Assembly: GCA_947259985.1 (NCBI GenBank)
Contig: CAMYOJ010000051.1
Location: 1-64,000 of the forward strand
DNA length: 64,000 bases
Reading direction: 5' to 3'
Origin: an uncultured Woeseiaceae bacterium
Lineage (GTDB): Bacteria; Pseudomonadota; Gammaproteobacteria; Steroidobacterales; Woeseiaceae
The position numbers and the translations under genes are program-made. Below, piece by piece: positions 1 to 64,000 of the stretch (within the stretch, counting starts at the first letter, position 1; the number at the start of each line of letters is the position of its first letter). The notes below the pieces were generated by a model, which saw nothing but the letters and a program-made list of their open reading frames with translations, had not been told where the DNA came from and did no database searches.

Positions 1-2
1 TA

Positions 3-1982
3 CAATCTGCCGATGTTTTGCTCGGCATCTACGATGCGCCCGAGCAAATACTGCAGGCGATCATTATTGCACTCGTTGTCGCCCTGCCGTTCACGCTGAT
101 TTTCTCGTGGTTCTTCGATATCACGAGCGACGGTATCAAGCGAACGGCGGATCTACCCCCCGAAGGCGTCGTTGATAAGCAGTTCGACCGGCGCATGAAC
201 GCAGTAATTATCGCGGTTCTAATGGCCGCATTGATACTATCTGTCTACGGCAATATTCGTGATGTCGACGAGCCACGAGAGTCGGTTTCCATCCTGATTG
301 CCGACTTCGAAAACCAGACCGGCAATGAACTGTTCAGCGGGGTGCTCGAAGACTTCCTACTCGTGGGATTGGAGGTCGCACCGTTTGTCAGCACCTATCC
401 CAGGAAGGCAGCAACGGACCTGGCCGCAAACCTGCCAGGTGTAGACCCTGAAGCCCCGGCGCTGAACGCAGAAGCCGCGGCGCTGATTGCACTACGTGAG
501 GGCATCGATATCGTTGTAACTGGCTCTGCCAGTCGAACCGAAGACGGCCTGACTGTTTCCGTCGGCACGGTCAGTGCCGGCGAGCAGCAGGAAATATTCA
601 CAGTGACGGAGACTGTTAAATCGGATGCTGACGTACTTACGGCGATAGTCGATATATCCGAGGAAGTCAGGAAGAAGCTCGGCAAAGCGGATCGCGCCAT
701 CGGTGCGGGCGATGGCGAGTCTTTTGCGGTTACGAACCTCGAGGCTGCGGCTGAATACCTGAAAGCGCAGAACCTGCAGCTCGACCGCAAGCTCGAAGAA
801 GCTGTTGGTCATTACGAACAAGCTCTCGTGTTCGATCCCGATTTTGCACGCGCATACGCGGGCCTCGCGCTTACGCAGCAGTACCTGGGCAATTCAGACG
901 CCGCGACGGCAAACTGGCAGGAAGCACTGTCGCGACTCGACAGGCTGACCGAACGCGGTCGACTGAGGACGCTCGGCAACTATTTCATGATCAACCAGGG
1001 CAACTACGAGAAAGCGCTCGAGACGTACGAAACGCTCGTCGAAAAGTACCCGGCTGACAATGTTGCGCAGAACAACCTGGCTGTTACGGCGTTTTATGCC
1101 ATGGACTTCGAGCGTGCCCTCGAGGTCGGCCGGGAGGTTGCAAAACGCCATCCGGGGCACAGCGGCTACGGCGCGAACCTGGCGCTCTATGCAATGGATG
1201 CGAGTCGCTGCGACGAAGCGGCGGACGTAGCGAATACGGTAATTGCCAACGACCCGAGTAGTGCCTATTCGTTCCTCGTGCTCGCGCTGGCTTTCGTTAC
1301 TGACGGGGCCCTCACCGAGACCGAGCAGGCTTACCAGCATATGACGAACCTGGATCAGTTCGCGAGATCTGTCGCGGCGGAGGGCCTCGCCGACCTCGCC
1401 ATTTATCGCGGTGACTACAGAGCCGCCCTGGAGATACTCGACAACGCGATCGAAGAAGAGCTGGCGCTCGCTGCGACCCACACGGTAGCTTTGAAACGAG
1501 TCATGAAAGTCGAGGTACTACTGCGAATGAACGAAACCGATGAAGCCAGGGTCTTGCTCGACTCCCTGGTGCCAACCGCTCCCGACGATCCCGCCATCCT
1601 GGTTCCGGCCGCAATATCACTGATAGAGCTCGGCGACACCGAGGCTGCCGTATCGATCGCGGATAAAATGTCGGGGAGCCTCTCTGGACCCCATCGAGCC
1701 TATGCGCTGGGCATCAAGGCGAGCGTTGCTGCCGCGAATGAGGACATTGAAGCCGCGGTCGAGTTCGCGAATTCGGCCGTCGCCACGGTCGACCTGTGGC
1801 TGGTCCGATTCATTCGCGCCAGAGTCTTGTTACAGACGGGCATGGCCAGCGAGGCAGCGGCGGATCTACAAAACTGCCAACAACGTGTTGGCGAGGGCAT
1901 AGCGGTCTTCCTGAACGACCGGCCTTCTTTTCGCCTGACTCGCGAGCTGGAAACGACGCTAGGCTCGGTAGCCGCGCCTTGA
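3..1982 (+). CDS. Membrane-anchored TolB-like/TPR protein, 5' end outside window
   Basis: The reading frame is open to the left edge of the window (the first candidate start, a TTG at 18, is internal to an uninterrupted frame), so the true start lies upstream. Visible are a membrane segment (about residues 11-33 counted from the TTG) followed by the motif FSWFFDIT, a second membrane segment (about 62-80), a TolB-N-terminal-like stretch beginning SVSILIADFENQTGNELFSG, and from about residue 245 a series of TPR-like helical repeats to the C terminus. In proteobacteria this architecture usually follows a cytoplasmic output domain (winged-helix DNA-binding, adenylate cyclase or kinase) at the N terminus, and such a domain would lie outside this window. 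The function is therefore sensory or regulatory by family resemblance only; the ligand is unknown. Confidence 0.75.
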   Translation, partial: QSADVLLGIYDAPEQILQAIIIALVVALPFTLIFSWFFDITSDGIKRTADLPPEGVVDKQFDRRMNAVIIAVLMAALILSVYGNIRDVDEPRESVSILIADFENQTGNELFSGVLEDFLLVGLEVAPFVSTYPRKAATDLAANLPGVDPEAPALNAEAAALIALREGIDIVVTGSASRTEDGLTVSVGTVSAGEQQEIFTVTETVKSDADVLTAIVDISEEVRKKLGKADRAIGAGDGESFAVTNLEAAAEYLKAQNLQLDRKLEEAVGHYEQALVFDPDFARAYAGLALTQQYLGNSDAATANWQEALSRLDRLTERGRLRTLGNYFMINQGNYEKALETYETLVEKYPADNVAQNNLAVTAFYAMDFERALEVGREVAKRHPGHSGYGANLALYAMDASRCDEAADVANTVIANDPSSAYSFLVLALAFVTDGALTETEQAYQHMTNLDQFARSVAAEGLADLAIYRGDYRAALEILDNAIEEELALAATHTVALKRVMKVEVLLRMNETDEARVLLDSLVPTAPDDPAILVPAAISLIELGDTEAAVSIADKMSGSLSGPHRAYALGIKASVAAANEDIEAAVEFANSAVATVDLWLVRFIRARVLLQTGMASEAAADLQNCQQRVGEGIAVFLNDRPSFRLTRELETTLGSVAAP

Positions 1983-2006
1983 ACGCGTATTCAGGTAGCG
2001 GGCCCC

Positions 2007-2576
2007 TTATTTTACGTCATCGTAGCCAAACTTCTGGCCGCTTACACTGGCCTCATACATCAGCCCGCCCTTCGCGACTGTGAATATAGCCATGCCCTTG
2101 TGGTATTCGCCGACCGTGGACGCATCATGCTCGCCGCCGCTCGCACCCGCAGCCTTTCCGGTGGTCGTCGCAGCAGCCGATGCGCCTGCCGTCAGTGCAA
2201 CGGCCTGGGCCTGGGCACCGAATTCGAAATTTCCGCTGGAGAATTCCTCAAAGGCACGCTTGTCCTTGAAAAAGATGATCTGGCTGAACGCCTGACCACC
2301 CAGCTGTAAGCCGACCGATAGCTGGGTCATCTTGGTGTCCCCAACGTGGGCACCGCCGACATAAACGCGACCCTTACCGTGGGCACCACCGATGCCGATG
2401 CCGGCCTTGCCAATTTTGGGAAACACCGCATAGCCATAACTGTTCTCGAAGAAATCGCCAACAACTGCGCCTTCGAAAACCTCGATGGTATCCGAGTATT
2501 TGTCTGCCCATGCCGTACCAAATGCAATGGTGCATAGCACCAATACAACGGTCTGCAATGAAGTTCGATTACTCAT
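2007..2576 (-). CDS. SYLF (YSC84-like) lipid-binding domain protein
   Basis: The 189-residue protein starts with a secretion signal (to about residue 24, ending ...GTAWA) and then carries a SYLF/Ysc84 domain: the run GYAVFPKIGKAGIGIGGAHG, a central glycine-rich VGLQLGGQAFSQIIFF stretch and a C-terminal GGLMYEASVSGQKFGY. Bacterial SYLF proteins are periplasmic or outer-membrane-associated and bind lipids; the precise role is not established. It is convergent with the TPR gene on the left (24 bp between stops). An Ala/Gly/Thr-rich insert (about residues 125-150) lies between the conserved blocks. The family call is secure, the cellular role is not. Confidence 0.88.
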   Translation of the reverse strand: MSNRTSLQTVVLVLCTIAFGTAWADKYSDTIEVFEGAVVGDFFENSYGYAVFPKIGKAGIGIGGAHGKGRVYVGGAHVGDTKMTQLSVGLQLGGQAFSQIIFFKDKRAFEEFSSGNFEFGAQAQAVALTAGASAAATTTGKAAGASGGEHDASTVGEYHKGMAIFTVAKGGLMYEASVSGQKFGYDDVK

Positions 2577-2879
2577 TCATTTCCCCTTGGATTTTGTCAG
2601 TGTCAGACGACAAGCGTAGCGTCGATTGGCCATCTTATCATTCAGACAACGATCATTGTTCTATCCAAAGTCCGATAGAGACCCCGGTCGAACCAGGAAA
2701 CAGGACAATGACCCTGCCTTGGAAGGTCTGCACACACCTCATACTGTAATATCCGCTGTGTATTCGGGGTCGCCAAATGAAACGCAAGATCACTCGTCGG
2801 GACTTTCTGAACGGCACGCAGGGTCATCGCGCTGTAAGGGAGGCCCTGTCGGGAGGATGAACTCTTTCCGATTGGGCTA
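2577..2879. other. Intergenic stretch between SYLF gene and broken DUF885 gene
   Basis: About 300 bp with no full gene. It must hold the promoter of the SYLF gene on the minus strand, though I see no clear -35/-10 pair. The only coding-like signal is a 27-codon frame with a twin-arginine leader motif, listed separately. I see no terminator or repeat. Confidence 0.5.
2777..2860 (+). pseudogene. Remnant of a twin-arginine (Tat) leader, 27 codons
   Basis: An ATG opens a 27-codon frame that begins MKRKITRRDFLNGTQ and then runs into unrelated sequence and a stop. The KITRRDFLNG motif is a textbook Tat signal n-region, very like the leaders of spermidine dehydrogenase-type and other exported FAD or molybdenum enzymes. 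The hydrophobic h-region and cleavage site that should follow are absent, so it cannot work as a leader. I read it as the 5' stump of a deleted Tat-exported enzyme gene. Chance similarity cannot be excluded for so short a frame. Confidence 0.4.
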
Positions 2880-4453
2880 CTAACGCATTAACCCAACTTC
2901 GTCGTCGTATCCGGTCATCTCCCAGCGAGCCAGGGAAATCGGGATGCTGTCTATGGCATTGAGCTGATCGAAAAACCGCCGGAGCCGAAAATCCTGACCT
3001 CGTTGCTCGGCCAGCCGCGCGTAGTCTGCCAGCGTGCGCTCGAGCAGGTACTCTCGGTCTTCATCCAGCCGCGCGGTGTGAAGTTCATGTGCACCCGGCC
3101 GGCCTCTTCCATGGTCATTTCATTCGCATGCGCGTACAAGGAGCCGAGCCCGCGTGCTGCACGTTGCGCAAGCAGAATCCAGACGAGCTCGCGTGAGCGC
3201 GGGCTGTCGTCGTACAGGCCTGCATGCATGAACATCTCTTCAACGCCGGTCGCCGTTCCTTCGTTGCGACTGTCGAAAATGTTGTAGAGCAACGCGCCCT
3301 GGCGAACCGGGCTCTCGTGCGGCTCACGATCCATGCGTGCCAGCTCGAACCAGTGCCAGAAGTGCGTGAACAATGGCGCCGGGTCGTAATGGGCCGTGAT
3401 CCAGAAGAAGTGACGCTGCTCCTCGGGAACGAACGATCCCTTGTGCTCTTGAAGCACCGGCTCCATGTAATCGGCGATCGTGACGATGTCTTTCTCTTTC
3501 AGAAAACGCATGATGCGAGCGATCGCCTTGTCGGCCATTGCGTCATACTCTTCCGGCGTGCTCGCCGCGACCATCGGCGGCAGGTCGCGGTTGCGTTGTT
3601 CCTCGAGTTTCAGTGACGACCAGGCGCGGGCAAGTTCACGTTTCAGCAGGCGCTCCTCATCCTCCCAGCTCATCGGCACAAGGTGCACGTTTTGCTGGTA
3701 CCAGGTGTAGTTGTCCTTGCCGATACCCGACGGACCCGTCTTCGATTTTGCTTCGGCCTCGAGCCAGGCGATGAGCTCGTCGGTAGCTGTTTTTGACGCC
3801 TCGACAATGCCCTGTAGTTCATCACTCGCCGAGTCGCCGAGTTTCCCCTCGACTTCGGCCAGAACGGCACGCTGCCCGCGGATGTCCCGGATTCCGGTCA
3901 CCCAGAGGTCGCGCGCGTTCCCGGTAAGGTTGCCTCGCGCCTGCTTCATGAGCGGTGGAATAACCGCCAGCTCGGACGTCAGCCGCTGTTGTTCGGAAGC
4001 ACTGAGTGGAAACTCGTAGGTCCAGAGTTCGACGAGCGCATGATGCGTCGGCCCCTCGTGCGCAGGCACATCGCTGCGATAGGTCCAGATCGTATTGTAG
4101 AAAGCCGGGTCGCGGGTCCACGGCTGCAGCACGCGTTCATTAAAATCATAGCCGTTCATCTCGGCGCGCACGAGGTGCCAGTCAACCTGTTGCGGGATCG
4201 GCCAGTCCTCGATGTCGAACGCATCCAGGCGCTCTCGCAGCTGCAGGAAGTCGTCGCGGCGAGCGGCAAATTGCTTCGCCGTGTAATCGGGTGCGCCATC
4301 AAGCAGCGGTGGTGATTCGAACTCTCTCCAATCGGCAAACAACACGAGCAGATCGTCGTAGCTTGTAGCCATATCCACGCTCTCAGTTGCGGCGGCGAAT
4401 CCGACCGGGACGGACATCAGGATAATGGCTACGGTGACGCGTGCAAATCTCAT
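2880..4453 (-). pseudogene. DUF885 family protein, frame broken near its C terminus
   Basis: From the ATG at 4453 the protein has a signal peptide ([20 protein letters not shown]) and a DUF885 body, with the family stretches [16 protein letters not shown] and [12 protein letters not shown]. The long frame continues to 2951, but after [16 protein letters not shown] (about 3050-3090) it turns into non-homologous, Ser/Arg-rich sequence. A neighbouring frame from about 3050 reads [16 protein letters not shown] and, further on, [10 protein letters not shown], the typical DUF885 ending, with a stop at 2880-2882. By family memory, a stretch of some 20-25 residues between these blocks is missing, so this is a deletion plus frameshift. 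DUF885 proteins are periplasmic and often annotated as peptidase-like. The upstream ATG at 4552 would place sequence before the signal peptide and is not preferred. Confidence 0.75.
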
Positions 4454-4594
4454 GAGTGGTCCAACCGGGCGACGGGGGTGTGGGCTCGAAATCGTAGCAA
4501 AGCCCGGCCGGTGTGCGCATCCGCCATATCGTGTATCTTCGTGCGACTGCAAAACCGCCGGTGCCCGGAAACATTGGCCAGGATTGGTGAAAGA

Positions 4595-6697
4595 ATGAGA
4601 AGAATGACCGCATGCCTGCTAGTTTCGATATTCCTGATGACTGCCTGCGCTGAAAAGACACCCGACCACCCGGTCGCCGAGAAGCGTCCCGTCGAGCTCG
4701 AACGCCACGGCCACGTTCGCACCGATGACTATTTCTGGCTCAACGAGCGCGACAATCCCGAGGTCATCGCTTACCTCGAGGCGGAAAACGCCCACACGGA
4801 CCATGTCCTCGAACCGACCGTCGGCCTGCGGCAGCGACTGGTCGACGAGATGGCGGCGCGCATCAATGAGGACGAAACCTCGGCGCCGTATCGCGACGGT
4901 GACTACTATTACTACTATCGTTACGAGGCCGGCAAAGATTACCCGATCTACTGCCGGCGCAAGGGCTCGCTCGACGCGGACGAGGAGATCCTGCTCGACG
5001 TGAATGCGATCGCCGGCGACGAGGAGTATTTCTCGGTGCGCGGCGTGGAGGTCAGCCCGGACCATCGCATCCTCGCTTACGGCGTCGACACGCGCGGCCG
5101 CCGCTTTTATGACCTCAAGTTCATCGATCTCGAATCAGGCGAGCATCTCGATGACGCGATCGACGATGTCACTCCGTACTACGTATGGGCGAATGACAGC
5201 AAGACGATCGTCTATGTCCGACAGGACCCGGATACCTTGCGCTGGTTCCAGGTGTACACGCACGAGCTGGGCAACGCGGAAGATGCGCTCATCTACGAGG
5301 AACAGGATGAAACCTTCAGCGTGTACGCTTACAAGTCGCTGTCGGACCAGTTTATCTACGTGCAGAGCGGCAGCACGCTTTCTACCGAAGTCCTCTACGT
5401 GCCGGCGGACGACCCGAGCGCCGAATTGACCGTGTTCCTGCCGCGAGAAGCCGAGCACGAGTACTTTGTTTCCGACGGCAAGGACCGCTTCTATGTCATG
5501 AGCAACGACGGCGCCCAGAACTTCCAGCTGCTCGAGGCTCCGCTCGATGACACATCCAAAGCAGCCTGGCAGCTTGTCGTACCGCATCGTGACGATGTAT
5601 TGATCGAGGGCTTCACTGTGTTCGCCGAACACGTCGTAGTCACGGAAAAAAGAAACGGCATTGAGCGCGCTGAGGTTCTCAAGCGCAGCGACGGCAGTAT
5701 CCACGAAATTGCATTTGACGAAGCGACCTTCCAACTTTCATCAGGAGACAACGTCGATTACGACAGCAGCGTGTTCCGCTACGACTACGAATCGATGACG
5801 CGGCCCGCCTCCGTCTACGACTACGACATGAATTCGCAGGACACCGAACTTGTCTGGCAGAAGGAAATTCAGGGTGATTTCGATCCGGACAATTACTATT
5901 CCGAACGCCTGTTCGCGGAAGTTCGTGACGGCACGCAGGTTCCGGTATCACTCGTTTATCGCAAGGGTATCGAGCTTGATGGCAGTAACCCGTTACTGCA
6001 ATACGGCTACGGATCCTATGGCTACAGCATCGAACCCGATTTCGACCGCGAACTGCTTAGCCTGCTCGACCGCGGCTTCATCTTCGCGATCGCCCATATC
6101 CGCGGCGGCTCAGAGATGGGCCGGCAGTGGTATTACGACGGCCGCCAGCTCAAGAAGATAAACACCTTTACCGATTTCATCGACGTATCGAAATTCCTGA
6201 TTGCCGAGGGCTACACCTCGCCCGAGCATCTGTATGCGCGTGGCGGCAGTGCCGGCGGGCTACTCATGGGCGCCGTTATCAACATGGCGCCTGAACTCTA
6301 TAACGGCGTGACGACGCGCGTGCCGTTCGTCGACGTGGTGACCACGATGCTCGACGACAGCATTCCCCTGACGACCAGCGAATACGACGAATGGGGCAAT
6401 CCGAACGAGAAGGAAGACTACGACTACATGTTGTCGTACTCGCCCTACGACCAGGTGTCAGCCCAGGAATACCCGCACATGCTGGTCACGACCGGCCTGC
6501 ACGACTCGCAGGTACAGTACTGGGAGCCGGCGAAATGGGTCGCGAAGCTGCGCGAGCTGAAGACCGACGACAATATCCTCGCGCTGGAGACCGACATGCA
6601 GGCCGGGCACAGCGGCAAGACCGGGCGCTACCAGAGTCTCGAAGACGATGCTTTGTACTACGCGTTCTTCCTGTACCTCGAGGGAATCTCGGAGTAG
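4595..6697 (+). CDS. Prolyl oligopeptidase family (S9A) lipoprotein, oligopeptidase B-like
   Basis: A 700-residue serine peptidase with an N-terminal beta-propeller (about 40-420) and a C-terminal alpha/beta-hydrolase domain. The nucleophile lies in [11 protein letters not shown], with the family motif [11 protein letters not shown] upstream; the Asp ([17 protein letters not shown]) and His ([13 protein letters not shown]) of the triad are both present. I chose the ATG at 4595 because it gives a short basic n-region and a lipobox-like FLMTAC, consistent with a periplasmic lipoprotein; the frame stays open further upstream to 4478 without a plausible leader. Oligopeptidase B-type enzymes cleave short peptides, often after basic residues. 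It is divergent from the broken DUF885 gene, and together they suggest peptide scavenging. Length and domain order are normal for S9A. Confidence 0.93.
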
Positions 6698-6727
6698 TTC
6701 GGCGACCGTCCTGTCGCGACAAAGCAG

Positions 6728-6928
6728 CTAATCCGCCGCGGCGACGAGTTCCTGCTCTGAAAGGGCCGGCTCGATGGCCTTGACTTCGACGCTGATCATG
6801 GACTTGGCCTCCGCCGCGCTCATGATTGGCTGACCCTGCGAATTGGCCGCGATATCGGTGGTGCCGCATCCTGCCAGTGCCGACAGGGCGGCCAGGACCA
6901 CGATTATGTTCACATTGTTGATGTTCAT
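6728..6928 (-). CDS. Small hypothetical lipoprotein
   Basis: A 66-residue protein with signal sequence MNINNVNIIVVLAALSALAGC, whose lipobox LAGC would be processed and lipidated at Cys21. The mature part is only about 46 residues, is Ala/Glu-rich and includes the repeated-looking AAEAKSMISVEVKAIEPAL. No family is recognised. It converges on the S9A gene, and its 5' side faces the polyphosphate:AMP phosphotransferase gene, so the 154-bp gap between them should hold divergent promoters. The clean lipobox makes it a likely real gene despite its size. Confidence 0.65.
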   Translation of the reverse strand: MNINNVNIIVVLAALSALAGCGTTDIAANSQGQPIMSAAEAKSMISVEVKAIEPALSEQELVAAAD

Positions 6929-7082
6929 TCTGGACCTCCCTGGTCCGTTTACCTTCCTGATGCTTTAGATAACGTCTCTGTACCTTTGTGGTTGACGACC
7001 CCTCGGTATATGACAACATCCAATCGTCGCTTTCTGCTATAAAATCAGGCCATTGTGTAAAGGGGGGCGACTGCGACCAATC

Positions 7083-8588
7083 ATGTTTGATGCGGCAGAA
7101 CTGGGGCAACGCGTTAGCAAACGCGAATTCAAGGAACGGGAGCTGGAGCTGCGCACGAAGCTCCTGACCCTGCAATACAGGACGCAGGAGCTGGCTCGCT
7201 TTCCCGTGCTTATTGACTTTGCAGGCGTCGAAGGCGCCGGCAAGACGACCACCATAAACATGCTCAACATGTGGATGGATCCGCGCTGGATCCGCACCAC
7301 GGGGTACCAGGAGCCCACGCAGGTCGAGATGGCGCGGCCGCGATTCTGGCGCTACTGGCGGGATATGCCCCCGAAAGGCCGGGTTGGCCTGTACCTCAGC
7401 GGCCGCTATTCGCGCCCGTTGATCGGGCGCGTTTACGACCATATCGACGAACACGAATTCGACAAGCGGCTTTCGGAAATCATCCGCTTTGAGAACGCGC
7501 TGGTCGACGACGGCGCGCTGGTGCTGAAATTCTGGATGCATCTCGGCGCGGCGCAGCAGGAGAAGCGGCTCAGGAAGCTCGAGGCGGACCCACTGCGCAG
7601 CTACCAGGTAAACGAGGAAGACTGGCGGAACCATGAAAACTACGAGAACTTCATCGCAGCCGCCGAGGATCTCATTACGCGGACGAATCGAGTCGGCGCT
7701 GCCTGGCATATCGTCGAGGGCGGCAATGAGAACTACCGACACCTCCGCGTCGGCGAGATCATTGCGGGTGAACTGGGCCGCCACCTCGACGCGCAGGAAC
7801 AGGAGGCTGCGAACGAACGGCCACCGGCCCGCGTCGCCAGTCCGGACACGCCGCAGGTTGTGACGGTATTCGATGCGCTGGACCTGACGCTCGCCTTGCC
7901 AAAAAGCGAATACAAGGAAAAGCTGGCCACATACCAGGCCCAACTTGGCGAACTCGGGCGCAAGGCGCAGGAGAATGGCATCTCGACGGTACTCGTTTTC
8001 GAAGGCCCGGACGCCAGCGGCAAGGGCGGCGCAATTCGTCGCACGGTCTGGAGTCTCGACGCACGCAGTTTCACCGTGCACCAGTTCGCGGCGCCAACGG
8101 AAGAAGAGCGGGCGCATCATTACCTGTGGCGCTTCTGGAAGAGACTTCCGCGTGCCGGTCAGGTGGCCGTCTTCGATCGCAGCTGGTACGGACGCGTGCT
8201 CGTTGAACGTGCCGAGGGTTTTGCAACAGCGACGGAGTGGCGGCGCGCGTACAACGAGATCAACGACTTTGAGCACCAGATCGTCGACCACGGCACCCTG
8301 CTGCTGAAATTCTGGCTGCATATCGACGAGGATGAGCAGCTCGTGCGCTTCCAGAAGCGAGAGAAGTCTCCCTACAAACACTGGAAACTGACTGACGAGG
8401 ACTGGCGTAACCGCGAATTGTGGGAGGCCTACGAGCAATACGGACAGGACATCGTCCAGTATACGAGCACGAAGAAAGCGCCGTGGATACTCGTTGAAGC
8501 CAATAACAAGGGATACGCCCGCCTCAAGGTGCTGAAGACCCTCATCGACCACCTGTCGGCCCGGCTGGACGATAACGGCATCGAATGA
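7083..8588 (+). CDS. pap: Polyphosphate:AMP phosphotransferase, tandem PPK2 domains
   Basis: A 501-residue protein with two PPK2-type kinase domains in tandem. Domain 1 (about 1-230) has Walker A FAGVEGAGKTTTINML and lid motif LSGRYSRPLIGR; domain 2 (about 255-490) has FEGPDASGKGGAIRR and FDRSWYGRVLVER. The double-domain arrangement is the class II PPK2 signature, which transfers phosphate from polyphosphate to AMP, making ADP. Domain 1 departs from the consensus lid (SGRYSRP in place of DRSWY), as is usual because one half is degenerate; domain 2 is the likely catalytic half. The ATG at 7083 is preferred over a GTG at 7053 because a purine-rich GGGGGGCGA sits about 10 nt upstream. Its stop overlaps the next gene in an ATGA junction. 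Confidence 0.93.
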   Translation: MFDAAELGQRVSKREFKERELELRTKLLTLQYRTQELARFPVLIDFAGVEGAGKTTTINMLNMWMDPRWIRTTGYQEPTQVEMARPRFWRYWRDMPPKGRVGLYLSGRYSRPLIGRVYDHIDEHEFDKRLSEIIRFENALVDDGALVLKFWMHLGAAQQEKRLRKLEADPLRSYQVNEEDWRNHENYENFIAAAEDLITRTNRVGAAWHIVEGGNENYRHLRVGEIIAGELGRHLDAQEQEAANERPPARVASPDTPQVVTVFDALDLTLALPKSEYKEKLATYQAQLGELGRKAQENGISTVLVFEGPDASGKGGAIRRTVWSLDARSFTVHQFAAPTEEERAHHYLWRFWKRLPRAGQVAVFDRSWYGRVLVERAEGFATATEWRRAYNEINDFEHQIVDHGTLLLKFWLHIDEDEQLVRFQKREKSPYKHWKLTDEDWRNRELWEAYEQYGQDIVQYTSTKKAPWILVEANNKGYARLKVLKTLIDHLSARLDDNGIE

Positions 8589-9040
8589 TCAGGAGGCTCT
8601 TCGTACAGGTCATCGAATCGATTTCGGTCAGTGACACGAGCGCAGGAGTCGATCGTGACGCCGCGCTGCGCCTGGCAACGGCAGTGCTCATGATCGACGT
8701 AGCACGCGCCGATCACCTCTTCGATGAAAGCGAGTTCGAGCGCGTACTACGGCTCGTCGAGCAGCACTTCCAGCTTTCGCCCGAAGAAGCAGCCGAGCTC
8801 GTAATTCTGGCGAGCGACAAGGCAGACGACCTCGTCTCGGTGCACGAATTTACCGAACTGCTGCACGAGCACCTCGATGAAAACGAGAAAGCACGCATCG
8901 TCGGGATGCTCTGGGATGTCGCCTATGCCGACGGGCAGCTCGACAAGTACGAGGACTCGTTGGTCCTGAAGATCAGTGATTTACTGTATGTGAGCCGTCC
9001 GAGAGTCATGCGGCTCAAACACGATGCGAAGCACCGCTAG
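8585..9040 (+). CDS. TerB-like helical protein
   Basis: A 151-residue, all-helical, acidic protein. The core pattern (ATAVLMIDVARADHLFDESEF, then later GMLWDVAYADGQLDKYEDSLV) is the duplicated acidic motif of the TerB/tellurite-resistance-B superfamily, in which conserved Asp/Glu residues bind divalent metal. It overlaps the pap stop by 4 bp and is surely cotranscribed with it. The pairing suggests a role near polyphosphate or divalent-cation handling, but that is inference only. Its stop is 2 bp from the stop of the convergent mechanosensitive channel gene. Confidence 0.85.
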   Translation: MIRRLFVQVIESISVSDTSAGVDRDAALRLATAVLMIDVARADHLFDESEFERVLRLVEQHFQLSPEEAAELVILASDKADDLVSVHEFTELLHEHLDENEKARIVGMLWDVAYADGQLDKYEDSLVLKISDLLYVSRPRVMRLKHDAKHR

Positions 9041-9042
9041 AG

Positions 9043-11119
9043 TCAGGCGGCCGGTTCCGGCTCCTGGTCCGGTTCCTCCAGGCCAGCCAACGGCTGTTCG
9101 GGGTCCTTCCATCCCGAGCGCATGTGCAGATCGCGCTGCGGGAACGGGATTTCGATGTTGTACTCCCTGAACTTGTCTTCGAGCGCCCAGAGATAAGCTG
9201 CCCGGGTCCGCGTCGGGCGCCTCGCGCCTTGCCGGTTTACCCAGACGAGCAGCAGGAAATTCAGGCTACTGTCACCGTATTCCACGAGCCAGACATCGGG
9301 CTCGCGGCCGCGCAAGTTCTTGAGCGTATATTGAACGTCCGCTGCTGCTTCCAGCGCCGCTTTGCGCACGAGTTCCTTGTCGCTGCCGTACGCGACACCA
9401 AATGGGATGCGCACCCTGAGTATGCGTTCGCCGAGCGTCCAGTTGGTCACTGCGAACGTTGATCGCTTTGACGGTGCCGGTTAGGCCGGTGTCCAGTTCG
9501 ATGTAATCACCGACCCGGAGCGAGTGCTCGAACAATATGATCAGTCCGGACACGAAATTGCTGACAATGGACTGCAGGCCGAAGCCGATGCCGACACTGA
9601 GCGCGCCAGCGACAAGGGCGAGGTTGCTGAAATCGAGCCCAATCGTCGAAAGTGCGACGAACGCCGCGATGGTTATGATCGCGTAATGACTCAGCCTGCC
9701 CACCGTATAAAGCGACGCCTGGGTACCGGCATCCTGGCTCGAACTGAAGCGGTTGATCGCATGGCGAACCAGCCGCGACAAGAGGAAAGCGACGATCAGG
9801 ATAACGATCACGCGCAGGATATCGCTGCCGGCAACGGGCGTGCCGCTTAACTCAAAAAGAGTCGTGTCGGCAATCTCGCCAACACGGTCGTAGAGCCCCC
9901 GGAAAAACCGTTTGGTGATCGCCAGCCAGGACTTCAAAGTACCAACGTTCTCGACAAACGCGTTCTCGGCGACGACGTTCAACAGTTCAAGGTCTTCGGC
10001 GGCCGCCTCCAACTCCTCAATTCGCGATAGCGTCGCCTGCGCGGTACCCGATCGCTGATCCAGCAAACGTCGCGCGGAGCGATTAAGTCCATCCCGGTCG
10101 GCCGTCTGCACGGCGAACACCTCATCCTGCGTGTCGGCGCGCCATTCATGCATCTTCTCACCGACATCGCGGACGAATTCCCTCGCGCCGAGCGACAGTT
10201 GCTGTAATTCTGCGGTGTCAGGAGCTGTACCGAGCAGCAGTTCGGCCCATATCAGAAATGTGTTCGACTTCATCCAGTGCAGTCGGGCCAACGCATGGAC
10301 AACCTGTGCTTCGGTCAGCTTTTGACGTACGAGTCGCTGCTGGGAACGGCCTTCGGGCGTATCCAGGGAGAGCCGCGAAGCCGATATCTCCGTGGCCCGA
10401 AGCCGCTCGGCGGCTTTTTCCACGGCGGCTTCGGCTTTGGTCACATCCTCTTGCAGTTGCGACAGTTGCTCGTCGCTGACGGTCTTTGGCAGCAACTCGC
10501 TGGCGATTTCCACGCGCTCCTCGACGGCCGCCGCGAAAGCCGATGCCTGATCGGAGCGATTGGTCAGCAGCCTCACGCGCATCCTCGCAATTGCGAGCGC
10601 CGTACGATTCTGTATCAGCCGAAGGGCGGCGAGGAATCGCTCATCACCTGGCTTCGTTTCCAGGTAACGCTTGAATGACAGGTCGCGACGCTCCCTGATG
10701 CCGTCCAGGATTCGTTGCTCGCGATTTACCTCGTCCTGCTGCTGTTGTGCCGTCGCACGAGCATCCCTCGATTCGGCGGCAATTTCGAGCAGCTGCTTGG
10801 GAGCTTCTTCAACATCACCCAGCAACTCGAGGTATGCGCCAAGGTTTTCCCTAATCTCCTCAAGAACTGACTGGCCAACTTCCTGGTTGGTCGCCCGCAG
10901 CGTTGCGAGCTGCGTCTCGACGTCGGTTAGAAAAGCGTCGACTCGTGGTCGCGGATCGTCATCTTCCCCGGTCGGCTCGAAATAGGTCCACCAGCCCGAC
11001 TGCAAGGCATTCAGATCCGGTGGATCGAGCGGCGGCGCCGGCTGCTCGGCTTCCTGCGCGTGGACCGAGGTCACGGCCAATACGGCGATCAACAGCAGAA
11101 ATCGTATGGTGCGCGTCAT
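9043..11119 (-). pseudogene. MscS/MscK-type mechanosensitive channel, internally deleted and frameshifted
   Basis: The start at 11119 gives a signal peptide (MTRTIRFLLLIAVLAVTSVHA) and a long coiled-coil periplasmic domain (to about residue 400). Then come membrane helices and the MscS pore helix region (VAGALSVGIGFGLQSIVSNF), followed by RVGDYIELDTGLTGTVKAINVR. At 9450 the frame breaks. The rest of the C-terminal cytoplasmic domain (TNWTLGERILRVRIPFGVAYG onwards) is in another frame, ending at 9043. The roughly 22-residue segment that MscS proteins carry between NVR and TNW (the TNDN...VPNSEF stretch of the beta domain) is absent at the join. As written the channel would end in about 60 nonsense residues. 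Intact homologues release osmolytes under membrane tension. Confidence 0.85.
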
Positions 11120-11474
11120 CGGATCGAACTATAACTCTCAATGCTCTCCAGTGCCTCAGGCCTGGGTCGCACGGGGCTTTGCGCCCGACCTCCGCGATTT
11201 CCAGGGCGGCCGAAGGAATTGTGTCAATTATGTTAAAACCGAGGCACGAAATCCCGTCTGCCGCGCCGAAATGGACGACTCCCGGATTTTTCGAATTCGG
11301 CTGAACATAAGGCAGCACAAGGGTTTCAGCCGATTTACCTTAATCAAAATCGGCGGCCGCCAATTAAATTTACTTAATCTCGCAAAACCCCTGGTTTCGC
11401 TCGCTTTTTTGACGCCGTTCATAGCGCGTAATGTTAACTCGGACCAGAATTGCTTCTTTACATCGTTGGGTTCG
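11120..11474. other. 355-bp divergent intergenic region, mscS-like / histidine kinase
   Basis: The histidine-kinase frame stays open through this stretch back to 11106, but the translation there has no domain or leader character, so I treat it as non-coding. It becomes AT-richer around 11330-11380, which would suit promoters for one or both divergent genes, yet I cannot name a convincing -35/-10 pair. I see no small gene or terminator. Confidence 0.45.
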
Positions 11475-13385
11475 ATGGGTATTCGCATGCTAAGAGCTTT
11501 TCTGGCGGTCCTGGCCGCAATCCTGCTGGTGAGTGTCTTGTCCTGGCTGATCGTCGAATCACGCGCGGTCAAGGAAGACTATTACGCCGCGCATGCCGAG
11601 CGCATGCGCGCAATAGAAACCAGTAGAGACGACCTTAACAACGTTATCCAGGGATCCCAGGACGCGTTCGAAGATGGCCGACCCGTGTCCAACTCCACCG
11701 CCCTGGCGCTCGTGCGTCTCGGCGAGAACAACGATCTGCTCCAGAACGGGGATTCACGCCTGCGTGAAGACTCCGGGGTCGATACACAACTGGCCGCCTA
11801 CGATGCCCAGATCAATCGCTTCGTTCGCAACGGCCAGAATTTCGCGGAACGCCAGAATGCGTTTGCCGACGCGCTGCGTACATTGCAGGAAGAGTCGCCG
11901 CTCATCGTAAAGGACCTGCGACGCTTTAACCTGCGCCTGCAATCACAGAATGCCTTCTCTCTCGCGATCGACGTTATCGAGTTCGCCACTGGCGATGGCG
12001 GTGAGACTGGCGAGCAGTTAGCCGAGCGTATCGACGCCCTGCGAAACGACTCGACACTCAGATCCAAGGCGCCCGGCACCGCTGCCGAGTTCGCGACCGC
12101 TGCCCGCGCCGTGATCGAGCAGCGCACCGCCGCCGAAGAAGCATTGGGCATCGCAACCGGCAGCCGCATCGTCGAGACCTTGTGGACTTTGTCCAACGAG
12201 ATACTCGATCAGAATCGGCGAATTGTAAGTCGTGCGGAGATGGCTCGCCTGCTGCTGTCAGTTTGCACGGTCCTGCTTCTGCTTGGTGCCGGTTTCACGA
12301 TGTTCCGCCTGCAAAGCAGCTACCGTGAGCTCAACAAGAGCAACCACGAGCTCGAGGACGTCAATGACTCGCTCGAGGAGCGAGTCACCGAACGCACGCA
12401 CGAGTTGTCCGATGCTTACGACGAACTCAAGGAATCGCAGGTGCAGCTCGTTCAGGCTGAGAAGATGTCGTCGCTCGGTGAACTGGTTGCCGGAATCAGC
12501 CACGAAATCAACACGCCCCTCTGGTACCTGATCAGCAACTCGACGGTGCTTCAGGAGCGCATGGACACCATCAACGAGTTCTGCCAGATCGCCGAGAACA
12601 TGCTCGACGCCGTCAAGACGAAGACAGGCGTCAAGGAGTCGGTCAGCCGCGGCCTTGTCGACATGCAGCGCATGCTCAACGACGGCATGAAAGACGATAT
12701 TGACGAAGCAAGAGACCTGATCCAGGACAGCATCGAAGGTCTCGAGGAACTGACCGAACTGGCGCAAAGTCTCAAGGACTTCAGTCGACTGGACCGGGCT
12801 CGACACGGCGAATTCAACGTGCATGACGGTATCGACAAGACGCTGCTCATCGCCAAGAACAAGCTCAAGAACAAGGTATCCGTGCACAAGCATTACGGCG
12901 AGGTGCCCCCGATTCACTGCTCGCCGTCCCAGATCAACCAGATATTCCTCAACCTGCTTACCAATGCGGCCGATGCCATCGAAGAGCGCGGCGACATCGT
13001 GATTCGCACGCTGGCCGAGGATGACAAGGTGCGCATCAGCTTTGCCGACACGGGCTGCGGAATTCCGAAGGACGCCATGGATAAGATTCGCGACCCGTTC
13101 TTCACGACCAAGGAAGTCGGCAAGGGCACCGGTCTCGGGCTGTCGATCGTTGACCAGATCGTGACCTCGCACGGCGGCGAACTGATCATCGAGTCCGAGC
13201 CGGGCAAGGGCACGACAGTCACAATCGTTTTGGCGATTGTCGCGACGGCAAGCCTGGATCAAGAGGCACAAGACGACGAAGCACAAGACGGCGCCGCGAA
13301 CGACCCCGACATCGGGGACGACACGGCAGGCGATGAGCCGGGCGACGAAGAAAACAGCGACACGCCGGAAGTGGCGACAGTTTAA
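11475..13385 (+). CDS. Membrane sensor histidine kinase of a four-gene signalling cassette
   Basis: A 636-residue kinase. TM1 (about 5-27), a helical extracytoplasmic sensor (about 28-252) and TM2 (about 256-277) are followed by a coiled coil (ELNKSNHELEDVNDSLEERV, ERTHEL). The HisKA-type H box GELVAGISHEINTP has the phospho-His at about 343. The ATPase domain has an N box (NLLTNAADAIEERG), G1 (DTGCGIP), F (DPFFTTKE) and G2 (GTGLGLSIV), then an acidic Asp/Glu/Ala tail of about 45 residues. I chose the ATG at 11475 because TM1 follows directly; upstream codons are not leader-like. A double-receiver protein starts 14 bp after the stop, so the two are probably cotranscribed and are likely partners. 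The stimulus is unknown. Confidence 0.93.
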   Translation: MGIRMLRAFLAVLAAILLVSVLSWLIVESRAVKEDYYAAHAERMRAIETSRDDLNNVIQGSQDAFEDGRPVSNSTALALVRLGENNDLLQNGDSRLREDSGVDTQLAAYDAQINRFVRNGQNFAERQNAFADALRTLQEESPLIVKDLRRFNLRLQSQNAFSLAIDVIEFATGDGGETGEQLAERIDALRNDSTLRSKAPGTAAEFATAARAVIEQRTAAEEALGIATGSRIVETLWTLSNEILDQNRRIVSRAEMARLLLSVCTVLLLLGAGFTMFRLQSSYRELNKSNHELEDVNDSLEERVTERTHELSDAYDELKESQVQLVQAEKMSSLGELVAGISHEINTPLWYLISNSTVLQERMDTINEFCQIAENMLDAVKTKTGVKESVSRGLVDMQRMLNDGMKDDIDEARDLIQDSIEGLEELTELAQSLKDFSRLDRARHGEFNVHDGIDKTLLIAKNKLKNKVSVHKHYGEVPPIHCSPSQINQIFLNLLTNAADAIEERGDIVIRTLAEDDKVRISFADTGCGIPKDAMDKIRDPFFTTKEVGKGTGLGLSIVDQIVTSHGGELIIESEPGKGTTVTIVLAIVATASLDQEAQDDEAQDGAANDPDIGDDTAGDEPGDEENSDTPEVATV

Positions 13386-13399
13386 GGCGCAGGCACCAG

Positions 13400-14605
13400 A
13401 TGACCGCAAAGGCACGCATACTCTTTGTTGACGATGAAAAACGCGTCCTGAATTCGATGCGTGGACTGTTTCGTCGCGACTACGAGTTGTTCCTGGCCAG
13501 CGAGGGCGCGGAAGCCGTGCGGATCGCGGCGGAAAATGAGATCGACGTCATCGTTGCAGACCAGCGCATGCCAGGCATGACAGGTATCGAAGTCCTCGGC
13601 AAGGTTAAGGAAAAGTCGCCGCGCACGGTCAGGATCCTGTTGACCGGTTACGCTGACCCGGAGGCCGTTGAGGGTTCGATCAACATCGGTGAAGTCTTTC
13701 GCTTCCTGAGCAAACCCTGTCCACCGAAAATGCTGCGCGAGACACTAAGTCTCGCCGTCAACGCCTCGCGTACATCGCCCGTAGAACCCGCGGTCACAGA
13801 ACCGGCACCGCCGCAGGCCAGGCCGGAGGTAGCAGCGCCGATTGCAGAGCCTGCTGTCGAAGAACCTGTTGTCCGGACCGTAGTCTTGCCGGAGCCCGTC
13901 GCCGAAGCGTTCAGCGACTCGGACGAAGAAACCCAACCAGCGTTGCCGATCCTCGACGAAGATGCCATTGAATCTACAGCCGACCATTCGTCGACGCACT
14001 GGCAGTCTGTCACCAACGTCGTCCTGTCCGAGGACAACGTGGAAGAGACCCAGGAGCAGGTCGCGTTGACCGTGGACAGTCTCGGCGTAAAAGACGTCGG
14101 AGTTGCCGTATTTACGGTCGACTCGGACTTCGCGTCTACGGCCATCCGCGCCATGTCCAGTGACCGCAATACGATTCTTGCGACGACGCTCGTGAAAGTC
14201 GCTCACGCGATCGAGGAACAGAACGCGGGCGTGCTGGTCACGGATTTCACGAACAACAGCGCGATGTTGCAAAAAATGATCGGCGCCTTGAAACAGTATA
14301 TGCCGGAGCTCGTGACCATCGTTGTCAGCAACGGCAGGGATACGACGGACATGATCAACCTGATCAATTACGGGCAGGTATTCCGCTACGTATTGAAGCC
14401 CATCGAGCCGGAACAACTGCGTGGCGATATCAACGCGGCTGTCATCCGCCACTTGTACCTGCGTAATAACCCGGAGTCTATGAAACGCCACCAGGTTATC
14501 GACACGCCCGTGAGCGCTGGGGAGTCGACGACATTGAACCGTTTTCTCGGCAAGTTCAGGAAAGTGCGAGATCAACGAACGGACCCAACGGATACGATAG
14601 CTTGA
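13400..14605 (+). CDS. Response regulator with two receiver domains and no DNA-binding domain
   Basis: The first receiver (about 5-118) is complete: acidic pair VDDE, phospho-acceptor Asp54 in VIVADQRMPGMTG, the LLTGY switch and a Lys in FLSKPC. It resembles the RpfG type of receiver. A 110-residue Pro/Glu/Ala-rich linker follows. A second receiver-like domain (about 235-365) keeps VDSD, VTDFTNNS and YVLKPIEPEQL, but its region around the acceptor is atypical, so it may be a pseudo-receiver. There is no output domain; the end is a short basic tail. The protein could act by protein-protein contact, possibly with the TonB-like membrane protein encoded 19 bp downstream. Its partner kinase lies immediately upstream. 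Confidence 0.9.
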   Translation: MTAKARILFVDDEKRVLNSMRGLFRRDYELFLASEGAEAVRIAAENEIDVIVADQRMPGMTGIEVLGKVKEKSPRTVRILLTGYADPEAVEGSINIGEVFRFLSKPCPPKMLRETLSLAVNASRTSPVEPAVTEPAPPQARPEVAAPIAEPAVEEPVVRTVVLPEPVAEAFSDSDEETQPALPILDEDAIESTADHSSTHWQSVTNVVLSEDNVEETQEQVALTVDSLGVKDVGVAVFTVDSDFASTAIRAMSSDRNTILATTLVKVAHAIEEQNAGVLVTDFTNNSAMLQKMIGALKQYMPELVTIVVSNGRDTTDMINLINYGQVFRYVLKPIEPEQLRGDINAAVIRHLYLRNNPESMKRHQVIDTPVSAGESTTLNRFLGKFRKVRDQRTDPTDTIA

Positions 14606-14624
14606 AGCAAAGAGTCTTGGAAAG

Positions 14625-15929
14625 ATGACGGAAGTAAAAGACAACAGTTCGCTGCCGCTGTTGCTGTCTATAACAGGCGCCATACTCGCAGTTGCGGTCG
14701 GCGGGTGGTTCCTGCTGAACCAGGAGACGGTCGACTCGACGCCGACGGAAGCGATCGAGGATGCGCCCGTCGAAGAGCAGGCTGAGACTGCCGACGCTGC
14801 GGACGAGCCCGCCGCGGAACCGCAGCAAGCCGTTGTCATGTCCGCGGATGTGGACGCCGAACTACGCAAAGCTCGGCTCGCCGCCGACGCTGAAATCTTT
14901 ATCTTTCCGGCGACACAAAGCGCGCTCTATTACTACGGCCAGGTATTGCGGGCCGACCCCGGGCACGCCGTGGCAAATGCCGAACTCGAGGCGATGCTTG
15001 CAAGGGTCGCAACAACGGTTGCACAACATCTCGAGGCCCAGGAATTCGCGAATGCCTACGAAATTGCCACGATCGTTGGGCGCTTGCGGCCGGAACACTC
15101 CCTTGTCCTCGAAACACAACGGGTACTCGACGATTACACCGAGCAGTTGGTCGCGGAGGCGATTCAGCTTGCACAGGACGGCAATGACCAGCAGGCCGAA
15201 GAGTTACTTGCCACAGCCGCCGCCCTGCCTGGACGAAATCCCGACTACTTTGCGGCCGTTAGCGCTTCGATTACCGATATCCGCGAGGTTCGCCAGGCAG
15301 CCGAGAAAGACAGGGCGAAACGAGCGCAGCTCGCGGAAAATGACGCCCGGGCCGCATGGGTGACGGGCATCCGCAAAGCGGTTGCCGACGGCAACCTGAT
15401 TACGCCGGCCGGCGCCAGCGCTCGTGACCTGTTGGCCGAACCCAATTCCTGGTCCGCAGAGCGAACACAGCTGACGAGTGAGCTCGTCGACGCACTGGTC
15501 GATGCTGCCGAGGCTCTCATTGCCGAGAAGAAGCCGACTGATGCCGAGCTACTCGTCAATGCTGCTGTTGAGCTTGGCGGCGATGCGGACCGCTTCGACG
15601 CGGTGGATGCCGCACTTGAGAACGCGTTCATTGAGCTGGAATCAAATCGTGTGGCAAGCGTGAGCGAGCTCGTGCGCGTCAAGGCAGCATCGCCCAAGTA
15701 CCCGCGGCGCGCAGAGGAGCGCGAAATTTCCGGTTGGGTCGATGTCTATTTCACGGTAAGCGCTACGGGCGAGACTTCCAACGTATCAGTCTATCGTTCG
15801 GACCCGGAGTCCGTCTTCGATCGCGCGGCAGTAGAAGCCGTCAAGAAGTGGGCGTTTCAGCCGGTTGAGTATCGCGGCCAGGTCATCGCCCAGCGAGCAG
15901 GCGCGAGGCTCGTTTTCAAGCTCGAATAA
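14625..15929 (+). CDS. Inner-membrane protein with TPR-like region and C-terminal TonB domain
   Basis: A 434-residue protein with one N-terminal membrane anchor (LLLSITGAILAVAVGGWFLL, about 12-31). A Pro/Ala/Glu-rich stretch and about 270 residues of alpha-helical, TPR-like sequence follow (for example DAELRKARLAADAEIFIFPA and VLRADPGHAVANAEL). The C terminus is a TonB-C domain of about 85 residues with PKYPRRAEEREISGWVDVYF and the ending WAFQPVEYRGQVIAQR. TonB-C domains normally contact outer-membrane receptors across the periplasm, but there is no ExbB/ExbD here and the usual long Pro-rich spacer is replaced by helical repeats. The gene lies 19 bp after the double-receiver gene and ahead of a stand-alone receiver, so it is probably part of the same signalling cassette. 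Confidence 0.85.
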   Translation: MTEVKDNSSLPLLLSITGAILAVAVGGWFLLNQETVDSTPTEAIEDAPVEEQAETADAADEPAAEPQQAVVMSADVDAELRKARLAADAEIFIFPATQSALYYYGQVLRADPGHAVANAELEAMLARVATTVAQHLEAQEFANAYEIATIVGRLRPEHSLVLETQRVLDDYTEQLVAEAIQLAQDGNDQQAEELLATAAALPGRNPDYFAAVSASITDIREVRQAAEKDRAKRAQLAENDARAAWVTGIRKAVADGNLITPAGASARDLLAEPNSWSAERTQLTSELVDALVDAAEALIAEKKPTDAELLVNAAVELGGDADRFDAVDAALENAFIELESNRVASVSELVRVKAASPKYPRRAEEREISGWVDVYFTVSATGETSNVSVYRSDPESVFDRAAVEAVKKWAFQPVEYRGQVIAQRAGARLVFKLE

Positions 15930-16039
15930 GGCCCGGCAACGCTCAAGAGCATGCGCATTCAGCCGATACAGGACAACAGGAGTATCGGTCACTTTCGTTG
16001 AATGGGTCTCTATAGGAAGAAGTCCTTAGTGATACGGGT

Positions 16040-16513
16040 ATGAACGACAGGCGCAAATTACGTGTACTCATCGCCGACGATGAAGGTGCGATCACTCGCA
16101 TCTATTCGATCGGTCTGCAGCATTACTTTGCCCCGGATGATGATTCGGGCACCAGTGATCTGGACAACAAGTTCTTCGGCGATGCCGGGGACGATCGCCC
16201 GACCGCCGACATTACCGTTTGCCAGCAGGGCGACGAGGCCGTCGAGCTGACTCGCGAGGCCGTCAAGGCCGGTACGCCATTCGACGTGGTCGTTCTCGAC
16301 ATTCGCATGCCGCCCGGTATCAGTGGCGTCGACGCGGCGAAGCAGATTCGCACACTCGACGAAACCGTGCCCATCCTGTTTGTGTCGGGCTACTCGGATT
16401 TCGCAGTCGATGATCTGCAGGGGCTGGTCCCGCCTGTGGCGAAGATGGATCTGATCGAAAAACCCGTACAGTTGGCCAAGCTCGCTTCGAAGATCAAACG
16501 CCTGGCAGGGTAG
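16040..16513 (+). CDS. Stand-alone response-regulator receiver with acidic insertion
   Basis: A 157-residue single receiver domain. The acidic pair ADDE (13-15) and acceptor Asp87 in VVVLDIRMPPGISG are present, as is the switch VSGYSD and the Lys in LIEKPVQ. Between the first helix and second strand there is an insertion of about 25 residues rich in Asp (near DDDSGTSDLDNKFFG). A comparable insertion is known in receivers attached to large hybrid kinases and diguanylate cyclases. Having no output domain, it may act as a phosphate shuttle or sink for the kinase at 11475. It lies 110 bp after the TonB-domain gene on the same strand, and its stop is 18 bp from that of the convergent DUF11 gene. 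Confidence 0.9.
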   Translation: MNDRRKLRVLIADDEGAITRIYSIGLQHYFAPDDDSGTSDLDNKFFGDAGDDRPTADITVCQQGDEAVELTREAVKAGTPFDVVVLDIRMPPGISGVDAAKQIRTLDETVPILFVSGYSDFAVDDLQGLVPPVAKMDLIEKPVQLAKLASKIKRLAG

Positions 16514-16531
16514 TGCGCGACGTCGCGGGCG

Positions 16532-19120
16532 CTACTCGACCACTGCCTTAAACGAGACCTGCATGCTCGGGTCGCCCGAGCCGATACTGCCCGCCAGGTC
16601 CCCCTTGGGATTGACGCGTATGCTCGTAACTGCGGGATCCACGCCGTCCGCGTTCGCCGACGGCTCGTAGTCGAAAGTTACACCGCCATCGTCCGAAAAC
16701 GCGACATCATCATCAGGATCGTCCAGCGCGACGAAACTGTAACTCAGGCCGCTCGTGGTGGCACCGTCGACGAATTGCACGGGCCCCGGCGTAGTGCCGT
16801 CATAGTCGAGCACTCGCAGCGCCATGTTGGCCGGCACTGCGTCGGTCACGAAAACCGAATCCGTATCGGCCTGTCCCGAACCTGTATTCGTCGTCACGAT
16901 CAGGTAGCGCATGGTCGCGCCGGGAATCGCTTTCGGGTTCGTTGTGCCATTGACCGGATCCTGCAATGTCGTCACTGCCTTCACGACCGTAATGTCGGGC
17001 GATCCGATCGGCATGATATCTACCGTTGCCGTATCGTTGGCCGGGTTCGGGTCGACCTGGCTCAGGAAATCAATACTCGCCGTATTCGTGATCGTCGATC
17101 CGCCAGTTCCCGGATCCACGAGCGCCTGCAGTACCAGCGAAGCACCGGAACCAGCCGCCAGGCTGCCAACATACCAGTCGCCGGCTACGGGATCGTAAGT
17201 CCCCTGCCCGGGGCTGGCCGCAAAGAAGGTAACGCCGGCCGGCAACAAGTCCATCACCTGCACAACGGTTGCGGGCCCTGGCCCGGCGTTACTCACCGTC
17301 ACGGTATACGAAATTGCTGCGCCCTCTGAAGGGGCAGCATCGTCGACAGTCTTGCCGAGACCGAGGTCAGCCATTATGGTCGGCGAAAATGCGAAGCAGT
17401 CCACCGACTCGTAATCGCTGCCGTTGTTGATGGTACGACCATTGGAGCCGACACCCGTTGATTTGTCGATTTCGTAGAGAATATTCTGGGTGCCGCTCGT
17501 ACCCCAAAGCTGGCCGCTCGGATCGGTACCCAGGCCTTCTATGTCGGGCACCGTAATCAGGGCGACATCGGTCGTTGCGCCCGTCAACTTGTTTATGATG
17601 ATCAGACGATCGGTACTGCCGCCACTGTTGGTAGCGGCGTACAGCGTTCCCGTCGTCGGATCGATGGCGAGATCATCGATGATCGTATTGCCAAGCACCG
17701 GCTGGATAAGCACGTAATCGATACCTGCGCCGAAAGCGTTGGGCACGTGCGCGCCAGTGGTCATGTCGATCTGGAACAGGATGCCACCACCGCTGCGACG
17801 GTGCGCGCCATATAGCACCCCCGTCGTTGTATCGTAGGCGAGGCCGTCGACATCCGAAAAATTGACGTTGCCCTGTAACCCGCCACCCGTACCAAACGCC
17901 TGGGGCAACGCTTGGAACACACCTGTTACGGTACTCAGTATGCCCAGCCGGCCCGCATCCGCCGCGTACACGGTTCCGGTCGCAGAATTGAACGCAATGG
18001 CCTCGATCGTGTTGGTGCCGGTGCCGCTGCCAATATTGGTTTCGTTCGTCGCCGGATCGAAATCCGCAGTATCGATCCGCGTAAAAAGGTCGTTGCCGCC
18101 ATTGCCGCCACCACCATCGGCGACAAGGTAGCAGAGCTGGTTTACGTTGAGGTTCTGGACGACAGTATTTTCGGTGGCCGTGTTGTTGCCTGCGATGGGA
18201 TCGATTTCGTTGCCGTTGATTGTTGCGCTATTGGTGATCGTGCCTGTCGTTACGGGTGCGGTAACGGCAATGTTGATCGTCGCACTCGAGCCACTCACCA
18301 TGTCTCCGAGCAGACACGTTACGACCCCGGCGGCCTGCAAACAGCTGCCCTGTGTCGCCGACGCCGACTGAAACGTTACGCCGGCGGGCAAGGTATCGGT
18401 GACGGTAACGCCCGTTGCATCATCGGGACCATTGTTCGACGCGGTCAGGCTATAGGCGAGGCTCGACGCGACGTTAACCGGGTCCGGCGTATCCGTCTGT
18501 GAAAGCGCGAGGTCGGCACCGCTTAGAATCACCTGGTAGTCGATTTCGATGAACTCGACAAAGAAGAACTCCTGCTGGCCTCCGTAGAACTGGTTAACGC
18601 GAATTCGAACCTGCGTGCTCGCCGTCGCATACGAGGTAATGTCGTACGAGTCAGTACCCGACTCGCCGCCGTTGAGTCCCGTGAAATTCCGAAGCGTCGT
18701 CCAGCTGCCTCCGCCGTTTGCCGACACCTCGACGACGACCGAATCGCTTGCCTCGATGTTGTTTGAAGTGCGCCACTGGAAGCTGAGCGTCGCGCTTGTG
18801 GCACCCGCCAGGTTGGCCTGTCGTGTCACGCCGGGGTCTCCGCCCGTGTTCGGCCTGTCGTCGAGCCTGAGCTCTCCACCGTTGGTGATTCGCGCATTGC
18901 CGTTCGTCGGGCTCGGTGGGGTCGAGTCGCCATCGACCTCGATCCAGTCACCGACCCAATTGTCGCTGCCGTCGTTGTTGCTCCAGATTCGGGTTTCGAA
19001 ATTGTCGCGCACGGTGGCAGCGTCGGCGACCGTCAGCCACGTTCCAAGCACGCAAAGCAATACGGCGATCGACGTCGACCGGCGGCGTGCTTCATTGCGG
19101 TGTGGCTTGAGTGACTTCAT
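16532..19120 (-). CDS. Large secreted DUF11-repeat surface protein
   Basis: An 862-residue exported protein with a long signal peptide (to about 35, ending VADAA). The order is an N-terminal beta-sandwich-like domain (about 36-200, including SATLSFQWRTSNNIEASDSV), a first DUF11 repeat (about 203-320, SYSLTASNNGPDDATGVTV-type), a propeller-like central region (about 330-590) with repeated AxDxxTGTLYAAT-like units, a second DUF11 repeat (about 595-712), and a third related C-terminal module. DUF11 modules are beta-rich stalks of adhesins and other surface proteins. I see no sortase motif or recognisable sorting signal at the C terminus, which ends in VSFKAVVE. It is rich in Gly, Thr, Asp and Asn, as exported repeat proteins are. 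The role in attachment is inferred from the fold only. Confidence 0.87.
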   Translation of the reverse strand: MKSLKPHRNEARRRSTSIAVLLCVLGTWLTVADAATVRDNFETRIWSNNDGSDNWVGDWIEVDGDSTPPSPTNGNARITNGGELRLDDRPNTGGDPGVTRQANLAGATSATLSFQWRTSNNIEASDSVVVEVSANGGGSWTTLRNFTGLNGGESGTDSYDITSYATASTQVRIRVNQFYGGQQEFFFVEFIEIDYQVILSGADLALSQTDTPDPVNVASSLAYSLTASNNGPDDATGVTVTDTLPAGVTFQSASATQGSCLQAAGVVTCLLGDMVSGSSATINIAVTAPVTTGTITNSATINGNEIDPIAGNNTATENTVVQNLNVNQLCYLVADGGGGNGGNDLFTRIDTADFDPATNETNIGSGTGTNTIEAIAFNSATGTVYAADAGRLGILSTVTGVFQALPQAFGTGGGLQGNVNFSDVDGLAYDTTTGVLYGAHRRSGGGILFQIDMTTGAHVPNAFGAGIDYVLIQPVLGNTIIDDLAIDPTTGTLYAATNSGGSTDRLIIINKLTGATTDVALITVPDIEGLGTDPSGQLWGTSGTQNILYEIDKSTGVGSNGRTINNGSDYESVDCFAFSPTIMADLGLGKTVDDAAPSEGAAISYTVTVSNAGPGPATVVQVMDLLPAGVTFFAASPGQGTYDPVAGDWYVGSLAAGSGASLVLQALVDPGTGGSTITNTASIDFLSQVDPNPANDTATVDIMPIGSPDITVVKAVTTLQDPVNGTTNPKAIPGATMRYLIVTTNTGSGQADTDSVFVTDAVPANMALRVLDYDGTTPGPVQFVDGATTSGLSYSFVALDDPDDDVAFSDDGGVTFDYEPSANADGVDPAVTSIRVNPKGDLAGSIGSGDPSMQVSFKAVVE

Positions 19121-19304
19121 TGTCGCGGGGCAATGAACTCATTTACTCGTAGTGAATTCAAGGGCTTGCGTCAAAGTGGGCCATGCAGCGGAGAGTCGGA
19201 TGCCGAATTGGTGACCTGCATCACATTTTGCTGCTGCCTTGACTCCAGATTTACTGCGGCCTGCCGATAGGTAGAGGACATAGTGCCTTCATCAAACAGG
19301 GACG

Positions 19305-20966
19305 GTGGTGTCGGTTATTCAGGGAATACAAAACCTGGTGAGGCTAACGCAGGTCGGCCAAAGTAGTGCGCCAGGGCCAACAAAGTACGCCACGATCACC
19401 CCCGAGGCGCACAGCGACTACCTGCGCGCGCGAACCGAGCTCCTGACCCTGTATCGCGATATCGAAAGGCTCGCCGAGCTCTCCAACATCAATACGCGCT
19501 TCAAGCTGGATCTGCCCGACGCGCGTTCGACGTCGCCGTTGGGGCTCGACATGACGCAAACGGCGGCATTCCTCGACTCATCCGATCAGATCAACGCCTG
19601 GCCGATGTCATTCTCGCCATTCGGCCCTGCCTGGGACAACGGCTCGGACGCTTTGCTCACCATCGGCGGCCAATACGTCGGAACGAATGGAACGGCTACA
19701 CTGGACTTCGAGGTGCGGAAACCCGGTACGCGCCTCGCCAATGACATTCGCATCCGCGTAGACAGCTCCACTGGCGGACCAACGCAAAATTACACCATCG
19801 GCAAGGATGACCCTCTCGATACCGAGTACGACCTGGGCAACGGCCTTTTCTTCACGCTCGGCGCCGGCAGCGCTATCAATCGTGACACGACCTTGATTCA
19901 GGTGTTCGATAACGTTGGTGCTGCGGTAGATCCCGACCAGCCGCTCGGCGGCATTCGCAACCAGGACCCCAACTTCCAGTTCGGTATGCCTGACATCATC
20001 GATGGCAGTTTTGACATCAATGGCGAGACTATTACCGTTTCGACGAGCGACACGCTCAACGACGTCATACAACGCATCAATAACTCGACCGCCGGCGTTA
20101 CGGCAGTTTTCGACGCTTTGACCGAACGTGTCGAGCTCCTGCAGAACACGCTCGGCGCCGCACCGACGATCGACTTGCAGAACGACTCTTCCAATCTGCT
20201 GCAGGCTGCCAAGCTTGACAGCCTGAACGTGCTACCCGGCATTGATCCCGAGACCGTCCAGACTCTCGACGCCGTCGGCGCGTTCTCTGCCGTGCAATCC
20301 GGCGACATCGTCGTTAACGGGCAGCAAATCGCCGTCGACACGACGACTGACAGTTTGTCGAGCGTGCTCGACAAGATAAACAACTCCGCGGCGGGGGTGG
20401 TCGCCACATTCGACCCGGCGTCACAACAGGTAATAATCGAAGCCGACGATGCTACGTCAGTCCTGAACATCGACAGCAATGGAACCGGGCTGTTCGCCGC
20501 ACTCAATATCCAGGAAGGCCGGGTCGACCCGGAGGCCGTCTCGCGCGGCATATCCCGCCGTCGGTCCTATGAAATCGCCGATGCCGCAACGGCTGTGTTC
20601 GAGCGAATGAATCGCCTGTTTCGCGACTCGACGTTTGTCGGCAAAGGCAACAACGCCAAGCTTTTCCGGGCCCCGCTCGAAGCTGCCGTGCGCGCTGCGT
20701 TTGGCGGCGCAAGCGAGGGCGAAATCCTGGGTATCCGTTTCGACGATTCTTCCAGTGCCCGAGCGCGCGGTGACTACCTGGGTTCCGACCGCAGCGAGCT
20801 GACGTCGAACCTTCAGCGTCGCGGCAACCTGGTGCGCGATTTCCTCGCGGGCAAGGACGAACAAGGCGGTTTCGTACAGGGTCTGCTCACCGCCGCACAT
20901 AGCGCGCTACAGGGCGTCAACCGGGCGCTTGGCATTTCAGGTACGTTCGTCGACACCTACGCGTAA
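19305..20966 (+). CDS. Orphan protein with two flagellin-IN (FliD/FlgK-type) motifs
   Basis: A 553-residue protein starting at GTG. Two flagellin-IN motifs are clear, SFDINGETITVSTSDTLNDV followed by IQRINNSTAGVTAVFD, and DIVVNGQQIAVDTTTDSLSS followed by VLDKINNSAAGVVATFD. The IN motif occurs in hook-associated proteins and flagellins such as FliD and FlgK. The N-terminal 100 residues are helical, then beta-rich; the C-terminal 130 residues are helical again. The shape, helical ends around a beta-rich middle, mimics a flagellar axial protein, but no flagellar gene is nearby and there is no signal peptide. It could be a divergent filament cap or a filament-like surface protein. It is divergent from the DUF11 gene (184-bp gap). 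Confidence 0.78.
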   Translation: MVSVIQGIQNLVRLTQVGQSSAPGPTKYATITPEAHSDYLRARTELLTLYRDIERLAELSNINTRFKLDLPDARSTSPLGLDMTQTAAFLDSSDQINAWPMSFSPFGPAWDNGSDALLTIGGQYVGTNGTATLDFEVRKPGTRLANDIRIRVDSSTGGPTQNYTIGKDDPLDTEYDLGNGLFFTLGAGSAINRDTTLIQVFDNVGAAVDPDQPLGGIRNQDPNFQFGMPDIIDGSFDINGETITVSTSDTLNDVIQRINNSTAGVTAVFDALTERVELLQNTLGAAPTIDLQNDSSNLLQAAKLDSLNVLPGIDPETVQTLDAVGAFSAVQSGDIVVNGQQIAVDTTTDSLSSVLDKINNSAAGVVATFDPASQQVIIEADDATSVLNIDSNGTGLFAALNIQEGRVDPEAVSRGISRRRSYEIADAATAVFERMNRLFRDSTFVGKGNNAKLFRAPLEAAVRAAFGGASEGEILGIRFDDSSSARARGDYLGSDRSELTSNLQRRGNLVRDFLAGKDEQGGFVQGLLTAAHSALQGVNRALGISGTFVDTYA

Positions 20967-21008
20967 AGCGCTATCATAGCCGGGCTTCCGCGATGAGGAT
21001 TCGCCCGC

Positions 21009-22100
21009 ATGAGACACCCTTCCCGAGGACTGCTTTTATCGGCAATGCTGCTCTTTGCTGCCTGTTCCCAGGAACCCACTGCGACAGGAGAGGACGACAC
21101 CATGCTGACCGCCGAAAGTGCCGCACGATTCGTGAACCTCGCGCTCGACTGCATCCACCGCGAGTACCCGAACAAACTCGGGCAGGTCCTTAAGGACGAA
21201 AGCGGCCTGCTGCCGCCCAGCGTCCTGCATCCTGCCTTCTATGGCTGCTTCGACTGGCATTCATCGGTGCACGGGCACTGGATGCTGACCAAGCTGCTCA
21301 AAGAGTTTCCGGACCTTGCAAGACGGGACGATGTCGTCGCAGCGCTTGGCAGGTCGCTGACCCCGGAGAACGTCGCCGCCGAGGTGGCCTATTTCGAAAA
21401 TGCGTCGCCCAGTTGGGAGCGCACCTACGGCTGGGCGTGGCTGCTGCAGCTCGCCACCGAACTCAGGACCTGGGACGACGCGCTCGGCAGGGAATGGGGC
21501 AACAACCTGGAACCGCTGACGCAGATTGTTCGGGACCGTTACATCGAGTTCCTGCCGCGCCAGGAATACCCGGTGCGAACGGGTGTACACCCGAACACGG
21601 CTTTCGGCCTGTCGTTCGCTTTCGACCATGCCGACGCTGCAGACGACGCCGCGCTGCGAGACTCGGTTACCTCCGCGGCAAAGCGTTACTACGCCGCCGA
21701 CAGAGACTGCCCGATTTCCTGGGAACCAAGCGGCGAGGACTTTCTGTCACCCTGCTTCGAGGAGGCCGCACTAATGGTGCGTGTGATGCCTACGGATCAG
21801 TTCGAGCCCTGGCTGGACGCTTTTCTGCCATCACTGTTCAAACACGGGTCGATGAAACCTGCCAACGTCAGCGATCGGTCCGACCCCAAGATTGTGCATC
21901 TCGACGGCCTCAACCTGAGCCGGGCATGGAACCTCTACGTCATTGCATCCAGGCTGGATGAAGACGAGAGGGCCGCAGGCTTGCGTGAACTTGCGAATGA
22001 GCACCTGGACGCATCATTGCCACACATTACAAGCGAGCATTACGAAGGCTCGCACTGGCTGGGGTCGTTTGCGATTTACGCCCTGACGAGAGACCGCTGA
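21009..22100 (+). CDS. DUF2891 family lipoprotein
   Basis: A 363-residue protein with lipoprotein signal MRHPSRGLLLSAMLLFAAC (lipobox LFAAC), so it is probably anchored in a membrane facing the periplasm. The rest matches DUF2891: HPAFYGCFDWHSSVHGHWML, then AYFENASPSWERTYGWAWLL, SGEDFLSPCFEEAALM and the terminal SEHYEGSHWLGSFAIYAL. The many conserved His, Trp and Glu residues and the helical-toroid pattern resemble alpha/alpha-barrel hydrolases, but no activity is established. It follows the flagellin-IN gene on the same strand after 42 bp and may be cotranscribed with it. Confidence 0.9.
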   Translation: MRHPSRGLLLSAMLLFAACSQEPTATGEDDTMLTAESAARFVNLALDCIHREYPNKLGQVLKDESGLLPPSVLHPAFYGCFDWHSSVHGHWMLTKLLKEFPDLARRDDVVAALGRSLTPENVAAEVAYFENASPSWERTYGWAWLLQLATELRTWDDALGREWGNNLEPLTQIVRDRYIEFLPRQEYPVRTGVHPNTAFGLSFAFDHADAADDAALRDSVTSAAKRYYAADRDCPISWEPSGEDFLSPCFEEAALMVRVMPTDQFEPWLDAFLPSLFKHGSMKPANVSDRSDPKIVHLDGLNLSRAWNLYVIASRLDEDERAAGLRELANEHLDASLPHITSEHYEGSHWLGSFAIYALTRDR

Positions 22101-22104
22101 GCGT

Positions 22105-22341
22105 TCAGGCCTGCTCGGCAGACTCGGCCTCTGCACTCTGAGCGGCTTGCTCGCGATTGAACGAACGCTGCCAATAAGTGCGAACGCTCCAGCCGCAACA
22201 GGCCAGGCCAGCGCTTACACCGACGTAGAGGTAGGTGCGGTCCATTTCCAGCCCCAGGTAGGTACCAACGACCATCAGGAAAAGTCCGAGGAAAAGCCAG
22301 TAATGGGGCGCTTTCTCATACAAAGGTGTTGGTAACCACAT
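22105..22341 (-). CDS. Small two-helix membrane protein
   Basis: A 78-residue protein beginning MWLPTPLYEKAPHYW, with two membrane helices (about 14-30 and 36-52) and a charged, Ala/Glu-rich C-terminal tail (QSAEAESAEQA). Short homologues of this style are common conserved hypothetical proteins in marine gammaproteobacteria; no function is known. It converges on the DUF2891 gene (4 bp between stops) and lies 38 bp downstream of the DUF4124 gene, with which it may be cotranscribed. Confidence 0.7.
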   Translation of the reverse strand: MWLPTPLYEKAPHYWLFLGLFLMVVGTYLGLEMDRTYLYVGVSAGLACCGWSVRTYWQRSFNREQAAQSAEAESAEQA

Positions 22342-22379
22342 GGTCGTTCCTCGTTACAATTTCTGATTCGTGCGCAGCC

Positions 22380-22859
22380 TCAGCTGCACAACGCGTCTCT
22401 CTTCGCGCGGGTTTCGGCCAGCGTCTTGAGCTTGTCCTCTTTGCTCAGGTACTCCCGTTCCCCGGCGTCGTTGGTACGGTAAAGCTGTGGCGCGTTGAGG
22501 TAGGACTCGTAAATCTCGGTCGCGCGCTTGCAATAATAGGCTTCGGCCTGTTCACGCTCATGGCGCTCCTCGAGCGACTCGCCCGGGTATGCCGGACCCG
22601 AACCAGCCCCGTCACCCGAGTCGGCCAGTTCTTCCAGCGATCCTGTCGAATGCCATACCAGCTCAACCGAGATGGCATCTTCGTGATCCGGCATATCGCT
22701 ATAGTGCTGTTCGCCCGCCTCGTCGACCCAGGTGTAGATCGGCGTTTCCGTGTCGACGAAGTGCGTCTTGCCCTCGTTATCGACCCATTTCCAGATATCG
22801 GCAGTAGCCGTATTGCCGAACACGAATCCACAGAGGACGATGATCAAATACTTTTTCAT
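22380..22859 (-). CDS. DUF4124 domain protein (first of two)
   Basis: A 159-residue exported protein with signal peptide (about 1-20) followed directly by the DUF4124 core: IWKWVDNEGKTHFVDTETP, then a second, repeat-like TWVDEAGEQHYSDMPD. The aromatic/charged W-V-D-x-x-G-x-x-H/V pattern is diagnostic. The C-terminal half is a charged helical tail ending YLSKEDKLKTLAETRAKRDA plus a Cys. It resembles the DUF4124 protein encoded at 51589-52056, which has the same signal-core-helix plan. DUF4124 proteins are periplasmic and uncharacterised. A CRP-like palindrome lies about 50 bp upstream of the start. Confidence 0.87.
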   Translation of the reverse strand: MKKYLIIVLCGFVFGNTATADIWKWVDNEGKTHFVDTETPIYTWVDEAGEQHYSDMPDHEDAISVELVWHSTGSLEELADSGDGAGSGPAYPGESLEERHEREQAEAYYCKRATEIYESYLNAPQLYRTNDAGEREYLSKEDKLKTLAETRAKRDALCS

Positions 22860-22907
22860 GATTGCTCCCGTGCGACCTCAAGTATGGGCATGGATCACTT
22901 CGATGCC

Positions 22908-22923
22908 TTTGACAGCTGTCACA
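22908..22923. promoter_or_regulatory. CRP/Vfr-like palindrome upstream of DUF4124 gene
   Basis: The 16 bases TTTGACAGCTGTCACA contain a perfect 12-bp palindrome, TGACAGCTGTCA, and match the TGTGA-N6-TCACA consensus with one mismatch. It sits 49-64 bp upstream of the minus-strand DUF4124 start at 22859, and 210 bp upstream of fimT on the other strand. CRP-type regulators control minor-pilin genes in related bacteria, so either gene could be the target. Confidence 0.5.
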
Positions 22924-22970
22924 AAACGAGGCCTTTTCTGTGCCTTGTGGCCTAAATGCGGACATAACAG

Positions 22971-23009
22971 CGGGCACAGTTCACAAAACCGGCTGTGAGA
23001 TGTGCCCGT
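22971..23009. repeat. Inverted repeat ahead of the pilin cluster
   Basis: CGGGCAC (22971-22977) and GTGCCCG (23003-23009) form perfect 7-bp arms around a 25-nt spacer that itself contains TTCACA and TGTGAG in inverted orientation. It lies in the 273-bp gap between the DUF4124 gene and fimT. It could be a hairpin in the pil leader or a protein-binding site; no T-tract follows, so it is not a classic terminator. Confidence 0.4.
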
Positions 23010-23132
23010 CGCGTCGCAAACTGGACATGAGTCTCATCGCCAATCTCCTGTAACGACTAGTATTTCAAAACGCTCACGAAATGACGTCGCGAGCCGGATT
23101 TTCAAAGACAGTTCCGGGCAGGGAAGGATCGA

Positions 23133-23675
23133 ATGCGACGTCACAGTGGTTTCACGCTCATCGAGCTCATGATTGCGATAGCCCTCACGGGCTTGTTGCT
23201 GTCCATGGCCGCGCCCGCGATGGACCTCTTCGTCTCCAACGCCCGCCAGACCAGCGCGATCAACGACTTCGTCTCGTCCATACACATCGCGCGCAGCACG
23301 GCGATTACGACGAATACGCGTGTCACCTTGTGCCCAAGCGCTAACGGCGTCACGTGTGAAAACATCGACTGGGATCGTGGCTGGATCGTTTTCGCCGACC
23401 TCGACAGCGACCAGATCGTTGACCTCAACGAGACGATTACGAGCAAGACCGCAGGTATCAACAACCTGTCCATCGAATCTGCCGAGTTCGGTGGTTTCCT
23501 TCTGTACCGGCCGAATGGTCGCGTCATGAATGCAGCTATCAACGGCAGCGCCGGTGAATTTACGGTATGCGACCAGCGCGGCGCCGACCACGCCAAAGTC
23601 ATGATCGTCGAACTGTCCGGTCGCCCCCGTCTTTCGAAGACGCTCGCGGACGGCAGCGCTCCGAGCTGTACCTGA
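23133..23675 (+). CDS. fimT: Minor pseudopilin FimT/FimU (GspH family)
   Basis: A 180-residue prepilin. Leader MRRHSG is cut before Phe in FTLIELMIAIALTGLLLSMA, with Glu5 of the mature protein present, as required for N-methylation and assembly. The rest is a GspH/FimT-type C-terminal domain with paired cysteines (TLCPSANGVTCENIDWDRGW). Such proteins prime type IV pilus assembly and may bind DNA in competence. It is the first gene of fimT-pilV-pilW-pilX-pilY1-pilE, all on the plus strand with gaps of 0-20 bp or overlaps. Confidence 0.92.
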   Translation: MRRHSGFTLIELMIAIALTGLLLSMAAPAMDLFVSNARQTSAINDFVSSIHIARSTAITTNTRVTLCPSANGVTCENIDWDRGWIVFADLDSDQIVDLNETITSKTAGINNLSIESAEFGGFLLYRPNGRVMNAAINGSAGEFTVCDQRGADHAKVMIVELSGRPRLSKTLADGSAPSCT

Positions 23676-23684
23676 GGCGAGGCG

Positions 23685-24278
23685 ATGGTTACCGATATGC
23701 GAGTTTCAAGTTATCAAATGCGGGGGTTTTCACTGATCGAGCTGCTCGTCACGCTCGTCATTTTCAGCGTCGGCCTGCTATCGATCGCCGGGCTGCAAAC
23801 CGTGTCCAAGCAGGCCAACTACGAGTCCCTGCAACGTACCACGGCGTCCCAGGTCGCATACGGCCTGCTCGAGGACATGCGTTTGAATGGCGATGCGATC
23901 AATATCTATGCGGCCGCCGGCGAACTGGGTGACGGCAGCATCGGTTCCGAGCCGGCGCCGAATTGCACGATGGCCAACCCGTGCAATGCGGCACAGAAGG
24001 CCGCGCATGACCTGTGGGTCTGGGAGCAGGCGATCGACGGAAACCTCGAGACCAATGCCGGTGCCGGCACAGGAGGGCTGGTGCAGCCCACATTGTGTAT
24101 TAACGGCCCTGTCGGTGGTGGTGCCGGAATCTACCAGGTAACGATTGCCTGGCGAGGGACGGCGTCACTGAACAGCGCCAGCGCCAACGCCTGCGGGTCT
24201 GCCGGCGGCAAGTACGGCACCGGAAACGAGTTCCGCCGAATCATCCAGGTTCCCACGTTCATCGATCCCAATATTTGA
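23685..24278 (+). CDS. pilV: Minor pilin PilV
   Basis: A 197-residue prepilin-like protein. Cleavage is expected before Phe of GFSLIELLVTLVIFSVGLLS, a strong type III prepilin motif. The following LQTVSKQANYESLQRTTASQ and paired Cys (PNCTMANPC) are typical of PilV. The exact start is uncertain (ATG at 23685 or 23697), as the leader is longer than usual (about 14 residues). Its stop overlaps the region of the next start. PilV, PilW, PilX and FimT form the tip or initiation complex with PilY1. Confidence 0.9.
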   Translation: MVTDMRVSSYQMRGFSLIELLVTLVIFSVGLLSIAGLQTVSKQANYESLQRTTASQVAYGLLEDMRLNGDAINIYAAAGELGDGSIGSEPAPNCTMANPCNAAQKAAHDLWVWEQAIDGNLETNAGAGTGGLVQPTLCINGPVGGGAGIYQVTIAWRGTASLNSASANACGSAGGKYGTGNEFRRIIQVPTFIDPNI

Positions 24279-24283
24279 GTGTC

Positions 24284-25279
24284 ATGAAAGTCAAAAGCCA
24301 CAAGCCACAAACGGGTTTCACTGTCGTCGAGCTGATGATCGCGGTGACGCTGTCGATGCTATTGGGTCTTGCCATCGTCACGGTGTTCGTCAACAACAGC
24401 TACAGCTTTGACCAGGACGAAAACCTTGCGCGCATGCAGGACGATGCTCGCCATGCACTACGCGAGATCGCCTTCGACCTGCGTATGGCCGGACATTATG
24501 CCGACCTGCATCTCCCGGACGCAGTGGCGTTTGACGGTGCTCTCGCCATCGGCACGGATTGTGGGCCGGCCGGCGAGGTCAACTGGATGTATCGCACCAT
24601 AGAAGCGGGTACGGGTAACTCGCTTTCGATTACTGCCATTGACAATGCCACCAACTCAGCCGCCACGGCAGCGCACTCGTGTTTTCTTGGCGGGGAGCTA
24701 CTGGATGGCACCGATGTCGTATCCATAAAGCGCGTCGCCGGCGCCGAGGCAACCGTCTTGTCCGCCAACGACGTCTATCTACGGACAAACGGTACCGTAG
24801 GCTATCTCTTCAATGGCCTGACTCCTCCATCGCCGCCGTTCGTCGTCAACGCACCGAGTGCGGACTGGACATACCGGCCGAGCATTTACTACGTGCGCCA
24901 GTTCGCGAATGCGCCGGGCGACGGAATCCCGACGCTCTGCCGCAAGTCATTGCGCGGCGCCGGCCCTGCGATGACGACCGAGTGCATTGCGACAGGCATC
25001 GAAAACCTGCAGATCGAATACGGCATCGACACGACTGCCGATGGTCATCCCAACGCCTACATGACGAATCCGTCTCTCAACGATATTCAAAACGTCGTCG
25101 CCGCACGTATTTTCTTGCTGGCGCGCACGACGGAGATCGATACGCGCTACGTCAACAACAAGACCTACTCGTTGAGTAACTCGCCAGATTTCGTGCCGGG
25201 TGATTCATTTCACCGCCGCGTGTTCTCCACGAGTGTATCCATCCAGAACATCCGAAGTCTTAACATGATGAGTTTGTGA
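24284..25279 (+). CDS. pilW: Minor pilin PilW
   Basis: A 331-residue prepilin with leader MKVKSHKPQTG and mature start FTVVELMIAVTLSMLLGLAI (Glu5 present). The long C-terminal domain with scattered cysteines (ECIATGIENLQIEYGID) matches PilW. The ATG at 24284 is preferred over the in-frame TTG at 24275 that overlaps pilV. It lies 6 bp downstream of the pilV stop and 2 bp upstream of the pilX start region. It functions in type IV pilus initiation and PilY1 presentation. Confidence 0.9.
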   Translation: MKVKSHKPQTGFTVVELMIAVTLSMLLGLAIVTVFVNNSYSFDQDENLARMQDDARHALREIAFDLRMAGHYADLHLPDAVAFDGALAIGTDCGPAGEVNWMYRTIEAGTGNSLSITAIDNATNSAATAAHSCFLGGELLDGTDVVSIKRVAGAEATVLSANDVYLRTNGTVGYLFNGLTPPSPPFVVNAPSADWTYRPSIYYVRQFANAPGDGIPTLCRKSLRGAGPAMTTECIATGIENLQIEYGIDTTADGHPNAYMTNPSLNDIQNVVAARIFLLARTTEIDTRYVNNKTYSLSNSPDFVPGDSFHRRVFSTSVSIQNIRSLNMMSL

Positions 25280-25280
25280 A

Positions 25281-25793
25281 ATGATAAAGCCGATTAAAAA
25301 CCGCCCACATGAGCAGCAAGGCGCCATCCTGATAGTAGCGCTCATGTTCCTCATCGCTATTACGCTTTACACCTTGTCGTCGATGCGCTCGAGCAACATA
25401 GGCCTGTTTCTCGCGCAAAACGAGGAGTCGCGCGTCGCCGCTGAACAGGCCGCACAGGCGCTCGCCGATTCAATCGTAGCCAGCCCGGCATCGACGCCCG
25501 TGGTTGGCCAAAGCGGATTCCTGGCCTGTACCGCCGGCATCAGTGGCTGCAACCGCAACGACCTGCCCATTACGAACGCAGTTCTTGCGAGCGAAATCGC
25601 AGCGAATCACCTGTACGCGCAGGTCGAACGAACCGGCGCCGAATTCAGTCCGCCTCCACGAGCCGTGGAAACGAGCATCGACAAGTTCACTAGTGCCTCG
25701 TTTCGCGTCACGACGACTTACGACCGCATGGGCGAAGGCCTGGGTCGCGAGCAGGTAACGGAAGGCGTGCTCGTGCTCGTCCCCAAGCAGTAA
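25281..25793 (+). CDS. pilX: Minor pilin PilX
   Basis: A 170-residue protein with the PilX-type N terminus: a basic leader ending EQQG, then AILIVALMFLIAITLYTLSS. As in most PilX proteins, the Glu5 seen in other pilins is missing and the residue after cleavage is Ala. One Cys pair (FLACTAGISGCNRND) is present in the middle. It starts 1 bp after the pilW stop and is followed after 21 bp by pilY1. Confidence 0.9.
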   Translation: MIKPIKNRPHEQQGAILIVALMFLIAITLYTLSSMRSSNIGLFLAQNEESRVAAEQAAQALADSIVASPASTPVVGQSGFLACTAGISGCNRNDLPITNAVLASEIAANHLYAQVERTGAEFSPPPRAVETSIDKFTSASFRVTTTYDRMGEGLGREQVTEGVLVLVPKQ

Positions 25794-25814
25794 CAGGTCT
25801 ATTGAGATATCGAC

Positions 25815-28800
25815 ATGCCTAAACAAATCCTGAAGATTATGCTCGCGAGCGCAACTGCCTCGCTGTTGTTCATCATCGGCACGGCCAGCGCGGACGATAC
25901 CGACGTTTACATCAATCCCGGGGCCGGGTTACCGGCGGGCAGCGAGCCAATGGTGATGTTCTCTCTCGACTACCGTCCGAACCTTGGCTCGACCGCATGC
26001 AACGGCAACGAGTGCGACACCCTGATCGCCGAGGGGTACATGGCGCCAACGGGGCCGTATACGTTCTTCGACGTACTGCGCGGTGCGTTGCGCAAGGTCT
26101 TCGACCCGCTCGAAGGCGTGCGCATTGGCCTGATGCTGAACCATGACAACAGGAACAACTGTGAAGGCTTTGGCCGAAGCGGTTGCAGTAATGGTGGTTA
26201 CATTGCGATGGGCTTCGATACCTTCGACGCCACCGACAGCAACGGCGCCAAAGCACGTTTTCATGGCATCCTCGATTCCATGCCGACGCCCGCGGGCAAT
26301 ATGAGTCACTCCTACCAGGGCAAGGAACTGTTCTTCGAGTTCTTTCGCTACCTGACGGGCCAGGGCGTCTACAACGCTCACAACGGCTTTACCGATTACA
26401 GCACCAGCAATACCAACAACCTGGACGTCGACCACCCGGCCATAGCCTGGGATCCGCTTATCGAGGTCGGTCCTCCGCACAGGCGCGACTACGTCAGCCC
26501 CATGGACGCGGCCGGGGCTTGCTCGAAGCTCTATACGGTCAACATGATGTTCCAGGTTTCCAACCAGGAAGACGATTCTGACGACGCGATCGAAGAGGCC
26601 GTAGCTTCAGGCGGCCTTGGCTCTGAACAACGCGAGTTCCCGGACGTTATCCAGTACCTCAATGACGCCGATCTCGCCAACGGCACCTACGGCACGGTCA
26701 CTGATCTCGACGACACGCAGAATGTCGTGTCGTACTTCATTGTCGACGAAACGAAGATCAATACGACGACCAAGGGCTACGCACGCGCCGGCGGTACCGG
26801 TCTGCCGCTGGCCCTCAGCGAGAACCCCGACATACTCGTCGCTACCCTGCAGGAAATCTTCAAGCAAATCCTGAGTGTCAGCACGACGTTTGTTGCGGCG
26901 TCGGTGCCGGTCAACGTATTCAACCGCGCCGAGATTACCGACAATGTTTACATCGCCCTGTTCCAGGTGGACGAACAAGCCAAACCCTACTGGGTCGGCA
27001 ACGTGAAAAAACTCAGGCTGGCCGGCGCCAACGACTCGACGTCCACCGGAGCACTCGTCGATGCCAACGACGTGCCTGCGATCGCTGCCGATGGACGCAT
27101 TCGATTCGATGCATTAACAGACTGGACGATTCCGGGCATGTTGCCGCCGCCCGACCTCGATGCAGGAGAAGTCGATGGCCGTGACGGCCGCGTGGTCAGT
27201 CGCGGTGGCGCCGGTCAACGTGTGCCCGGGTTCCTCGTGGGTAGCCCGCAGGAAGCAAACAGCCTGGGTGGCCGGACAATCTACTACGATCGCACGCCAA
27301 CATCGCTTTCCGCACTCAACGTCGACATGGTGACTGCAGCGGAACTGCAGGCCGACCTCAACGCCGCCACCAACGTCGAGGCGCAGGAACTGATAGCGTA
27401 CATGCGTGGCCTCGACGTGGACGATCTCGATGGCGACACGGAAACCAACGAGGCGCGCGACTGGATATTCGGCGACGCGCTGCACTCACGACCGCTGCCC
27501 CTCAACTACGGAGCGGTAAGCCCGTATTCCGAACCCGATAACCCGGCAATATACCTCGCGGTCGCTACCAACGATGGCCTGTTGCGCATGATTCGCAATA
27601 CCACGGGCGGCGGCACCCAGAGCGGCCAGGAAGTCTGGGCATTCGCACCGCGCGCCGCCATGGATAAGCAGCCGATCCTGCGTGCCAATGGCGTCGGCAC
27701 GAAGCACCCTTACACGATCGACGGGGCACCCGTCGCGTTCATGCTCGACGTGAACCGGGACGGCTCGATTATTTCGAGTGATGGCGATCGCGTATTTCTT
27801 TACGTCGGCATGCGTCGTGGTGGCAAGAACTACTACGCGTTCGACATTACGGATCCCGAGAACCCTGATCTCATGTGGACGATCTCCAAGGGCGGCGATT
27901 TCGCCGAACTGGGTTTTACGTTTTCTAATCCTCGTGTCGGGCTGGTCGACACGGCCAGCGGACCAAGGCCTGCCGTAATGTTCGCCGGCGGTTATGACAC
28001 CAACAAGGACGCACGCGGCGCCGTCGGCACCGACGATTCGGAAGGCAATGCCATTTACGTCGTCGACGCGGAAACGGGCGCGCTGATCTGGAAGGCCACG
28101 GGTGGTGGCGGCAGCGGTAGCGCGACCGTATTCAAGCATGCTGCGCTCGTCGACAGCATACCGTCAACCCTGTCCGTCGCCGACACAGACGGTGACGGCT
28201 TCACGGACAGGATCCTCGCTGGCGATACGGGCGGCAATATCTGGCGGGCCGACATTCAGGGCGACGACACGTCCAACTGGGAGCTGACGCTCCTGGCGTC
28301 CGTGGGGAGGCACGCTCCTGGCGCGTCAGGAGTTGCAACGGACCGGCGCTTTTTCCATCGTCCGGACCTCGTGCCGAGCAAAGACAGCGACGGCTTGTTC
28401 GACGGTGTCGTGATTGGTACCGGCAACCGGGCGGATCCCCTGGACAAGGGCGGGGTTGCCGAGAATTTCACCTACATGATCAAGGACCGGCACACGGCCG
28501 CGGGCAGCGGAGTCGATACGGGTCTCGATCACGATGATTTCGGCGACGTAACGAGCAACTGTATCCAGACGAGCGGCTGTTCCATCGATCTGGCGGACGG
28601 CTGGCGTCTCGGCATGACCGAGCCCGGAGAGAAGGTACTTGCGACGCCGTTGACGATCACCGGAAAGGTGTTTTTCACTTCATACCTGCCGCAGTCAGGT
28701 ACGGGAGCGACGGCCTGTTCACCCTCCGAAGGCGCTGGCCGACTGTATGCCGTGGCACTCCAGGACGCGACGGCCGTCATCAACTACAACTCGAGTGACG

Positions 28801-28994
28801 ATCTTCCGGGCAACCCGGACGAACCTAACAGCGACTCCGATCGCAGTGTCGAACTGCAATCGCTGGGCATACCGGCAGAGGTCGTCTCGGTGCCTCCCAA
28901 CAAGATCCTGCGCCCCGACCTGCAGATCGACAATATTGACGCAACCACTCGCTGGCGGACCTTCTGGTACCTCCAGGAAGACGCGGACCTTTGA
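25815..28994 (+). CDS. pilY1: PilY1-type pilus tip protein (PilC/PilY family)
   Basis: A 1059-residue exported protein with a signal peptide (to about 26, IIGTASA). The N-terminal part is variable, perhaps von Willebrand A-like (MVMFSLDYRPNLGS; DNRNNCEGFGRSG). The C-terminal half is a PilY1 beta-propeller: HSRPLPLNYGAVSPY, LAVATNDGLLRMI, EVWAFAPRAAM, VFLYVGMRRGGKNYYAFDI and the Ca-binding-like loop DTDGDGFTDR. PilY1 sits at the tip of the type IV pilus, controls retraction and serves in adhesion and surface sensing. Length is within the family range (about 1000-1200). It follows the minor pilins as in Pseudomonas. Its stop overlaps the TTG that opens the pilE frame, but the true pilE ATG is at 29006. 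Confidence 0.93.
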   Translation: MPKQILKIMLASATASLLFIIGTASADDTDVYINPGAGLPAGSEPMVMFSLDYRPNLGSTACNGNECDTLIAEGYMAPTGPYTFFDVLRGALRKVFDPLEGVRIGLMLNHDNRNNCEGFGRSGCSNGGYIAMGFDTFDATDSNGAKARFHGILDSMPTPAGNMSHSYQGKELFFEFFRYLTGQGVYNAHNGFTDYSTSNTNNLDVDHPAIAWDPLIEVGPPHRRDYVSPMDAAGACSKLYTVNMMFQVSNQEDDSDDAIEEAVASGGLGSEQREFPDVIQYLNDADLANGTYGTVTDLDDTQNVVSYFIVDETKINTTTKGYARAGGTGLPLALSENPDILVATLQEIFKQILSVSTTFVAASVPVNVFNRAEITDNVYIALFQVDEQAKPYWVGNVKKLRLAGANDSTSTGALVDANDVPAIAADGRIRFDALTDWTIPGMLPPPDLDAGEVDGRDGRVVSRGGAGQRVPGFLVGSPQEANSLGGRTIYYDRTPTSLSALNVDMVTAAELQADLNAATNVEAQELIAYMRGLDVDDLDGDTETNEARDWIFGDALHSRPLPLNYGAVSPYSEPDNPAIYLAVATNDGLLRMIRNTTGGGTQSGQEVWAFAPRAAMDKQPILRANGVGTKHPYTIDGAPVAFMLDVNRDGSIISSDGDRVFLYVGMRRGGKNYYAFDITDPENPDLMWTISKGGDFAELGFTFSNPRVGLVDTASGPRPAVMFAGGYDTNKDARGAVGTDDSEGNAIYVVDAETGALIWKATGGGGSGSATVFKHAALVDSIPSTLSVADTDGDGFTDRILAGDTGGNIWRADIQGDDTSNWELTLLASVGRHAPGASGVATDRRFFHRPDLVPSKDSDGLFDGVVIGTGNRADPLDKGGVAENFTYMIKDRHTAAGSGVDTGLDHDDFGDVTSNCIQTSGCSIDLADGWRLGMTEPGEKVLATPLTITGKVFFTSYLPQSGTGATACSPSEGAGRLYAVALQDATAVINYNSSDDLPGNPDEPNSDSDRSVELQSLGIPAEVVSVPPNKILRPDLQIDNIDATTRWRTFWYLQEDADL

Positions 28995-29005
28995 CGAGGC
29001 TATTC

Positions 29006-29446
29006 ATGACTACGAAAAAACAGACAGGGATTACGCTCGTCGAACTCATGATCGTCGTCGCGATTCTCGCCATTATTGCGGGCTTTGCCTACCCGTCGTA
29101 CATGCGCTACGTAGTGAACTCGAAGCGCACGGCTGCGACTTCCGCATTGCTGCAGATCGCTGACCGGCAGCAGCAGTTCTTCATGGACAACAAGACTTAC
29201 GCAAACGACCTGACGAACCTGGGTTTCGCAGCCAATCCGTGGGTAATAGCCGATGACGGCACTGCATCGACCACCGGCAGCTCGGAGAGTGTGTACTCGA
29301 TATCGCTGTCCAATGTCGCTGCGACGACCTATACGATCACGGCAGCGCCGCTGCACGGCCAGTTGCGTGACACTACATGCGGCAGCGTTACTCTCGATCA
29401 GGCCGGAACGCGTGGCGCCAGCACCGGCAGTGGCGACTGCTGGTAA
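29006..29446 (+). CDS. pilE: PilE-type type IV pilin
   Basis: A 146-residue prepilin. The leader MTTKKQTG is followed by ITLVELMIVVAILAIIAGFA with Glu5, then YPSYMRYVVNSKRTAATSAL and a C-terminal disulfide-loop-like pair (TTCGSVTLDQAG... GDCW). This is the PilE family found as the last gene of minor-pilin clusters. The ATG at 29006 gives a normal short leader, better than the TTG at 28991. It converges with the M16 protease gene (3 bp between stops). Confidence 0.92.
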   Translation: MTTKKQTGITLVELMIVVAILAIIAGFAYPSYMRYVVNSKRTAATSALLQIADRQQQFFMDNKTYANDLTNLGFAANPWVIADDGTASTTGSSESVYSISLSNVAATTYTITAAPLHGQLRDTTCGSVTLDQAGTRGASTGSGDCW

Positions 29447-29449
29447 ACG

Positions 29450-32176
29450 CTAGCGCAGCTTGTTGCCGAACGCGTCCCAGACTTCGACCTCGCCGTAATC
29501 GAGGGCGCGAACGCTGTCCTCGATTTTCTCGAGGTCGCCTACGACAACCCAGCTGATCTTCGCGGGATCGATCATTGCGCTGGCCCTGGCATCGACGCCA
29601 TCTACGGTCACGGCCTCGACCCTGTCGGCAGCCGACTGCGCGTAGTCGAACGGCAGTCCGTAACTGTCGGACGTGATGATGCTGCCAAGGAACCCGCGAT
29701 TGGTTGAAAACGATCCCGGCAGTGAACGTACCCGGTTGAGCTTCATGCGCTCGACCTCCTCCTGGGTGGCCGGGCGCGAAGATACGAACTCTTCGAATTC
29801 GCGAAATATTTCGCGCATGCTGTCAGCCGTCTTGTCCGTCTGCACCTGCCCGGCTGCCTGCAGTGCCATGTCGCCGCTCGTGTTGAGGTCGATGCCCGAC
29901 CGGTAGCCGTACGACCAGCCCTTATCCTCGCGCAGATTCATGTTGAGCCGCGATTCGAAGTTGCCACCGAGGACTGTGTTCATGATAGAGATCTCGGTCC
30001 AGGTGCTGGCGTCATAGGGAGCGACGGCGTGTCCGGCTACGATCGTGCTGGAAGCGGCACCCGGGTAGTCAACCAGGATCACCCGACGACGCGGCTCCTG
30101 TGCTTCACCGACAGGCTGCAGCGCCGAATCGGCTGTTGCATTCCATCGGCCGAACGCCCTGTTGACGGCAGTTTTTGCCTCGTCGAGTCCGATATCGCCA
30201 ATCATGTACACGGTCATGTTGTCGGGCGTGATTTCATTCTTGTGAAAATCCTGCAACCTGGTGCTGTCGACCTGCTGCAGCAATTCGGGCGTCCACACGG
30301 CGCCCATGGGCGTGTCGGGCCCGTAAATCACGCGATCGAACAGGCTGCGCGCGGCACCCGCGGGAGCATTCTCGAGATTGCTCAGGTAGGCCGCGATTCG
30401 CGCTTTCAGTTTGCCGAGCTCTTCGTCCGGGAACGTCGGGTTGCGCAGCATTTCGGCAGCCAACTCGAGCGACGGCTCGAGATAAGCATGCAATATGCGA
30501 TAGCCAAAAGAGCTGCGCTCGACGCCATCCTGGAAGGCGCCTCGCATGGCGATCTCGTCACGTGCCGCGGCCAGTTCATTTGCATCGTACTTCCTGGTGC
30601 CCTTGTCCATGAGGCCGAAAACGAAGGCGGCAAGCCCGGGCGCGTCGGCGGGGGCCGCCATGCTGCCGGTGTCGATCTGGATCGATACGTCGACGAGCGG
30701 CACGCTGCCACGCGTCGCGACCACGACCGTCATGCCATTGTCCAGTGTGGCAGTCTCGATCTCGGGAAAGTTGATGCGCGATTTCGTCGACACCGGGGGA
30801 ATCGTCGAGCGGTCGACGCCAGCATCCACGCTCTTGTAATCCGGGAACGGATCAACGGTCAGCTGGTAGTGGCCGCGCGTGAGCCAGCGCCCGGCGACCT
30901 GCCTGATTTCTTCGGCAGTGGCGGCGTTGAGCCATGCGAGTTCCGTGTTGATGAACAAGGGGTCGTCGGAGTACAGGAATCCTTCGGCGAGCAGGCGACC
31001 GATCGATGCGCCCGTTTCGAGTGCTCCGAGCATTATCATGTTGATGCGCAACTTGGCGTTTTCGACGATCTGGCTGTCCGGGCCGCTTTGCAGGTATTCG
31101 TCGATCGTGTCGTCGACGACCGCCAGGACTTCGTCAGGCGACACGTTGGGGCGCAGGTCGATCGTCAGCGAGTACTCGCCGCTCAGCAAGCGGCCGTAGG
31201 CGCTTCCAGTGACACGCGTTGCAAGCTGCAACTCATCGACGAGCTTCCTTTGCAGCGGCGAGTTCTTGTTGCCCGCCAGCGAATCGTTGACGAGGTACAT
31301 GAGCGACGTGTCCTTGTCGTTGAGCCCGGGCAACGCCCAGACGCGTGTAATCCGCGTCTGGCCCACCCGGTCGTACATGACTTCCTCGCGGTTCTCGGCG
31401 AGCTCCGGCACCCACTTTTGCGGATACGACAGCGGTTCGCCCGCAGGCGCCCCGCTGAAATAGTGCTGCACCTTGCTCTTCGCGTCTTCGAGGCTGACAT
31501 CGCCGGCCAGGACCAGCACGACGTTCGACGCGCCGTAGTAGGTGTTGAACCACTCGTGCACGTCCTCGAGAGACGCCGCATCGAGATCCTCCATCGAGCC
31601 GATAATCGAGTGCCGGTAGGGGTGATCCGGTGGGTACAGGCCCGCACGGATCTTGTCGCCCATTTGCGCGTACGGGCGCGTCTCGCGTTGCCGCTTTTCG
31701 TTCTGCACGACGCCACGCTGTTCGTCGAGCGCGTCCTGGGATACGGCGCCCAGCAAATGCGCCATGCGATCGCTTTCCATCCACAGCGCCATGTCGAGCG
31801 CTCCGCTGGGAACGGTCGCGTAGTAGTTGGTGCGGTCTTCCGAAGTCGTGCCATTCATGCCGGTCGCCCCGGCATCGGAAAACGGCGAGAAGTACTCGCC
31901 TTCGCGATTTTCGGTGCCCTGGAACATCAGGTGTTCGAACAGATGCGCGAAACCCGTCTTGCCTGCAGGCTCATCTTTCGAGCCCACTGCATACCACATG
32001 CCCACGAATACCGTGGGCGTCGAGTGATCGGAATGCACGAGGACGGTCAGGCCGTTGTCGAGCGTGAACATCTCGTAGGGGATATCGACTTGCGTTGCAA
32101 TTGCATCCGTAGCCTTCGCGCCCGGAACGAACGCAAAGAGGAGCATCAACGCAAGCAATGGCTTGCGACTGGTCAC
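29450..32176 (-). CDS. M16 family zinc metallopeptidase, fused two-domain form
   Basis: A 908-residue exported protease with signal peptide (to about 22). The N-terminal catalytic half has the inverted zinc motif HLFEH in GKTGFAHLFEHLMFQGTEN and the downstream Glu of the RGVVQNEKRQRE region. The C-terminal half (about 470-880) repeats the fold without the motif, as in pitrilysin-like M16 enzymes. Conserved MALWMESDRMAHLL and YGASNVVLVLAGDV are present. It degrades peptides in the periplasm. The GTG start at 32176 lies 27 bp after the DUF302 stop on the same strand, so read-through from the sulfide regulator operon is possible. Confidence 0.93.
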   Translation of the reverse strand: MTSRKPLLALMLLFAFVPGAKATDAIATQVDIPYEMFTLDNGLTVLVHSDHSTPTVFVGMWYAVGSKDEPAGKTGFAHLFEHLMFQGTENREGEYFSPFSDAGATGMNGTTSEDRTNYYATVPSGALDMALWMESDRMAHLLGAVSQDALDEQRGVVQNEKRQRETRPYAQMGDKIRAGLYPPDHPYRHSIIGSMEDLDAASLEDVHEWFNTYYGASNVVLVLAGDVSLEDAKSKVQHYFSGAPAGEPLSYPQKWVPELAENREEVMYDRVGQTRITRVWALPGLNDKDTSLMYLVNDSLAGNKNSPLQRKLVDELQLATRVTGSAYGRLLSGEYSLTIDLRPNVSPDEVLAVVDDTIDEYLQSGPDSQIVENAKLRINMIMLGALETGASIGRLLAEGFLYSDDPLFINTELAWLNAATAEEIRQVAGRWLTRGHYQLTVDPFPDYKSVDAGVDRSTIPPVSTKSRINFPEIETATLDNGMTVVVATRGSVPLVDVSIQIDTGSMAAPADAPGLAAFVFGLMDKGTRKYDANELAAARDEIAMRGAFQDGVERSSFGYRILHAYLEPSLELAAEMLRNPTFPDEELGKLKARIAAYLSNLENAPAGAARSLFDRVIYGPDTPMGAVWTPELLQQVDSTRLQDFHKNEITPDNMTVYMIGDIGLDEAKTAVNRAFGRWNATADSALQPVGEAQEPRRRVILVDYPGAASSTIVAGHAVAPYDASTWTEISIMNTVLGGNFESRLNMNLREDKGWSYGYRSGIDLNTSGDMALQAAGQVQTDKTADSMREIFREFEEFVSSRPATQEEVERMKLNRVRSLPGSFSTNRGFLGSIITSDSYGLPFDYAQSAADRVEAVTVDGVDARASAMIDPAKISWVVVGDLEKIEDSVRALDYGEVEVWDAFGNKLR

Positions 32177-32203
32177 GGGGAGGCCCTCGTTGTCTGTGTT
32201 GTC

Positions 32204-32557
32204 TTACAGTGCGGCAAGCACTACACCCGGGTCATTGACGAGCGAGAAAACGCTTTGCGGGTCCATGAAGTCGATATGCACGGCGCCCTCTTTGTCCTCG
32301 CGAACGACAACATTGCAGGGCATCAGCAAGCCGATGTCTTCGACGGCCGAAATCGCCTGGAAAGCATGCGCAGGACTGCAGGCACCGAGTATCCGGTAGC
32401 GCGGCATGTCCTTATCGAGCTTCTCCTTCATCTTCGCCGCAACGTCAATATCCGACAGTACTCCGAAACCTTCCTTCTGGAGTTCTGCCGTTACCGTTTC
32501 GATCGCGTCGTCGAAAGACAGTTCAACCGTTTTTCCGAATCCGAAGTCCGAGCTCAT
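32204..32557 (-). CDS. DUF302 family protein
   Basis: A 117-residue protein with the DUF302 fold: the start FGKTVELSFDDAIETVTAEL, then EGFGVLSDIDVAAKMKEKL and the conserved YRILGACSPAHAFQAI and VGLLMPCNVVV-like LLMPCNVVVRED. Two Cys (in GACSPA and MPCNVV) are typical. DUF302 proteins often sit beside sulfide or thiosulfate oxidation genes; the function is not proven. Its start overlaps the stop of the ArsR-type regulator by 4 bp, so the two are cotranscribed. Confidence 0.92.
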   Translation of the reverse strand: MSSDFGFGKTVELSFDDAIETVTAELQKEGFGVLSDIDVAAKMKEKLDKDMPRYRILGACSPAHAFQAISAVEDIGLLMPCNVVVREDKEGAVHIDFMDPQSVFSLVNDPGVVLAAL

Positions 32558-32925
32558 GATTTTGGTTCCTTTAGATCGCAGGCCGGCGTACCGCAGTAGA
32601 TGTCGTGGAGGAGGTGAATCACGCGGTCCGCCGGCCCATTGGTGAGTGAGTAAAAAATGGTTTGTGACTCGCGCCGGGTCGTAACGAGCCCCTGTTGGCG
32701 AAGTCGGGCAAGCTGTTGCGACAGGGCGGACTGGCTCAACGGGATGATCTCGTTGAGATCGCTCACGGAGCGTTCACCCTCGGTGAGCATGCAGAGAATC
32801 ATGAGGCGGCTCTCGTTGCCCAGCGCCTTCATGAGCCCCGCAGCATCCGCCGCATGCTCCTGCATATCACTGGCCGGATGCTCGCTAACCTCCTGATGAT
32901 CATCGATTTTCTGGTGCGCATTCAT
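32554..32925 (-). CDS. ArsR-family regulator of the BigR/SqrR persulfide-sensing type
   Basis: A winged-helix repressor of 123 residues from the ATG at 32925 (126 from an in-frame GTG at 32934). The recognition helix region is PLSQSALSQQLARLRQQGLV and the wing RRESQTIFYSL. Cys48 in RLMILCMLTEG and Cys114 in HDIYCG (numbering from the GTG) match the two redox cysteines of BigR/SqrR, which form a polysulfide bridge when sulfide-derived persulfides build up, releasing DNA. A third Cys (119) follows. The gene is divergent from a sulfide:quinone oxidoreductase and overlaps DUF302, the expected neighbourhood for a sulfide-responsive switch. Confidence 0.87.
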   Translation of the reverse strand: MNAHQKIDDHQEVSEHPASDMQEHAADAAGLMKALGNESRLMILCMLTEGERSVSDLNEIIPLSQSALSQQLARLRQQGLVTTRRESQTIFYSLTNGPADRVIHLLHDIYCGTPACDLKEPKS

Positions 32926-32970
32926 AGCGGTCACCCAGTTCCGCCGCGGTTAACACACAATATAGTGGAT

Positions 32971-32996
32971 TCTAATTTAGAAGTCTATAAATTAGA
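32971..32996. promoter_or_regulatory. Operator-like inverted repeat between regulator and sqr
   Basis: TCTAATTTA (32971-32979) and TAAATTAGA (32988-32996) are perfect 9-bp inverted arms with an 8-bp spacer in an AT-rich island between the divergent ArsR-type regulator and sqr. Size and symmetry fit the winged-helix operators of the BigR/SqrR class. Its place about 45-75 bp upstream of both starts would allow control of both promoters. Confidence 0.7.
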
Positions 32997-33042
32997 CTTT
33001 GCTACTATATTGTAATATCGTGAGCGCAGCAGAAAAGGGGAG

Positions 33043-34284
33043 GTGCAAGAAGTTTACGAACTCAGGAAAGAGCTCGACCGGCAGCACGAGATCGTCCTCG
33101 TCGGCGACTCGGACCACTTCGAATTCACGCCGTCGAACCCGTGGGTGGCGGTTGGCTGGCGCAAGCCGAAGCAGATCAAGGTCGATCTCCCCGATACGAT
33201 GAAGAAACACGGTATCGAGTTCCATGGACAAGGCGTCAAACGCCTGAATCCTGAAAGCAATCGCCTCGAACTCAACGACGAAACGACCGTCGAGTATGAT
33301 TACCTCGTCATCGCTACCGGGCCGAAACTCGCGTTCGAGGAAGTGGAAGGACTCGGCCCTGATGGCGGCCACACGCAGTCTGTCTGCAAGACCGGGCACG
33401 CGGAATCATCCTTTACCGACTTCGAAGCACTCGTCAAGAACCCGGGGCCCGTCGTCGTCGGTGCGGCGCCGATGGCCTCGTGCTTCGGACCCGCCTACGA
33501 ATACATTTTCATCCTCGATACGGAACTCAAGAAGCGAAAGATGCGCGACAAGGTGCCGATGCACTTCGTGACTCCTGAGCCCTACATCGGTCATCTCGGC
33601 CTCGACGGTGTCGGTGACACCAAGAGTCTCATGGAATCCGAATTCCGCGACCGTCATATCCAGTGGACCACGAACGCGAAGATCACGAAGGTCGGCGATG
33701 GCACGATGGAGTTCACCGAGGTGGACGAAGACGGGAACGACAAGAAGCAACACGAGCTGCCGTTCAAGCATTCCATGATCCTGCCCGCTTTCAAGGGCGT
33801 CGATGCCGTCATGGACATCGAAGGCCTGACCAATCCGCGTGGCTTTATTCTCATTGACGACCACCAGCGTAATCCGACGTACAAGAATATCTACGCGGTC
33901 GGTGTCTGCGTCGCCATCCCGCCCGTCGGACCGACCCCCGTCGCAACGGGCGCTCCGAAGACGGGCTACATGATCGAGTCCATGGTAACGGCGACGACTC
34001 ACAACATTGCCGCCGAACTCAGGGGTGGCGAGCCTGACGAGCGCGGCACGTGGAACGCGGTCTGCCTGGCTGACTTCGGCGATACGGGCGTTGCATTCGT
34101 CGCACTGCCACAGATACCACCACGCAATACCAACTGGGCATCGCGTGGCAAGTGGGTACACCTCGCGAAAATCGCTTACGAGAAGTACTTCCTGCACAAG
34201 GTACGCACGGCGAAGACAGAGCCTTACTACGAAAAGACGATCATGAAGCTGATCGGCGTCGAACGTCTGAAAGAATCCCGCTAG
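33043..34284 (+). CDS. sqr: Sulfide:quinone oxidoreductase, N-terminal FAD-binding loop missing
   Basis: A 413-residue flavoprotein. Matches to SQR are strong: DHFEFTPSNPWVAVGWRKP, YDYLVIATGPKL, SVCKTGHAESS, GAAPMASCFGPAYEY, NIYAVGVCVAIPPVGPTPVA, and the three Cys expected of SQR (in SVCKTG, ASCFGP and GVCVAI). The enzyme oxidises sulfide and passes electrons to the quinone pool. However, the N terminus starts only at QEVYELRKELD; the first beta strand and the GxGxxG dinucleotide-binding loop that precede YELRKEL in relatives are absent. A different frame just upstream (GTG at 33020, MSAAEK) looks like the real start, so a segment of roughly 50 bp seems lost near 33040 with a frameshift. As written the protein could not bind FAD. 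Confidence 0.88.
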   Translation: MQEVYELRKELDRQHEIVLVGDSDHFEFTPSNPWVAVGWRKPKQIKVDLPDTMKKHGIEFHGQGVKRLNPESNRLELNDETTVEYDYLVIATGPKLAFEEVEGLGPDGGHTQSVCKTGHAESSFTDFEALVKNPGPVVVGAAPMASCFGPAYEYIFILDTELKKRKMRDKVPMHFVTPEPYIGHLGLDGVGDTKSLMESEFRDRHIQWTTNAKITKVGDGTMEFTEVDEDGNDKKQHELPFKHSMILPAFKGVDAVMDIEGLTNPRGFILIDDHQRNPTYKNIYAVGVCVAIPPVGPTPVATGAPKTGYMIESMVTATTHNIAAELRGGEPDERGTWNAVCLADFGDTGVAFVALPQIPPRNTNWASRGKWVHLAKIAYEKYFLHKVRTAKTEPYYEKTIMKLIGVERLKESR

Positions 34285-37200
34285 TTCAGGATAAGCGGCT
34301 GCTCGATCGCGTCGACGGCCTTGCGCTGGAATTCGGCAAAGTCGCTATAGTCCTCTGCGTCGAAACGTGAGTCGGAGGCGACGTAGTCGAAGCGGATCTC
34401 CAGCGAACCATTGCTCTTGCTGACCTCGCGGCGCCAGTTACCGAACTTCGATTCGCCTGCGTCCGGTTTCCTGCTCGCCTCGTCCAGCCGGCGCCCTGAC
34501 GCCACCTTGACCGACGTCACGGCACTGACGCGCAGTGGGAAACCATGCTCGAACGGGAAACGGCGGTCGGCCACACGATCGAATTCCAGGTAATAGGCTT
34601 CGAGGAAGCCCGGCACATCGAACGTGCCGTCCGTCTCTATCGGCAGGGTGTAGCTGATCTCGACGACCAGGTCATAGCCGGCATCGAATACATTTTCGAC
34701 GAAGTACTCGGTCAATTCCGCATCCGAGTAGCGCGATGCAATCCATCGCTGCAGTGACGCCTGCATTTCCGAGGTTTCGATGCTGCGCAACTGTCCACGC
34801 AACTCGGCCGCCTGGTAGCCCGTAAATCGCGCCGTCTCGACGACGTCGATGTAATCGTCGCCGCGCGCCTCTACAACGCGCTCGATGCTCAGGCCGGTAA
34901 GGCCCGACGCATACTCCGGGATTTGCAGCAGCGCCGGCGTGGTTCCAAGCTCGAGCGCATAATTACCCGCCATCGAACGCGGCGGTAATTGGCCAAGCCG
35001 CAGGTCCTTGTCTGTCGCATCGACATACAGGCGTCCGTTTTCATACGGTACCGACACGATCATGTGATCGAACTGGTCCGTGTTCGGCAGCGTTGGCGTG
35101 ACCTGCTGGTTAAGGTTGACGAGCGCCAGCGTCGCGTCTATTCCGACAGCCCGCAGCAACGAATACAGCAACACCGAGTGGTCCTTGCAGTCACCGTATC
35201 GATCTCGCACGGTCTCGCGCGCCGTCTTCGGGATGTAGGCGCGCCGTCCGAATTCGATCGCCTCGTAGTGAATCTCGTCCTGTACGTACGCGCTCAGTAT
35301 CTCGATCTGGCGGGTCTTGCTATCCACGCCCTCGACGAGACGCTTCGCCTTGTCCGCCACTTTTTCCACTTCGAGCTTGTCCTCGATCTTGGCCAGGTAT
35401 TCGCTGCCGGCATCGGCCCAGGTCTCGCTGACCGTGCCCAGCTGAATCCAGGGGAGGATCTGATCGAAATAGGGCTGCAGCGGCTCCCAGCGAAACGCCA
35501 CGGGACGCTGCAGCTCCCAGACCAGCGCTTTGCCGCGTTGCTTCGGCGCCGGAACTTCATTCTGCTCAAAGCGCAGACGCTCATGCTCACCCGCCACGAA
35601 CACCGCGCTGTATTCGATTGGCCGATCGCTCGAGAGATAAACGGTCTCGAGAGGGAACGTGCCCTTGTCGACCGACGTGCGTTTGCTGACGATCGCCTCG
35701 ATGGTCGCACCGGGCGACAGGCTCGGTACAGGGACGTGCACGGTCTTTTCGGTGCTCGCCTCGTAGCCCGTATCGCTATTGGTGATGTAATAGGTATTGA
35801 GCTCGCCTTCGGCCAGCTTTTCGCCGGCCGCATTGCGAACGACGACGCTATTCACGTAAAGCTGTTCGTAACTCGGATCGAAATCGAACTCCAGCGTGCT
35901 GAACTGCGTGACACCGTTGTCGTCGAGAACGAGTATCTTGCGGTACTGCGTCTGCAACAGCGTGTCGCTACCGTCGAACCCGTAACCCGTGATGCGACTC
36001 AGGAACACGGCACCGTAGCCATTGAAATTCGCAACGGGGCTTGTCGACGAGAAGAACTTCCCGAGCTCCCTGGGCAAAGCCACAGGATCGACCTCGGCGG
36101 CGATGGTCGTCGTGTCGCCCTCGCCCAGCATGTTGTCGATCGCCTCGAGGTATTCCCTGATATTCGAATTCCCCGGCGAATAGCTCAGCGCCTGCTCGAA
36201 AGACTCGCGGGCTTTTCTGTAGGACCGCAGCTGGAATTCGGCGTCGCCCTTGTAGTAGTAACTCTGCAGCGAGCGATAACCTTTGTCGATCAGCTCGTCG
36301 GCGAGCCGCAGGACTTCGGCCGGATTCCCCATTTCATCGAGGACCGACATGCGCTCGTAAACGATGTCGGGGTTATAAGGTCGTCCCTCGGTAAGCTCGT
36401 CGAGGATTACCAGTGCTTCTGCATGACGACCACGCCGCGCGAGCAACTTGGCATGCAACAACTGCGTCGCGTCAGTTGCGCCATCTGCCGTGTAAGCCGC
36501 GAACTGGCGTTCCATTTCCTCCCACTGCTCGTCATCGGCCAACAAGGTCATGTAAACCGAGAAGTCGTCATCGTCGCGATAGCCATCGGCGAACAGCCCG
36601 CTGTAGATTCGCATCGACTTGTCGGGCACACCGGTCTGGTAGGCGAGCCATGCATCCCAGCTTTGCACGACCTGGTTGGCGTCGAACGGCTGCATGCGAC
36701 TTGCCAGCCAGTCCGCAGCCTCCTGGTACGCATCGATTTCCACGAGCGAGCGCAGCGCGTTGGTGAAGTAGGCCTCGTCGGCAGGTGACAAATCGGCGGC
36801 CTGGGCGAAATAGCCGAAAGCATCCCGGTAAGCACGAGCCTCGTAATAATGCACACCGAGCGCGTTAACGAGGTACGCGTTGACCTCTCGCTCCTCCTGG
36901 TTCTTGTATTCACCGTCCAGGGCAGTCGGGCGGCCACGGATCTCGAAGTCCTGCCAGAGCTTGCGCAGATCTTTGTCCGTATCGAGCTCACTGGTCAGGC
37001 CCCACGCCGCCAGCGTGTATGCGCAGCTATCGTTCGCAACGATCCACTGGTAGTAGCGATATTCATCGCCGTCGTTGTCCTCGACGCCAATCAGCAACTT
37101 GCCGCGAGCATCGCCCTTGGTGATATCGCGCTCTTCGCTGATGAAGTCCGAAGGATAGTCTTCGCTGAACTGCTGCATGACCACGCGGTAGATGGCATTG

Positions 37201-37976
37201 GCTGTTGGCGCCGGCCCGTCCCAGCAGACAGGCATGACGACAGCGCCGTAGCCCTTTGACGAAAGAGCGCCCATGTCGGCTCCATCGTTGGTTTCGGAAA
37301 GATCGCCCCACGGAAACCAGCCGCGGGCACGGGCGCGAAACCGATAGCCGAACGTCGTCGAGCGATAGTCCTCGACCGACCTGCTCGCGACGAGAATATC
37401 CCTGTTCTTGCCGGAATCGATGATCGAGAATCCGGTCAGTAACTGGTCGGCTTCAGCCTGTATCGCCGCATCGCTTTCGCGCGACGCGAATGTCAGCAGC
37501 TGGTACGCGCGCTCGCCGTCGACGATCGTTGACAGCACGTAAGTGATTGGCGTGGTCGCAACCTCGGCGTAGATGGCTTTCTGGAAAACCAGCATGCCAC
37601 GCTCTGCGCGACCGCCGAGATCCTTGTGGCCCTTGTATTCGGCATCCTCCTGGACGGCAAATCGATCGGTCATTGCCGTTTGCACGATCTCGGCATATTG
37701 CTCGGCTGACATATTCACGCCGAGGTCCTCGGAAACGACGAGCGAAAACGCATTCGGCTTGAAGCGAATTGCCGCGAAGCTCGCTTCAGGGACGTTTTCC
37801 GAGAAATCGACGTAGGTATAGGCCTCACCACTGAGGTCCACCCGGAAGTTCAGAGCTTCGTGCTCGAACATCTCGACGCGCTGACCGACATTCTCGGTGT
37901 ACTGGAGATCATCCTGGGCGCTAACGCCCCCGGCAACGAACAGCAGCGCCAGCAATATGGAACCGAGTTTATGCAT
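34281..37976 (-). CDS. Large exported DUF3857/transglutaminase-like protein with TPR region
   Basis: A 1231-residue protein with signal peptide (to about 20). The N-terminal 350 residues are unassigned; TPR-like helices follow (about 360-630, for example ARESFEQALSYSPGNSNIREY); then a DUF3857 domain (about 640-830) and a transglutaminase-like domain (about 900-1040) with the Cys of RYGDCKDHSVLLYSLLRAVG and the His of NTDQFDHMIVSVPYENG followed by an Asp (YVDATDKD). The C terminus is beta-rich. DUF3857-transglutaminase pairs are secreted, with unknown substrates. Its stop codon overlaps that of sqr: the palindrome CTAG serves as the stop on both strands. Confidence 0.88.
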   Translation of the reverse strand: MHKLGSILLALLFVAGGVSAQDDLQYTENVGQRVEMFEHEALNFRVDLSGEAYTYVDFSENVPEASFAAIRFKPNAFSLVVSEDLGVNMSAEQYAEIVQTAMTDRFAVQEDAEYKGHKDLGGRAERGMLVFQKAIYAEVATTPITYVLSTIVDGERAYQLLTFASRESDAAIQAEADQLLTGFSIIDSGKNRDILVASRSVEDYRSTTFGYRFRARARGWFPWGDLSETNDGADMGALSSKGYGAVVMPVCWDGPAPTANAIYRVVMQQFSEDYPSDFISEERDITKGDARGKLLIGVEDNDGDEYRYYQWIVANDSCAYTLAAWGLTSELDTDKDLRKLWQDFEIRGRPTALDGEYKNQEEREVNAYLVNALGVHYYEARAYRDAFGYFAQAADLSPADEAYFTNALRSLVEIDAYQEAADWLASRMQPFDANQVVQSWDAWLAYQTGVPDKSMRIYSGLFADGYRDDDDFSVYMTLLADDEQWEEMERQFAAYTADGATDATQLLHAKLLARRGRHAEALVILDELTEGRPYNPDIVYERMSVLDEMGNPAEVLRLADELIDKGYRSLQSYYYKGDAEFQLRSYRKARESFEQALSYSPGNSNIREYLEAIDNMLGEGDTTTIAAEVDPVALPRELGKFFSSTSPVANFNGYGAVFLSRITGYGFDGSDTLLQTQYRKILVLDDNGVTQFSTLEFDFDPSYEQLYVNSVVVRNAAGEKLAEGELNTYYITNSDTGYEASTEKTVHVPVPSLSPGATIEAIVSKRTSVDKGTFPLETVYLSSDRPIEYSAVFVAGEHERLRFEQNEVPAPKQRGKALVWELQRPVAFRWEPLQPYFDQILPWIQLGTVSETWADAGSEYLAKIEDKLEVEKVADKAKRLVEGVDSKTRQIEILSAYVQDEIHYEAIEFGRRAYIPKTARETVRDRYGDCKDHSVLLYSLLRAVGIDATLALVNLNQQVTPTLPNTDQFDHMIVSVPYENGRLYVDATDKDLRLGQLPPRSMAGNYALELGTTPALLQIPEYASGLTGLSIERVVEARGDDYIDVVETARFTGYQAAELRGQLRSIETSEMQASLQRWIASRYSDAELTEYFVENVFDAGYDLVVEISYTLPIETDGTFDVPGFLEAYYLEFDRVADRRFPFEHGFPLRVSAVTSVKVASGRRLDEASRKPDAGESKFGNWRREVSKSNGSLEIRFDYVASDSRFDAEDYSDFAEFQRKAVDAIEQPLILN

Positions 37977-38034
37977 AAGGTCCGATTCTACCGATCCGCA
38001 GCCTCACGTGTGTGCCGTGGTCGGCAGTTCGTAT

Positions 38035-38790
38035 TCAGCGTTTTGCGTAGGTTTGCACGGTCTGCCAGGCCACACGCTGCAGGTACAGCGCCGTTTCCTC
38101 TTCCAGGCCGGCGTCGTAGTCGAGGCCCTCTGGCGACTGAGCATATAGTGCCGCGAAAAAGGTACAGGCCGCCAGGTAGGTGCCAGCCAGCGAGGGGTGT
38201 CGCGCATCGGCAATACGAAGGTCGAGATTCGGTCGCTCCGTCGTTACGGTGGCGAACGCGAGGCCGACGGGTACGACCTGGGCATCGAGTTCACGACCGA
38301 TATCGGTGTACGCCGCGTCGAGTTTCGCCGTCATCCCAGGTCGTCCCGTGTAGGCCCACGTCATGAAAAACACCGGGCGCGTGCCATGATCTCGCGCGAT
38401 GCGAGCAAACTTGCGGGCCGTCCTGCGGAACGGTTCCGCCGTGCCCTCGCTGATGGGGCCCAGGCTGTGGCCCTGCAGCACGACGACGTCCCAGTCATCC
38501 CCTGCCAGCACGGGCTGGAAGCCACCGTCATGCTCGGGCAGATGCCCGCCCGAGATCGTCTTGATACGCGCCCGGGAGTTCTCGGGCGTGAACAGTCCCG
38601 ACGCGTAGGTCAGCATTCGAAAGTGCTTGTGCAGGCTGTTGTTATAGTAAGTAAAGCTGTTGCCGACAAACAGGACCTTGTCGGGTAGCGCTTGTTCTCC
38701 TGTTTCGTCCGCACAGGCGGCAGTCGAGGCAAGAACGACCAACAACAAAAAGGGGGCAAAGCCCCCTTTTCGTTTCGTGTTTCGCAACAC
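38035..38790 (-). CDS. SGNH/GDSL-type hydrolase, probable lipoprotein
   Basis: A 251-residue protein with block I GNSFTYYNN (nucleophile Ser), a Gly-containing block (SGGHLPEHDGG), VVLQGHS and the catalytic dyad block DARHPS, all in the order of SGNH hydrolases. It is exported (FAPFLLLVVLASTAACADETG; possible lipobox). The natural substrates are esters, often acetyl groups on sugars; the specificity here is unknown. The start at 38790 is unusual: codons 5-15 are written inside the terminator hairpin of the upstream TonB receptor gene, so a later TTG might be used instead. It lies 3 bp after the receptor stop. Confidence 0.83.
   Translation of the reverse strand: MLRNTKRKGGFAPFLLLVVLASTAACADETGEQALPDKVLFVGNSFTYYNNSLHKHFRMLTYASGLFTPENSRARIKTISGGHLPEHDGGFQPVLAGDDWDVVVLQGHSLGPISEGTAEPFRRTARKFARIARDHGTRPVFFMTWAYTGRPGMTAKLDAAYTDIGRELDAQVVPVGLAFATVTTERPNLDLRIADARHPSLAGTYLAACTFFAALYAQSPEGLDYDAGLEEETALYLQRVAWQTVQTYAKR
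38748..38779 (-). terminator. Rho-independent terminator of the TonB receptor gene, inside SGNH coding sequence
   Basis: Plus-strand AAAAGGGGGC (38748-38757), a three-base AAA loop and GCCCCCTTTT (38761-38770) give a perfect 10-bp stem. On the minus strand it ends in a run of U (from the A tract at 38747-38751), just after the receptor stop at 38793. It is within the first 15 codons of the SGNH hydrolase gene. Confidence 0.8.
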
Positions 38791-38792
38791 GA

Positions 38793-41700
38793 TCAGAACC
38801 GCAGCCTCAGGTCGACATAGTAGATGCGACCATAGTCCCGGTGTGCGTCGGAAGAGAATCCGTACGAGCTGTCGTAGATCGGCGCACGCTCGTCGGTGAA
38901 ATTGCGGGCGCCCAGACGTATCCGCGTCTCGGTATCGCTAACATCGAACGAGTAATCCAGGGTCGCGTCGTAGGTCGTCATCGACGGAATATCGAATCGG
39001 TCACCGTTTGACAGCTCCTGGTAAAAATCGTCGATCCTGTAAGCTGTCATGCCCGCGCCCCAGTTTCCCTGCTGCCATGACAGGGCGGCCGAATGACGAG
39101 CATCCTGGTTACCGTTCTTGCGAATCAGGTCGCCGATACCTGCGATCGGGTAGACAATATCCGGATTCGCCTCCTTGGCTGCAACAAGGGCCGCAGTAAT
39201 GCCACTTGTGGCCTCCTGCTCGTAAGTGTCATAGAACGTGCCGTTGTAGCGAAACGCGAACGCGCCGAAGCTTGTATCGAGGTCGTAGTAGACGCCGATG
39301 TCGTGCCCCTCGATCTTACGAGTGTCGAGGTTCGTATAAGTGTCCGCGATGTTGGTCACGCGGCCAACCGGGCACAGGCCCGCCGCAAGGAAGCCGGCCA
39401 CTTCGTCCGGATCCGTCGTCGGATCGTCGCGGGTCACAGCGGGATTTCCCTGTACGTTGGCACAGTCGGCAGTACCGGCATCGAGCCGGGTGACGAGATC
39501 GACCAGTACGTGGTTCTCTTCGCCAAACAGGCCGATCGTGTCGTCCTTCTCGATACCCCAGTAATCGACAGTAATCATGAGGTTTTCGATTGGCGTGAGG
39601 ACGATGCCGACCGACCAGTTGTCGGACTCTTCGGACTCCAGGTCTTTGCTGCCTGTCGCCTGGCGCTGCATGCTGTAGTCACAGTCACTGAACGTGTCGT
39701 CCGGCACGGTGCCCTGGTCGACGCCGTAGAAACAAACCCAGTCATCCCTGGTGTTGGAGCGTGCGGTAAACGTCTCGTTGATCGTGATCAGGTTCGGCGC
39801 GCGAAAGGCCGTCGAGTAGGACCCTCTGAGCAGCGCCAGGTCGATTGGACGCCAGCCAAAGGCCACTTTGCCGACGGTCGTGTCACCGACATCGTCGAAG
39901 TCTTCGTAGCGAACTGCGAGCTGCACATCGAGTGTTTCGTGAAGCGGCAATTGCAGTTCTGCGAAAAACGATTCGGTAAATCGGGAACCCGAGTTATCGG
40001 GCGTCGGGCTCGAGTTGACGACATCCGAGCTCAACGGATAGGTATCGCCTTCGAAGTCGGTGAATCTGATCGTGCCATCGAGACGCGGATCCCGATCGTC
40101 ACGGAACTTCTCGCGACGGAATTCGGCGCCGACAAGCAGCCCGACAGGCCCGGCCGGCATCTCGAACAGGTTCGCATTCGACACTTTGACGTCCCACATG
40201 TTCAGCGTCGTTTTGCCGTTGCGGAATACGTCAATATAGGCTTGCTCAACATTGCTATCAACGCCGCCGCTAAACGGGTTGTAGGCCGCTGGCGTAGGAT
40301 CGAACAGCGCCTCCGTGATCAGCGTATTCGAGAGGCGATTGTTCGTCGTCTCTTCGCGTGTCGCCTGCGACGTAACGAACGCCGTTTCCCAGTCCCAGTC
40401 GCCGGCTGAGCCCCGGAACCCGGCCAGCAAGCGATAGGAATCGCCGTCATTGTTGACGACTCGCGGAGTCTCGGCAAACCGGTAATTATCGATTCTGAGC
40501 TCGAGGCCCGAACACGGCACATCGGTGCCGATGATGGAGTCGGGCAAGCGGTTCGGGTTCGGGCTGCCGTCCGGCAAAGTGCACGGTCCCAGCGGATTGT
40601 AATAGTTCTCCGCACCGACTCTCAGTATGGATGCGGATAGCGCCGTCGTCGGGTACAGCAGCCGCTCCGTCGTCGAACGGTAGTAGTAACCGTCAGCGAA
40701 GAACTCGACACCGTTCTCCATCTCGTGGTTCAGGTAAGCGTAGACCGTCGTCCGGTCCATCTCGGACGTGAGGTCCGCAACTTCGTTGAGGTTGTAACGA
40801 TAGGTACCCTGACCATCGACACCGCCACAGATGTACTGATTAATAGGGTATTCACAGCGCTCGTCGCCAATCGGATAGGTTTCGAACTCGCCGGATGAGT
40901 CCGTAACGTCGTTTCCAATCAGTCCATAGCGATCACGATTGCTGCTGGGATTGATGTTCGTGACGACGTCGTACTGGCCGTACAGCGAATTCGCGCTGTC
41001 GTTGCGGAAGATCGTGCTCCCCGAGGCTTCCGAATAGGGCGAGCTGTCGTCGAAGCGATAACGAAAGTCCCTGTCGGCCCAGCGCGGGTCATCCTGCGCG
41101 TTCACGTTGTCGCGCTGATAGTAACGCGCGAAAACGCCGACGTGCGTCGCACCGCCGTTCAGGCTTGTACCCCATTCGAGCGCCAGAGCCTGGTCGTCAC
41201 GCGGGATGTTGTCGTAATCGGTATATCGGGCGCGCAGCGTAAAGCCCTCGAAATCGTGCTTAAGGACCGTGTTCACGACGCCCGCAACAGCGTCGGCGCC
41301 GTAAATGGCCGAAGCACCGTCACGCAAAACCTCGAGCCGTTCCACGCCGAACACCGGTATGTGATTAGAGTTAACCGTGTTCACCGGAACGAAACTGCCG
41401 CCGACTTCCTCAGTCTGGTAGGTAGCCGAATTGACAAGGCGCCGCCCGTTCAGAAGAACCAGCGTATTACCCGTGCCCATGTTCCTGAGATTGAACGCGC
41501 CGACATCACCGCGGGCAGCATTGACGCCGCCGGCTGTGTCGGTTTCGTTGAGGAAGTTCTGACCGTTCTCCGGTATGAGGTCCAGCAGCTCCTCGCCCGA
41601 TTCGACGCCGAACATCTCGATCTCTTCGGCGCTGATCACGGAGATCGCAAGCGCGTCGGAAATATTGGCGCCCTTTATCTGCGTACCGGTAACGGTTATC

Positions 41701-41822
41701 TCTTCGATCTGATCATCGTCATCCTGCGCGTTTGCAGGAACAGCCGTCATTGCCAGAATCAATGAGCTTGCCGCGAATAGTACGGACTTGCCGCTCACGC
41801 GGCACGATAGCGATTGGAACAT
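38793..41822 (-). CDS. TonB-dependent outer-membrane receptor
   Basis: A 1009-residue receptor from the ATG at 41822, which has GGGGAAG about 7 nt upstream; longer starts add non-leader sequence. There is a signal peptide (to about 32, ANAQ), the TonB-box-like EEITVTGTQIKG, a plug domain (VISAEEIEMFGVESGEELLD; LVLLNGRRLVNS; VERLEVLRDGASAIYGADAV) and a 22-strand barrel ending in an aromatic (YYVDLRLRF). The big barrel, with many Asp/Asn-rich loops, fits receptors for oligosaccharides or peptides more than for siderophores. A LysR-box-like palindrome lies about 100 bp upstream. Downstream is the SGNH hydrolase, separated by a terminator. Confidence 0.95.
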   Translation of the reverse strand: MFQSLSCRVSGKSVLFAASSLILAMTAVPANAQDDDDQIEEITVTGTQIKGANISDALAISVISAEEIEMFGVESGEELLDLIPENGQNFLNETDTAGGVNAARGDVGAFNLRNMGTGNTLVLLNGRRLVNSATYQTEEVGGSFVPVNTVNSNHIPVFGVERLEVLRDGASAIYGADAVAGVVNTVLKHDFEGFTLRARYTDYDNIPRDDQALALEWGTSLNGGATHVGVFARYYQRDNVNAQDDPRWADRDFRYRFDDSSPYSEASGSTIFRNDSANSLYGQYDVVTNINPSSNRDRYGLIGNDVTDSSGEFETYPIGDERCEYPINQYICGGVDGQGTYRYNLNEVADLTSEMDRTTVYAYLNHEMENGVEFFADGYYYRSTTERLLYPTTALSASILRVGAENYYNPLGPCTLPDGSPNPNRLPDSIIGTDVPCSGLELRIDNYRFAETPRVVNNDGDSYRLLAGFRGSAGDWDWETAFVTSQATREETTNNRLSNTLITEALFDPTPAAYNPFSGGVDSNVEQAYIDVFRNGKTTLNMWDVKVSNANLFEMPAGPVGLLVGAEFRREKFRDDRDPRLDGTIRFTDFEGDTYPLSSDVVNSSPTPDNSGSRFTESFFAELQLPLHETLDVQLAVRYEDFDDVGDTTVGKVAFGWRPIDLALLRGSYSTAFRAPNLITINETFTARSNTRDDWVCFYGVDQGTVPDDTFSDCDYSMQRQATGSKDLESEESDNWSVGIVLTPIENLMITVDYWGIEKDDTIGLFGEENHVLVDLVTRLDAGTADCANVQGNPAVTRDDPTTDPDEVAGFLAAGLCPVGRVTNIADTYTNLDTRKIEGHDIGVYYDLDTSFGAFAFRYNGTFYDTYEQEATSGITAALVAAKEANPDIVYPIAGIGDLIRKNGNQDARHSAALSWQQGNWGAGMTAYRIDDFYQELSNGDRFDIPSMTTYDATLDYSFDVSDTETRIRLGARNFTDERAPIYDSSYGFSSDAHRDYGRIYYVDLRLRF

Positions 41823-41918
41823 CACTTCCCCCTCTCTCTTGTAATTCGGTTTCAGCCGATTGTCAGCCAAACTACCAACAGGGCGGAAACCCTTCCAATA
41901 ACAACGTTTCCGGCCCGT

Positions 41919-41933
41919 ATAACCGTTGGCTAT
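41919..41933. promoter_or_regulatory. LysR-box-like palindrome 1, upstream of TonB receptor
   Basis: ATAACCGTTGGCTAT fits ATAACC-N3-GGTTAT with one mismatch (GGCTAT). It is 97-111 bp upstream of the receptor start at 41822 and matches sites 2 and 3 near the LysR gene and the oxidase gene. Confidence 0.65.
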
Positions 41934-41976
41934 GACTGTTTGTTATGTCTCGAGTCTATCAGAAACGCGACTATTG

Positions 41977-43989
41977 TCATTGCGGATTTGGTTGCGCCTG
42001 CAACTGCACGTGCGTGGCGAATTCGGGGGCCACATTCCTGTCGCGGGCGGCGATCCAGGGCGTCTGCCACTCGACCCATGCAATATCGTCGAGAGACACG
42101 CTGGCACCGGCCTTGTCGTCGCTGAGGTCCTCGACGTCGATCAGGATGCGCACCGAGCGCGTCGCTATTCGCGGTTGCCTGTAGTCGATGACGAATTGCG
42201 TCCAGTCCGCCGCTGTTCCCTCCCAGGAACCGATTTCCGTGATTGGACCATTTTCGAGCTCGTCCTCCAGCGCCTCCGTCATGCGCCGGCGCTGCAGCAG
42301 GAAACGAATGCGGACGTCACCGTCGACCTTCAGGCGCCCGCTGATGGTCGCTGGATTCGACAGCGTGAACACGCGCTCGAACACTTTCATGCCTGTCCTC
42401 ACCGTCGCCTCGCCCTTCGGCACGCGAATCTCGAGACGGTTGTCGTCGCCCGTCTTGAGCACGGTATCCGCGTCCAGGATCCAGGTCCTGTCATGGGCGC
42501 CGAACAACCGCGCATATTCGAAGTCGCCCCGCCGCGAGAGGTCTATTCCCAGCCTGTACGAGCGTTCTCCGGCATCGACCGATACCGGCAGCAGGGGCGA
42601 AGCACCCAGCGACCGGACATGCAACGGCGCCGCGCTCGCCGGGTCAGGAATAACGATGGTATTCGCGGTGTTGTTGTCGCCATCACAAGCAACGATCGCG
42701 GCATGAAAACCGCTCGGTCGCATACACACGCTGTCCTGAGACAACCTCGCAACACGCGTCAGCACGGCATGGCGGAAGAGCCCGGTCGCGGGCGTCGGCA
42801 GGTAGCCGTTGATGTGCAGCGGCACGACCTCGGCGCGGTGCAGCTTATCGCCGTCCATCCAGACGAACAGCAGCATGCCGAGCTGCGTCGTGTAGTGATA
42901 CTGGTCGAAAAGGAAATTGCCCATCGAGTAGGCGATCAGTCGCTCGTCGTAAATTTCGAAGCCCTGCAAGACGTGCGCGTGATGGCCGATCACGACATCG
43001 GCGCCATCAACGACGGCCTGCCGCAGCGTCGTCTGCTCCGACATCGCAGGCCTGGCCGAATACTCGAGTCCCGAGTGCAGCTGCATTATCGATACGACGT
43101 CGCCTGCCTGTGCAGCAAGGTCGGCGCCGATGGTCGCGGTATTTCCGAACGCGGCGCCGCCTTTGGAGCCTGCGGCAGTCTGCGTGGGCTCGAATGTTCC
43201 CGCCCAGCCGACGTAGCTCAGGAAGGAGTGCGCGCGACCATTGATCTCGACGTTTGCAGGCTCACGCGCTTCGGACTCCGTGTAGCCCCCGCCAGACCAG
43301 GCGAGCTCGGTATTGGCGAGCGCCGCAAGCGTCGAATCCAGCCCGGCTTCGCGATAGTCGTACGTGTGGTTATTGCCCAGGGCGACGTAGTCGAAACCGG
43401 CCCACTGCAGCAGCTCGGCGAGTTCGACCGGCGAATAGAATGTCACGGACTTTGGCACGCGATCTGTCAGCGTTTCGTTCGACAGTTGTGTCTCGAGATT
43501 GACGGACGCGTAATCAGCCAGTTCGACATAGGGACGTATCGCCGCAAGCAGCTTCTTGCCATCCGCCAGCACGCTGTCGCGCCTGACGAGCACGGGCTCG
43601 CCCGCGCGCGGCTCGAAGTACCGCCGGGCGAGCATCGAGTCCCCTGCGAACATCAGCAGGGTCCGATCTGATTTCCGTTGCACGAGCTCGATTGACGGAA
43701 TGACCGCGTCACGGCCCGCCGCGAAATCAGAGCGATGCAGCGTGTGAATGAAACCGTAGTAGCCCGGCGCGCTGGCGTGGATCATCAGCGTCGTCGGCGA
43801 ATCGAGCTCGAACTCGAAGCCGCCGCCGCTGCCCGTGTCACGCGTTGCGCCGCGAATAGTCACGGTAGCGCCGGGGATCGGCGCTCCGGACTCATCCACG
43901 ATCCGACCGCTCACACTGAGCCCGTCAGCGCGGGCCAGAACAGCGAGGCAGAGCAAAATCACCGCCGCGGCAGGCTTGAAGATTCTCAT
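41977..43989 (-). CDS. CapA-like (PGA_cap) metallophosphoesterase-fold protein with carboxypeptidase-like N-domain
   Basis: A 670-residue exported protein with signal peptide (to about 21). An N-terminal carboxypeptidase-regulatory-like domain (VSGRIVDESGAPIPGATVTI) precedes a CapA/PGA_cap domain: MFAGDSMLARRYF, NLETQLSN, GNNHTYDYREAGL, VIGHHAHVLQGFEI and AYSMGNFLFDQ. The C-terminal 230 residues are beta-rich. PGA_cap proteins are involved in poly-gamma-glutamate synthesis or, in many bacteria, in unknown periplasmic hydrolysis. It is not accompanied by pgsB/C-like genes, so polymer synthesis is not implied. It lies between palindromes 1 and 2 and divergent from the LysR regulator. Confidence 0.87.
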   Translation of the reverse strand: MRIFKPAAAVILLCLAVLARADGLSVSGRIVDESGAPIPGATVTIRGATRDTGSGGGFEFELDSPTTLMIHASAPGYYGFIHTLHRSDFAAGRDAVIPSIELVQRKSDRTLLMFAGDSMLARRYFEPRAGEPVLVRRDSVLADGKKLLAAIRPYVELADYASVNLETQLSNETLTDRVPKSVTFYSPVELAELLQWAGFDYVALGNNHTYDYREAGLDSTLAALANTELAWSGGGYTESEAREPANVEINGRAHSFLSYVGWAGTFEPTQTAAGSKGGAAFGNTATIGADLAAQAGDVVSIMQLHSGLEYSARPAMSEQTTLRQAVVDGADVVIGHHAHVLQGFEIYDERLIAYSMGNFLFDQYHYTTQLGMLLFVWMDGDKLHRAEVVPLHINGYLPTPATGLFRHAVLTRVARLSQDSVCMRPSGFHAAIVACDGDNNTANTIVIPDPASAAPLHVRSLGASPLLPVSVDAGERSYRLGIDLSRRGDFEYARLFGAHDRTWILDADTVLKTGDDNRLEIRVPKGEATVRTGMKVFERVFTLSNPATISGRLKVDGDVRIRFLLQRRRMTEALEDELENGPITEIGSWEGTAADWTQFVIDYRQPRIATRSVRILIDVEDLSDDKAGASVSLDDIAWVEWQTPWIAARDRNVAPEFATHVQLQAQPNPQ

Positions 43990-44046
43990 TTCTGAATCAT
44001 GCCATCGGAGGGCATCGGTGCCGGAATTCTTTTGTTATTTCGATGC

Positions 44047-44061
44047 ATAACCTTTGGTTAT
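44047..44061. promoter_or_regulatory. LysR-box-like palindrome 2, between CapA gene and LysR regulator
   Basis: ATAACCTTTGGTTAT is a perfect palindrome with a 3-bp centre. It sits 58-72 bp upstream of the CapA-like start on the minus strand and 25-39 bp upstream of the regulator start (44086), the usual place for autoregulation of LysR genes. Confidence 0.75.
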
Positions 44062-44085
44062 ACTCTGCCCCATACGGGGGAAACC

Positions 44086-44985
44086 ATGCGCCTGCGACAG
44101 ATCGAAGTGTTCCACGCTGTCTACTCGAGCGGTTCGATGACCGGCGCGGCCGCCATGCTCAACGTCTCGCAGCCGTCGGTGTCGAAGGTGCTGGCGCACG
44201 CCGAGCAGCAGCTCGGCTACCTGCTGTTCGACCGCGTCAAGGGCAAGCTCGTGCCGACACCCGAAGCGCATCGCCTGTTTGCACACGTTTCCACCGTCTA
44301 CCGCGACGTCGATCGCCTGCGCCACGTCGCGGCCAATCTCAGGTCCGGCGACTCGGGGCATATCCGTTTCGCCGCCACACCCGCGTTCGGCGTCGAGGTG
44401 CTCCCGAAAGCCGTCGCGACGTTTCGCGAGCAACATGCCGATACGATTTTCGAGATCGAGACGCTGCATCTCGATCAGCTCAACGAAGCATTGCTCGAGT
44501 CACGCATGGACGTCGGCCTCGCATTCGATCCACCGAAGACGCCTGGCATCGATCAACGCACGATCGCGACGAGTCGCTTTGTCGTAATTGCACCTGACGA
44601 CACCGATTTCGGCGACAAGACCCGGCTGACGGCGGCCGACCTCTGCGGTCATCCGTTCATCGGCCTCAACAGCCGCGGCCCGCTGGGACGGATGCTGTCG
44701 ACCTACCTGGAACCCGTACAGAAAGACCTCGACATCGTTACCTGGTCGGAGACCTATCATGTCGCGAAGGCGCTGGTCAGCTGTGGAGCGGGCGTGACCA
44801 TCGCCGATGAAATTACCGCGAGATCGGGTGGCACGAGCGGCATCCGACTGTTGCCGCTCGAGCCCGAACTCGAGTTCGACATCCGGGTCCTGGGCCTCGC
44901 CGCCGCACCGTTATCGATCGCGGCACAGAACTTCATCGAGCATCTCGCGAACTCTATCGAGGCGTTTTGCGCACCCGCTTCTTAA
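44086..44985 (+). CDS. LysR-family transcriptional regulator
   Basis: A 299-residue LysR regulator. The N-terminal helix-turn-helix is RQIEVFHAVYSSGSMTGAAA and MLNVSQPSVSKVLAHAEQQL, then GYLLFDRVKGKLVPTPEA. The C-terminal 210 residues are a periplasmic-binding-protein-like effector domain. The N-terminal sequence resembles the opine and amino-acid type (NocR/OccR-like). The ATG at 44086 follows ACGGGGG; earlier codons are not helix-like. A palindrome of the LysR-box type is 25 bp upstream. With the DadA-like oxidase downstream (97 bp) it probably senses a small amino-acid-derived molecule; that is inferred from neighbours. Confidence 0.93.
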   Translation: MRLRQIEVFHAVYSSGSMTGAAAMLNVSQPSVSKVLAHAEQQLGYLLFDRVKGKLVPTPEAHRLFAHVSTVYRDVDRLRHVAANLRSGDSGHIRFAATPAFGVEVLPKAVATFREQHADTIFEIETLHLDQLNEALLESRMDVGLAFDPPKTPGIDQRTIATSRFVVIAPDDTDFGDKTRLTAADLCGHPFIGLNSRGPLGRMLSTYLEPVQKDLDIVTWSETYHVAKALVSCGAGVTIADEITARSGGTSGIRLLPLEPELEFDIRVLGLAAAPLSIAAQNFIEHLANSIEAFCAPAS

Positions 44986-44987
44986 CC

Positions 44988-45002
44988 ATAGCCCCAAGTT
45001 AT
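44988..45002. promoter_or_regulatory. LysR-box-like palindrome 3, upstream of DadA-like gene
   Basis: ATAGCCCCAAGTTAT matches ATAACC-N3-GGTTAT with two changes, one per arm. It begins 3 bp after the regulator stop and ends 79 bp upstream of the oxidase start at 45082. Confidence 0.6.
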
Positions 45003-45081
45003 GGGCGCTCCAACAATGGTCATTTGAGGGCCTTGCGACAGGCTCAGTAACATCTCAGTCCTGCTTTGAGAGGGAGCTGAG

Positions 45082-46293
45082 ATGCACGTCGTCGTCATCG
45101 GTGCGGGCGTAATAGGCACAACAAGCGCGTATTACCTGTCACGGCTCGGCTGCCGCGTGACGGTAGTCGACCGCGCAACGGATGTCGCCAATGAAGCGAG
45201 TTATGGCAACGCCGGGCAGCTTTCCTACAGTTTCACCGACGCGCTCGCGAAACCCGAATTCGTCACGAAGATACCGGGCCTGGTCGCCGGCCGCGACAAC
45301 GCCTACCAGGTACGGCTGCGCCCAGACCTCGTCCCGTGGGGCGTGCGCTTCCTGTCGCAATGCACGAAAACACGGGCCGCGAGGAATACCGTTGCCGTGC
45401 TGGAAACCGCGCTCCGCTCCGAAAAGCTCATGGAAGAGTTGCGCGATGAATTGCCATTTGAATTCTCGCACCGCACTGCGGGCAAGCTCGTGCTGCTCGG
45501 CAGCGAAGCTGATGTGACAGCGGCGCGAAAAACGGCGGCGCTCAAGGAGGAACACGGCTGCAAGACGGAAATCCTGAGCCCCGAGGCCGCTGTCGCCCTC
45601 GAGCCCACCCTGTCCGATATGCAAGGAGACTTCGTCGCAGCGGTTTATTCGGAGCACGATTCGGTGGCCGATTCGCACGCGTTCTGCAAAGGCCTCAAAG
45701 CCATTCTCGATAACACAGGCCGCGTCGACTTCAGGCTCGGCGCGACGGTCAGGCGTCTCATAAAGAACGGTTCCCGTATCGTTGCGATCGAGCTCGACGA
45801 TGGCCAGTTGTCGGCAGACGCATTTGTGGTATGCGCGGGTGCCTGGAGCGGAGAGCTGCTGCGGCCGCTGGGTGTCGACCCGCACATCTACCCGGTACGC
45901 GGTTACAGCGTGACACTGCCGCCCGGCCCGTCTGCACCCGACGTGAGCGTGACAGTACTCAAGCGGAAGATCGTCTTCAGTCGCATCAATGGCCGTGTCC
46001 GCATTGCCGGTTTCGCCGACTTCCTCGGTTTCAGTGAAGAAGACGATGAAGACCGCATCGCTACTCTCATCGAGGTCGCTCGTGAGTATGCGCCGCTGGC
46101 GGCTGATTATGACGCGGTCGATCAGGAGGCATGGGGAGGTTTCAGGCCGATGACGCCGGATGGGCGGCCGCTCGTGGAACAATCGGACTTCGACGGCCTG
46201 TATCTCAACACGGGTCACGGCATGCTTGGCTGGACGCTGGCCTGCGCGTCGGGCCATGACATCGCGCGACTCGTCGCAGAACCGGCCCACTGA
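45082..46293 (+). CDS. FAD-dependent D-amino-acid dehydrogenase-like oxidoreductase (DadA family)
   Basis: A 403-residue flavoprotein with the Rossmann motif VVVIGAGVIGTTSAYYLSRL at the N terminus and the DadA-like NEASYGNAGQLSYSF and SVTVLKRKIVFSRINGRVRI. The C-terminal substrate-domain landmarks AWGGFRPMTPDGRPLVEQ and LNTGHGMLGWTLACASG are also present. DadA enzymes oxidise D-amino acids to keto acids and pass electrons to quinone. The substrate here is open: the family also covers opine and hydroxyproline enzymes. There is a good Shine-Dalgarno (GAGGGAG). The gene follows the LysR regulator and a matching palindrome, so it is probably regulated by it. Confidence 0.9.
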   Translation: MHVVVIGAGVIGTTSAYYLSRLGCRVTVVDRATDVANEASYGNAGQLSYSFTDALAKPEFVTKIPGLVAGRDNAYQVRLRPDLVPWGVRFLSQCTKTRAARNTVAVLETALRSEKLMEELRDELPFEFSHRTAGKLVLLGSEADVTAARKTAALKEEHGCKTEILSPEAAVALEPTLSDMQGDFVAAVYSEHDSVADSHAFCKGLKAILDNTGRVDFRLGATVRRLIKNGSRIVAIELDDGQLSADAFVVCAGAWSGELLRPLGVDPHIYPVRGYSVTLPPGPSAPDVSVTVLKRKIVFSRINGRVRIAGFADFLGFSEEDDEDRIATLIEVAREYAPLAADYDAVDQEAWGGFRPMTPDGRPLVEQSDFDGLYLNTGHGMLGWTLACASGHDIARLVAEPAH

Positions 46294-46322
46294 ATCACGC
46301 TAGCGCCAGCCCCGTGATGAGA

Positions 46323-46328
46323 TATAAT
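46323..46328 (+). promoter_or_regulatory. -10 hexamer TATAAT ahead of the cytochrome gene
   Basis: A perfect TATAAT lies 58 bp upstream of the cytochrome c start in a 92-bp gap. The -35 position, 17 bp before, reads CTAGCG and is poor, so a promoter is likely but would need an activator or an extended -10. Confidence 0.45.
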
Positions 46329-46385
46329 CGCCGGCCTCCGTCGGGTACCTTGCCCGGCCCTACCTAGATACTCCGGAGCAGTAAG

Positions 46386-46898
46386 TTGAGTCGGGACCAG
46401 AAATTTTTTGATATGTACTCCCTCGTTATCGGTGTTCTTGCCGCCATAGCACTCGGAATATTCGTCCTTGTGATGAAAGTATCCGACCTGACGCAGGGCG
46501 TATACACGCGAGACACGCATGAATACCAGGCCGCCGTTGCCGAACGCATCCGTCCTGTCGGCCGGGTTTACCTGCCGGGCGAGGAGCATGAAGCCGAAGC
46601 GCCCGTCGTCGCTGCGGCCGAAGAGCCCGAACCCGTTGCGGCAGCAATGTCCGGACCGCAGGTCTACAATTCAGCGTGTCTTGCCTGTCACGGCGCGGGC
46701 ATCGGCGGTGCCCCGATACTCGGCGACGCAGGCCAGTGGGCGCCGCGCATCGAGCAGGGCATCGACGTCCTGACGCAGCACGCGATCCAGGGTTACACGG
46801 GCTCTGTTGGTTACATGCCTCCCAAGGGCGGTCGCATGGACCTGTCCGACGACGAGATCGCGGGCGCGGTTGACTACATGGTCGCTGAGTCGCAGTAA
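46386..46898 (+). CDS. Cytochrome c5-like membrane-anchored monohaem cytochrome
   Basis: A 170-residue protein starting at TTG. One N-terminal membrane anchor (SLVIGVLAAIALGIFVLVM) is followed by a charged linker and a monohaem cytochrome c domain with CLACH and the distal Met in GYMPPKGGR. The pattern (haem site near residue 98, sixth ligand about 45 residues later) is of cytochrome c5 (CycB) type. Such proteins shuttle electrons in the periplasm. SD-like GGAG is about 12 nt upstream. It is convergent with comM, and its terminator hairpin lies inside the comM 3' end. Confidence 0.92.
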   Translation: MSRDQKFFDMYSLVIGVLAAIALGIFVLVMKVSDLTQGVYTRDTHEYQAAVAERIRPVGRVYLPGEEHEAEAPVVAAAEEPEPVAAAMSGPQVYNSACLACHGAGIGGAPILGDAGQWAPRIEQGIDVLTQHAIQGYTGSVGYMPPKGGRMDLSDDEIAGAVDYMVAESQ

Positions 46899-46901
46899 GG
46901 C

Positions 46902-48404
46902 TCAGACCCGCCGGTCGAAGCAACGCAACGATAACGCCTCCGCGACATGCGGGGGCGTTATTTTTTTGTCTCCGGCAAGGTCGGCAATCGTCCGTGCGAC
47001 ACGCAGTACGCGCTGGTGGGCGCGCGCAGACAGGTTGAACTGTTCGGCCGCGCGCTCGAGCAGTGCCCAGCACTGCTCATTGGCCGAACAGTGTTTCTCG
47101 AAGTCCCCGCCTTCGAGCCGGGCATTGCACGAACCGGCTCGCTCGAACTGCATCCGCCAGGCTTTTTCGACGCGTGCGGCAACTTCGCGGCTTGTCTCCC
47201 CACACTGCTCGTGCGAGCGCAGGGTCTGCGTCGGCGGCCGCGTAACTTCGACATGCAGGTCGATGCGATCGAGCAAAGGTCCCGAGACCTTGCTGCGATA
47301 ATTGGCAACGCGATCGCCGCTGCAACGGCAGTCAGCCTGCCGGTCACCCAGGTATCCACACGGGCAGGGATTCATGGCGGCGACGAGCTGAAAGCTGGCC
47401 GGAAAATCGGCCTGCTGCCCCACACGTGCGATGCTGATGACACCAGTCTCCATGGGCTCACGCAATACTTCGAGGACGTTGCGATTGAACTCGGGCAACT
47501 CGTCGAGAAACAGGACACCGTTGTGCGCCCTCGAAACCTCACCAGGGCGAGGCCCCTTGCCGCCACCCACGAGAGCGGCCGCCGAGGCTGTGTGGTGCGG
47601 CGACCGAAAGGGTCGTCGACGCCAGCCTTCACCGGCAACGGGCGCGCCGAGCACCGAATCGATAGCTGCGGTTTCGAGCGCTTCGTGCTCGCTCATGCGC
47701 GGCAGAATGCCGGGCAGACGTCGCGCCAGCATGCTCTTGCCCGTGCCTGGTGGGCCGATGAACAACAGGTTGTGCCCGCCCGCTGCAGCAATCTCCAATG
47801 CGCGCTTGGCATTCTGCTGCCCCTTGACGTCGGCAAGGTCTTTGCCAGTCCGTGGAATGCCGGCCGGCTCAACATGGGCGGCGGCATCGATCGGCGCTTG
47901 ACCCGACAGGTGCGCCACCACGTCGAGGAGCGAGGCTGCCGGGTAGACGCTGGCGCCCGCAAGCGTCGCCTCGGCGCAATTGTCGCCAGGCACGATGACG
48001 GCGCGGCCCGCCTGCTGCGCCTTCAGGGCTGCGGGCAACATGCCGGGCACGGGCCGCAGCTCGCCGTTCAGTGCAAGTTCGCCGTAGCACTCGATACCCT
48101 CGAGACCGGTCTTCGGAAACTGCCGGCGCGCGGCGAGAATTCCCAATGCGATAGCCAGGTCGTAGCGGCCGCCGGTCTTTTTCATGTCGGCCGGCCCCAG
48201 GCTGATCGTGATGCGCTGCTGCGGAAATTCGAAGCCGGAACTCAACAGTGCGCCGCGCACTCGATCCTTGCTTTCGCGAACCGCCGTCTCGGCCATGCCC
48301 ACGATCGTGAAGGCCGGCAGGCCACCGGACAGAAAGACCTCGATGGTCACGGGCGGCGCTTCGGTGCCGCGCTCTGCGCGGCAATGCAGAATGGCGAGAC
48401 TCAT
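46902..48404 (-). CDS. comM: ComM/YifB family Mg-chelatase-like ATPase
   Basis: A 500-residue AAA+ protein. The N-terminal Lon-protease-like S5 fold has FTIVGMAETAVRESKDRVR and ITISLGPADMKKTGGRYDLA; the ATPase has Walker A FIGPPGTGKSMLARRLP, Walker B GVLFLDELPEF and a following FRSPHHTASAAAL motif; a zinc-like PCPCGYLGD cluster is present. ComM is a hexameric helicase that aids branch migration in natural transformation. The ATG at 48404 (MSLAILHCRAERG) is the family start; an upstream ATG at 48419 is less usual. It is the last gene of the ubiK-comM pair and convergent with the cytochrome gene. Confidence 0.95.
   Translation of the reverse strand: MSLAILHCRAERGTEAPPVTIEVFLSGGLPAFTIVGMAETAVRESKDRVRGALLSSGFEFPQQRITISLGPADMKKTGGRYDLAIALGILAARRQFPKTGLEGIECYGELALNGELRPVPGMLPAALKAQQAGRAVIVPGDNCAEATLAGASVYPAASLLDVVAHLSGQAPIDAAAHVEPAGIPRTGKDLADVKGQQNAKRALEIAAAGGHNLLFIGPPGTGKSMLARRLPGILPRMSEHEALETAAIDSVLGAPVAGEGWRRRPFRSPHHTASAAALVGGGKGPRPGEVSRAHNGVLFLDELPEFNRNVLEVLREPMETGVISIARVGQQADFPASFQLVAAMNPCPCGYLGDRQADCRCSGDRVANYRSKVSGPLLDRIDLHVEVTRPPTQTLRSHEQCGETSREVAARVEKAWRMQFERAGSCNARLEGGDFEKHCSANEQCWALLERAAEQFNLSARAHQRVLRVARTIADLAGDKKITPPHVAEALSLRCFDRRV
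46931..46967 (+). terminator. Rho-independent terminator of the cytochrome gene, inside comM
   Basis: ATAACGCCTCCGC (46931-46943), loop GACAT, GCGGGGGCGTTAT (46949-46961) with one G-T pair, then a run of seven T. It is 33 bp after the cytochrome stop and lies within the last codons of comM on the other strand. Confidence 0.82.
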
Positions 48405-48493
48405 GCAGCGGCCCTCCATGGCCTGCGGCGATCATGTACGTTGCCCGCCGCGGCAGCGGGCCCTCGTCAAGCGGGATAGAGAAATGCCCGCGA

Positions 48494-48730
48494 TTATTCT
48501 GTTTCGAGTTCCTCGAGACGTTTTTCGAGCGCTTCGAGCTTCTCGCGCGTACGCGCCAGCACGGCTTCCTGAACCTCAAACTCCTCGCGCGTAACGAGAT
48601 CGAGCTTGGCCAGCGAAGCGCGCAGCACGGCGCGAAAATTGTTCTCGAGATCCGCGCCCACCGAGCGCAGGCCTTCGGGCACCGATTCGGCGAGCTTTTT
48701 CGCCAGGTTTTCAATGGAATCGTCAGTCAT
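48494..48730 (-). CDS. ubiK: UbiK-family accessory factor (YqiC/BMFP)
   Basis: A 78-residue protein of UbiK type: N-terminal IENLAKKLAESVPEGLRSVG, DLENNFRAVLRASLAKLDLV, then a coiled coil TREEFEVQEAVLARTREKLE. UbiK binds UbiJ and aids ubiquinone synthesis under aerobic conditions. It is followed by comM on the same strand. The start at 48730 gives the family length; longer frames to 48868 have no homologous sequence. Nothing is odd in it. Confidence 0.93.
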   Translation of the reverse strand: MTDDSIENLAKKLAESVPEGLRSVGADLENNFRAVLRASLAKLDLVTREEFEVQEAVLARTREKLEALEKRLEELETE

Positions 48731-48804
48731 AGCGGCTTGATACCTGACGTCAGCGAAGAATACCAGCGGCATTTGCACCGACAGGCGGCAAAAACGTTCG
48801 TTGC

Positions 48805-48851
48805 TCACCATTCTGGGGCAAAGCGCTCTCTGCGGCGCACCAACATGGTGC
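48805..48851 (+). promoter_or_regulatory. Two tandem NtrC-like binding sites
   Basis: GCACCAACATGGTGC (48837-48851) is a perfect match to the core GCACCA-N3-TGGTGC NtrC site. TCACCATTCTGGGGC (48805-48819) is a second copy with two mismatches. The centres are 32 bp apart, close to three DNA turns, as at the NtrC enhancer of enteric glnA. They lie about 54 and 86 bp upstream of the sigma-54 element. Confidence 0.85.
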
Positions 48852-48904
48852 GAGTCACCCCGCCGCAATTTTATTAACCGTTGATTTCAAGAGGGTTTCC
48901 AGAC

Positions 48905-48921
48905 TTGGCACGTTAACTGCT
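48905..48921 (+). promoter_or_regulatory. Sigma-54 promoter of torF-glnK-amtB
   Basis: TTGGCACGTTAACTGCT matches the -24/-12 consensus TTGGCACG-N4-TTGCT with a single mismatch (C for T in the -12 element). It is 58-74 bp upstream of the torF start. With the two NtrC-like sites this gives a nitrogen-limitation-responsive promoter. Confidence 0.88.
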
Positions 48922-48978
48922 TTTAACAGGGCGAAAGCGGCCCTCGGGCCATCATCTTTTTATCGGGAGCAACATGTA

Positions 48979-49659
48979 ATGAACATCAGGAAAACGGCGT
49001 TTATCGCCATCGCACTTGTTACCAGTGGAGTGGCGAACGCCCAATGGTCTGCCAACATCGGCTTTGCCAGTGACTATTATTTCCGCGGCATCTTCCAGGC
49101 GCAGTCATCGGCCAGCGGCGGCATCGATTACAACCACGAAAACGGATTCTACGCCGGTGTCTGGGCCGCGGATGTCAGTGACGGCGCTTCGGCCGGCTAT
49201 GCCGGCGACGATGCCGCTGGTCTCGAGGTCGACGGCTACTTCGGTTATGGCGGCGAGGTCGGCGACTTCACCTACGGCATCGGCTTTACGGGCTATTACT
49301 ACACACAGGAATTTGATGACACCTACCAGGAGATCAACCTGAGCGGTGGCTACGGCATCGCGACGATCGATGTCGCCGTTGGCGAGTACGATAACTTCGA
49401 TGGCCCGACGCAGGACTACACCTACTACTCATTGACGCTTGAGAAGAACGGTTTCTACGGCAAGTACGCAGGATTCAGCCAGGACGCAGATGGCGAGTAC
49501 TTCGAGCTCGGTTATGGCGCGACCGTCGCCGATATCGATCTCGGCGTCTACATCGTTTTCAACGACGAGGACCTGAGCGGAATCGTGGACGAGGGCGGTG
49601 ACACGACGGACGACCAATCGGTTGTATTCACGATCGGCAAATCTTTCGATATTAAGTAA
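48979..49659 (+). CDS. TorF-family putative porin (Gcw_chp)
   Basis: A 226-residue protein with signal peptide (to about 21, ending VANA) and the conserved start of the family, WSANIGFASDYYFRGI, followed by alternating beta strands rich in Tyr/Gly/Asp (GIDYNHENGFYAGVWAADVS). It ends at a beta strand with VFTIGKSFDIK. The protein is a small outer-membrane beta-barrel of unknown substrate. Here it is the first gene of a sigma-54-driven operon with glnK and amtB, which suggests a role in uptake of nitrogenous solutes when nitrogen is scarce. A terminator follows but is leaky enough, by position, to allow read-through. Confidence 0.92.
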   Translation: MNIRKTAFIAIALVTSGVANAQWSANIGFASDYYFRGIFQAQSSASGGIDYNHENGFYAGVWAADVSDGASAGYAGDDAAGLEVDGYFGYGGEVGDFTYGIGFTGYYYTQEFDDTYQEINLSGGYGIATIDVAVGEYDNFDGPTQDYTYYSLTLEKNGFYGKYAGFSQDADGEYFELGYGATVADIDLGVYIVFNDEDLSGIVDEGGDTTDDQSVVFTIGKSFDIK

Positions 49660-49667
49660 GTCACAGC

Positions 49668-49693
49668 GGGCGGCCGCAGGGCCGCCCATTTTT
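49668..49693 (+). terminator. Hairpin with T-tract between torF and glnK
   Basis: GGGCGGCC (49668-49675), loop GCAG, GGCCGCCC (49680-49687), then ATTTTT. The 8-bp GC stem and T-tract form a good intrinsic terminator 8 bp after the torF stop. It would set a lower level for glnK-amtB or act as an attenuator. Confidence 0.8.
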
Positions 49694-49706
49694 CACAGGG
49701 GATTAG

Positions 49707-50048
<342 letters not shown>

Positions 50049-50069
50049 CGAGTCTGGGAGGAATTACTC

Positions 50070-51344
50070 GTGGAAGAAACAACTCAAATAGCGGCGCAGG
50101 TGACCGAACTCGCCTATGCGCTCGATACTTTCTATTTCCTCGTCATGGGGGCGTTCGTCATGTGGATGGCGGCCGGCTTCACTATGCTCGAGTCCGGTCT
50201 CGTCCGTGCCAAGAACACGGCCGAGATTCTCACCAAGAACGTCGGTCTGTACTCGATCGCCTGCATCATGTTCATGCTGGCGGGCTACACGATTATGTAT
50301 CCGTCAGACGCGTCGAACCTGTTCCTGCAGTTTGGCGACGGCTGGCTCAGCGCGGACGACAACTCGGCAGAAGCCGTTCTCGCGAGCGGCGGTGAAACCT
50401 ACTACTCGAACCTGTCGGACTTCTTCTTCCAGGTCGTGTTTGTGGCAACCGCGATGTCGATCGTTTCGGGCGCCGTGGCCGAGCGCATGAAGCTCTGGTC
50501 CTTTTTTGCGTTCGCGGTCGTCCTTACCGCTTTCATCTATCCAATTCAGGGCTTCTGGAACTGGGGCGGAGGTTTCCTCACCGAGAGTTTCGGCTACTTC
50601 GACTTCGCGGGATCGGGCACCGTCCACCTTTGCGGCGCTGCCGCGGCGCTCGCTGGCGTGCTCGTCCTCGGTCCACGCAAGGGCAAATACGGTCCCGCCG
50701 GCCAGGTGAATGCAATACCAGGCGCCAACCTGCCGCTCGCGGCACTGGGCACGCTGATCCTGTGGCTCGGCTGGTTCGGCTTCAACGGCGGCTCGGAGCT
50801 CAAGGTTTCCGACGTCGGCGAAGCGAACGCGGTCGCGCTCGTGTTCGTCAACACGAACATGGCGGCAGCCGGCGGTCTCGTGTTCGCGCTGCTGTTATCG
50901 CGCTTCTGGTTCGGCAAGGCCGACCTGACGATGGCACTCAACGGCGCGCTCGCAGGGCTTGTAGCGATTACAGCCGATCCGTTGTCGCCCACCCCGGTCC
51001 TTGCCACTGTAATCGGCGCCATCGGCGGTTTGATCGTCGTTGCCTCGATCGTGTCGCTCGACAAGCTGAAAATCGACGATCCGGTCGGTGCAATATCAGT
51101 GCACGGCGTTGTCGGCATCTGGGGCGTACTGGCGGTGCTGCTTTCGAACGGTGAGGCGGGCTTCGTCGGACAGTTCGTCGGCATCCTCAGCATCTTCGCC
51201 TGGACGTTCGGCGTCAGCCTGATCGTCTGGTTCGCACTCAAGGCCACGGTTGGCATACGCGTCTCGGAAGAAGAGGAATACGAGGGCGTCGACATCGGCG
51301 AATGTGGCCTCGAGGCCTACCCCGAGTTCACGTCGGCGGAGTAA
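50070..51344 (+). CDS. amtB: Ammonium transporter AmtB
   Basis: A 424-residue integral membrane protein with GTG start preceded by GGGAGGAA. It has 11 membrane helices; conserved landmarks are the GLVRAKNTAEILTKNVG stretch, the twin-His pair (GTVHLCGAAAALAG and SVHGVVGIWG), WNWGGGFLTE and GWFGFNGGSE. The C-terminal cytoplasmic tail (VSEEEEYEGVDIGECGLEAY) is where GlnK docks. It conducts ammonium or ammonia into the cell. Two terminator-like hairpins follow. Confidence 0.96.
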   Translation: MEETTQIAAQVTELAYALDTFYFLVMGAFVMWMAAGFTMLESGLVRAKNTAEILTKNVGLYSIACIMFMLAGYTIMYPSDASNLFLQFGDGWLSADDNSAEAVLASGGETYYSNLSDFFFQVVFVATAMSIVSGAVAERMKLWSFFAFAVVLTAFIYPIQGFWNWGGGFLTESFGYFDFAGSGTVHLCGAAAALAGVLVLGPRKGKYGPAGQVNAIPGANLPLAALGTLILWLGWFGFNGGSELKVSDVGEANAVALVFVNTNMAAAGGLVFALLLSRFWFGKADLTMALNGALAGLVAITADPLSPTPVLATVIGAIGGLIVVASIVSLDKLKIDDPVGAISVHGVVGIWGVLAVLLSNGEAGFVGQFVGILSIFAWTFGVSLIVWFALKATVGIRVSEEEEYEGVDIGECGLEAYPEFTSAE

Positions 51345-51358
51345 TCCCCCCGCGGCAT

Positions 51359-51388
51359 TGCCGGACTTGTCATAAGGAAAGTCCGGCA
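51359..51388 (+). repeat. Perfect inverted repeat after amtB
   Basis: TGCCGGACTT (51359-51368) and AAGTCCGGCA (51379-51388) form a 10-bp stem with a 10-nt loop, 15 bp past the amtB stop. No T-tract follows immediately. It may stabilise the 3' end of the transcript. Confidence 0.6.
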
Positions 51389-51442
51389 GTACCGCACCCC
51401 TGCTGCACGGGGGCTCATTTTTCCCCAGTGAAGCAACAACTT

Positions 51443-51469
51443 AGCGGGCCGTAAGGCCCGCTTTTTTTT
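51443..51469 (+). terminator. Rho-independent terminator of amtB operon
   Basis: AGCGGGCC (51443-51450), loop GTAA, GGCCCGCT (51455-51462), followed by eight T. This is a textbook intrinsic terminator, about 100 bp after the amtB stop. Confidence 0.9.
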
Positions 51470-51501
51470 GCCTTGAATTAGGGTAAATGCCCGCTGTTCG
51501 C

Positions 51502-51517
51502 TGTGACTGCGGTCACT
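51502..51517 (+). promoter_or_regulatory. CRP/Vfr-like palindrome upstream of second DUF4124 gene
   Basis: TGTGACTGCGGTCACT fits TGTGA-N6-TCACA with one mismatch. It lies 72-87 bp upstream of the DUF4124 start at 51589. A similar site precedes the other DUF4124 gene. Confidence 0.6.
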
Positions 51518-51588
51518 ACAAAAACTCCTATGGCATGATCTAATTTCGTTTAGTAAATACGTCGGGCACCTGGCCTAAGAAGGGCAAT

Positions 51589-52056
51589 ATGAAACGCAAA
51601 CAGCTACTGATCGGATTCGCGGTACTGGCTTTGACGGCCAACAGCGGCGTAGCGGCCAGCGAGATCTACAAATGGGTCGACGAGGACGGCAACGTTCATT
51701 ACGAGGACCGTCCGTCGGGTGCTGCTTCGGAGCAGCACCTGGCCCTCTCCTCTCAGCGCACTGACGGTAGCGCCGTGCAGCAGAGAGTCGATGCCTACGC
51801 CGAACGGCAGGCGGCCAGGGAGGAAGCCCGCGCTGCGGCCGACGCAGAGGCTCAGAAGGCCGAAGACGCACAGGCGGAGGTCGAAGCAAATCGCAAGAAG
51901 TGCGAGAACTATCGCGCTCAGCTGCAGACCATCCAGCTGGAGGCACCCCTTTACAAAGAGAAGCCTGATGGCGAACGCGAGTACCTGGATGACACGCAGC
52001 GCGACGAAGCACGCACTCGCACCCAGGAACTGATCGCCAAGTACTGCACCTCCTGA
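51589..52056 (+). CDS. DUF4124 domain protein (second of two)
   Basis: A 155-residue exported protein with signal peptide (to about 22) and DUF4124 core EIYKWVDEDGNVHYEDRPSG. A long charged helix follows (EAQKAEDAQAEVEANRKKCE), ending in LYKEKPDGEREYLDDTQRDE. It shares plan and several motifs with the DUF4124 protein at 22380-22859 (the endings KEKPDGEREYL and NDAGEREYLS-like). The pair is probably paralogous. It is periplasmic and uncharacterised. A CRP-like site is upstream. Confidence 0.9.
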   Translation: MKRKQLLIGFAVLALTANSGVAASEIYKWVDEDGNVHYEDRPSGAASEQHLALSSQRTDGSAVQQRVDAYAERQAAREEARAAADAEAQKAEDAQAEVEANRKKCENYRAQLQTIQLEAPLYKEKPDGEREYLDDTQRDEARTRTQELIAKYCTS

Positions 52057-52120
52057 TCGCGACGGGCGCTGCCCGGCTGCTGGCGCTACAATGCCTGCTT
52101 AAGCCCAAAGGAGCGCCCGT

Positions 52121-53182
52121 TTGACCGCAGCACCCGAGTCCAGGTCGCAGGACACCCAGGCCTATCTGCCGGATTTCTGCGCGGCGAGCACGCTGTTCAT
52201 CGTCCTGCTCGTAGCCGAACTCGTGGCGATCGCGCTAACGCTGGCTGCTCATGATTCGGGTGGCCAGTTCCTGGTCGAACTGTCGAAGACCTCTTTCTTC
52301 ATACTCTGGCTCGCCTTGCTGGGCACCGCCGTGATGTGCCAGATCAAGAGTCGACTCGAGAGTACCGGGGCCACGCGTGCTTTCGTGATCGGCTTTATCG
52401 TGCTCGAAGTCGTCTGCCTGCTGATTGCCGAAGTGTCATGGCAGCTCACGCGCATATTCGCGGAGTCGACGATTATTCATGACACGCACAGCAACTTCAT
52501 ACTGCGTACGTTCGCGATCAGTTCGATCGTGATCGCGCTCGCGATGCGCTACCTGTACATTTCGAGCGAGTGGCGCCGCAGTATCGTGCTGGAAGCCCAG
52601 GCACGAATCAGCGCGTTGCAGGCGCTCATTCGGCCGCATTTTCTTTTCAACAGCATGAACACGATCGCGTCACTCACGCGCTCGGATCCGCTGCAGGCCG
52701 AGGAAGCCGTCGAGGATCTGTCCGACCTGTTGCGTGCGACCCTGAGCAGCCCGAAGGACATGTCGTCGCTGAAGCAGGAACTCGAGACCGCCGCCATATA
52801 CCAGCGTATAGAGAAATTGCGACTGGGTGACCGGCTCAGCGTGCGCTGGGACATCGGCGATTTGCCGATGCGCACAAGAGTGCCGAACCTGACCATTCAG
52901 CCCTTGCTCGAGAACGCCATCTACCATGGCATCGAACTGCTGCCCGACGGCGGCGAGGTCACGGTCACCGGCAGATGCGATGGCAAGATGCTCGAGATTG
53001 AGATGTCGAATCCGGTTGCGGCGGGCAAAGCGCGCGACAAGGACGGCAACAAGATGGCAATGAACAATATCCAGCAGCGATTCGACCTGGCGTATGGCGG
53101 CCGTGCGTCAGTCGAAGTCGACGACAGCGACGAACGCTTCGCCGTAACACTGCGCTTTCCCGAAAACCAGGGTGCTGTATGA
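52121..53182 (+). CDS. algZ: AlgZ/FimS-type sensor of the LytS histidine-kinase family
   Basis: A 353-residue membrane protein with a TTG start and AAAGGAG upstream. Four membrane helices (about 20-150) precede a His_kinase domain: the phospho-His lies in LIRPHFLFNSMNTIASL, followed by NLTIQPLLENAIYHGIEL, the N-box of the ATPase. As in AlgZ of Pseudomonas, the canonical G1 motif is weak. It overlaps the LytTR-type regulator by 4 bp. AlgZ-AlgR controls alginate, type IV pili and virulence in Pseudomonas; here its targets are unknown. A TACAAT (52087-52092) may be the operon -10. Confidence 0.9.
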   Translation: MTAAPESRSQDTQAYLPDFCAASTLFIVLLVAELVAIALTLAAHDSGGQFLVELSKTSFFILWLALLGTAVMCQIKSRLESTGATRAFVIGFIVLEVVCLLIAEVSWQLTRIFAESTIIHDTHSNFILRTFAISSIVIALAMRYLYISSEWRRSIVLEAQARISALQALIRPHFLFNSMNTIASLTRSDPLQAEEAVEDLSDLLRATLSSPKDMSSLKQELETAAIYQRIEKLRLGDRLSVRWDIGDLPMRTRVPNLTIQPLLENAIYHGIELLPDGGEVTVTGRCDGKMLEIEMSNPVAAGKARDKDGNKMAMNNIQQRFDLAYGGRASVEVDDSDERFAVTLRFPENQGAV

Positions 53183-53929
53183 GAGTCCTCGTCGTCGACG
53201 ACGAAAAGCCGGCCCGTGACCGCTTACGGCAGATTCTCGAGGACGAAGATGACTACGAGGTCGTGGGCGAAGCAGGAAACGGGCACGACGCGTTGGCGCT
53301 TGCGGCCGACCTCGAACCGGATACCGTGTTGCTGGATATTCGTATGCCCGGGCTCGATGGCATAGAAACCGCCCACCACCTGAATGAACTCGACAAGCCG
53401 CCGGCCGTCGTCTTTGCGACGGCCTACGACGAATACGCCGTCGACGCTTTCGAAGCACGTGCCATCGGTTACGTACTGAAGCCCGTGCGCCGCTCGCGCC
53501 TTACGGCAGCGCTCGCACACGCGGCGCGGCTGGCGGGATCCGCGCTGCGCGAGGTCGCCGGCGAGGCCAGCCAGGCTCGACGCGCCGCGACAGCATGTCT
53601 GCGCGCGCGTCCACGGGGAACTCAAGCTCATCCCGCTCGCCGACATCAGCTGCTTTCGCGCCGACCAGAAGTACGTGAGCGTCGACCATGACAATGGACA
53701 GGACCTCATCGATGACTCGCTCAAATCCCTGGCCGAGGAATTTGCCGCGCAGTTCGTGCGCGTTCACCGCAGCGCCCTGGTCGCCGTCAGTCGCATCGAG
53801 AAGATCGAGAAGACCGCTGACGGCAAGAGCCGCGTGGTGCTGCGAGAGGGCTCGCAAGTCGACGACAAAGAGCTGATAATCAGCCGCCGGCATGTTGCGG
53901 AAGTTCGTCGGCGGCTGAAGGAATCATGA
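53179..53929 (+). pseudogene. algR: AlgR-type LytTR response regulator, frameshifted in the linker
   Basis: The first frame (from the ATG at 53179) encodes a complete receiver: VDDEKPARDRLRQIL, acceptor Asp in TVLLDIRMPGLDG, FATAYDEYAVDAF and the Lys of YVLKPV. After REVAGEASQARR (near 53585) it runs into nonsense. The LytTR DNA-binding domain continues in the +1 frame from about 53591: QHVCARVHGELKLIPLADIS, then CFRADQKYVSVDHDNGQDLI, to LIISRRHVAEVRRRLKES at 53929. A net change of one base (or two lost) would join them. LytTR regulators bind DNA as dimers. It overlaps algZ by 4 bp and hemC by 4 bp, as in Pseudomonas. Confidence 0.87.
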
Positions 53930-54852
53930 AAATTCGTATTGCTACACGCAAGAGCGCGCTCGCTCTCTGGCAGGCCAATCACGTGGCAGCCGTGCTGCGC
54001 GATCTTCCCGAAATCGAGGATATCGAGCTCGTACCCATGTCGACACGCGGCGACGAGATTCTCGATCGCAGCCTGCAGAAGATCGGCGGCAAGGGACTTT
54101 TCATCAAGGAACTCGAAATCGCGATACAGGACGGCAAAGCCGATATCGCCGTGCATTCGATGAAAGACGTTCCGGCCGAAATGCCCGAGGGTTTTTGTAT
54201 CGCTGCCGTTCTTGAACGCGCCAATCACGCTGATGCTCTCGTGTCGCCGCAAGGACAGCAATTGCATGACCTGCCACAGGGCGCCCTCGTCGGAAGCTCC
54301 AGCCTCAGGCGCCAGGCGCAGCTACGCATGATGCGCCCCGACCTCAGGATCGAGCCGCTCAGGGGCAACGTCAATACGCGCCTCAGGAAACTCGAGGACG
54401 GCGATTACGATGCGATCATCCTTGCCGCCGCAGGTCTCGAGCGCCTCGAACTCGACCATCACATCAGCCAGCAATTCCAGCCATCGGAAATGTTGCCTGC
54501 TGCTGCCCAGGGCGTTGTCGGCATCGAGTGCCTTAGCGGCAATACCGGTTTGCGCGCGATCCTCGAGAAACTCAATGACGAGACGACCGTGCAGACGACG
54601 CTGGCCGAGCGCGCGATCGCGAAGACATTGCAAGCCAGTTGCCAGTCACCCGTCGCCACCTACGCGTTCGTGGATGGCGATACGCTCCGCGTCACGGCGC
54701 TCGTAGCGCTGCCGGATGGCAGCAAATCGGTTCACGACTCGGTGGCCGGCAAGCCGGGTGACGCCGAGCAGCTCGGTCTTGAACTCGCATCAAAGCTGAT
54801 CGAACAAGGCGCACTGGAACTACTCGAAGCCGCCGGGGCGATGCATGGCTGA
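53926..54852 (+). CDS. hemC: Porphobilinogen deaminase (hydroxymethylbilane synthase)
   Basis: A 308-residue enzyme with KIRIATRKSALALWQANHV, STRGDEILDRSLQKIGGKGL, the catalytic Asp in HSMKDVPAEMP, and the dipyrromethane cofactor Cys in LQASCQSPVATYA. It joins four porphobilinogens into hydroxymethylbilane in haem synthesis. Length and motifs are standard. The ATG overlaps the algR stop, and its 3' end overlaps hemD by 8 bp, so hemC-hemD are translationally coupled. Confidence 0.97.
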   Translation: MKIRIATRKSALALWQANHVAAVLRDLPEIEDIELVPMSTRGDEILDRSLQKIGGKGLFIKELEIAIQDGKADIAVHSMKDVPAEMPEGFCIAAVLERANHADALVSPQGQQLHDLPQGALVGSSSLRRQAQLRMMRPDLRIEPLRGNVNTRLRKLEDGDYDAIILAAAGLERLELDHHISQQFQPSEMLPAAAQGVVGIECLSGNTGLRAILEKLNDETTVQTTLAERAIAKTLQASCQSPVATYAFVDGDTLRVTALVALPDGSKSVHDSVAGKPGDAEQLGLELASKLIEQGALELLEAAGAMHG

Positions 54853-55618
54853 GACACCGCTCGAAGGGGTCGGCGTACTCGTCACGCGGCCACGGACGCA
54901 GGCAGCCGAACTCGTATCAGCAATCGAAGAACAGGGCGGTGAGGCGTTCTGTTTCCCGGTCATCGATATCGTCGCGCTCGACCAAAGCCGGGTCTCAGCC
55001 GAGGCGTCGGCCATGCCCAGCCCCGACGTGACGATCTTTATCAGCCGCAATGCCGTCGAGTACGGCCTGAAATATTCAGGAGGCGGCAAGATTGCCGTGA
55101 TCGGCCCCGCCACGGCGCGGGCAGTCCGATCAGCCGGCAGGGTCGTGGATATCGAGCCAAAAGACGGTCATGACAGCGAACACCTGCTCGCCGAGCCCGG
55201 ATTCCAGGACATTGATGGCCTCGACGTTCGCATCATTCGCGGCGGCAAGGGGCGCGAACTGCTTGCCAGCGAACTCAGGAATCGCGGTGCCAATATTAAC
55301 TACCTGTCTGTCTACGAGCGCCGGCTGCCTGTCGTCAGTCCCGACATGCTGGCCGAACTCGAGGCCCGCTGGCGTGGCGGCAATATCTCGGTGATAACCG
55401 TGATGAGCGTGCAGTCGCTGCAAAACCTCATCAAGTTACTGCCCGACTGGTGCAGAAGTCAGCTCGAATCCACACCACTGGTGACCCCCGCCGGTCGTGT
55501 GTTAAAAGAAGCGCTGGACCGCTACCCTGCTTCCCGACCGATACTCTCATCGGGCCCGCAAGCCGGCGAAATGGTACAGGCAATCATCGCACTCCAGAGT
55601 CCCGGACTAGCACCATGA
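54845..55618 (+). CDS. hemD: Uroporphyrinogen-III synthase
   Basis: A 257-residue enzyme: GVGVLVTRPRTQAAELVSAI, PDVTIFISRNAVEYGL, IAVIGPATARAVRSAG, and LDVRIIRGGKGRELLASEL. It cyclises hydroxymethylbilane with inversion of ring D. Sequence conservation in HemD is low, but place and motifs agree. It overlaps hemC by 8 bp and hemX by 4 bp (ATGA). Confidence 0.95.
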   Translation: MAETPLEGVGVLVTRPRTQAAELVSAIEEQGGEAFCFPVIDIVALDQSRVSAEASAMPSPDVTIFISRNAVEYGLKYSGGGKIAVIGPATARAVRSAGRVVDIEPKDGHDSEHLLAEPGFQDIDGLDVRIIRGGKGRELLASELRNRGANINYLSVYERRLPVVSPDMLAELEARWRGGNISVITVMSVQSLQNLIKLLPDWCRSQLESTPLVTPAGRVLKEALDRYPASRPILSSGPQAGEMVQAIIALQSPGLAP

Positions 55619-56907
55619 GCGACACAGACAAGCGAAAAGAACCAGGCGCGACAGAAAGCTCAGCCGCCGAAGAGACGAGCGTCGAGGAAAGCCCGGCAGT
55701 TGACGAAACTCCCGAAAAGGGGAGCGGGGACCTGGCGGATGAGGCGACCGGCGAACAGCCCGCGGACGATCAGCCCGTCGAAGACGAGCCGGCCGAAGAC
55801 GAGGTCACAAGTAGTCAAAGCAGCTTCGAAGCGTCAGCAGAGGAAGCACCTGTTGCCGAATCGGCGCCAGCCGCGGGCCGGGGTGTCGCCTGGCTCGCCC
55901 TGCTCGTGTCCGCGGTGGCGATAGCCGCCGTCGCCTACACATTGTTCCTGGACTGGCGCAGCGCGGGCGATGACACCGCCGACGATGCGATCGCGTCGCT
56001 CGAGCGCCAGCTGAATGACAGCCGCGAACAGCTCGGCAATCTCGATGCGCTGGTTGCCGAACTCGCGGGGCGCGACTCGGTTTCGGCGGCCGATATCGAT
56101 GCCCTCAGGAGCCAGCTCGAGGAACGCGTCGACGTATTGAGTTCTTTGCCGCCGCGCATGTCCGCCCTGGAAAGCTCGGTGGCTTCCCTGGCCGGAATAT
56201 CTGAAGGAGCGCGTGATACCTGGTTGCTGGCAGAGGCCGAGTACTACATGCAGATCGCCAACGCGCAGCTGCAGCTTGCGAACAATCCGCACCTCGCCTC
56301 GCTGGCGCTGGCAATGGCCGATGAGCGCGTCGTGCAACTGGCCAACCCCGGGCTGACGGACGTGCGTCGCGCCATCGCCGACGAACTCGCGGCACTTGCC
56401 GTTATGGAAAGGCCCGACATAGCCGGCACGACGATGACGCTCGCCAGCCTGTCACGCGTGGTTGAATCGCTGCCCGTCAAGAGCGCACCCGCTGCCGCCG
56501 AGCAGGCGCCGCAGGAAACCGATGAGGAACAAAGTGGCGTGGGACGCGCCTGGTCGTCCGTCAAAGGCGCCATGGCCGGGCTCGTCAAGGTTACGCCGCC
56601 GGACCAGGCCAGGCTGGAGGTGCTGACCCCGGACGTCGAATATTTCCTGCGCAATAATATCGCCCTGCAGTTACAGGCCGCACGGCTCGCATTGTTGCGT
56701 GGCGAGCAGGCCATTTTCGAACAATCGCTCGACGACACGAGCGCGCTCCTCAGGCAGTACTTCGACACCGACAGTACGCAGGTTGCAGGTGCGCTCGAAA
56801 CGCTCGAGGAGATTCGCGGCAACATTTTTGCGACCGCGGCACCCGATATTTCAGGGTCGCTGGATCTGCTGCGTCAGTTCCAGGCATTGCGCGAGAACTC
56901 ACAGTGA
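55615..56907 (+). CDS. hemX: HemX-like membrane protein of the hem operon
   Basis: A 430-residue protein with a long acidic, low-complexity N-terminal tail (about 85 residues of Glu/Asp/Ala), one membrane helix (WLALLVSAVAIAAVAYTLFL), a coiled coil (LERQLNDSREQLGNLDALVA) and a HemX body in the periplasm (TWLLAEAEYYMQIANAQLQL, EYFLRNNIALQLQAARLALL). HemX in gammaproteobacteria is fused or adjacent to uroporphyrinogen methyltransferase elsewhere, but its role is unclear. The ATG at 55615 overlaps hemD; upstream frame is shadow. It overlaps hemY by 4 bp. Confidence 0.93.
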   Translation: MSDTDKRKEPGATESSAAEETSVEESPAVDETPEKGSGDLADEATGEQPADDQPVEDEPAEDEVTSSQSSFEASAEEAPVAESAPAAGRGVAWLALLVSAVAIAAVAYTLFLDWRSAGDDTADDAIASLERQLNDSREQLGNLDALVAELAGRDSVSAADIDALRSQLEERVDVLSSLPPRMSALESSVASLAGISEGARDTWLLAEAEYYMQIANAQLQLANNPHLASLALAMADERVVQLANPGLTDVRRAIADELAALAVMERPDIAGTTMTLASLSRVVESLPVKSAPAAAEQAPQETDEEQSGVGRAWSSVKGAMAGLVKVTPPDQARLEVLTPDVEYFLRNNIALQLQAARLALLRGEQAIFEQSLDDTSALLRQYFDTDSTQVAGALETLEEIRGNIFATAAPDISGSLDLLRQFQALRENSQ

Positions 56908-58100
56908 AATTCGGCATCATCGTCGTGCTGGCCCTGTTCGCAAGTGCCTTTGCGGCGCATTTCCTGCTGGCCGACCCCGGCTACGTCATCATCAATTTCC
57001 GCGGCTATGTCATCGAGATGTCCGTGCCGGTATTGCTGGGACTGGCCGTCGTACTGGTTTTCGCGATCTGGCTCGTGCGCAAGATCGTGCTGGCGCCGCG
57101 CAGGCTCGGTGAGGCTGCCGGACGTTACCGCTCTGCGCGCTCAGGGCAAAAGCTCACACGCGGCATGATCGCCGTTGCCGAAGGCAATCTCGCGCGCGGT
57201 GAGAAAATGCTCGCCCGGGCTGCAAGTACCAGCGACTCGCCCTTGTTCAATTACTTGCAGGCGGCGCGGGCCGCCCATCTGCAGGGACGCGATGAACGGC
57301 GCGACGAGTGGTTGCGACTCGCCTACTCCGAAACACCCGAGGCTGCCAATGCCGTGCTCCTGACACAGGCCGAATTCCAGCTTGATCGCGGCCAGAATGA
57401 ACAGGCCCTCGCGACATTGCGGCGCGTGGACGAAAATTCGAAGGACCATGCACATGCCTTGTCGCTGCTGGGGCGACTGTATTTCGAACTCGAGGATTGG
57501 GATTCGCTTGGCGAATTGCTGCCGCGCCTGAAGAACAACAAGCAGCTCAAGCCGGAAACGCTTGGCGCCTGGACGACCCGGGTGCACAAGGAGGCGCTCG
57601 ATCGTGCCGCAGACGGCCTCGCCGTGGAGACCGCATGGAAAGCCGTGGCACGCGCGCACAGGTCCGACCTGTCCCTGCTCGAGGCCTATTATGGAGGCTT
57701 GATGCGCGCCGGAGAGCACGACCGCGTGGAGAAGGAACTGGCCGCAGCGCTGCGCTCGGAGTGGCGCGGTCCGCTGGTGCGACTCTTTGGCCTGGTCGAG
57801 TCCGGTGACACGACCCGGCAGCTAAAACGTGCCGAGGGTTGGCTCAAGAACCATGGCGACGATCCCGACCTGTTGCTGACGGCGGCGCGGCTATGCCTGC
57901 GCAACGAACTCTGGGGCAAGGCGCGCAGCTACCTGGAGACCGTGCTCAGCCTGCGGCCGACACCCGAGGCCTACCAGGAATACGGCAGTCTCCTGAACCA
58001 GATGGGTGAAGCGGACGCGGCGGCCAATGCCTACCGCGACGGGCTCGGCATGGTCGCAGCTGAACCGCGCCCGGCCATTCCGCACATGGAAAATGGCTAA
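56904..58100 (+). CDS. hemY: HemY-type TPR protein of haem operon
   Basis: A 398-residue protein with two N-terminal membrane helices (about 3-22 and 40-58) separated by the conserved DPGYVIINFRGYVIEMSVP. TPR repeats then follow (RGMIAVAEGNLARGEKMLAR; FNYLQAARAAHLQGRDERRD and so on). This is the gammaproteobacterial HemY, not the protoporphyrinogen oxidase of the same name. It is expected at the inner membrane in haem-synthesis organisation. It overlaps hemX by 4 bp and the epimerase-like gene by 8 bp. Confidence 0.95.
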   Translation: MKFGIIVVLALFASAFAAHFLLADPGYVIINFRGYVIEMSVPVLLGLAVVLVFAIWLVRKIVLAPRRLGEAAGRYRSARSGQKLTRGMIAVAEGNLARGEKMLARAASTSDSPLFNYLQAARAAHLQGRDERRDEWLRLAYSETPEAANAVLLTQAEFQLDRGQNEQALATLRRVDENSKDHAHALSLLGRLYFELEDWDSLGELLPRLKNNKQLKPETLGAWTTRVHKEALDRAADGLAVETAWKAVARAHRSDLSLLEAYYGGLMRAGEHDRVEKELAAALRSEWRGPLVRLFGLVESGDTTRQLKRAEGWLKNHGDDPDLLLTAARLCLRNELWGKARSYLETVLSLRPTPEAYQEYGSLLNQMGEADAAANAYRDGLGMVAAEPRPAIPHMENG

Positions 58101-58944
58101 GCACGAAGCGGCCGAGTCCATGTTCGTATTGTTGACGGGTGCCGGCTACACGGGCCGACGCATATTGTCGATGCTGCCCGCAGATTCCGTCGCGGCCCTG
58201 AGCCGTTCGCGCGTTGACACCGACCGGCAGCTTTTCCCTTTCGACCTTGACTCGGCAAGCGAACTGCCACTCGAACTGCCCGCCCGCTATGCCGTCATTT
58301 ACACGGTCCCGCCCAGCGGCGAACCGCCCGACGAGCGGCTGCAGACATTCCTGTCCCTCGTATCCCCGGCTCGATTTATCTACATCAGCACCACGGGGGT
58401 ATATGGCGATTACGGGGGGCAAACCGTAACCGAGGCCAGCGCCCTGAAACCCTCTAACCGGCAGGCGGCCAACCGCGTCGCCGCCGAAGAGCTGCTGACG
58501 ACCTGGTCGCGGCAAAACGACGTGGCGCTCATCGTCCTGCGGGCCCCGGGCATCTACGGTCCCGGCCGCCTGGGTACGGAACGCATCCGCTCGGGCACGC
58601 CAGCGATCGCCGAGGTCGATGCTAACCCGGGCAACCGGATTCATGTCGATGACCTGGCGCGCTGCTGTGTGGCTGCGCTCGACGAAAATGTCCCGGCCGG
58701 CATTTACAACGTGGGGGACGGCGATCACCGTAGTCCGACGGCCTTCACGAACGAGGTCGCGCGCCAGCTGGACTTGCCCGCACCGCCGCAAATAAGCCGC
58801 GCCGAAGCACAGCAGCAGTTTTCGAGGCAGCGAATGGCATTCCTGTCCGACTCACGCATCGTCGACACGACGAAAATGCGTGAAGTGCTGGGCGTAATAC
58901 CCCGTTACGCCAATCCCGAGGACGGAATTCGGGCGAGCCTGTAG
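58093..58944 (+). CDS. NAD(P)-dependent epimerase/dehydratase-like protein (extended SDR)
   Basis: A 283-residue SDR. The dinucleotide motif is VLLTGAGYTGRRIL, with a Thr in ISTTGVYGDYGGQTVTEASAL, YxxxK-like ANRVAAEELLTTW, and LRAPGIYGPGRLG. The family is YeeZ-like, with unknown substrate. The ATG at 58093 overlaps hemY by 8 bp; a later ATG at 58120 gives the more usual MFVLLTGAGYTG start. It appears to be the last gene of the algZ-hemY operon. Confidence 0.88.
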   Translation: MAKHEAAESMFVLLTGAGYTGRRILSMLPADSVAALSRSRVDTDRQLFPFDLDSASELPLELPARYAVIYTVPPSGEPPDERLQTFLSLVSPARFIYISTTGVYGDYGGQTVTEASALKPSNRQAANRVAAEELLTTWSRQNDVALIVLRAPGIYGPGRLGTERIRSGTPAIAEVDANPGNRIHVDDLARCCVAALDENVPAGIYNVGDGDHRSPTAFTNEVARQLDLPAPPQISRAEAQQQFSRQRMAFLSDSRIVDTTKMREVLGVIPRYANPEDGIRASL

Positions 58945-58954
58945 CAGCGCGCCG

Positions 58955-59593
58955 CTACGGTTGGCTGCGCTTGCTGCGCAACCACGCCGTGAGTGGCTCC
59001 CATTCGTCCCAGTCGGGCCATGCCAGGTACTCTGGCAGCTCGAAGATTCCGAGGCCGCGCGTATAGGCGCGAACGTAGTTTTGCGCCTCGCGCAAAGCCG
59101 CTATGTACGGCACCCGCGCCTTGGTCAGGTACTCATCGAGATCGTCGAAAATGAGCGTATTGTCACGCGCGCGATTGGCAACGGTGCCAATCTTCGCCTG
59201 CTTGCGCGCGACCTTGCCCACTGCCTTGAGCTCCTCGAGAAACGTCGTCGTTGCCTGCATGTCTATCGTCGACGGCAATACGGGTACCAGGATGGTTTCT
59301 GCGTGTTTCACGAGGTCCGTCAGCTCTTTGCCGTGCGAGCGCGCCGGGGCGTCGATGATGATGTAATCGGCGTTGCGTGGCGCGTGCTTGAAACCGTCTT
59401 CAAACGCCGCAACACCAATGATTTCAGGACGATTGTCGGGCCGGCGTGCCAGCCAGTCGAGGCTCGATCGCTGCGGGTCGTAGTCGGCAAGCGCAACGGT
59501 AGCGCCTTCGTTGGCAAAGTAGGAAGCAATGTTGGTCGCGAGGGTGCTCTTGCCACAACCACCTTTCGCATTCATAACCATTATGTGCCGCAT
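58955..59593 (-). CDS. ParA-family ATPase (orphan)
   Basis: A 212-residue ParA-like ATPase. The deviant Walker A is NAKGGCGKSTLATNIASY, then LADYDPQRSSLDWLARRP and ADYIIIDAPARS (Walker B region). No parB, chromosome-partition or chemotaxis gene is near, so the cargo is unknown. The ATG at 59593 has GGAGAG upstream; a TTG at 59611 adds six residues. The C-terminal part (YLAWPDWDEWEPLTAWLRSK) is Trp-rich and typical of a small ParA group seen next to housekeeping genes in gammaproteobacteria. It is divergent from dapF. Confidence 0.92.
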   Translation of the reverse strand: MRHIMVMNAKGGCGKSTLATNIASYFANEGATVALADYDPQRSSLDWLARRPDNRPEIIGVAAFEDGFKHAPRNADYIIIDAPARSHGKELTDLVKHAETILVPVLPSTIDMQATTTFLEELKAVGKVARKQAKIGTVANRARDNTLIFDDLDEYLTKARVPYIAALREAQNYVRAYTRGLGIFELPEYLAWPDWDEWEPLTAWLRSKRSQP

Positions 59594-59653
59594 GTCTCTC
59601 TCCAAGGGCAATGTTGTTTTGAGGTCGGTATTTTATGTAAAACTACAGAGGCC

Positions 59654-60463
59654 GTCATCAAAAGTCCAAATGTTTCCGGGAACAGGATTCTTGTCGTTGA
59701 CCAACGCGGTGAGAATCGTGCGCCGCCCAACGCGCAAACTTTGCAGGTACTTGGCAACGACTCAACCGGCCCCGGTTTCGATCAGCTGATGTGGGTCACA
59801 GACGCTATCGAGCCGGACAATGCCGCCAGTTATCGTGTGTTCAACCGCGATGGCTCCGAAGTCGAACAATGTGGCAATGGAGTTCGCTGCGTGGCAAGAA
59901 TGCTGGCGGGGCGCGCAACGGACTCCCTGGTACTCGAGAGTCCGGCCGGGCTCGTCGAGGCCCGCGTGCTCGACAACGGGGACGTGTCGGTCAGCATGGG
60001 CCGTCCGGAGTTCGAACCGTCGCGTATACCGTTCCTCGCCGACGCCCAGTCCAATGCTTACTCTCTCGATCTCAACGGCCAGGAGCTCGCGGTGCAGGTC
60101 GTCTCGATGGGCAATCCGCACTGCGTATTGACCGTAGACGACGTAGATGCCGCCGACGTGCAGTCGCTCGGGCCTCTACTAGAGCATCATGATCGATTCC
60201 CGAATGGTGCCAACGTCGGATTCATGCGGATTGTCGACCCCGGAAACATCGAATTGCGCGTCCACGAACGCGGTGTTGGCGAGACGCTGGCCTGTGGCAC
60301 GGGTGCCTGCGCTGCCGTCGTTTGCGGTCAGCAATCGGGGCTGCTCGAAGACGAAGTCAAGGTGCGGCTGCCGGGTGGCCAAGTCGTGGTAAGCTGGCGC
60401 CGTGGCACAGTATGGCTCACCGGAAACGCCGAACTGATCTCTGAAGGAAGCCTGGATATATGA
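59654..60463 (+). CDS. dapF: Diaminopimelate epimerase, 5' end damaged or unusual
   Basis: The body is clearly DapF: GFDQLMWVTDAIEPDNAASY, NRDGSEVEQCGNGVRCVAR (first catalytic Cys), VSMGNPHCVLTVDDVD, HERGVGETLACGTGACAAV (second catalytic Cys). The enzyme converts LL- to meso-diaminopimelate for lysine and peptidoglycan. The N terminus is a problem: no ATG, GTG or TTG is in frame upstream of the family start (nearest are ATT at 59630 and an internal TTG). The first residues VIKSPNVSGNRILVVDQRG lack the usual KMHGxGNDF. The +1 frame reads KVQMFPGTGF at the same place, so a small indel near 59660-59680 is likely. The coordinate given is only the first family-like codon. It overlaps the next gene by 4 bp. 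Confidence 0.88.
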   Translation, partial: VIKSPNVSGNRILVVDQRGENRAPPNAQTLQVLGNDSTGPGFDQLMWVTDAIEPDNAASYRVFNRDGSEVEQCGNGVRCVARMLAGRATDSLVLESPAGLVEARVLDNGDVSVSMGRPEFEPSRIPFLADAQSNAYSLDLNGQELAVQVVSMGNPHCVLTVDDVDAADVQSLGPLLEHHDRFPNGANVGFMRIVDPGNIELRVHERGVGETLACGTGACAAVVCGQQSGLLEDEVKVRLPGGQVVVSWRRGTVWLTGNAELISEGSLDI

Positions 60464-61164
60464 GTACGCAGCCTGAACCGGAATACGTCGACGAACCGCT
60501 GTCAGAACAAGCTGTGCGTGACTATCTCGCCGCCAACCCCGAATTCTTCGAAAACAATGCCAAACTGCTCAGCTCGCTCAACCTTCCGCATGCGAGCGGC
60601 GGTGCCGTGTCACTGGTCGAACGGCAGGTATCGATGCTGCGGCAGAAAGACCTGAAGCTCGAACGCCAGCTAAAAGAACTGATCGAAGTCGCACGCGCCA
60701 ATGATTTGCTATCCGCGAAGATTCACGAATTGACGCTGCAGCTGCTTGCCGCGGGCGGCCTGCAAACAACGGTCGCTGCCGTCGAGGAGGCGATGCGCAG
60801 CGGTTTCGACGCGGACCAGGCCGTGCTCGTTGTGTTCGGCGAGCCCGACGCCTTCGCTGACATCAATGTCGGGCGGTTCTTCCACGTCGTAGAGCGCAAG
60901 GACTCGTCACTCAAACCTTTTTCGACGTTTCTTGGCGGTAAAGGCGCTCGCTGCGGCCGGATTCGTGACTCCCAACGCGAGTTCCTGTTCCACACGGATG
61001 CCGAGGAAATCGGCTCGGCCGCGCTCATACCGCTGGGCAAGGGTGCCGAAATCGGCTTCCTGGCGGTTGGCAGCGTGGATACCGATCGTTTTCACCCCGG
61101 CATGAGTATTGACTTCCTGACGCGGCTCGGCGATCTCATCGCAGGGGCTCTGAAACGCTACTAA
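60460..61164 (+). CDS. DUF484 family protein
   Basis: A 234-residue protein with the DUF484 start VRDYLAANPEFFENNAKLLS, the coiled-coil LVERQVSMLRQKDLKLERQL and a GAF-like C-terminal domain (SAALIPLGKGAEIGFLAVGS, SIDFLTRLGDLIAGALKRY). The function is unknown; the gene lies between dapF and xerC in most gammaproteobacteria, as here. It overlaps dapF by 4 bp (ATGA). It is the usual length for the family and shows no defects. Confidence 0.94.
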   Translation: MSTQPEPEYVDEPLSEQAVRDYLAANPEFFENNAKLLSSLNLPHASGGAVSLVERQVSMLRQKDLKLERQLKELIEVARANDLLSAKIHELTLQLLAAGGLQTTVAAVEEAMRSGFDADQAVLVVFGEPDAFADINVGRFFHVVERKDSSLKPFSTFLGGKGARCGRIRDSQREFLFHTDAEEIGSAALIPLGKGAEIGFLAVGSVDTDRFHPGMSIDFLTRLGDLIAGALKRY

Positions 61165-61168
61165 GCCC

Positions 61169-62045
61169 ATGGACGATGCCGGCTGGATCGATCGTTTTGT
61201 CCGGCACCTCGAATTCGAGCGTCGACTGAGCCCGCTCACCTGCAAGAATTACCGGCGCGATCTCGAAATGCTGCGTGACTTCGCCGCGACCTCTGGTGTC
61301 TCGGGGTGGGATGGCCTGGACGAAGAACACATACGCGCGTATTCGGCGGCCAGCTTCAGGAAGGGCCAGAGCGCGAAGAGCATACAGCGACGCCTGTCCG
61401 CCGCCCGCACCTTCTTCCGTTACCTGATGCGCGAGAAGTTCGTTGAAAAGAACCCGATTGCGTCGGTATCTGCGCCGAAAGCGCGAAAACGGCTGCCTGG
61501 CAACCTCGATGCGGATCGCATGGCCCGGCTGCTCGACATTCCGGGTGACGGCCCTATCGTCGATCGCGACCGTGCCATCCTCGAGCTGCTGTATTCCTCG
61601 GGCCTGAGGCTCGCCGAGCTGACCGATCTCGATTGTGGCGACGTCGACATACAGGACGCCACGGTGCGGGTCACTGGCAAGGGCAACAAGGATCGCATCG
61701 TCCCTGTCGGCCGACATGCGCGCAAGGCGGTCTTGAAATGGCAGCGATCCCGGCCCGGCATGGCCAATGTCGACGAAAAAGCGCTGTTCGTGTCGAACCG
61801 CGGGACGCGTATAAGCCCACGCTCGGTGCAGGCCCGGGTCAGCCACTGGGCCCGCCGCCAGGGCATCGATGTTCCGGCATTCGTTCGCAACCCACCTGCT
61901 GGAATCGAGCCATGACCTCAGGGGCGTGCAGGAACTCCTGGGGCACGCCAACATCTCCACGACGCAGGTTTATACTCACCTTGATTTCCAGCATCTGGCC
62001 CAGATATACGACCAGACGCATCCACGAGCGCGCAAGAAAGACTAG
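61169..62045 (+). pseudogene. xerC: Tyrosine recombinase XerC, frameshifted by an internal deletion
   Basis: The first frame holds the N-terminal SAM-like domain (EFERRLSPLTCKNYRRDLEM) and catalytic Arg in [12 protein letters not shown] and Lys in [13 protein letters not shown]. After RRQGID (61870) it runs out of frame; the +1 frame reads [20 protein letters not shown], then [20 protein letters not shown] with the catalytic Tyr, ending HPRARKKD at 62045. Relatives have [16 protein letters not shown], so the bases for about VHPH are gone: a net loss of about 14 nt including the catalytic His of HxxR. The short repeat ATGT at both ends would allow slippage. XerC resolves chromosome dimers at dif. 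Confidence 0.9.
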
Positions 62046-62073
62046 CCAGAAGCGCCGCAGCAGGAATAACACC

Positions 62074-62604
62074 ATGGAACAATTTCGAGGGACCACGATT
62101 GTCTCTGTCCGGCGCAATGGCAAGGTCGCCATTGCCGGCGACGGGCAGGTCAGCATGGGTAATACGGTCATGAAGGGCAACGCTCGCAAGGTTCGACCGC
62201 TGGCCGACGGCAAAGTGATCGCCGGGTTTGCCGGAGGCACGGCCGACGCATTCACGCTGTTCGAGCTGTTCGAATCGAAGCTCGAGCAATATGGCAAGCT
62301 CACGCGGGCCGCCATCGAGCTGGCCAAGGACTGGCGCACGGACAGGCGCCTGAGGCGTCTCGAGGCACTTCTGTGTGTTGCCGACACAGAGAGTTCGTTC
62401 GTCGTTTCGGGTAACGGTGACGTCATTGAACCCGAGCACGACCTCATGGCAATCGGCTCCGGTGGGCCCTATGCCCAGGCGGCGGCGCTGGCGCTCATGA
62501 GAAATACGGATCTCGAAGCCCGTGATATCGCCGAGCAGGCGCTCAAGATCGCCGGCGAGATCTGCGTCTTCACCAACCAGAACATCATTATTGAAGAACT
62601 GTAG
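62074..62604 (+). CDS. hslV: ATP-dependent protease subunit HslV
   Basis: A 176-residue threonine protease. The propeptide MEQFRG precedes the catalytic Thr of [20 protein letters not shown]. The rest ([37 protein letters not shown]) is canonical. HslV forms a dodecamer capped by HslU. The ATG at 62074 is the family start; earlier codons in frame belong to the xerC shadow. It is 28 bp after xerC. Confidence 0.96.
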
Positions 62605-62645
62605 GAGCGCCTTTCCAGGGCTTCGCGGGCATCGCCCGCTCCCAC
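62601..62645 (+). repeat. REP-like palindrome starting in the hslV stop codon
   Basis: GTAGGAGCG (62601-62609) and CGCTCCCAC (62637-62645) form an imperfect 9-bp outer pairing, and GCGGGC-ATC-GCCCGC (62625-62639) a perfect inner hairpin. The layout is that of repetitive extragenic palindromes in gammaproteobacteria, which often begin GTAG and contain GGAGCG and GCTCCCAC. The TAG of the head is the hslV stop. It is between hslV and hslU and may act on their relative expression. Confidence 0.7.
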
Positions 62646-62660
62646 GGTCAGAGAATTACT

Positions 62661-63995
62661 ATGTCACAGATGACACCCAGAGAGATTGTCCAGGAACTGG
62701 ACAAGCACATCGTCGGCCAGGATGAGGCGAAACGCGCCGTCGCTATCGCGCTCAGGAACCGCTGGCGCCGCGTGCAGGTCGACGAACCCCTGAGGAGCGA
62801 AATCACTCCCAAGAACATCCTCATGATCGGACCGACCGGCGTCGGCAAGACCGAGATTTCACGGCGGCTGGCACGGCTCGCGAAGGCGCCTTTCGTCAAG
62901 GTCGAGGCGACCAAGTTCACCGAGGTCGGCTACGTCGGGCGCGAAGTGGACAGCATCGTTCGCGACCTCATGGACGTGTCGATCAAGATGACGCGTGAAG
63001 ACGGGATGGCCAAGGTCCGCCACCGCGCCGAGGACGCGGCCGAGGAACGCGTTCTCGATGCCCTTCTGCCGCCCGCGTCGCGTGGCGTTGGTTTCGCGGC
63101 TGAGCCCGAGCCGCAGGATAACGAGACGCGGCAGAAATTCCGCAAGATGCTCCGCGAGGGCAAGCTCGATGACAAGGAAATCGAGGTCGAGATCCAGGCG
63201 CTGCCCGTCGGTGTCGAGATCATGGCCCCACCGGGCATGGAGGAAATGACGAGCCAGCTACAGGGCATGTTCCAGAACCTCGGCGGGAATCGCAGCAAGA
63301 CGCGCAAGCTCAAGGTGAAAGAGGCTTTTCGCCTGCTGACCGACGAGGAAGCCGCAAGAATGCTCGATGAGGAAGAGCTCAAGACGCAGGCGCTCGAGGC
63401 CGTCGAACAACACGGCATCGTCTTCCTCGACGAACTCGACAAGGTCGCAAGGCAGTCCGGCACCCAGGGCGCCGACGTATCACGCGAAGGCGTGCAGCGC
63501 GACCTGCTGCCGCTCGTCGAAGGGTCGACGGTCAACACCAAGTACGGCATGGTGAAGACCGACCATATCCTGTTTATCGCTTCGGGTGCGTTTCACGTTT
63601 CGAAGCCGTCCGACCTGATCCCCGAATTGCAGGGGCGCTTCCCGATCCGCGTCGAGCTGAAGTCGCTGACGACCGGGGACTTCGTGCGCATCCTGACGGA
63701 GCCCGACGCCTCCCTGACGCTGCAGTACGGCGCCCTCCTCGATACCGAAGGTGTCAGCGTGGAGTTCGATGAAGGCGGCGTTCGACGCATTGCCGAAGTG
63801 GCGTTCGAGGTCAACGAAAACACCGAGAATATCGGCGCCCGCCGCCTGCACACGGTCATGGAGCGACTGCTCGAGACCGTGTCGTTCGAGGCGTCCGACA
63901 AGAGCGGCACAACACTCACCGTCGACGCGGCCTACGTCGACGATCACCTTGCCGAGCTGTCACAGGATGAGGACCTGAGCCGTTACATTTTGTAG
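62661..63995 (+). CDS. hslU: ATP-dependent protease ATPase subunit HslU
   Basis: A 444-residue AAA+ ATPase with the start [20 protein letters not shown], Walker [19 protein letters not shown], pore motif GYVGREVD, an I-domain (about 110-245), Walker [14 protein letters not shown] and the standard C-terminal ending LSRYIL. HslU unfolds proteins and feeds HslV. It is complete, ending 5 bp from the window edge. The start at 62661 is 56 bp after the hslV stop with a REP-like element in the gap. Confidence 0.97.
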
Positions 63996-64000
63996 GGCGG

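Follow-up and report, generated by a model that had tools for sequence, protein, structure and literature searches.

Disrupted genes in the window

The window is a stretch of DNA of 64,000 nucleotides (G000:C51:1-64000, where G000 is the label of the source genome and C51 that of the contig carrying the window). The G000 draft comprises 2,502,603 bases in 60 contigs, and is 82.17% complete and 3.22% contaminated. Proteins and DNA from genomes of the same genus (given labels beginning with G or L) were used as reference material and aligned to the window. The portion comparable to at least one relative amounted to 32.7 kb out of 64 kb, so further lesions may exist in the window.

Six genes of the window are damaged, as the original prediction had stated. 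Five of them lack a block compared with the genomes of the same genus. The sixth, the algR-like gene, has gained four bases. The six genes are:

2895..4552, minus strand: DUF885 gene, split over two frames by the loss of 73 bp at about 3052/3053
9043..11119, minus strand: MscK-like mechanosensitive channel gene, split over two frames by the loss of 68 bp at about 9449/9450
33037..34284, plus strand: sulfide:quinone reductase-like (sqr-like) gene that lacks its start codon and the N-terminal GxGxxG block, with the junction at about 33043-33050
53179..53926, plus strand: algR-like response regulator gene, split over two frames by 4 extra bases at 53567-53574 (CCAGCCAG)
59668..60463, plus strand: dapF without start codon and about the first 10 residues; junction at about 59668-59677
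61169..62042, plus strand: xerC, split over two frames by the loss of 20 bp at about 61869/61870

Alignment to relatives, which had been proposed as the way of sizing the missing bases, gave an exact size for four lesions, a range for dapF and a lower bound for the sqr-like gene. In the search of the window with proteins of the same genus, the loss in the DUF885 gene measured 73 bp in all eight frame-switch events, and that in the MscK-like gene 68 bp in seven out of eight and 65 bp in the remaining one. For xerC, 65 of 65 frame-switch events gave 20 bp, with one additional in-frame event at 39. A contiguous piece is thus gone from these three genes, and likewise from the sqr-like gene, as had been claimed. 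The proposed position of the xerC loss between ATGT repeats, on the other hand, received no support from the relatives. The description of the flanks as well kept proved accurate, and in xerC the identity to relative L054 is 78% on the 5′ side of the junction and 98% on the 3′ side. The alignments revealed a single clean lesion with conserved flanks in each reported gene, with neither relaxed conservation nor multiple lesions.

The sqr-like gene, whose family match scores under the curated cut-off, lacks about 16 residues including the start codon and the GxGxxG block, corresponding to at least about 45 bp; this loss has no exact size because the leader length differs among relatives. Upstream of it, at positions 32974-33000, lies an AT-rich block (AATTTAGAAGTCTATAAATTAGACTTT) with similar sequences in L045, L046 and L048, perhaps a regulator site. 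In dapF, 9 bases separate the conserved leader and the GGNAAC codons in the window, versus 65 in L054, 67 in L055 and 32 in L058, L060 and L066. Since this spacing differs by relative, the loss is given as 23 to 58 bp. The upstream part of the open reading frame at 58961-60463 is a chance open frame. The algR-like gene possesses the receiver domain, and relative L054 has a LytTR domain. The four additional bases were found in 34 out of 37 frame-switch events, and the window sequence at this place is a tandem.

Relatives and copies elsewhere in the genome

The joins of the window were absent from every relative examined, and no alternative start recovers the conserved N-terminus in dapF or the sqr-like gene. 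Neither of the two observations that the original prediction had named as speaking against it was made. Of 30 genomes examined, G000 among them, 27 have a XerC that scores above the family cut-off. The exceptions were G000 and G010, whose breaks lie at different places, and G009, without a match above the cut-off. In G010 the gene misses 94 bp.

A second dapF was not found in the genome, where dapF matched a single locus. Nor was an intact second xerC found in G000, which has the broken copy, a 3′ fragment on contig C3, and a XerD-like gene. Contig C3 (L023, 4959 bp) carries a second copy of the region spanning the end of xerC through hslVU, with 80.8% identity to the window across 2079 bp; the G000 bin seems to be a mixture of two related genomes. 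The missing blocks were also sought as moved pieces, by comparing the DUF885, MscK and SQR peptides of relatives with 707.5 kb of G000. Apart from the pieces in the window itself, the matches listed comprised weak ones and MscS-like paralogues on L173 and L180.

Lesions of the same kind across assemblies

Open frames from 170 stretches, belonging to 79 genome labels (with contig C3 counted apart), were searched mutually, retaining those length differences that were consistent and had the support of at least three genomes. Long lesions were defined as frame-breaking losses of at least 20 bp or in-frame losses of at least 40 bp. Fourteen of them were found in 2,052,557 comparable bases, the lesions of dapF and the sqr-like gene, cut at gene ends, falling outside this number. 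Thirteen named loci equalled a contig of a G label in length; eleven of these duplicates were left out, the remaining two were counted with their G label, and others may remain.

Five long lesions belong to G000: the losses of 73, 68 and 20 bp in the window, one of 111 bp in a plsB-like gene at about 19623 of contig C55 and one of 43 bp in an AcrB-family gene at about 26156 of the same contig (43 by protein, 46 in three of four DNA alignments). Four belong to G009, namely 76 bp in uvrA, 23 bp in rho, and two of 63 and 51 bp. The sites in G009 are L235 at about 17150, L232 at about 8173 and 12907, and L234 at about 2308. The remaining five are two in L105 (66 and 78 bp), one of 74 bp in ubiE of L071, one of 35 bp in L077, and the xerC loss of G010. 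Both losses in L105 (FCS_Gamma_095) are in frame and lie within 9 kb, at about 3705 and 7213. DNA alignments agreed on 76 bp for uvrA in five of ten, on 74 bp for ubiE in seven of twelve, and on the size of the two other G009 losses in two of four each. The genes struck include dapF, xerC and the plsB-like gene in G000, rho and uvrA in G009, and ubiE in L071.

The lesions cluster by assembly. G000 and G009 together hold nine of the fourteen on 10.3% of the comparable bases (tail 1.6e-6), a figure inflated by the way stretches were chosen: the window lesions were known before the survey, contigs C5 and C283 of G009 were chosen for split genes, and C55:20001-40000 was chosen after the plsB-like gene had matched only partially. 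Without the three window lesions and uvrA of G009, five out of ten lesions lie on 8.7% of the bases (tail 9e-4), and when two more on G009 stretches picked for a split gene are removed, three of eight remain (tail 0.027). The distribution within G000 is uneven as well: the 34.8 kb of C51 contain three screened lesions besides those of dapF and the sqr-like gene, the 28.5 kb of C55 contain two, and the 90.8 kb of other G000 contigs contain none.

Among other frame changes, those of 1-2 bp were absent from the 154 kb of G000 screened, where only the gain of four bases in the algR-like gene and a loss of five in an MFS transporter were detected. The transporter lies beyond the window, at C51 about 76762 (L150 about 13762). 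Elsewhere, one base is missing in L062, and L093 has a gain of 118 at an N-run.

N-runs and their true sizes

N-runs were present in four of the 79 labels: G000 (88, 41 and 82), G016 (98, three times), G009 (72) and L093 (113); L162, consisting of N throughout, was left out of this count. Twenty additional stretches of G000 (331 kb) contained two further runs, of 82 and 100. Two of the five G000 runs in 707.5 kb could be sized, the others being those of 41 (L166), 82 (L257) and 100 (L260). In the formate dehydrogenase gene, the flanks of the run align to residues 835 and 879 of the chain of a solved relative, so that 43 residues (129 bp) are missing versus 88 N, a shortfall of 41 bp. In TrmJ, on the chain of one solved relative, residue 36 pairs with the last residue before the run and residue 84 with the second one behind it; 46 residues (138 bp) are missing versus 82 N, a shortfall of 56 bp. 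These shortfalls indicate that the N-runs of G000 are gaps of underestimated size and not masks. With an error of this order, smaller gaps would close without any N. As far as sizes are available, the losses in G000 stay at or below 73 bp in six of seven cases, and the plsB-like loss of 111 bp is larger than the N-run error seen.

In other assemblies the errors of the N-runs go in both directions: +99, −27 and, from two relatives, about +227 in G016, and +118 in L093. The 72-N run of G009 gave +105 or +171 according to one relative each, an error towards excess length and not towards shortness. The runs of G016, on L171, L217 and L230, are each exactly 98, and relatives show nothing missing at the one with +99, which suggests a fixed filler.

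Junctions and reading frame

Direct repeats above chance were not detected at the ends of the deletions in the 14 lesions. Comparing the right flank with the start of the missing piece gave matches of 0.28, 0.28, 0.29 and 0.29, versus 0.45, 0.31, 0.27 and 0.26 for 4000 random cuts. This comparison is weakened because relatives substitute for the lost bases. The reading frame was kept in five of eleven lesions of at least 40 bp, whereas among 98 deletions of 15-39 bp it was kept in 95, a rough contrast because in-frame and frame-breaking losses were detected by different routes and the numbers are small. The three frame-breaking deletions of 15-39 bp (20, 23 and 35 bp) are all among the 14 lesions.

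Origin of the lesions

The six genes most likely look broken because the draft was stitched over unread gaps; this would be neither gene loss nor a biological feature. As far as sequence comparison can tell, the lesions are probably an assembly artefact in which small scaffold gaps were closed to nothing. On this reading, the window belongs to a scaffold of a Woeseiaceae-related metagenome-assembled genome. At places where about 20-110 bp had no read coverage, adjacent contigs would have been abutted, with the gap size in G000 underestimated, as shown by the shortfalls of 41 and 56 bp at the sized runs. Bigger gaps would retain an N-run that is too short, and smaller ones would go to zero, leaving a clean loss that breaks the frame at chance rate. 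A small true overlap placed end to end could yield the 4-bp duplication of the algR-like gene. The losses and the N-runs would then have a common cause, and the organism itself presumably carries intact genes. An artefact had already been regarded as the simplest reading, and the clustering by assembly, the mis-sized N-runs, the junctions free of repeats and the weak respect of the frame support it. Several findings stand against closed scaffold gaps in particular. Five of the 14 lesions belong to labels that show no N-run over the stretches examined (G010, L071, L077 and L105), and the G010 lesion sits on a contig named k141, a MEGAHIT-style name. The N-run errors of other assemblies run both ways, the plsB-like loss is larger than the error seen in G000, where two of five runs could be sized, and the lesions are unevenly spread within G000.

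The lesions in labels without N-runs and on the k141 contig would fit with another technical artefact, such as a gap-filling program closing gaps wrongly or a polymerase skipping hard templates, and so would N-run errors running both ways in other assemblies. We consider this a possible but rather unlikely source, as the two sized runs of G000 are both short, by amounts comparable to most G000 losses.

A real and recent decay of these genes, in a lineage truly carrying the deletions, appears improbable. In its favour, the losses are clean and agree across many relatives, and the lesions are spread unevenly between contigs. However, it would have struck several housekeeping genes together while both flanking pieces stayed conserved, leaving one clean lesion per gene with no relaxed conservation, and it does not account for lesions that cluster by assembly alongside mis-sized N-runs.

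A mutator lineage, or slipped-strand deletion at short direct repeats, had been kept as an option in the original prediction and is very improbable: the tandem in the algR-like gene is what slippage would produce, but no repeat beyond chance occurs at the 14 junctions, changes of 1-2 bp are missing from the G000 sequence screened, and the distribution over assemblies, the mis-sized N-runs of G000 and the weak respect of the frame speak against slippage. Equally hard to credit is that the joins are real, which would give this lineage and G009 clean deletions of about 20-110 bp in housekeeping genes by a process independent of repeats, with the genes somehow rescued.

Implications and comparison with known assembly errors

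If gaps closed to nothing are the source, the phenomenon is ordinary, yet misleading for annotation, and the broken gene calls in G000 and G009 should not be taken for gene loss. Comparing genes with those of relatives, together with sizing intragenic N-runs, offers a cheap detector of assemblies with gaps closed to zero. In a limited literature search, we recognised no published description of this lesion signature.

Related errors are nonetheless described. The mis-sized or negative scaffold gaps of draft assemblies treated in the part of the PBJelly paper considered here (PMC3504050) resemble the present case in that contigs are abutted, from the distance between paired reads, with an incorrect gap size, which leaves wrong sequence at the join; under-predicted gap sizes are among the suspected causes. 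In the PBJelly case the gaps are marked in the draft, whereas here they would be closed with no N and visible only as broken genes. Similar to the lesions of the window, the assembly errors addressed by Kastor, in the portion of that paper drawn on here, mimic pseudogenes and are revealed by comparison with reference genes (PMC12007338). The errors in that portion are tied to the error rates of long reads, whereas the lesions described here remove blocks of about 20-110 bp.
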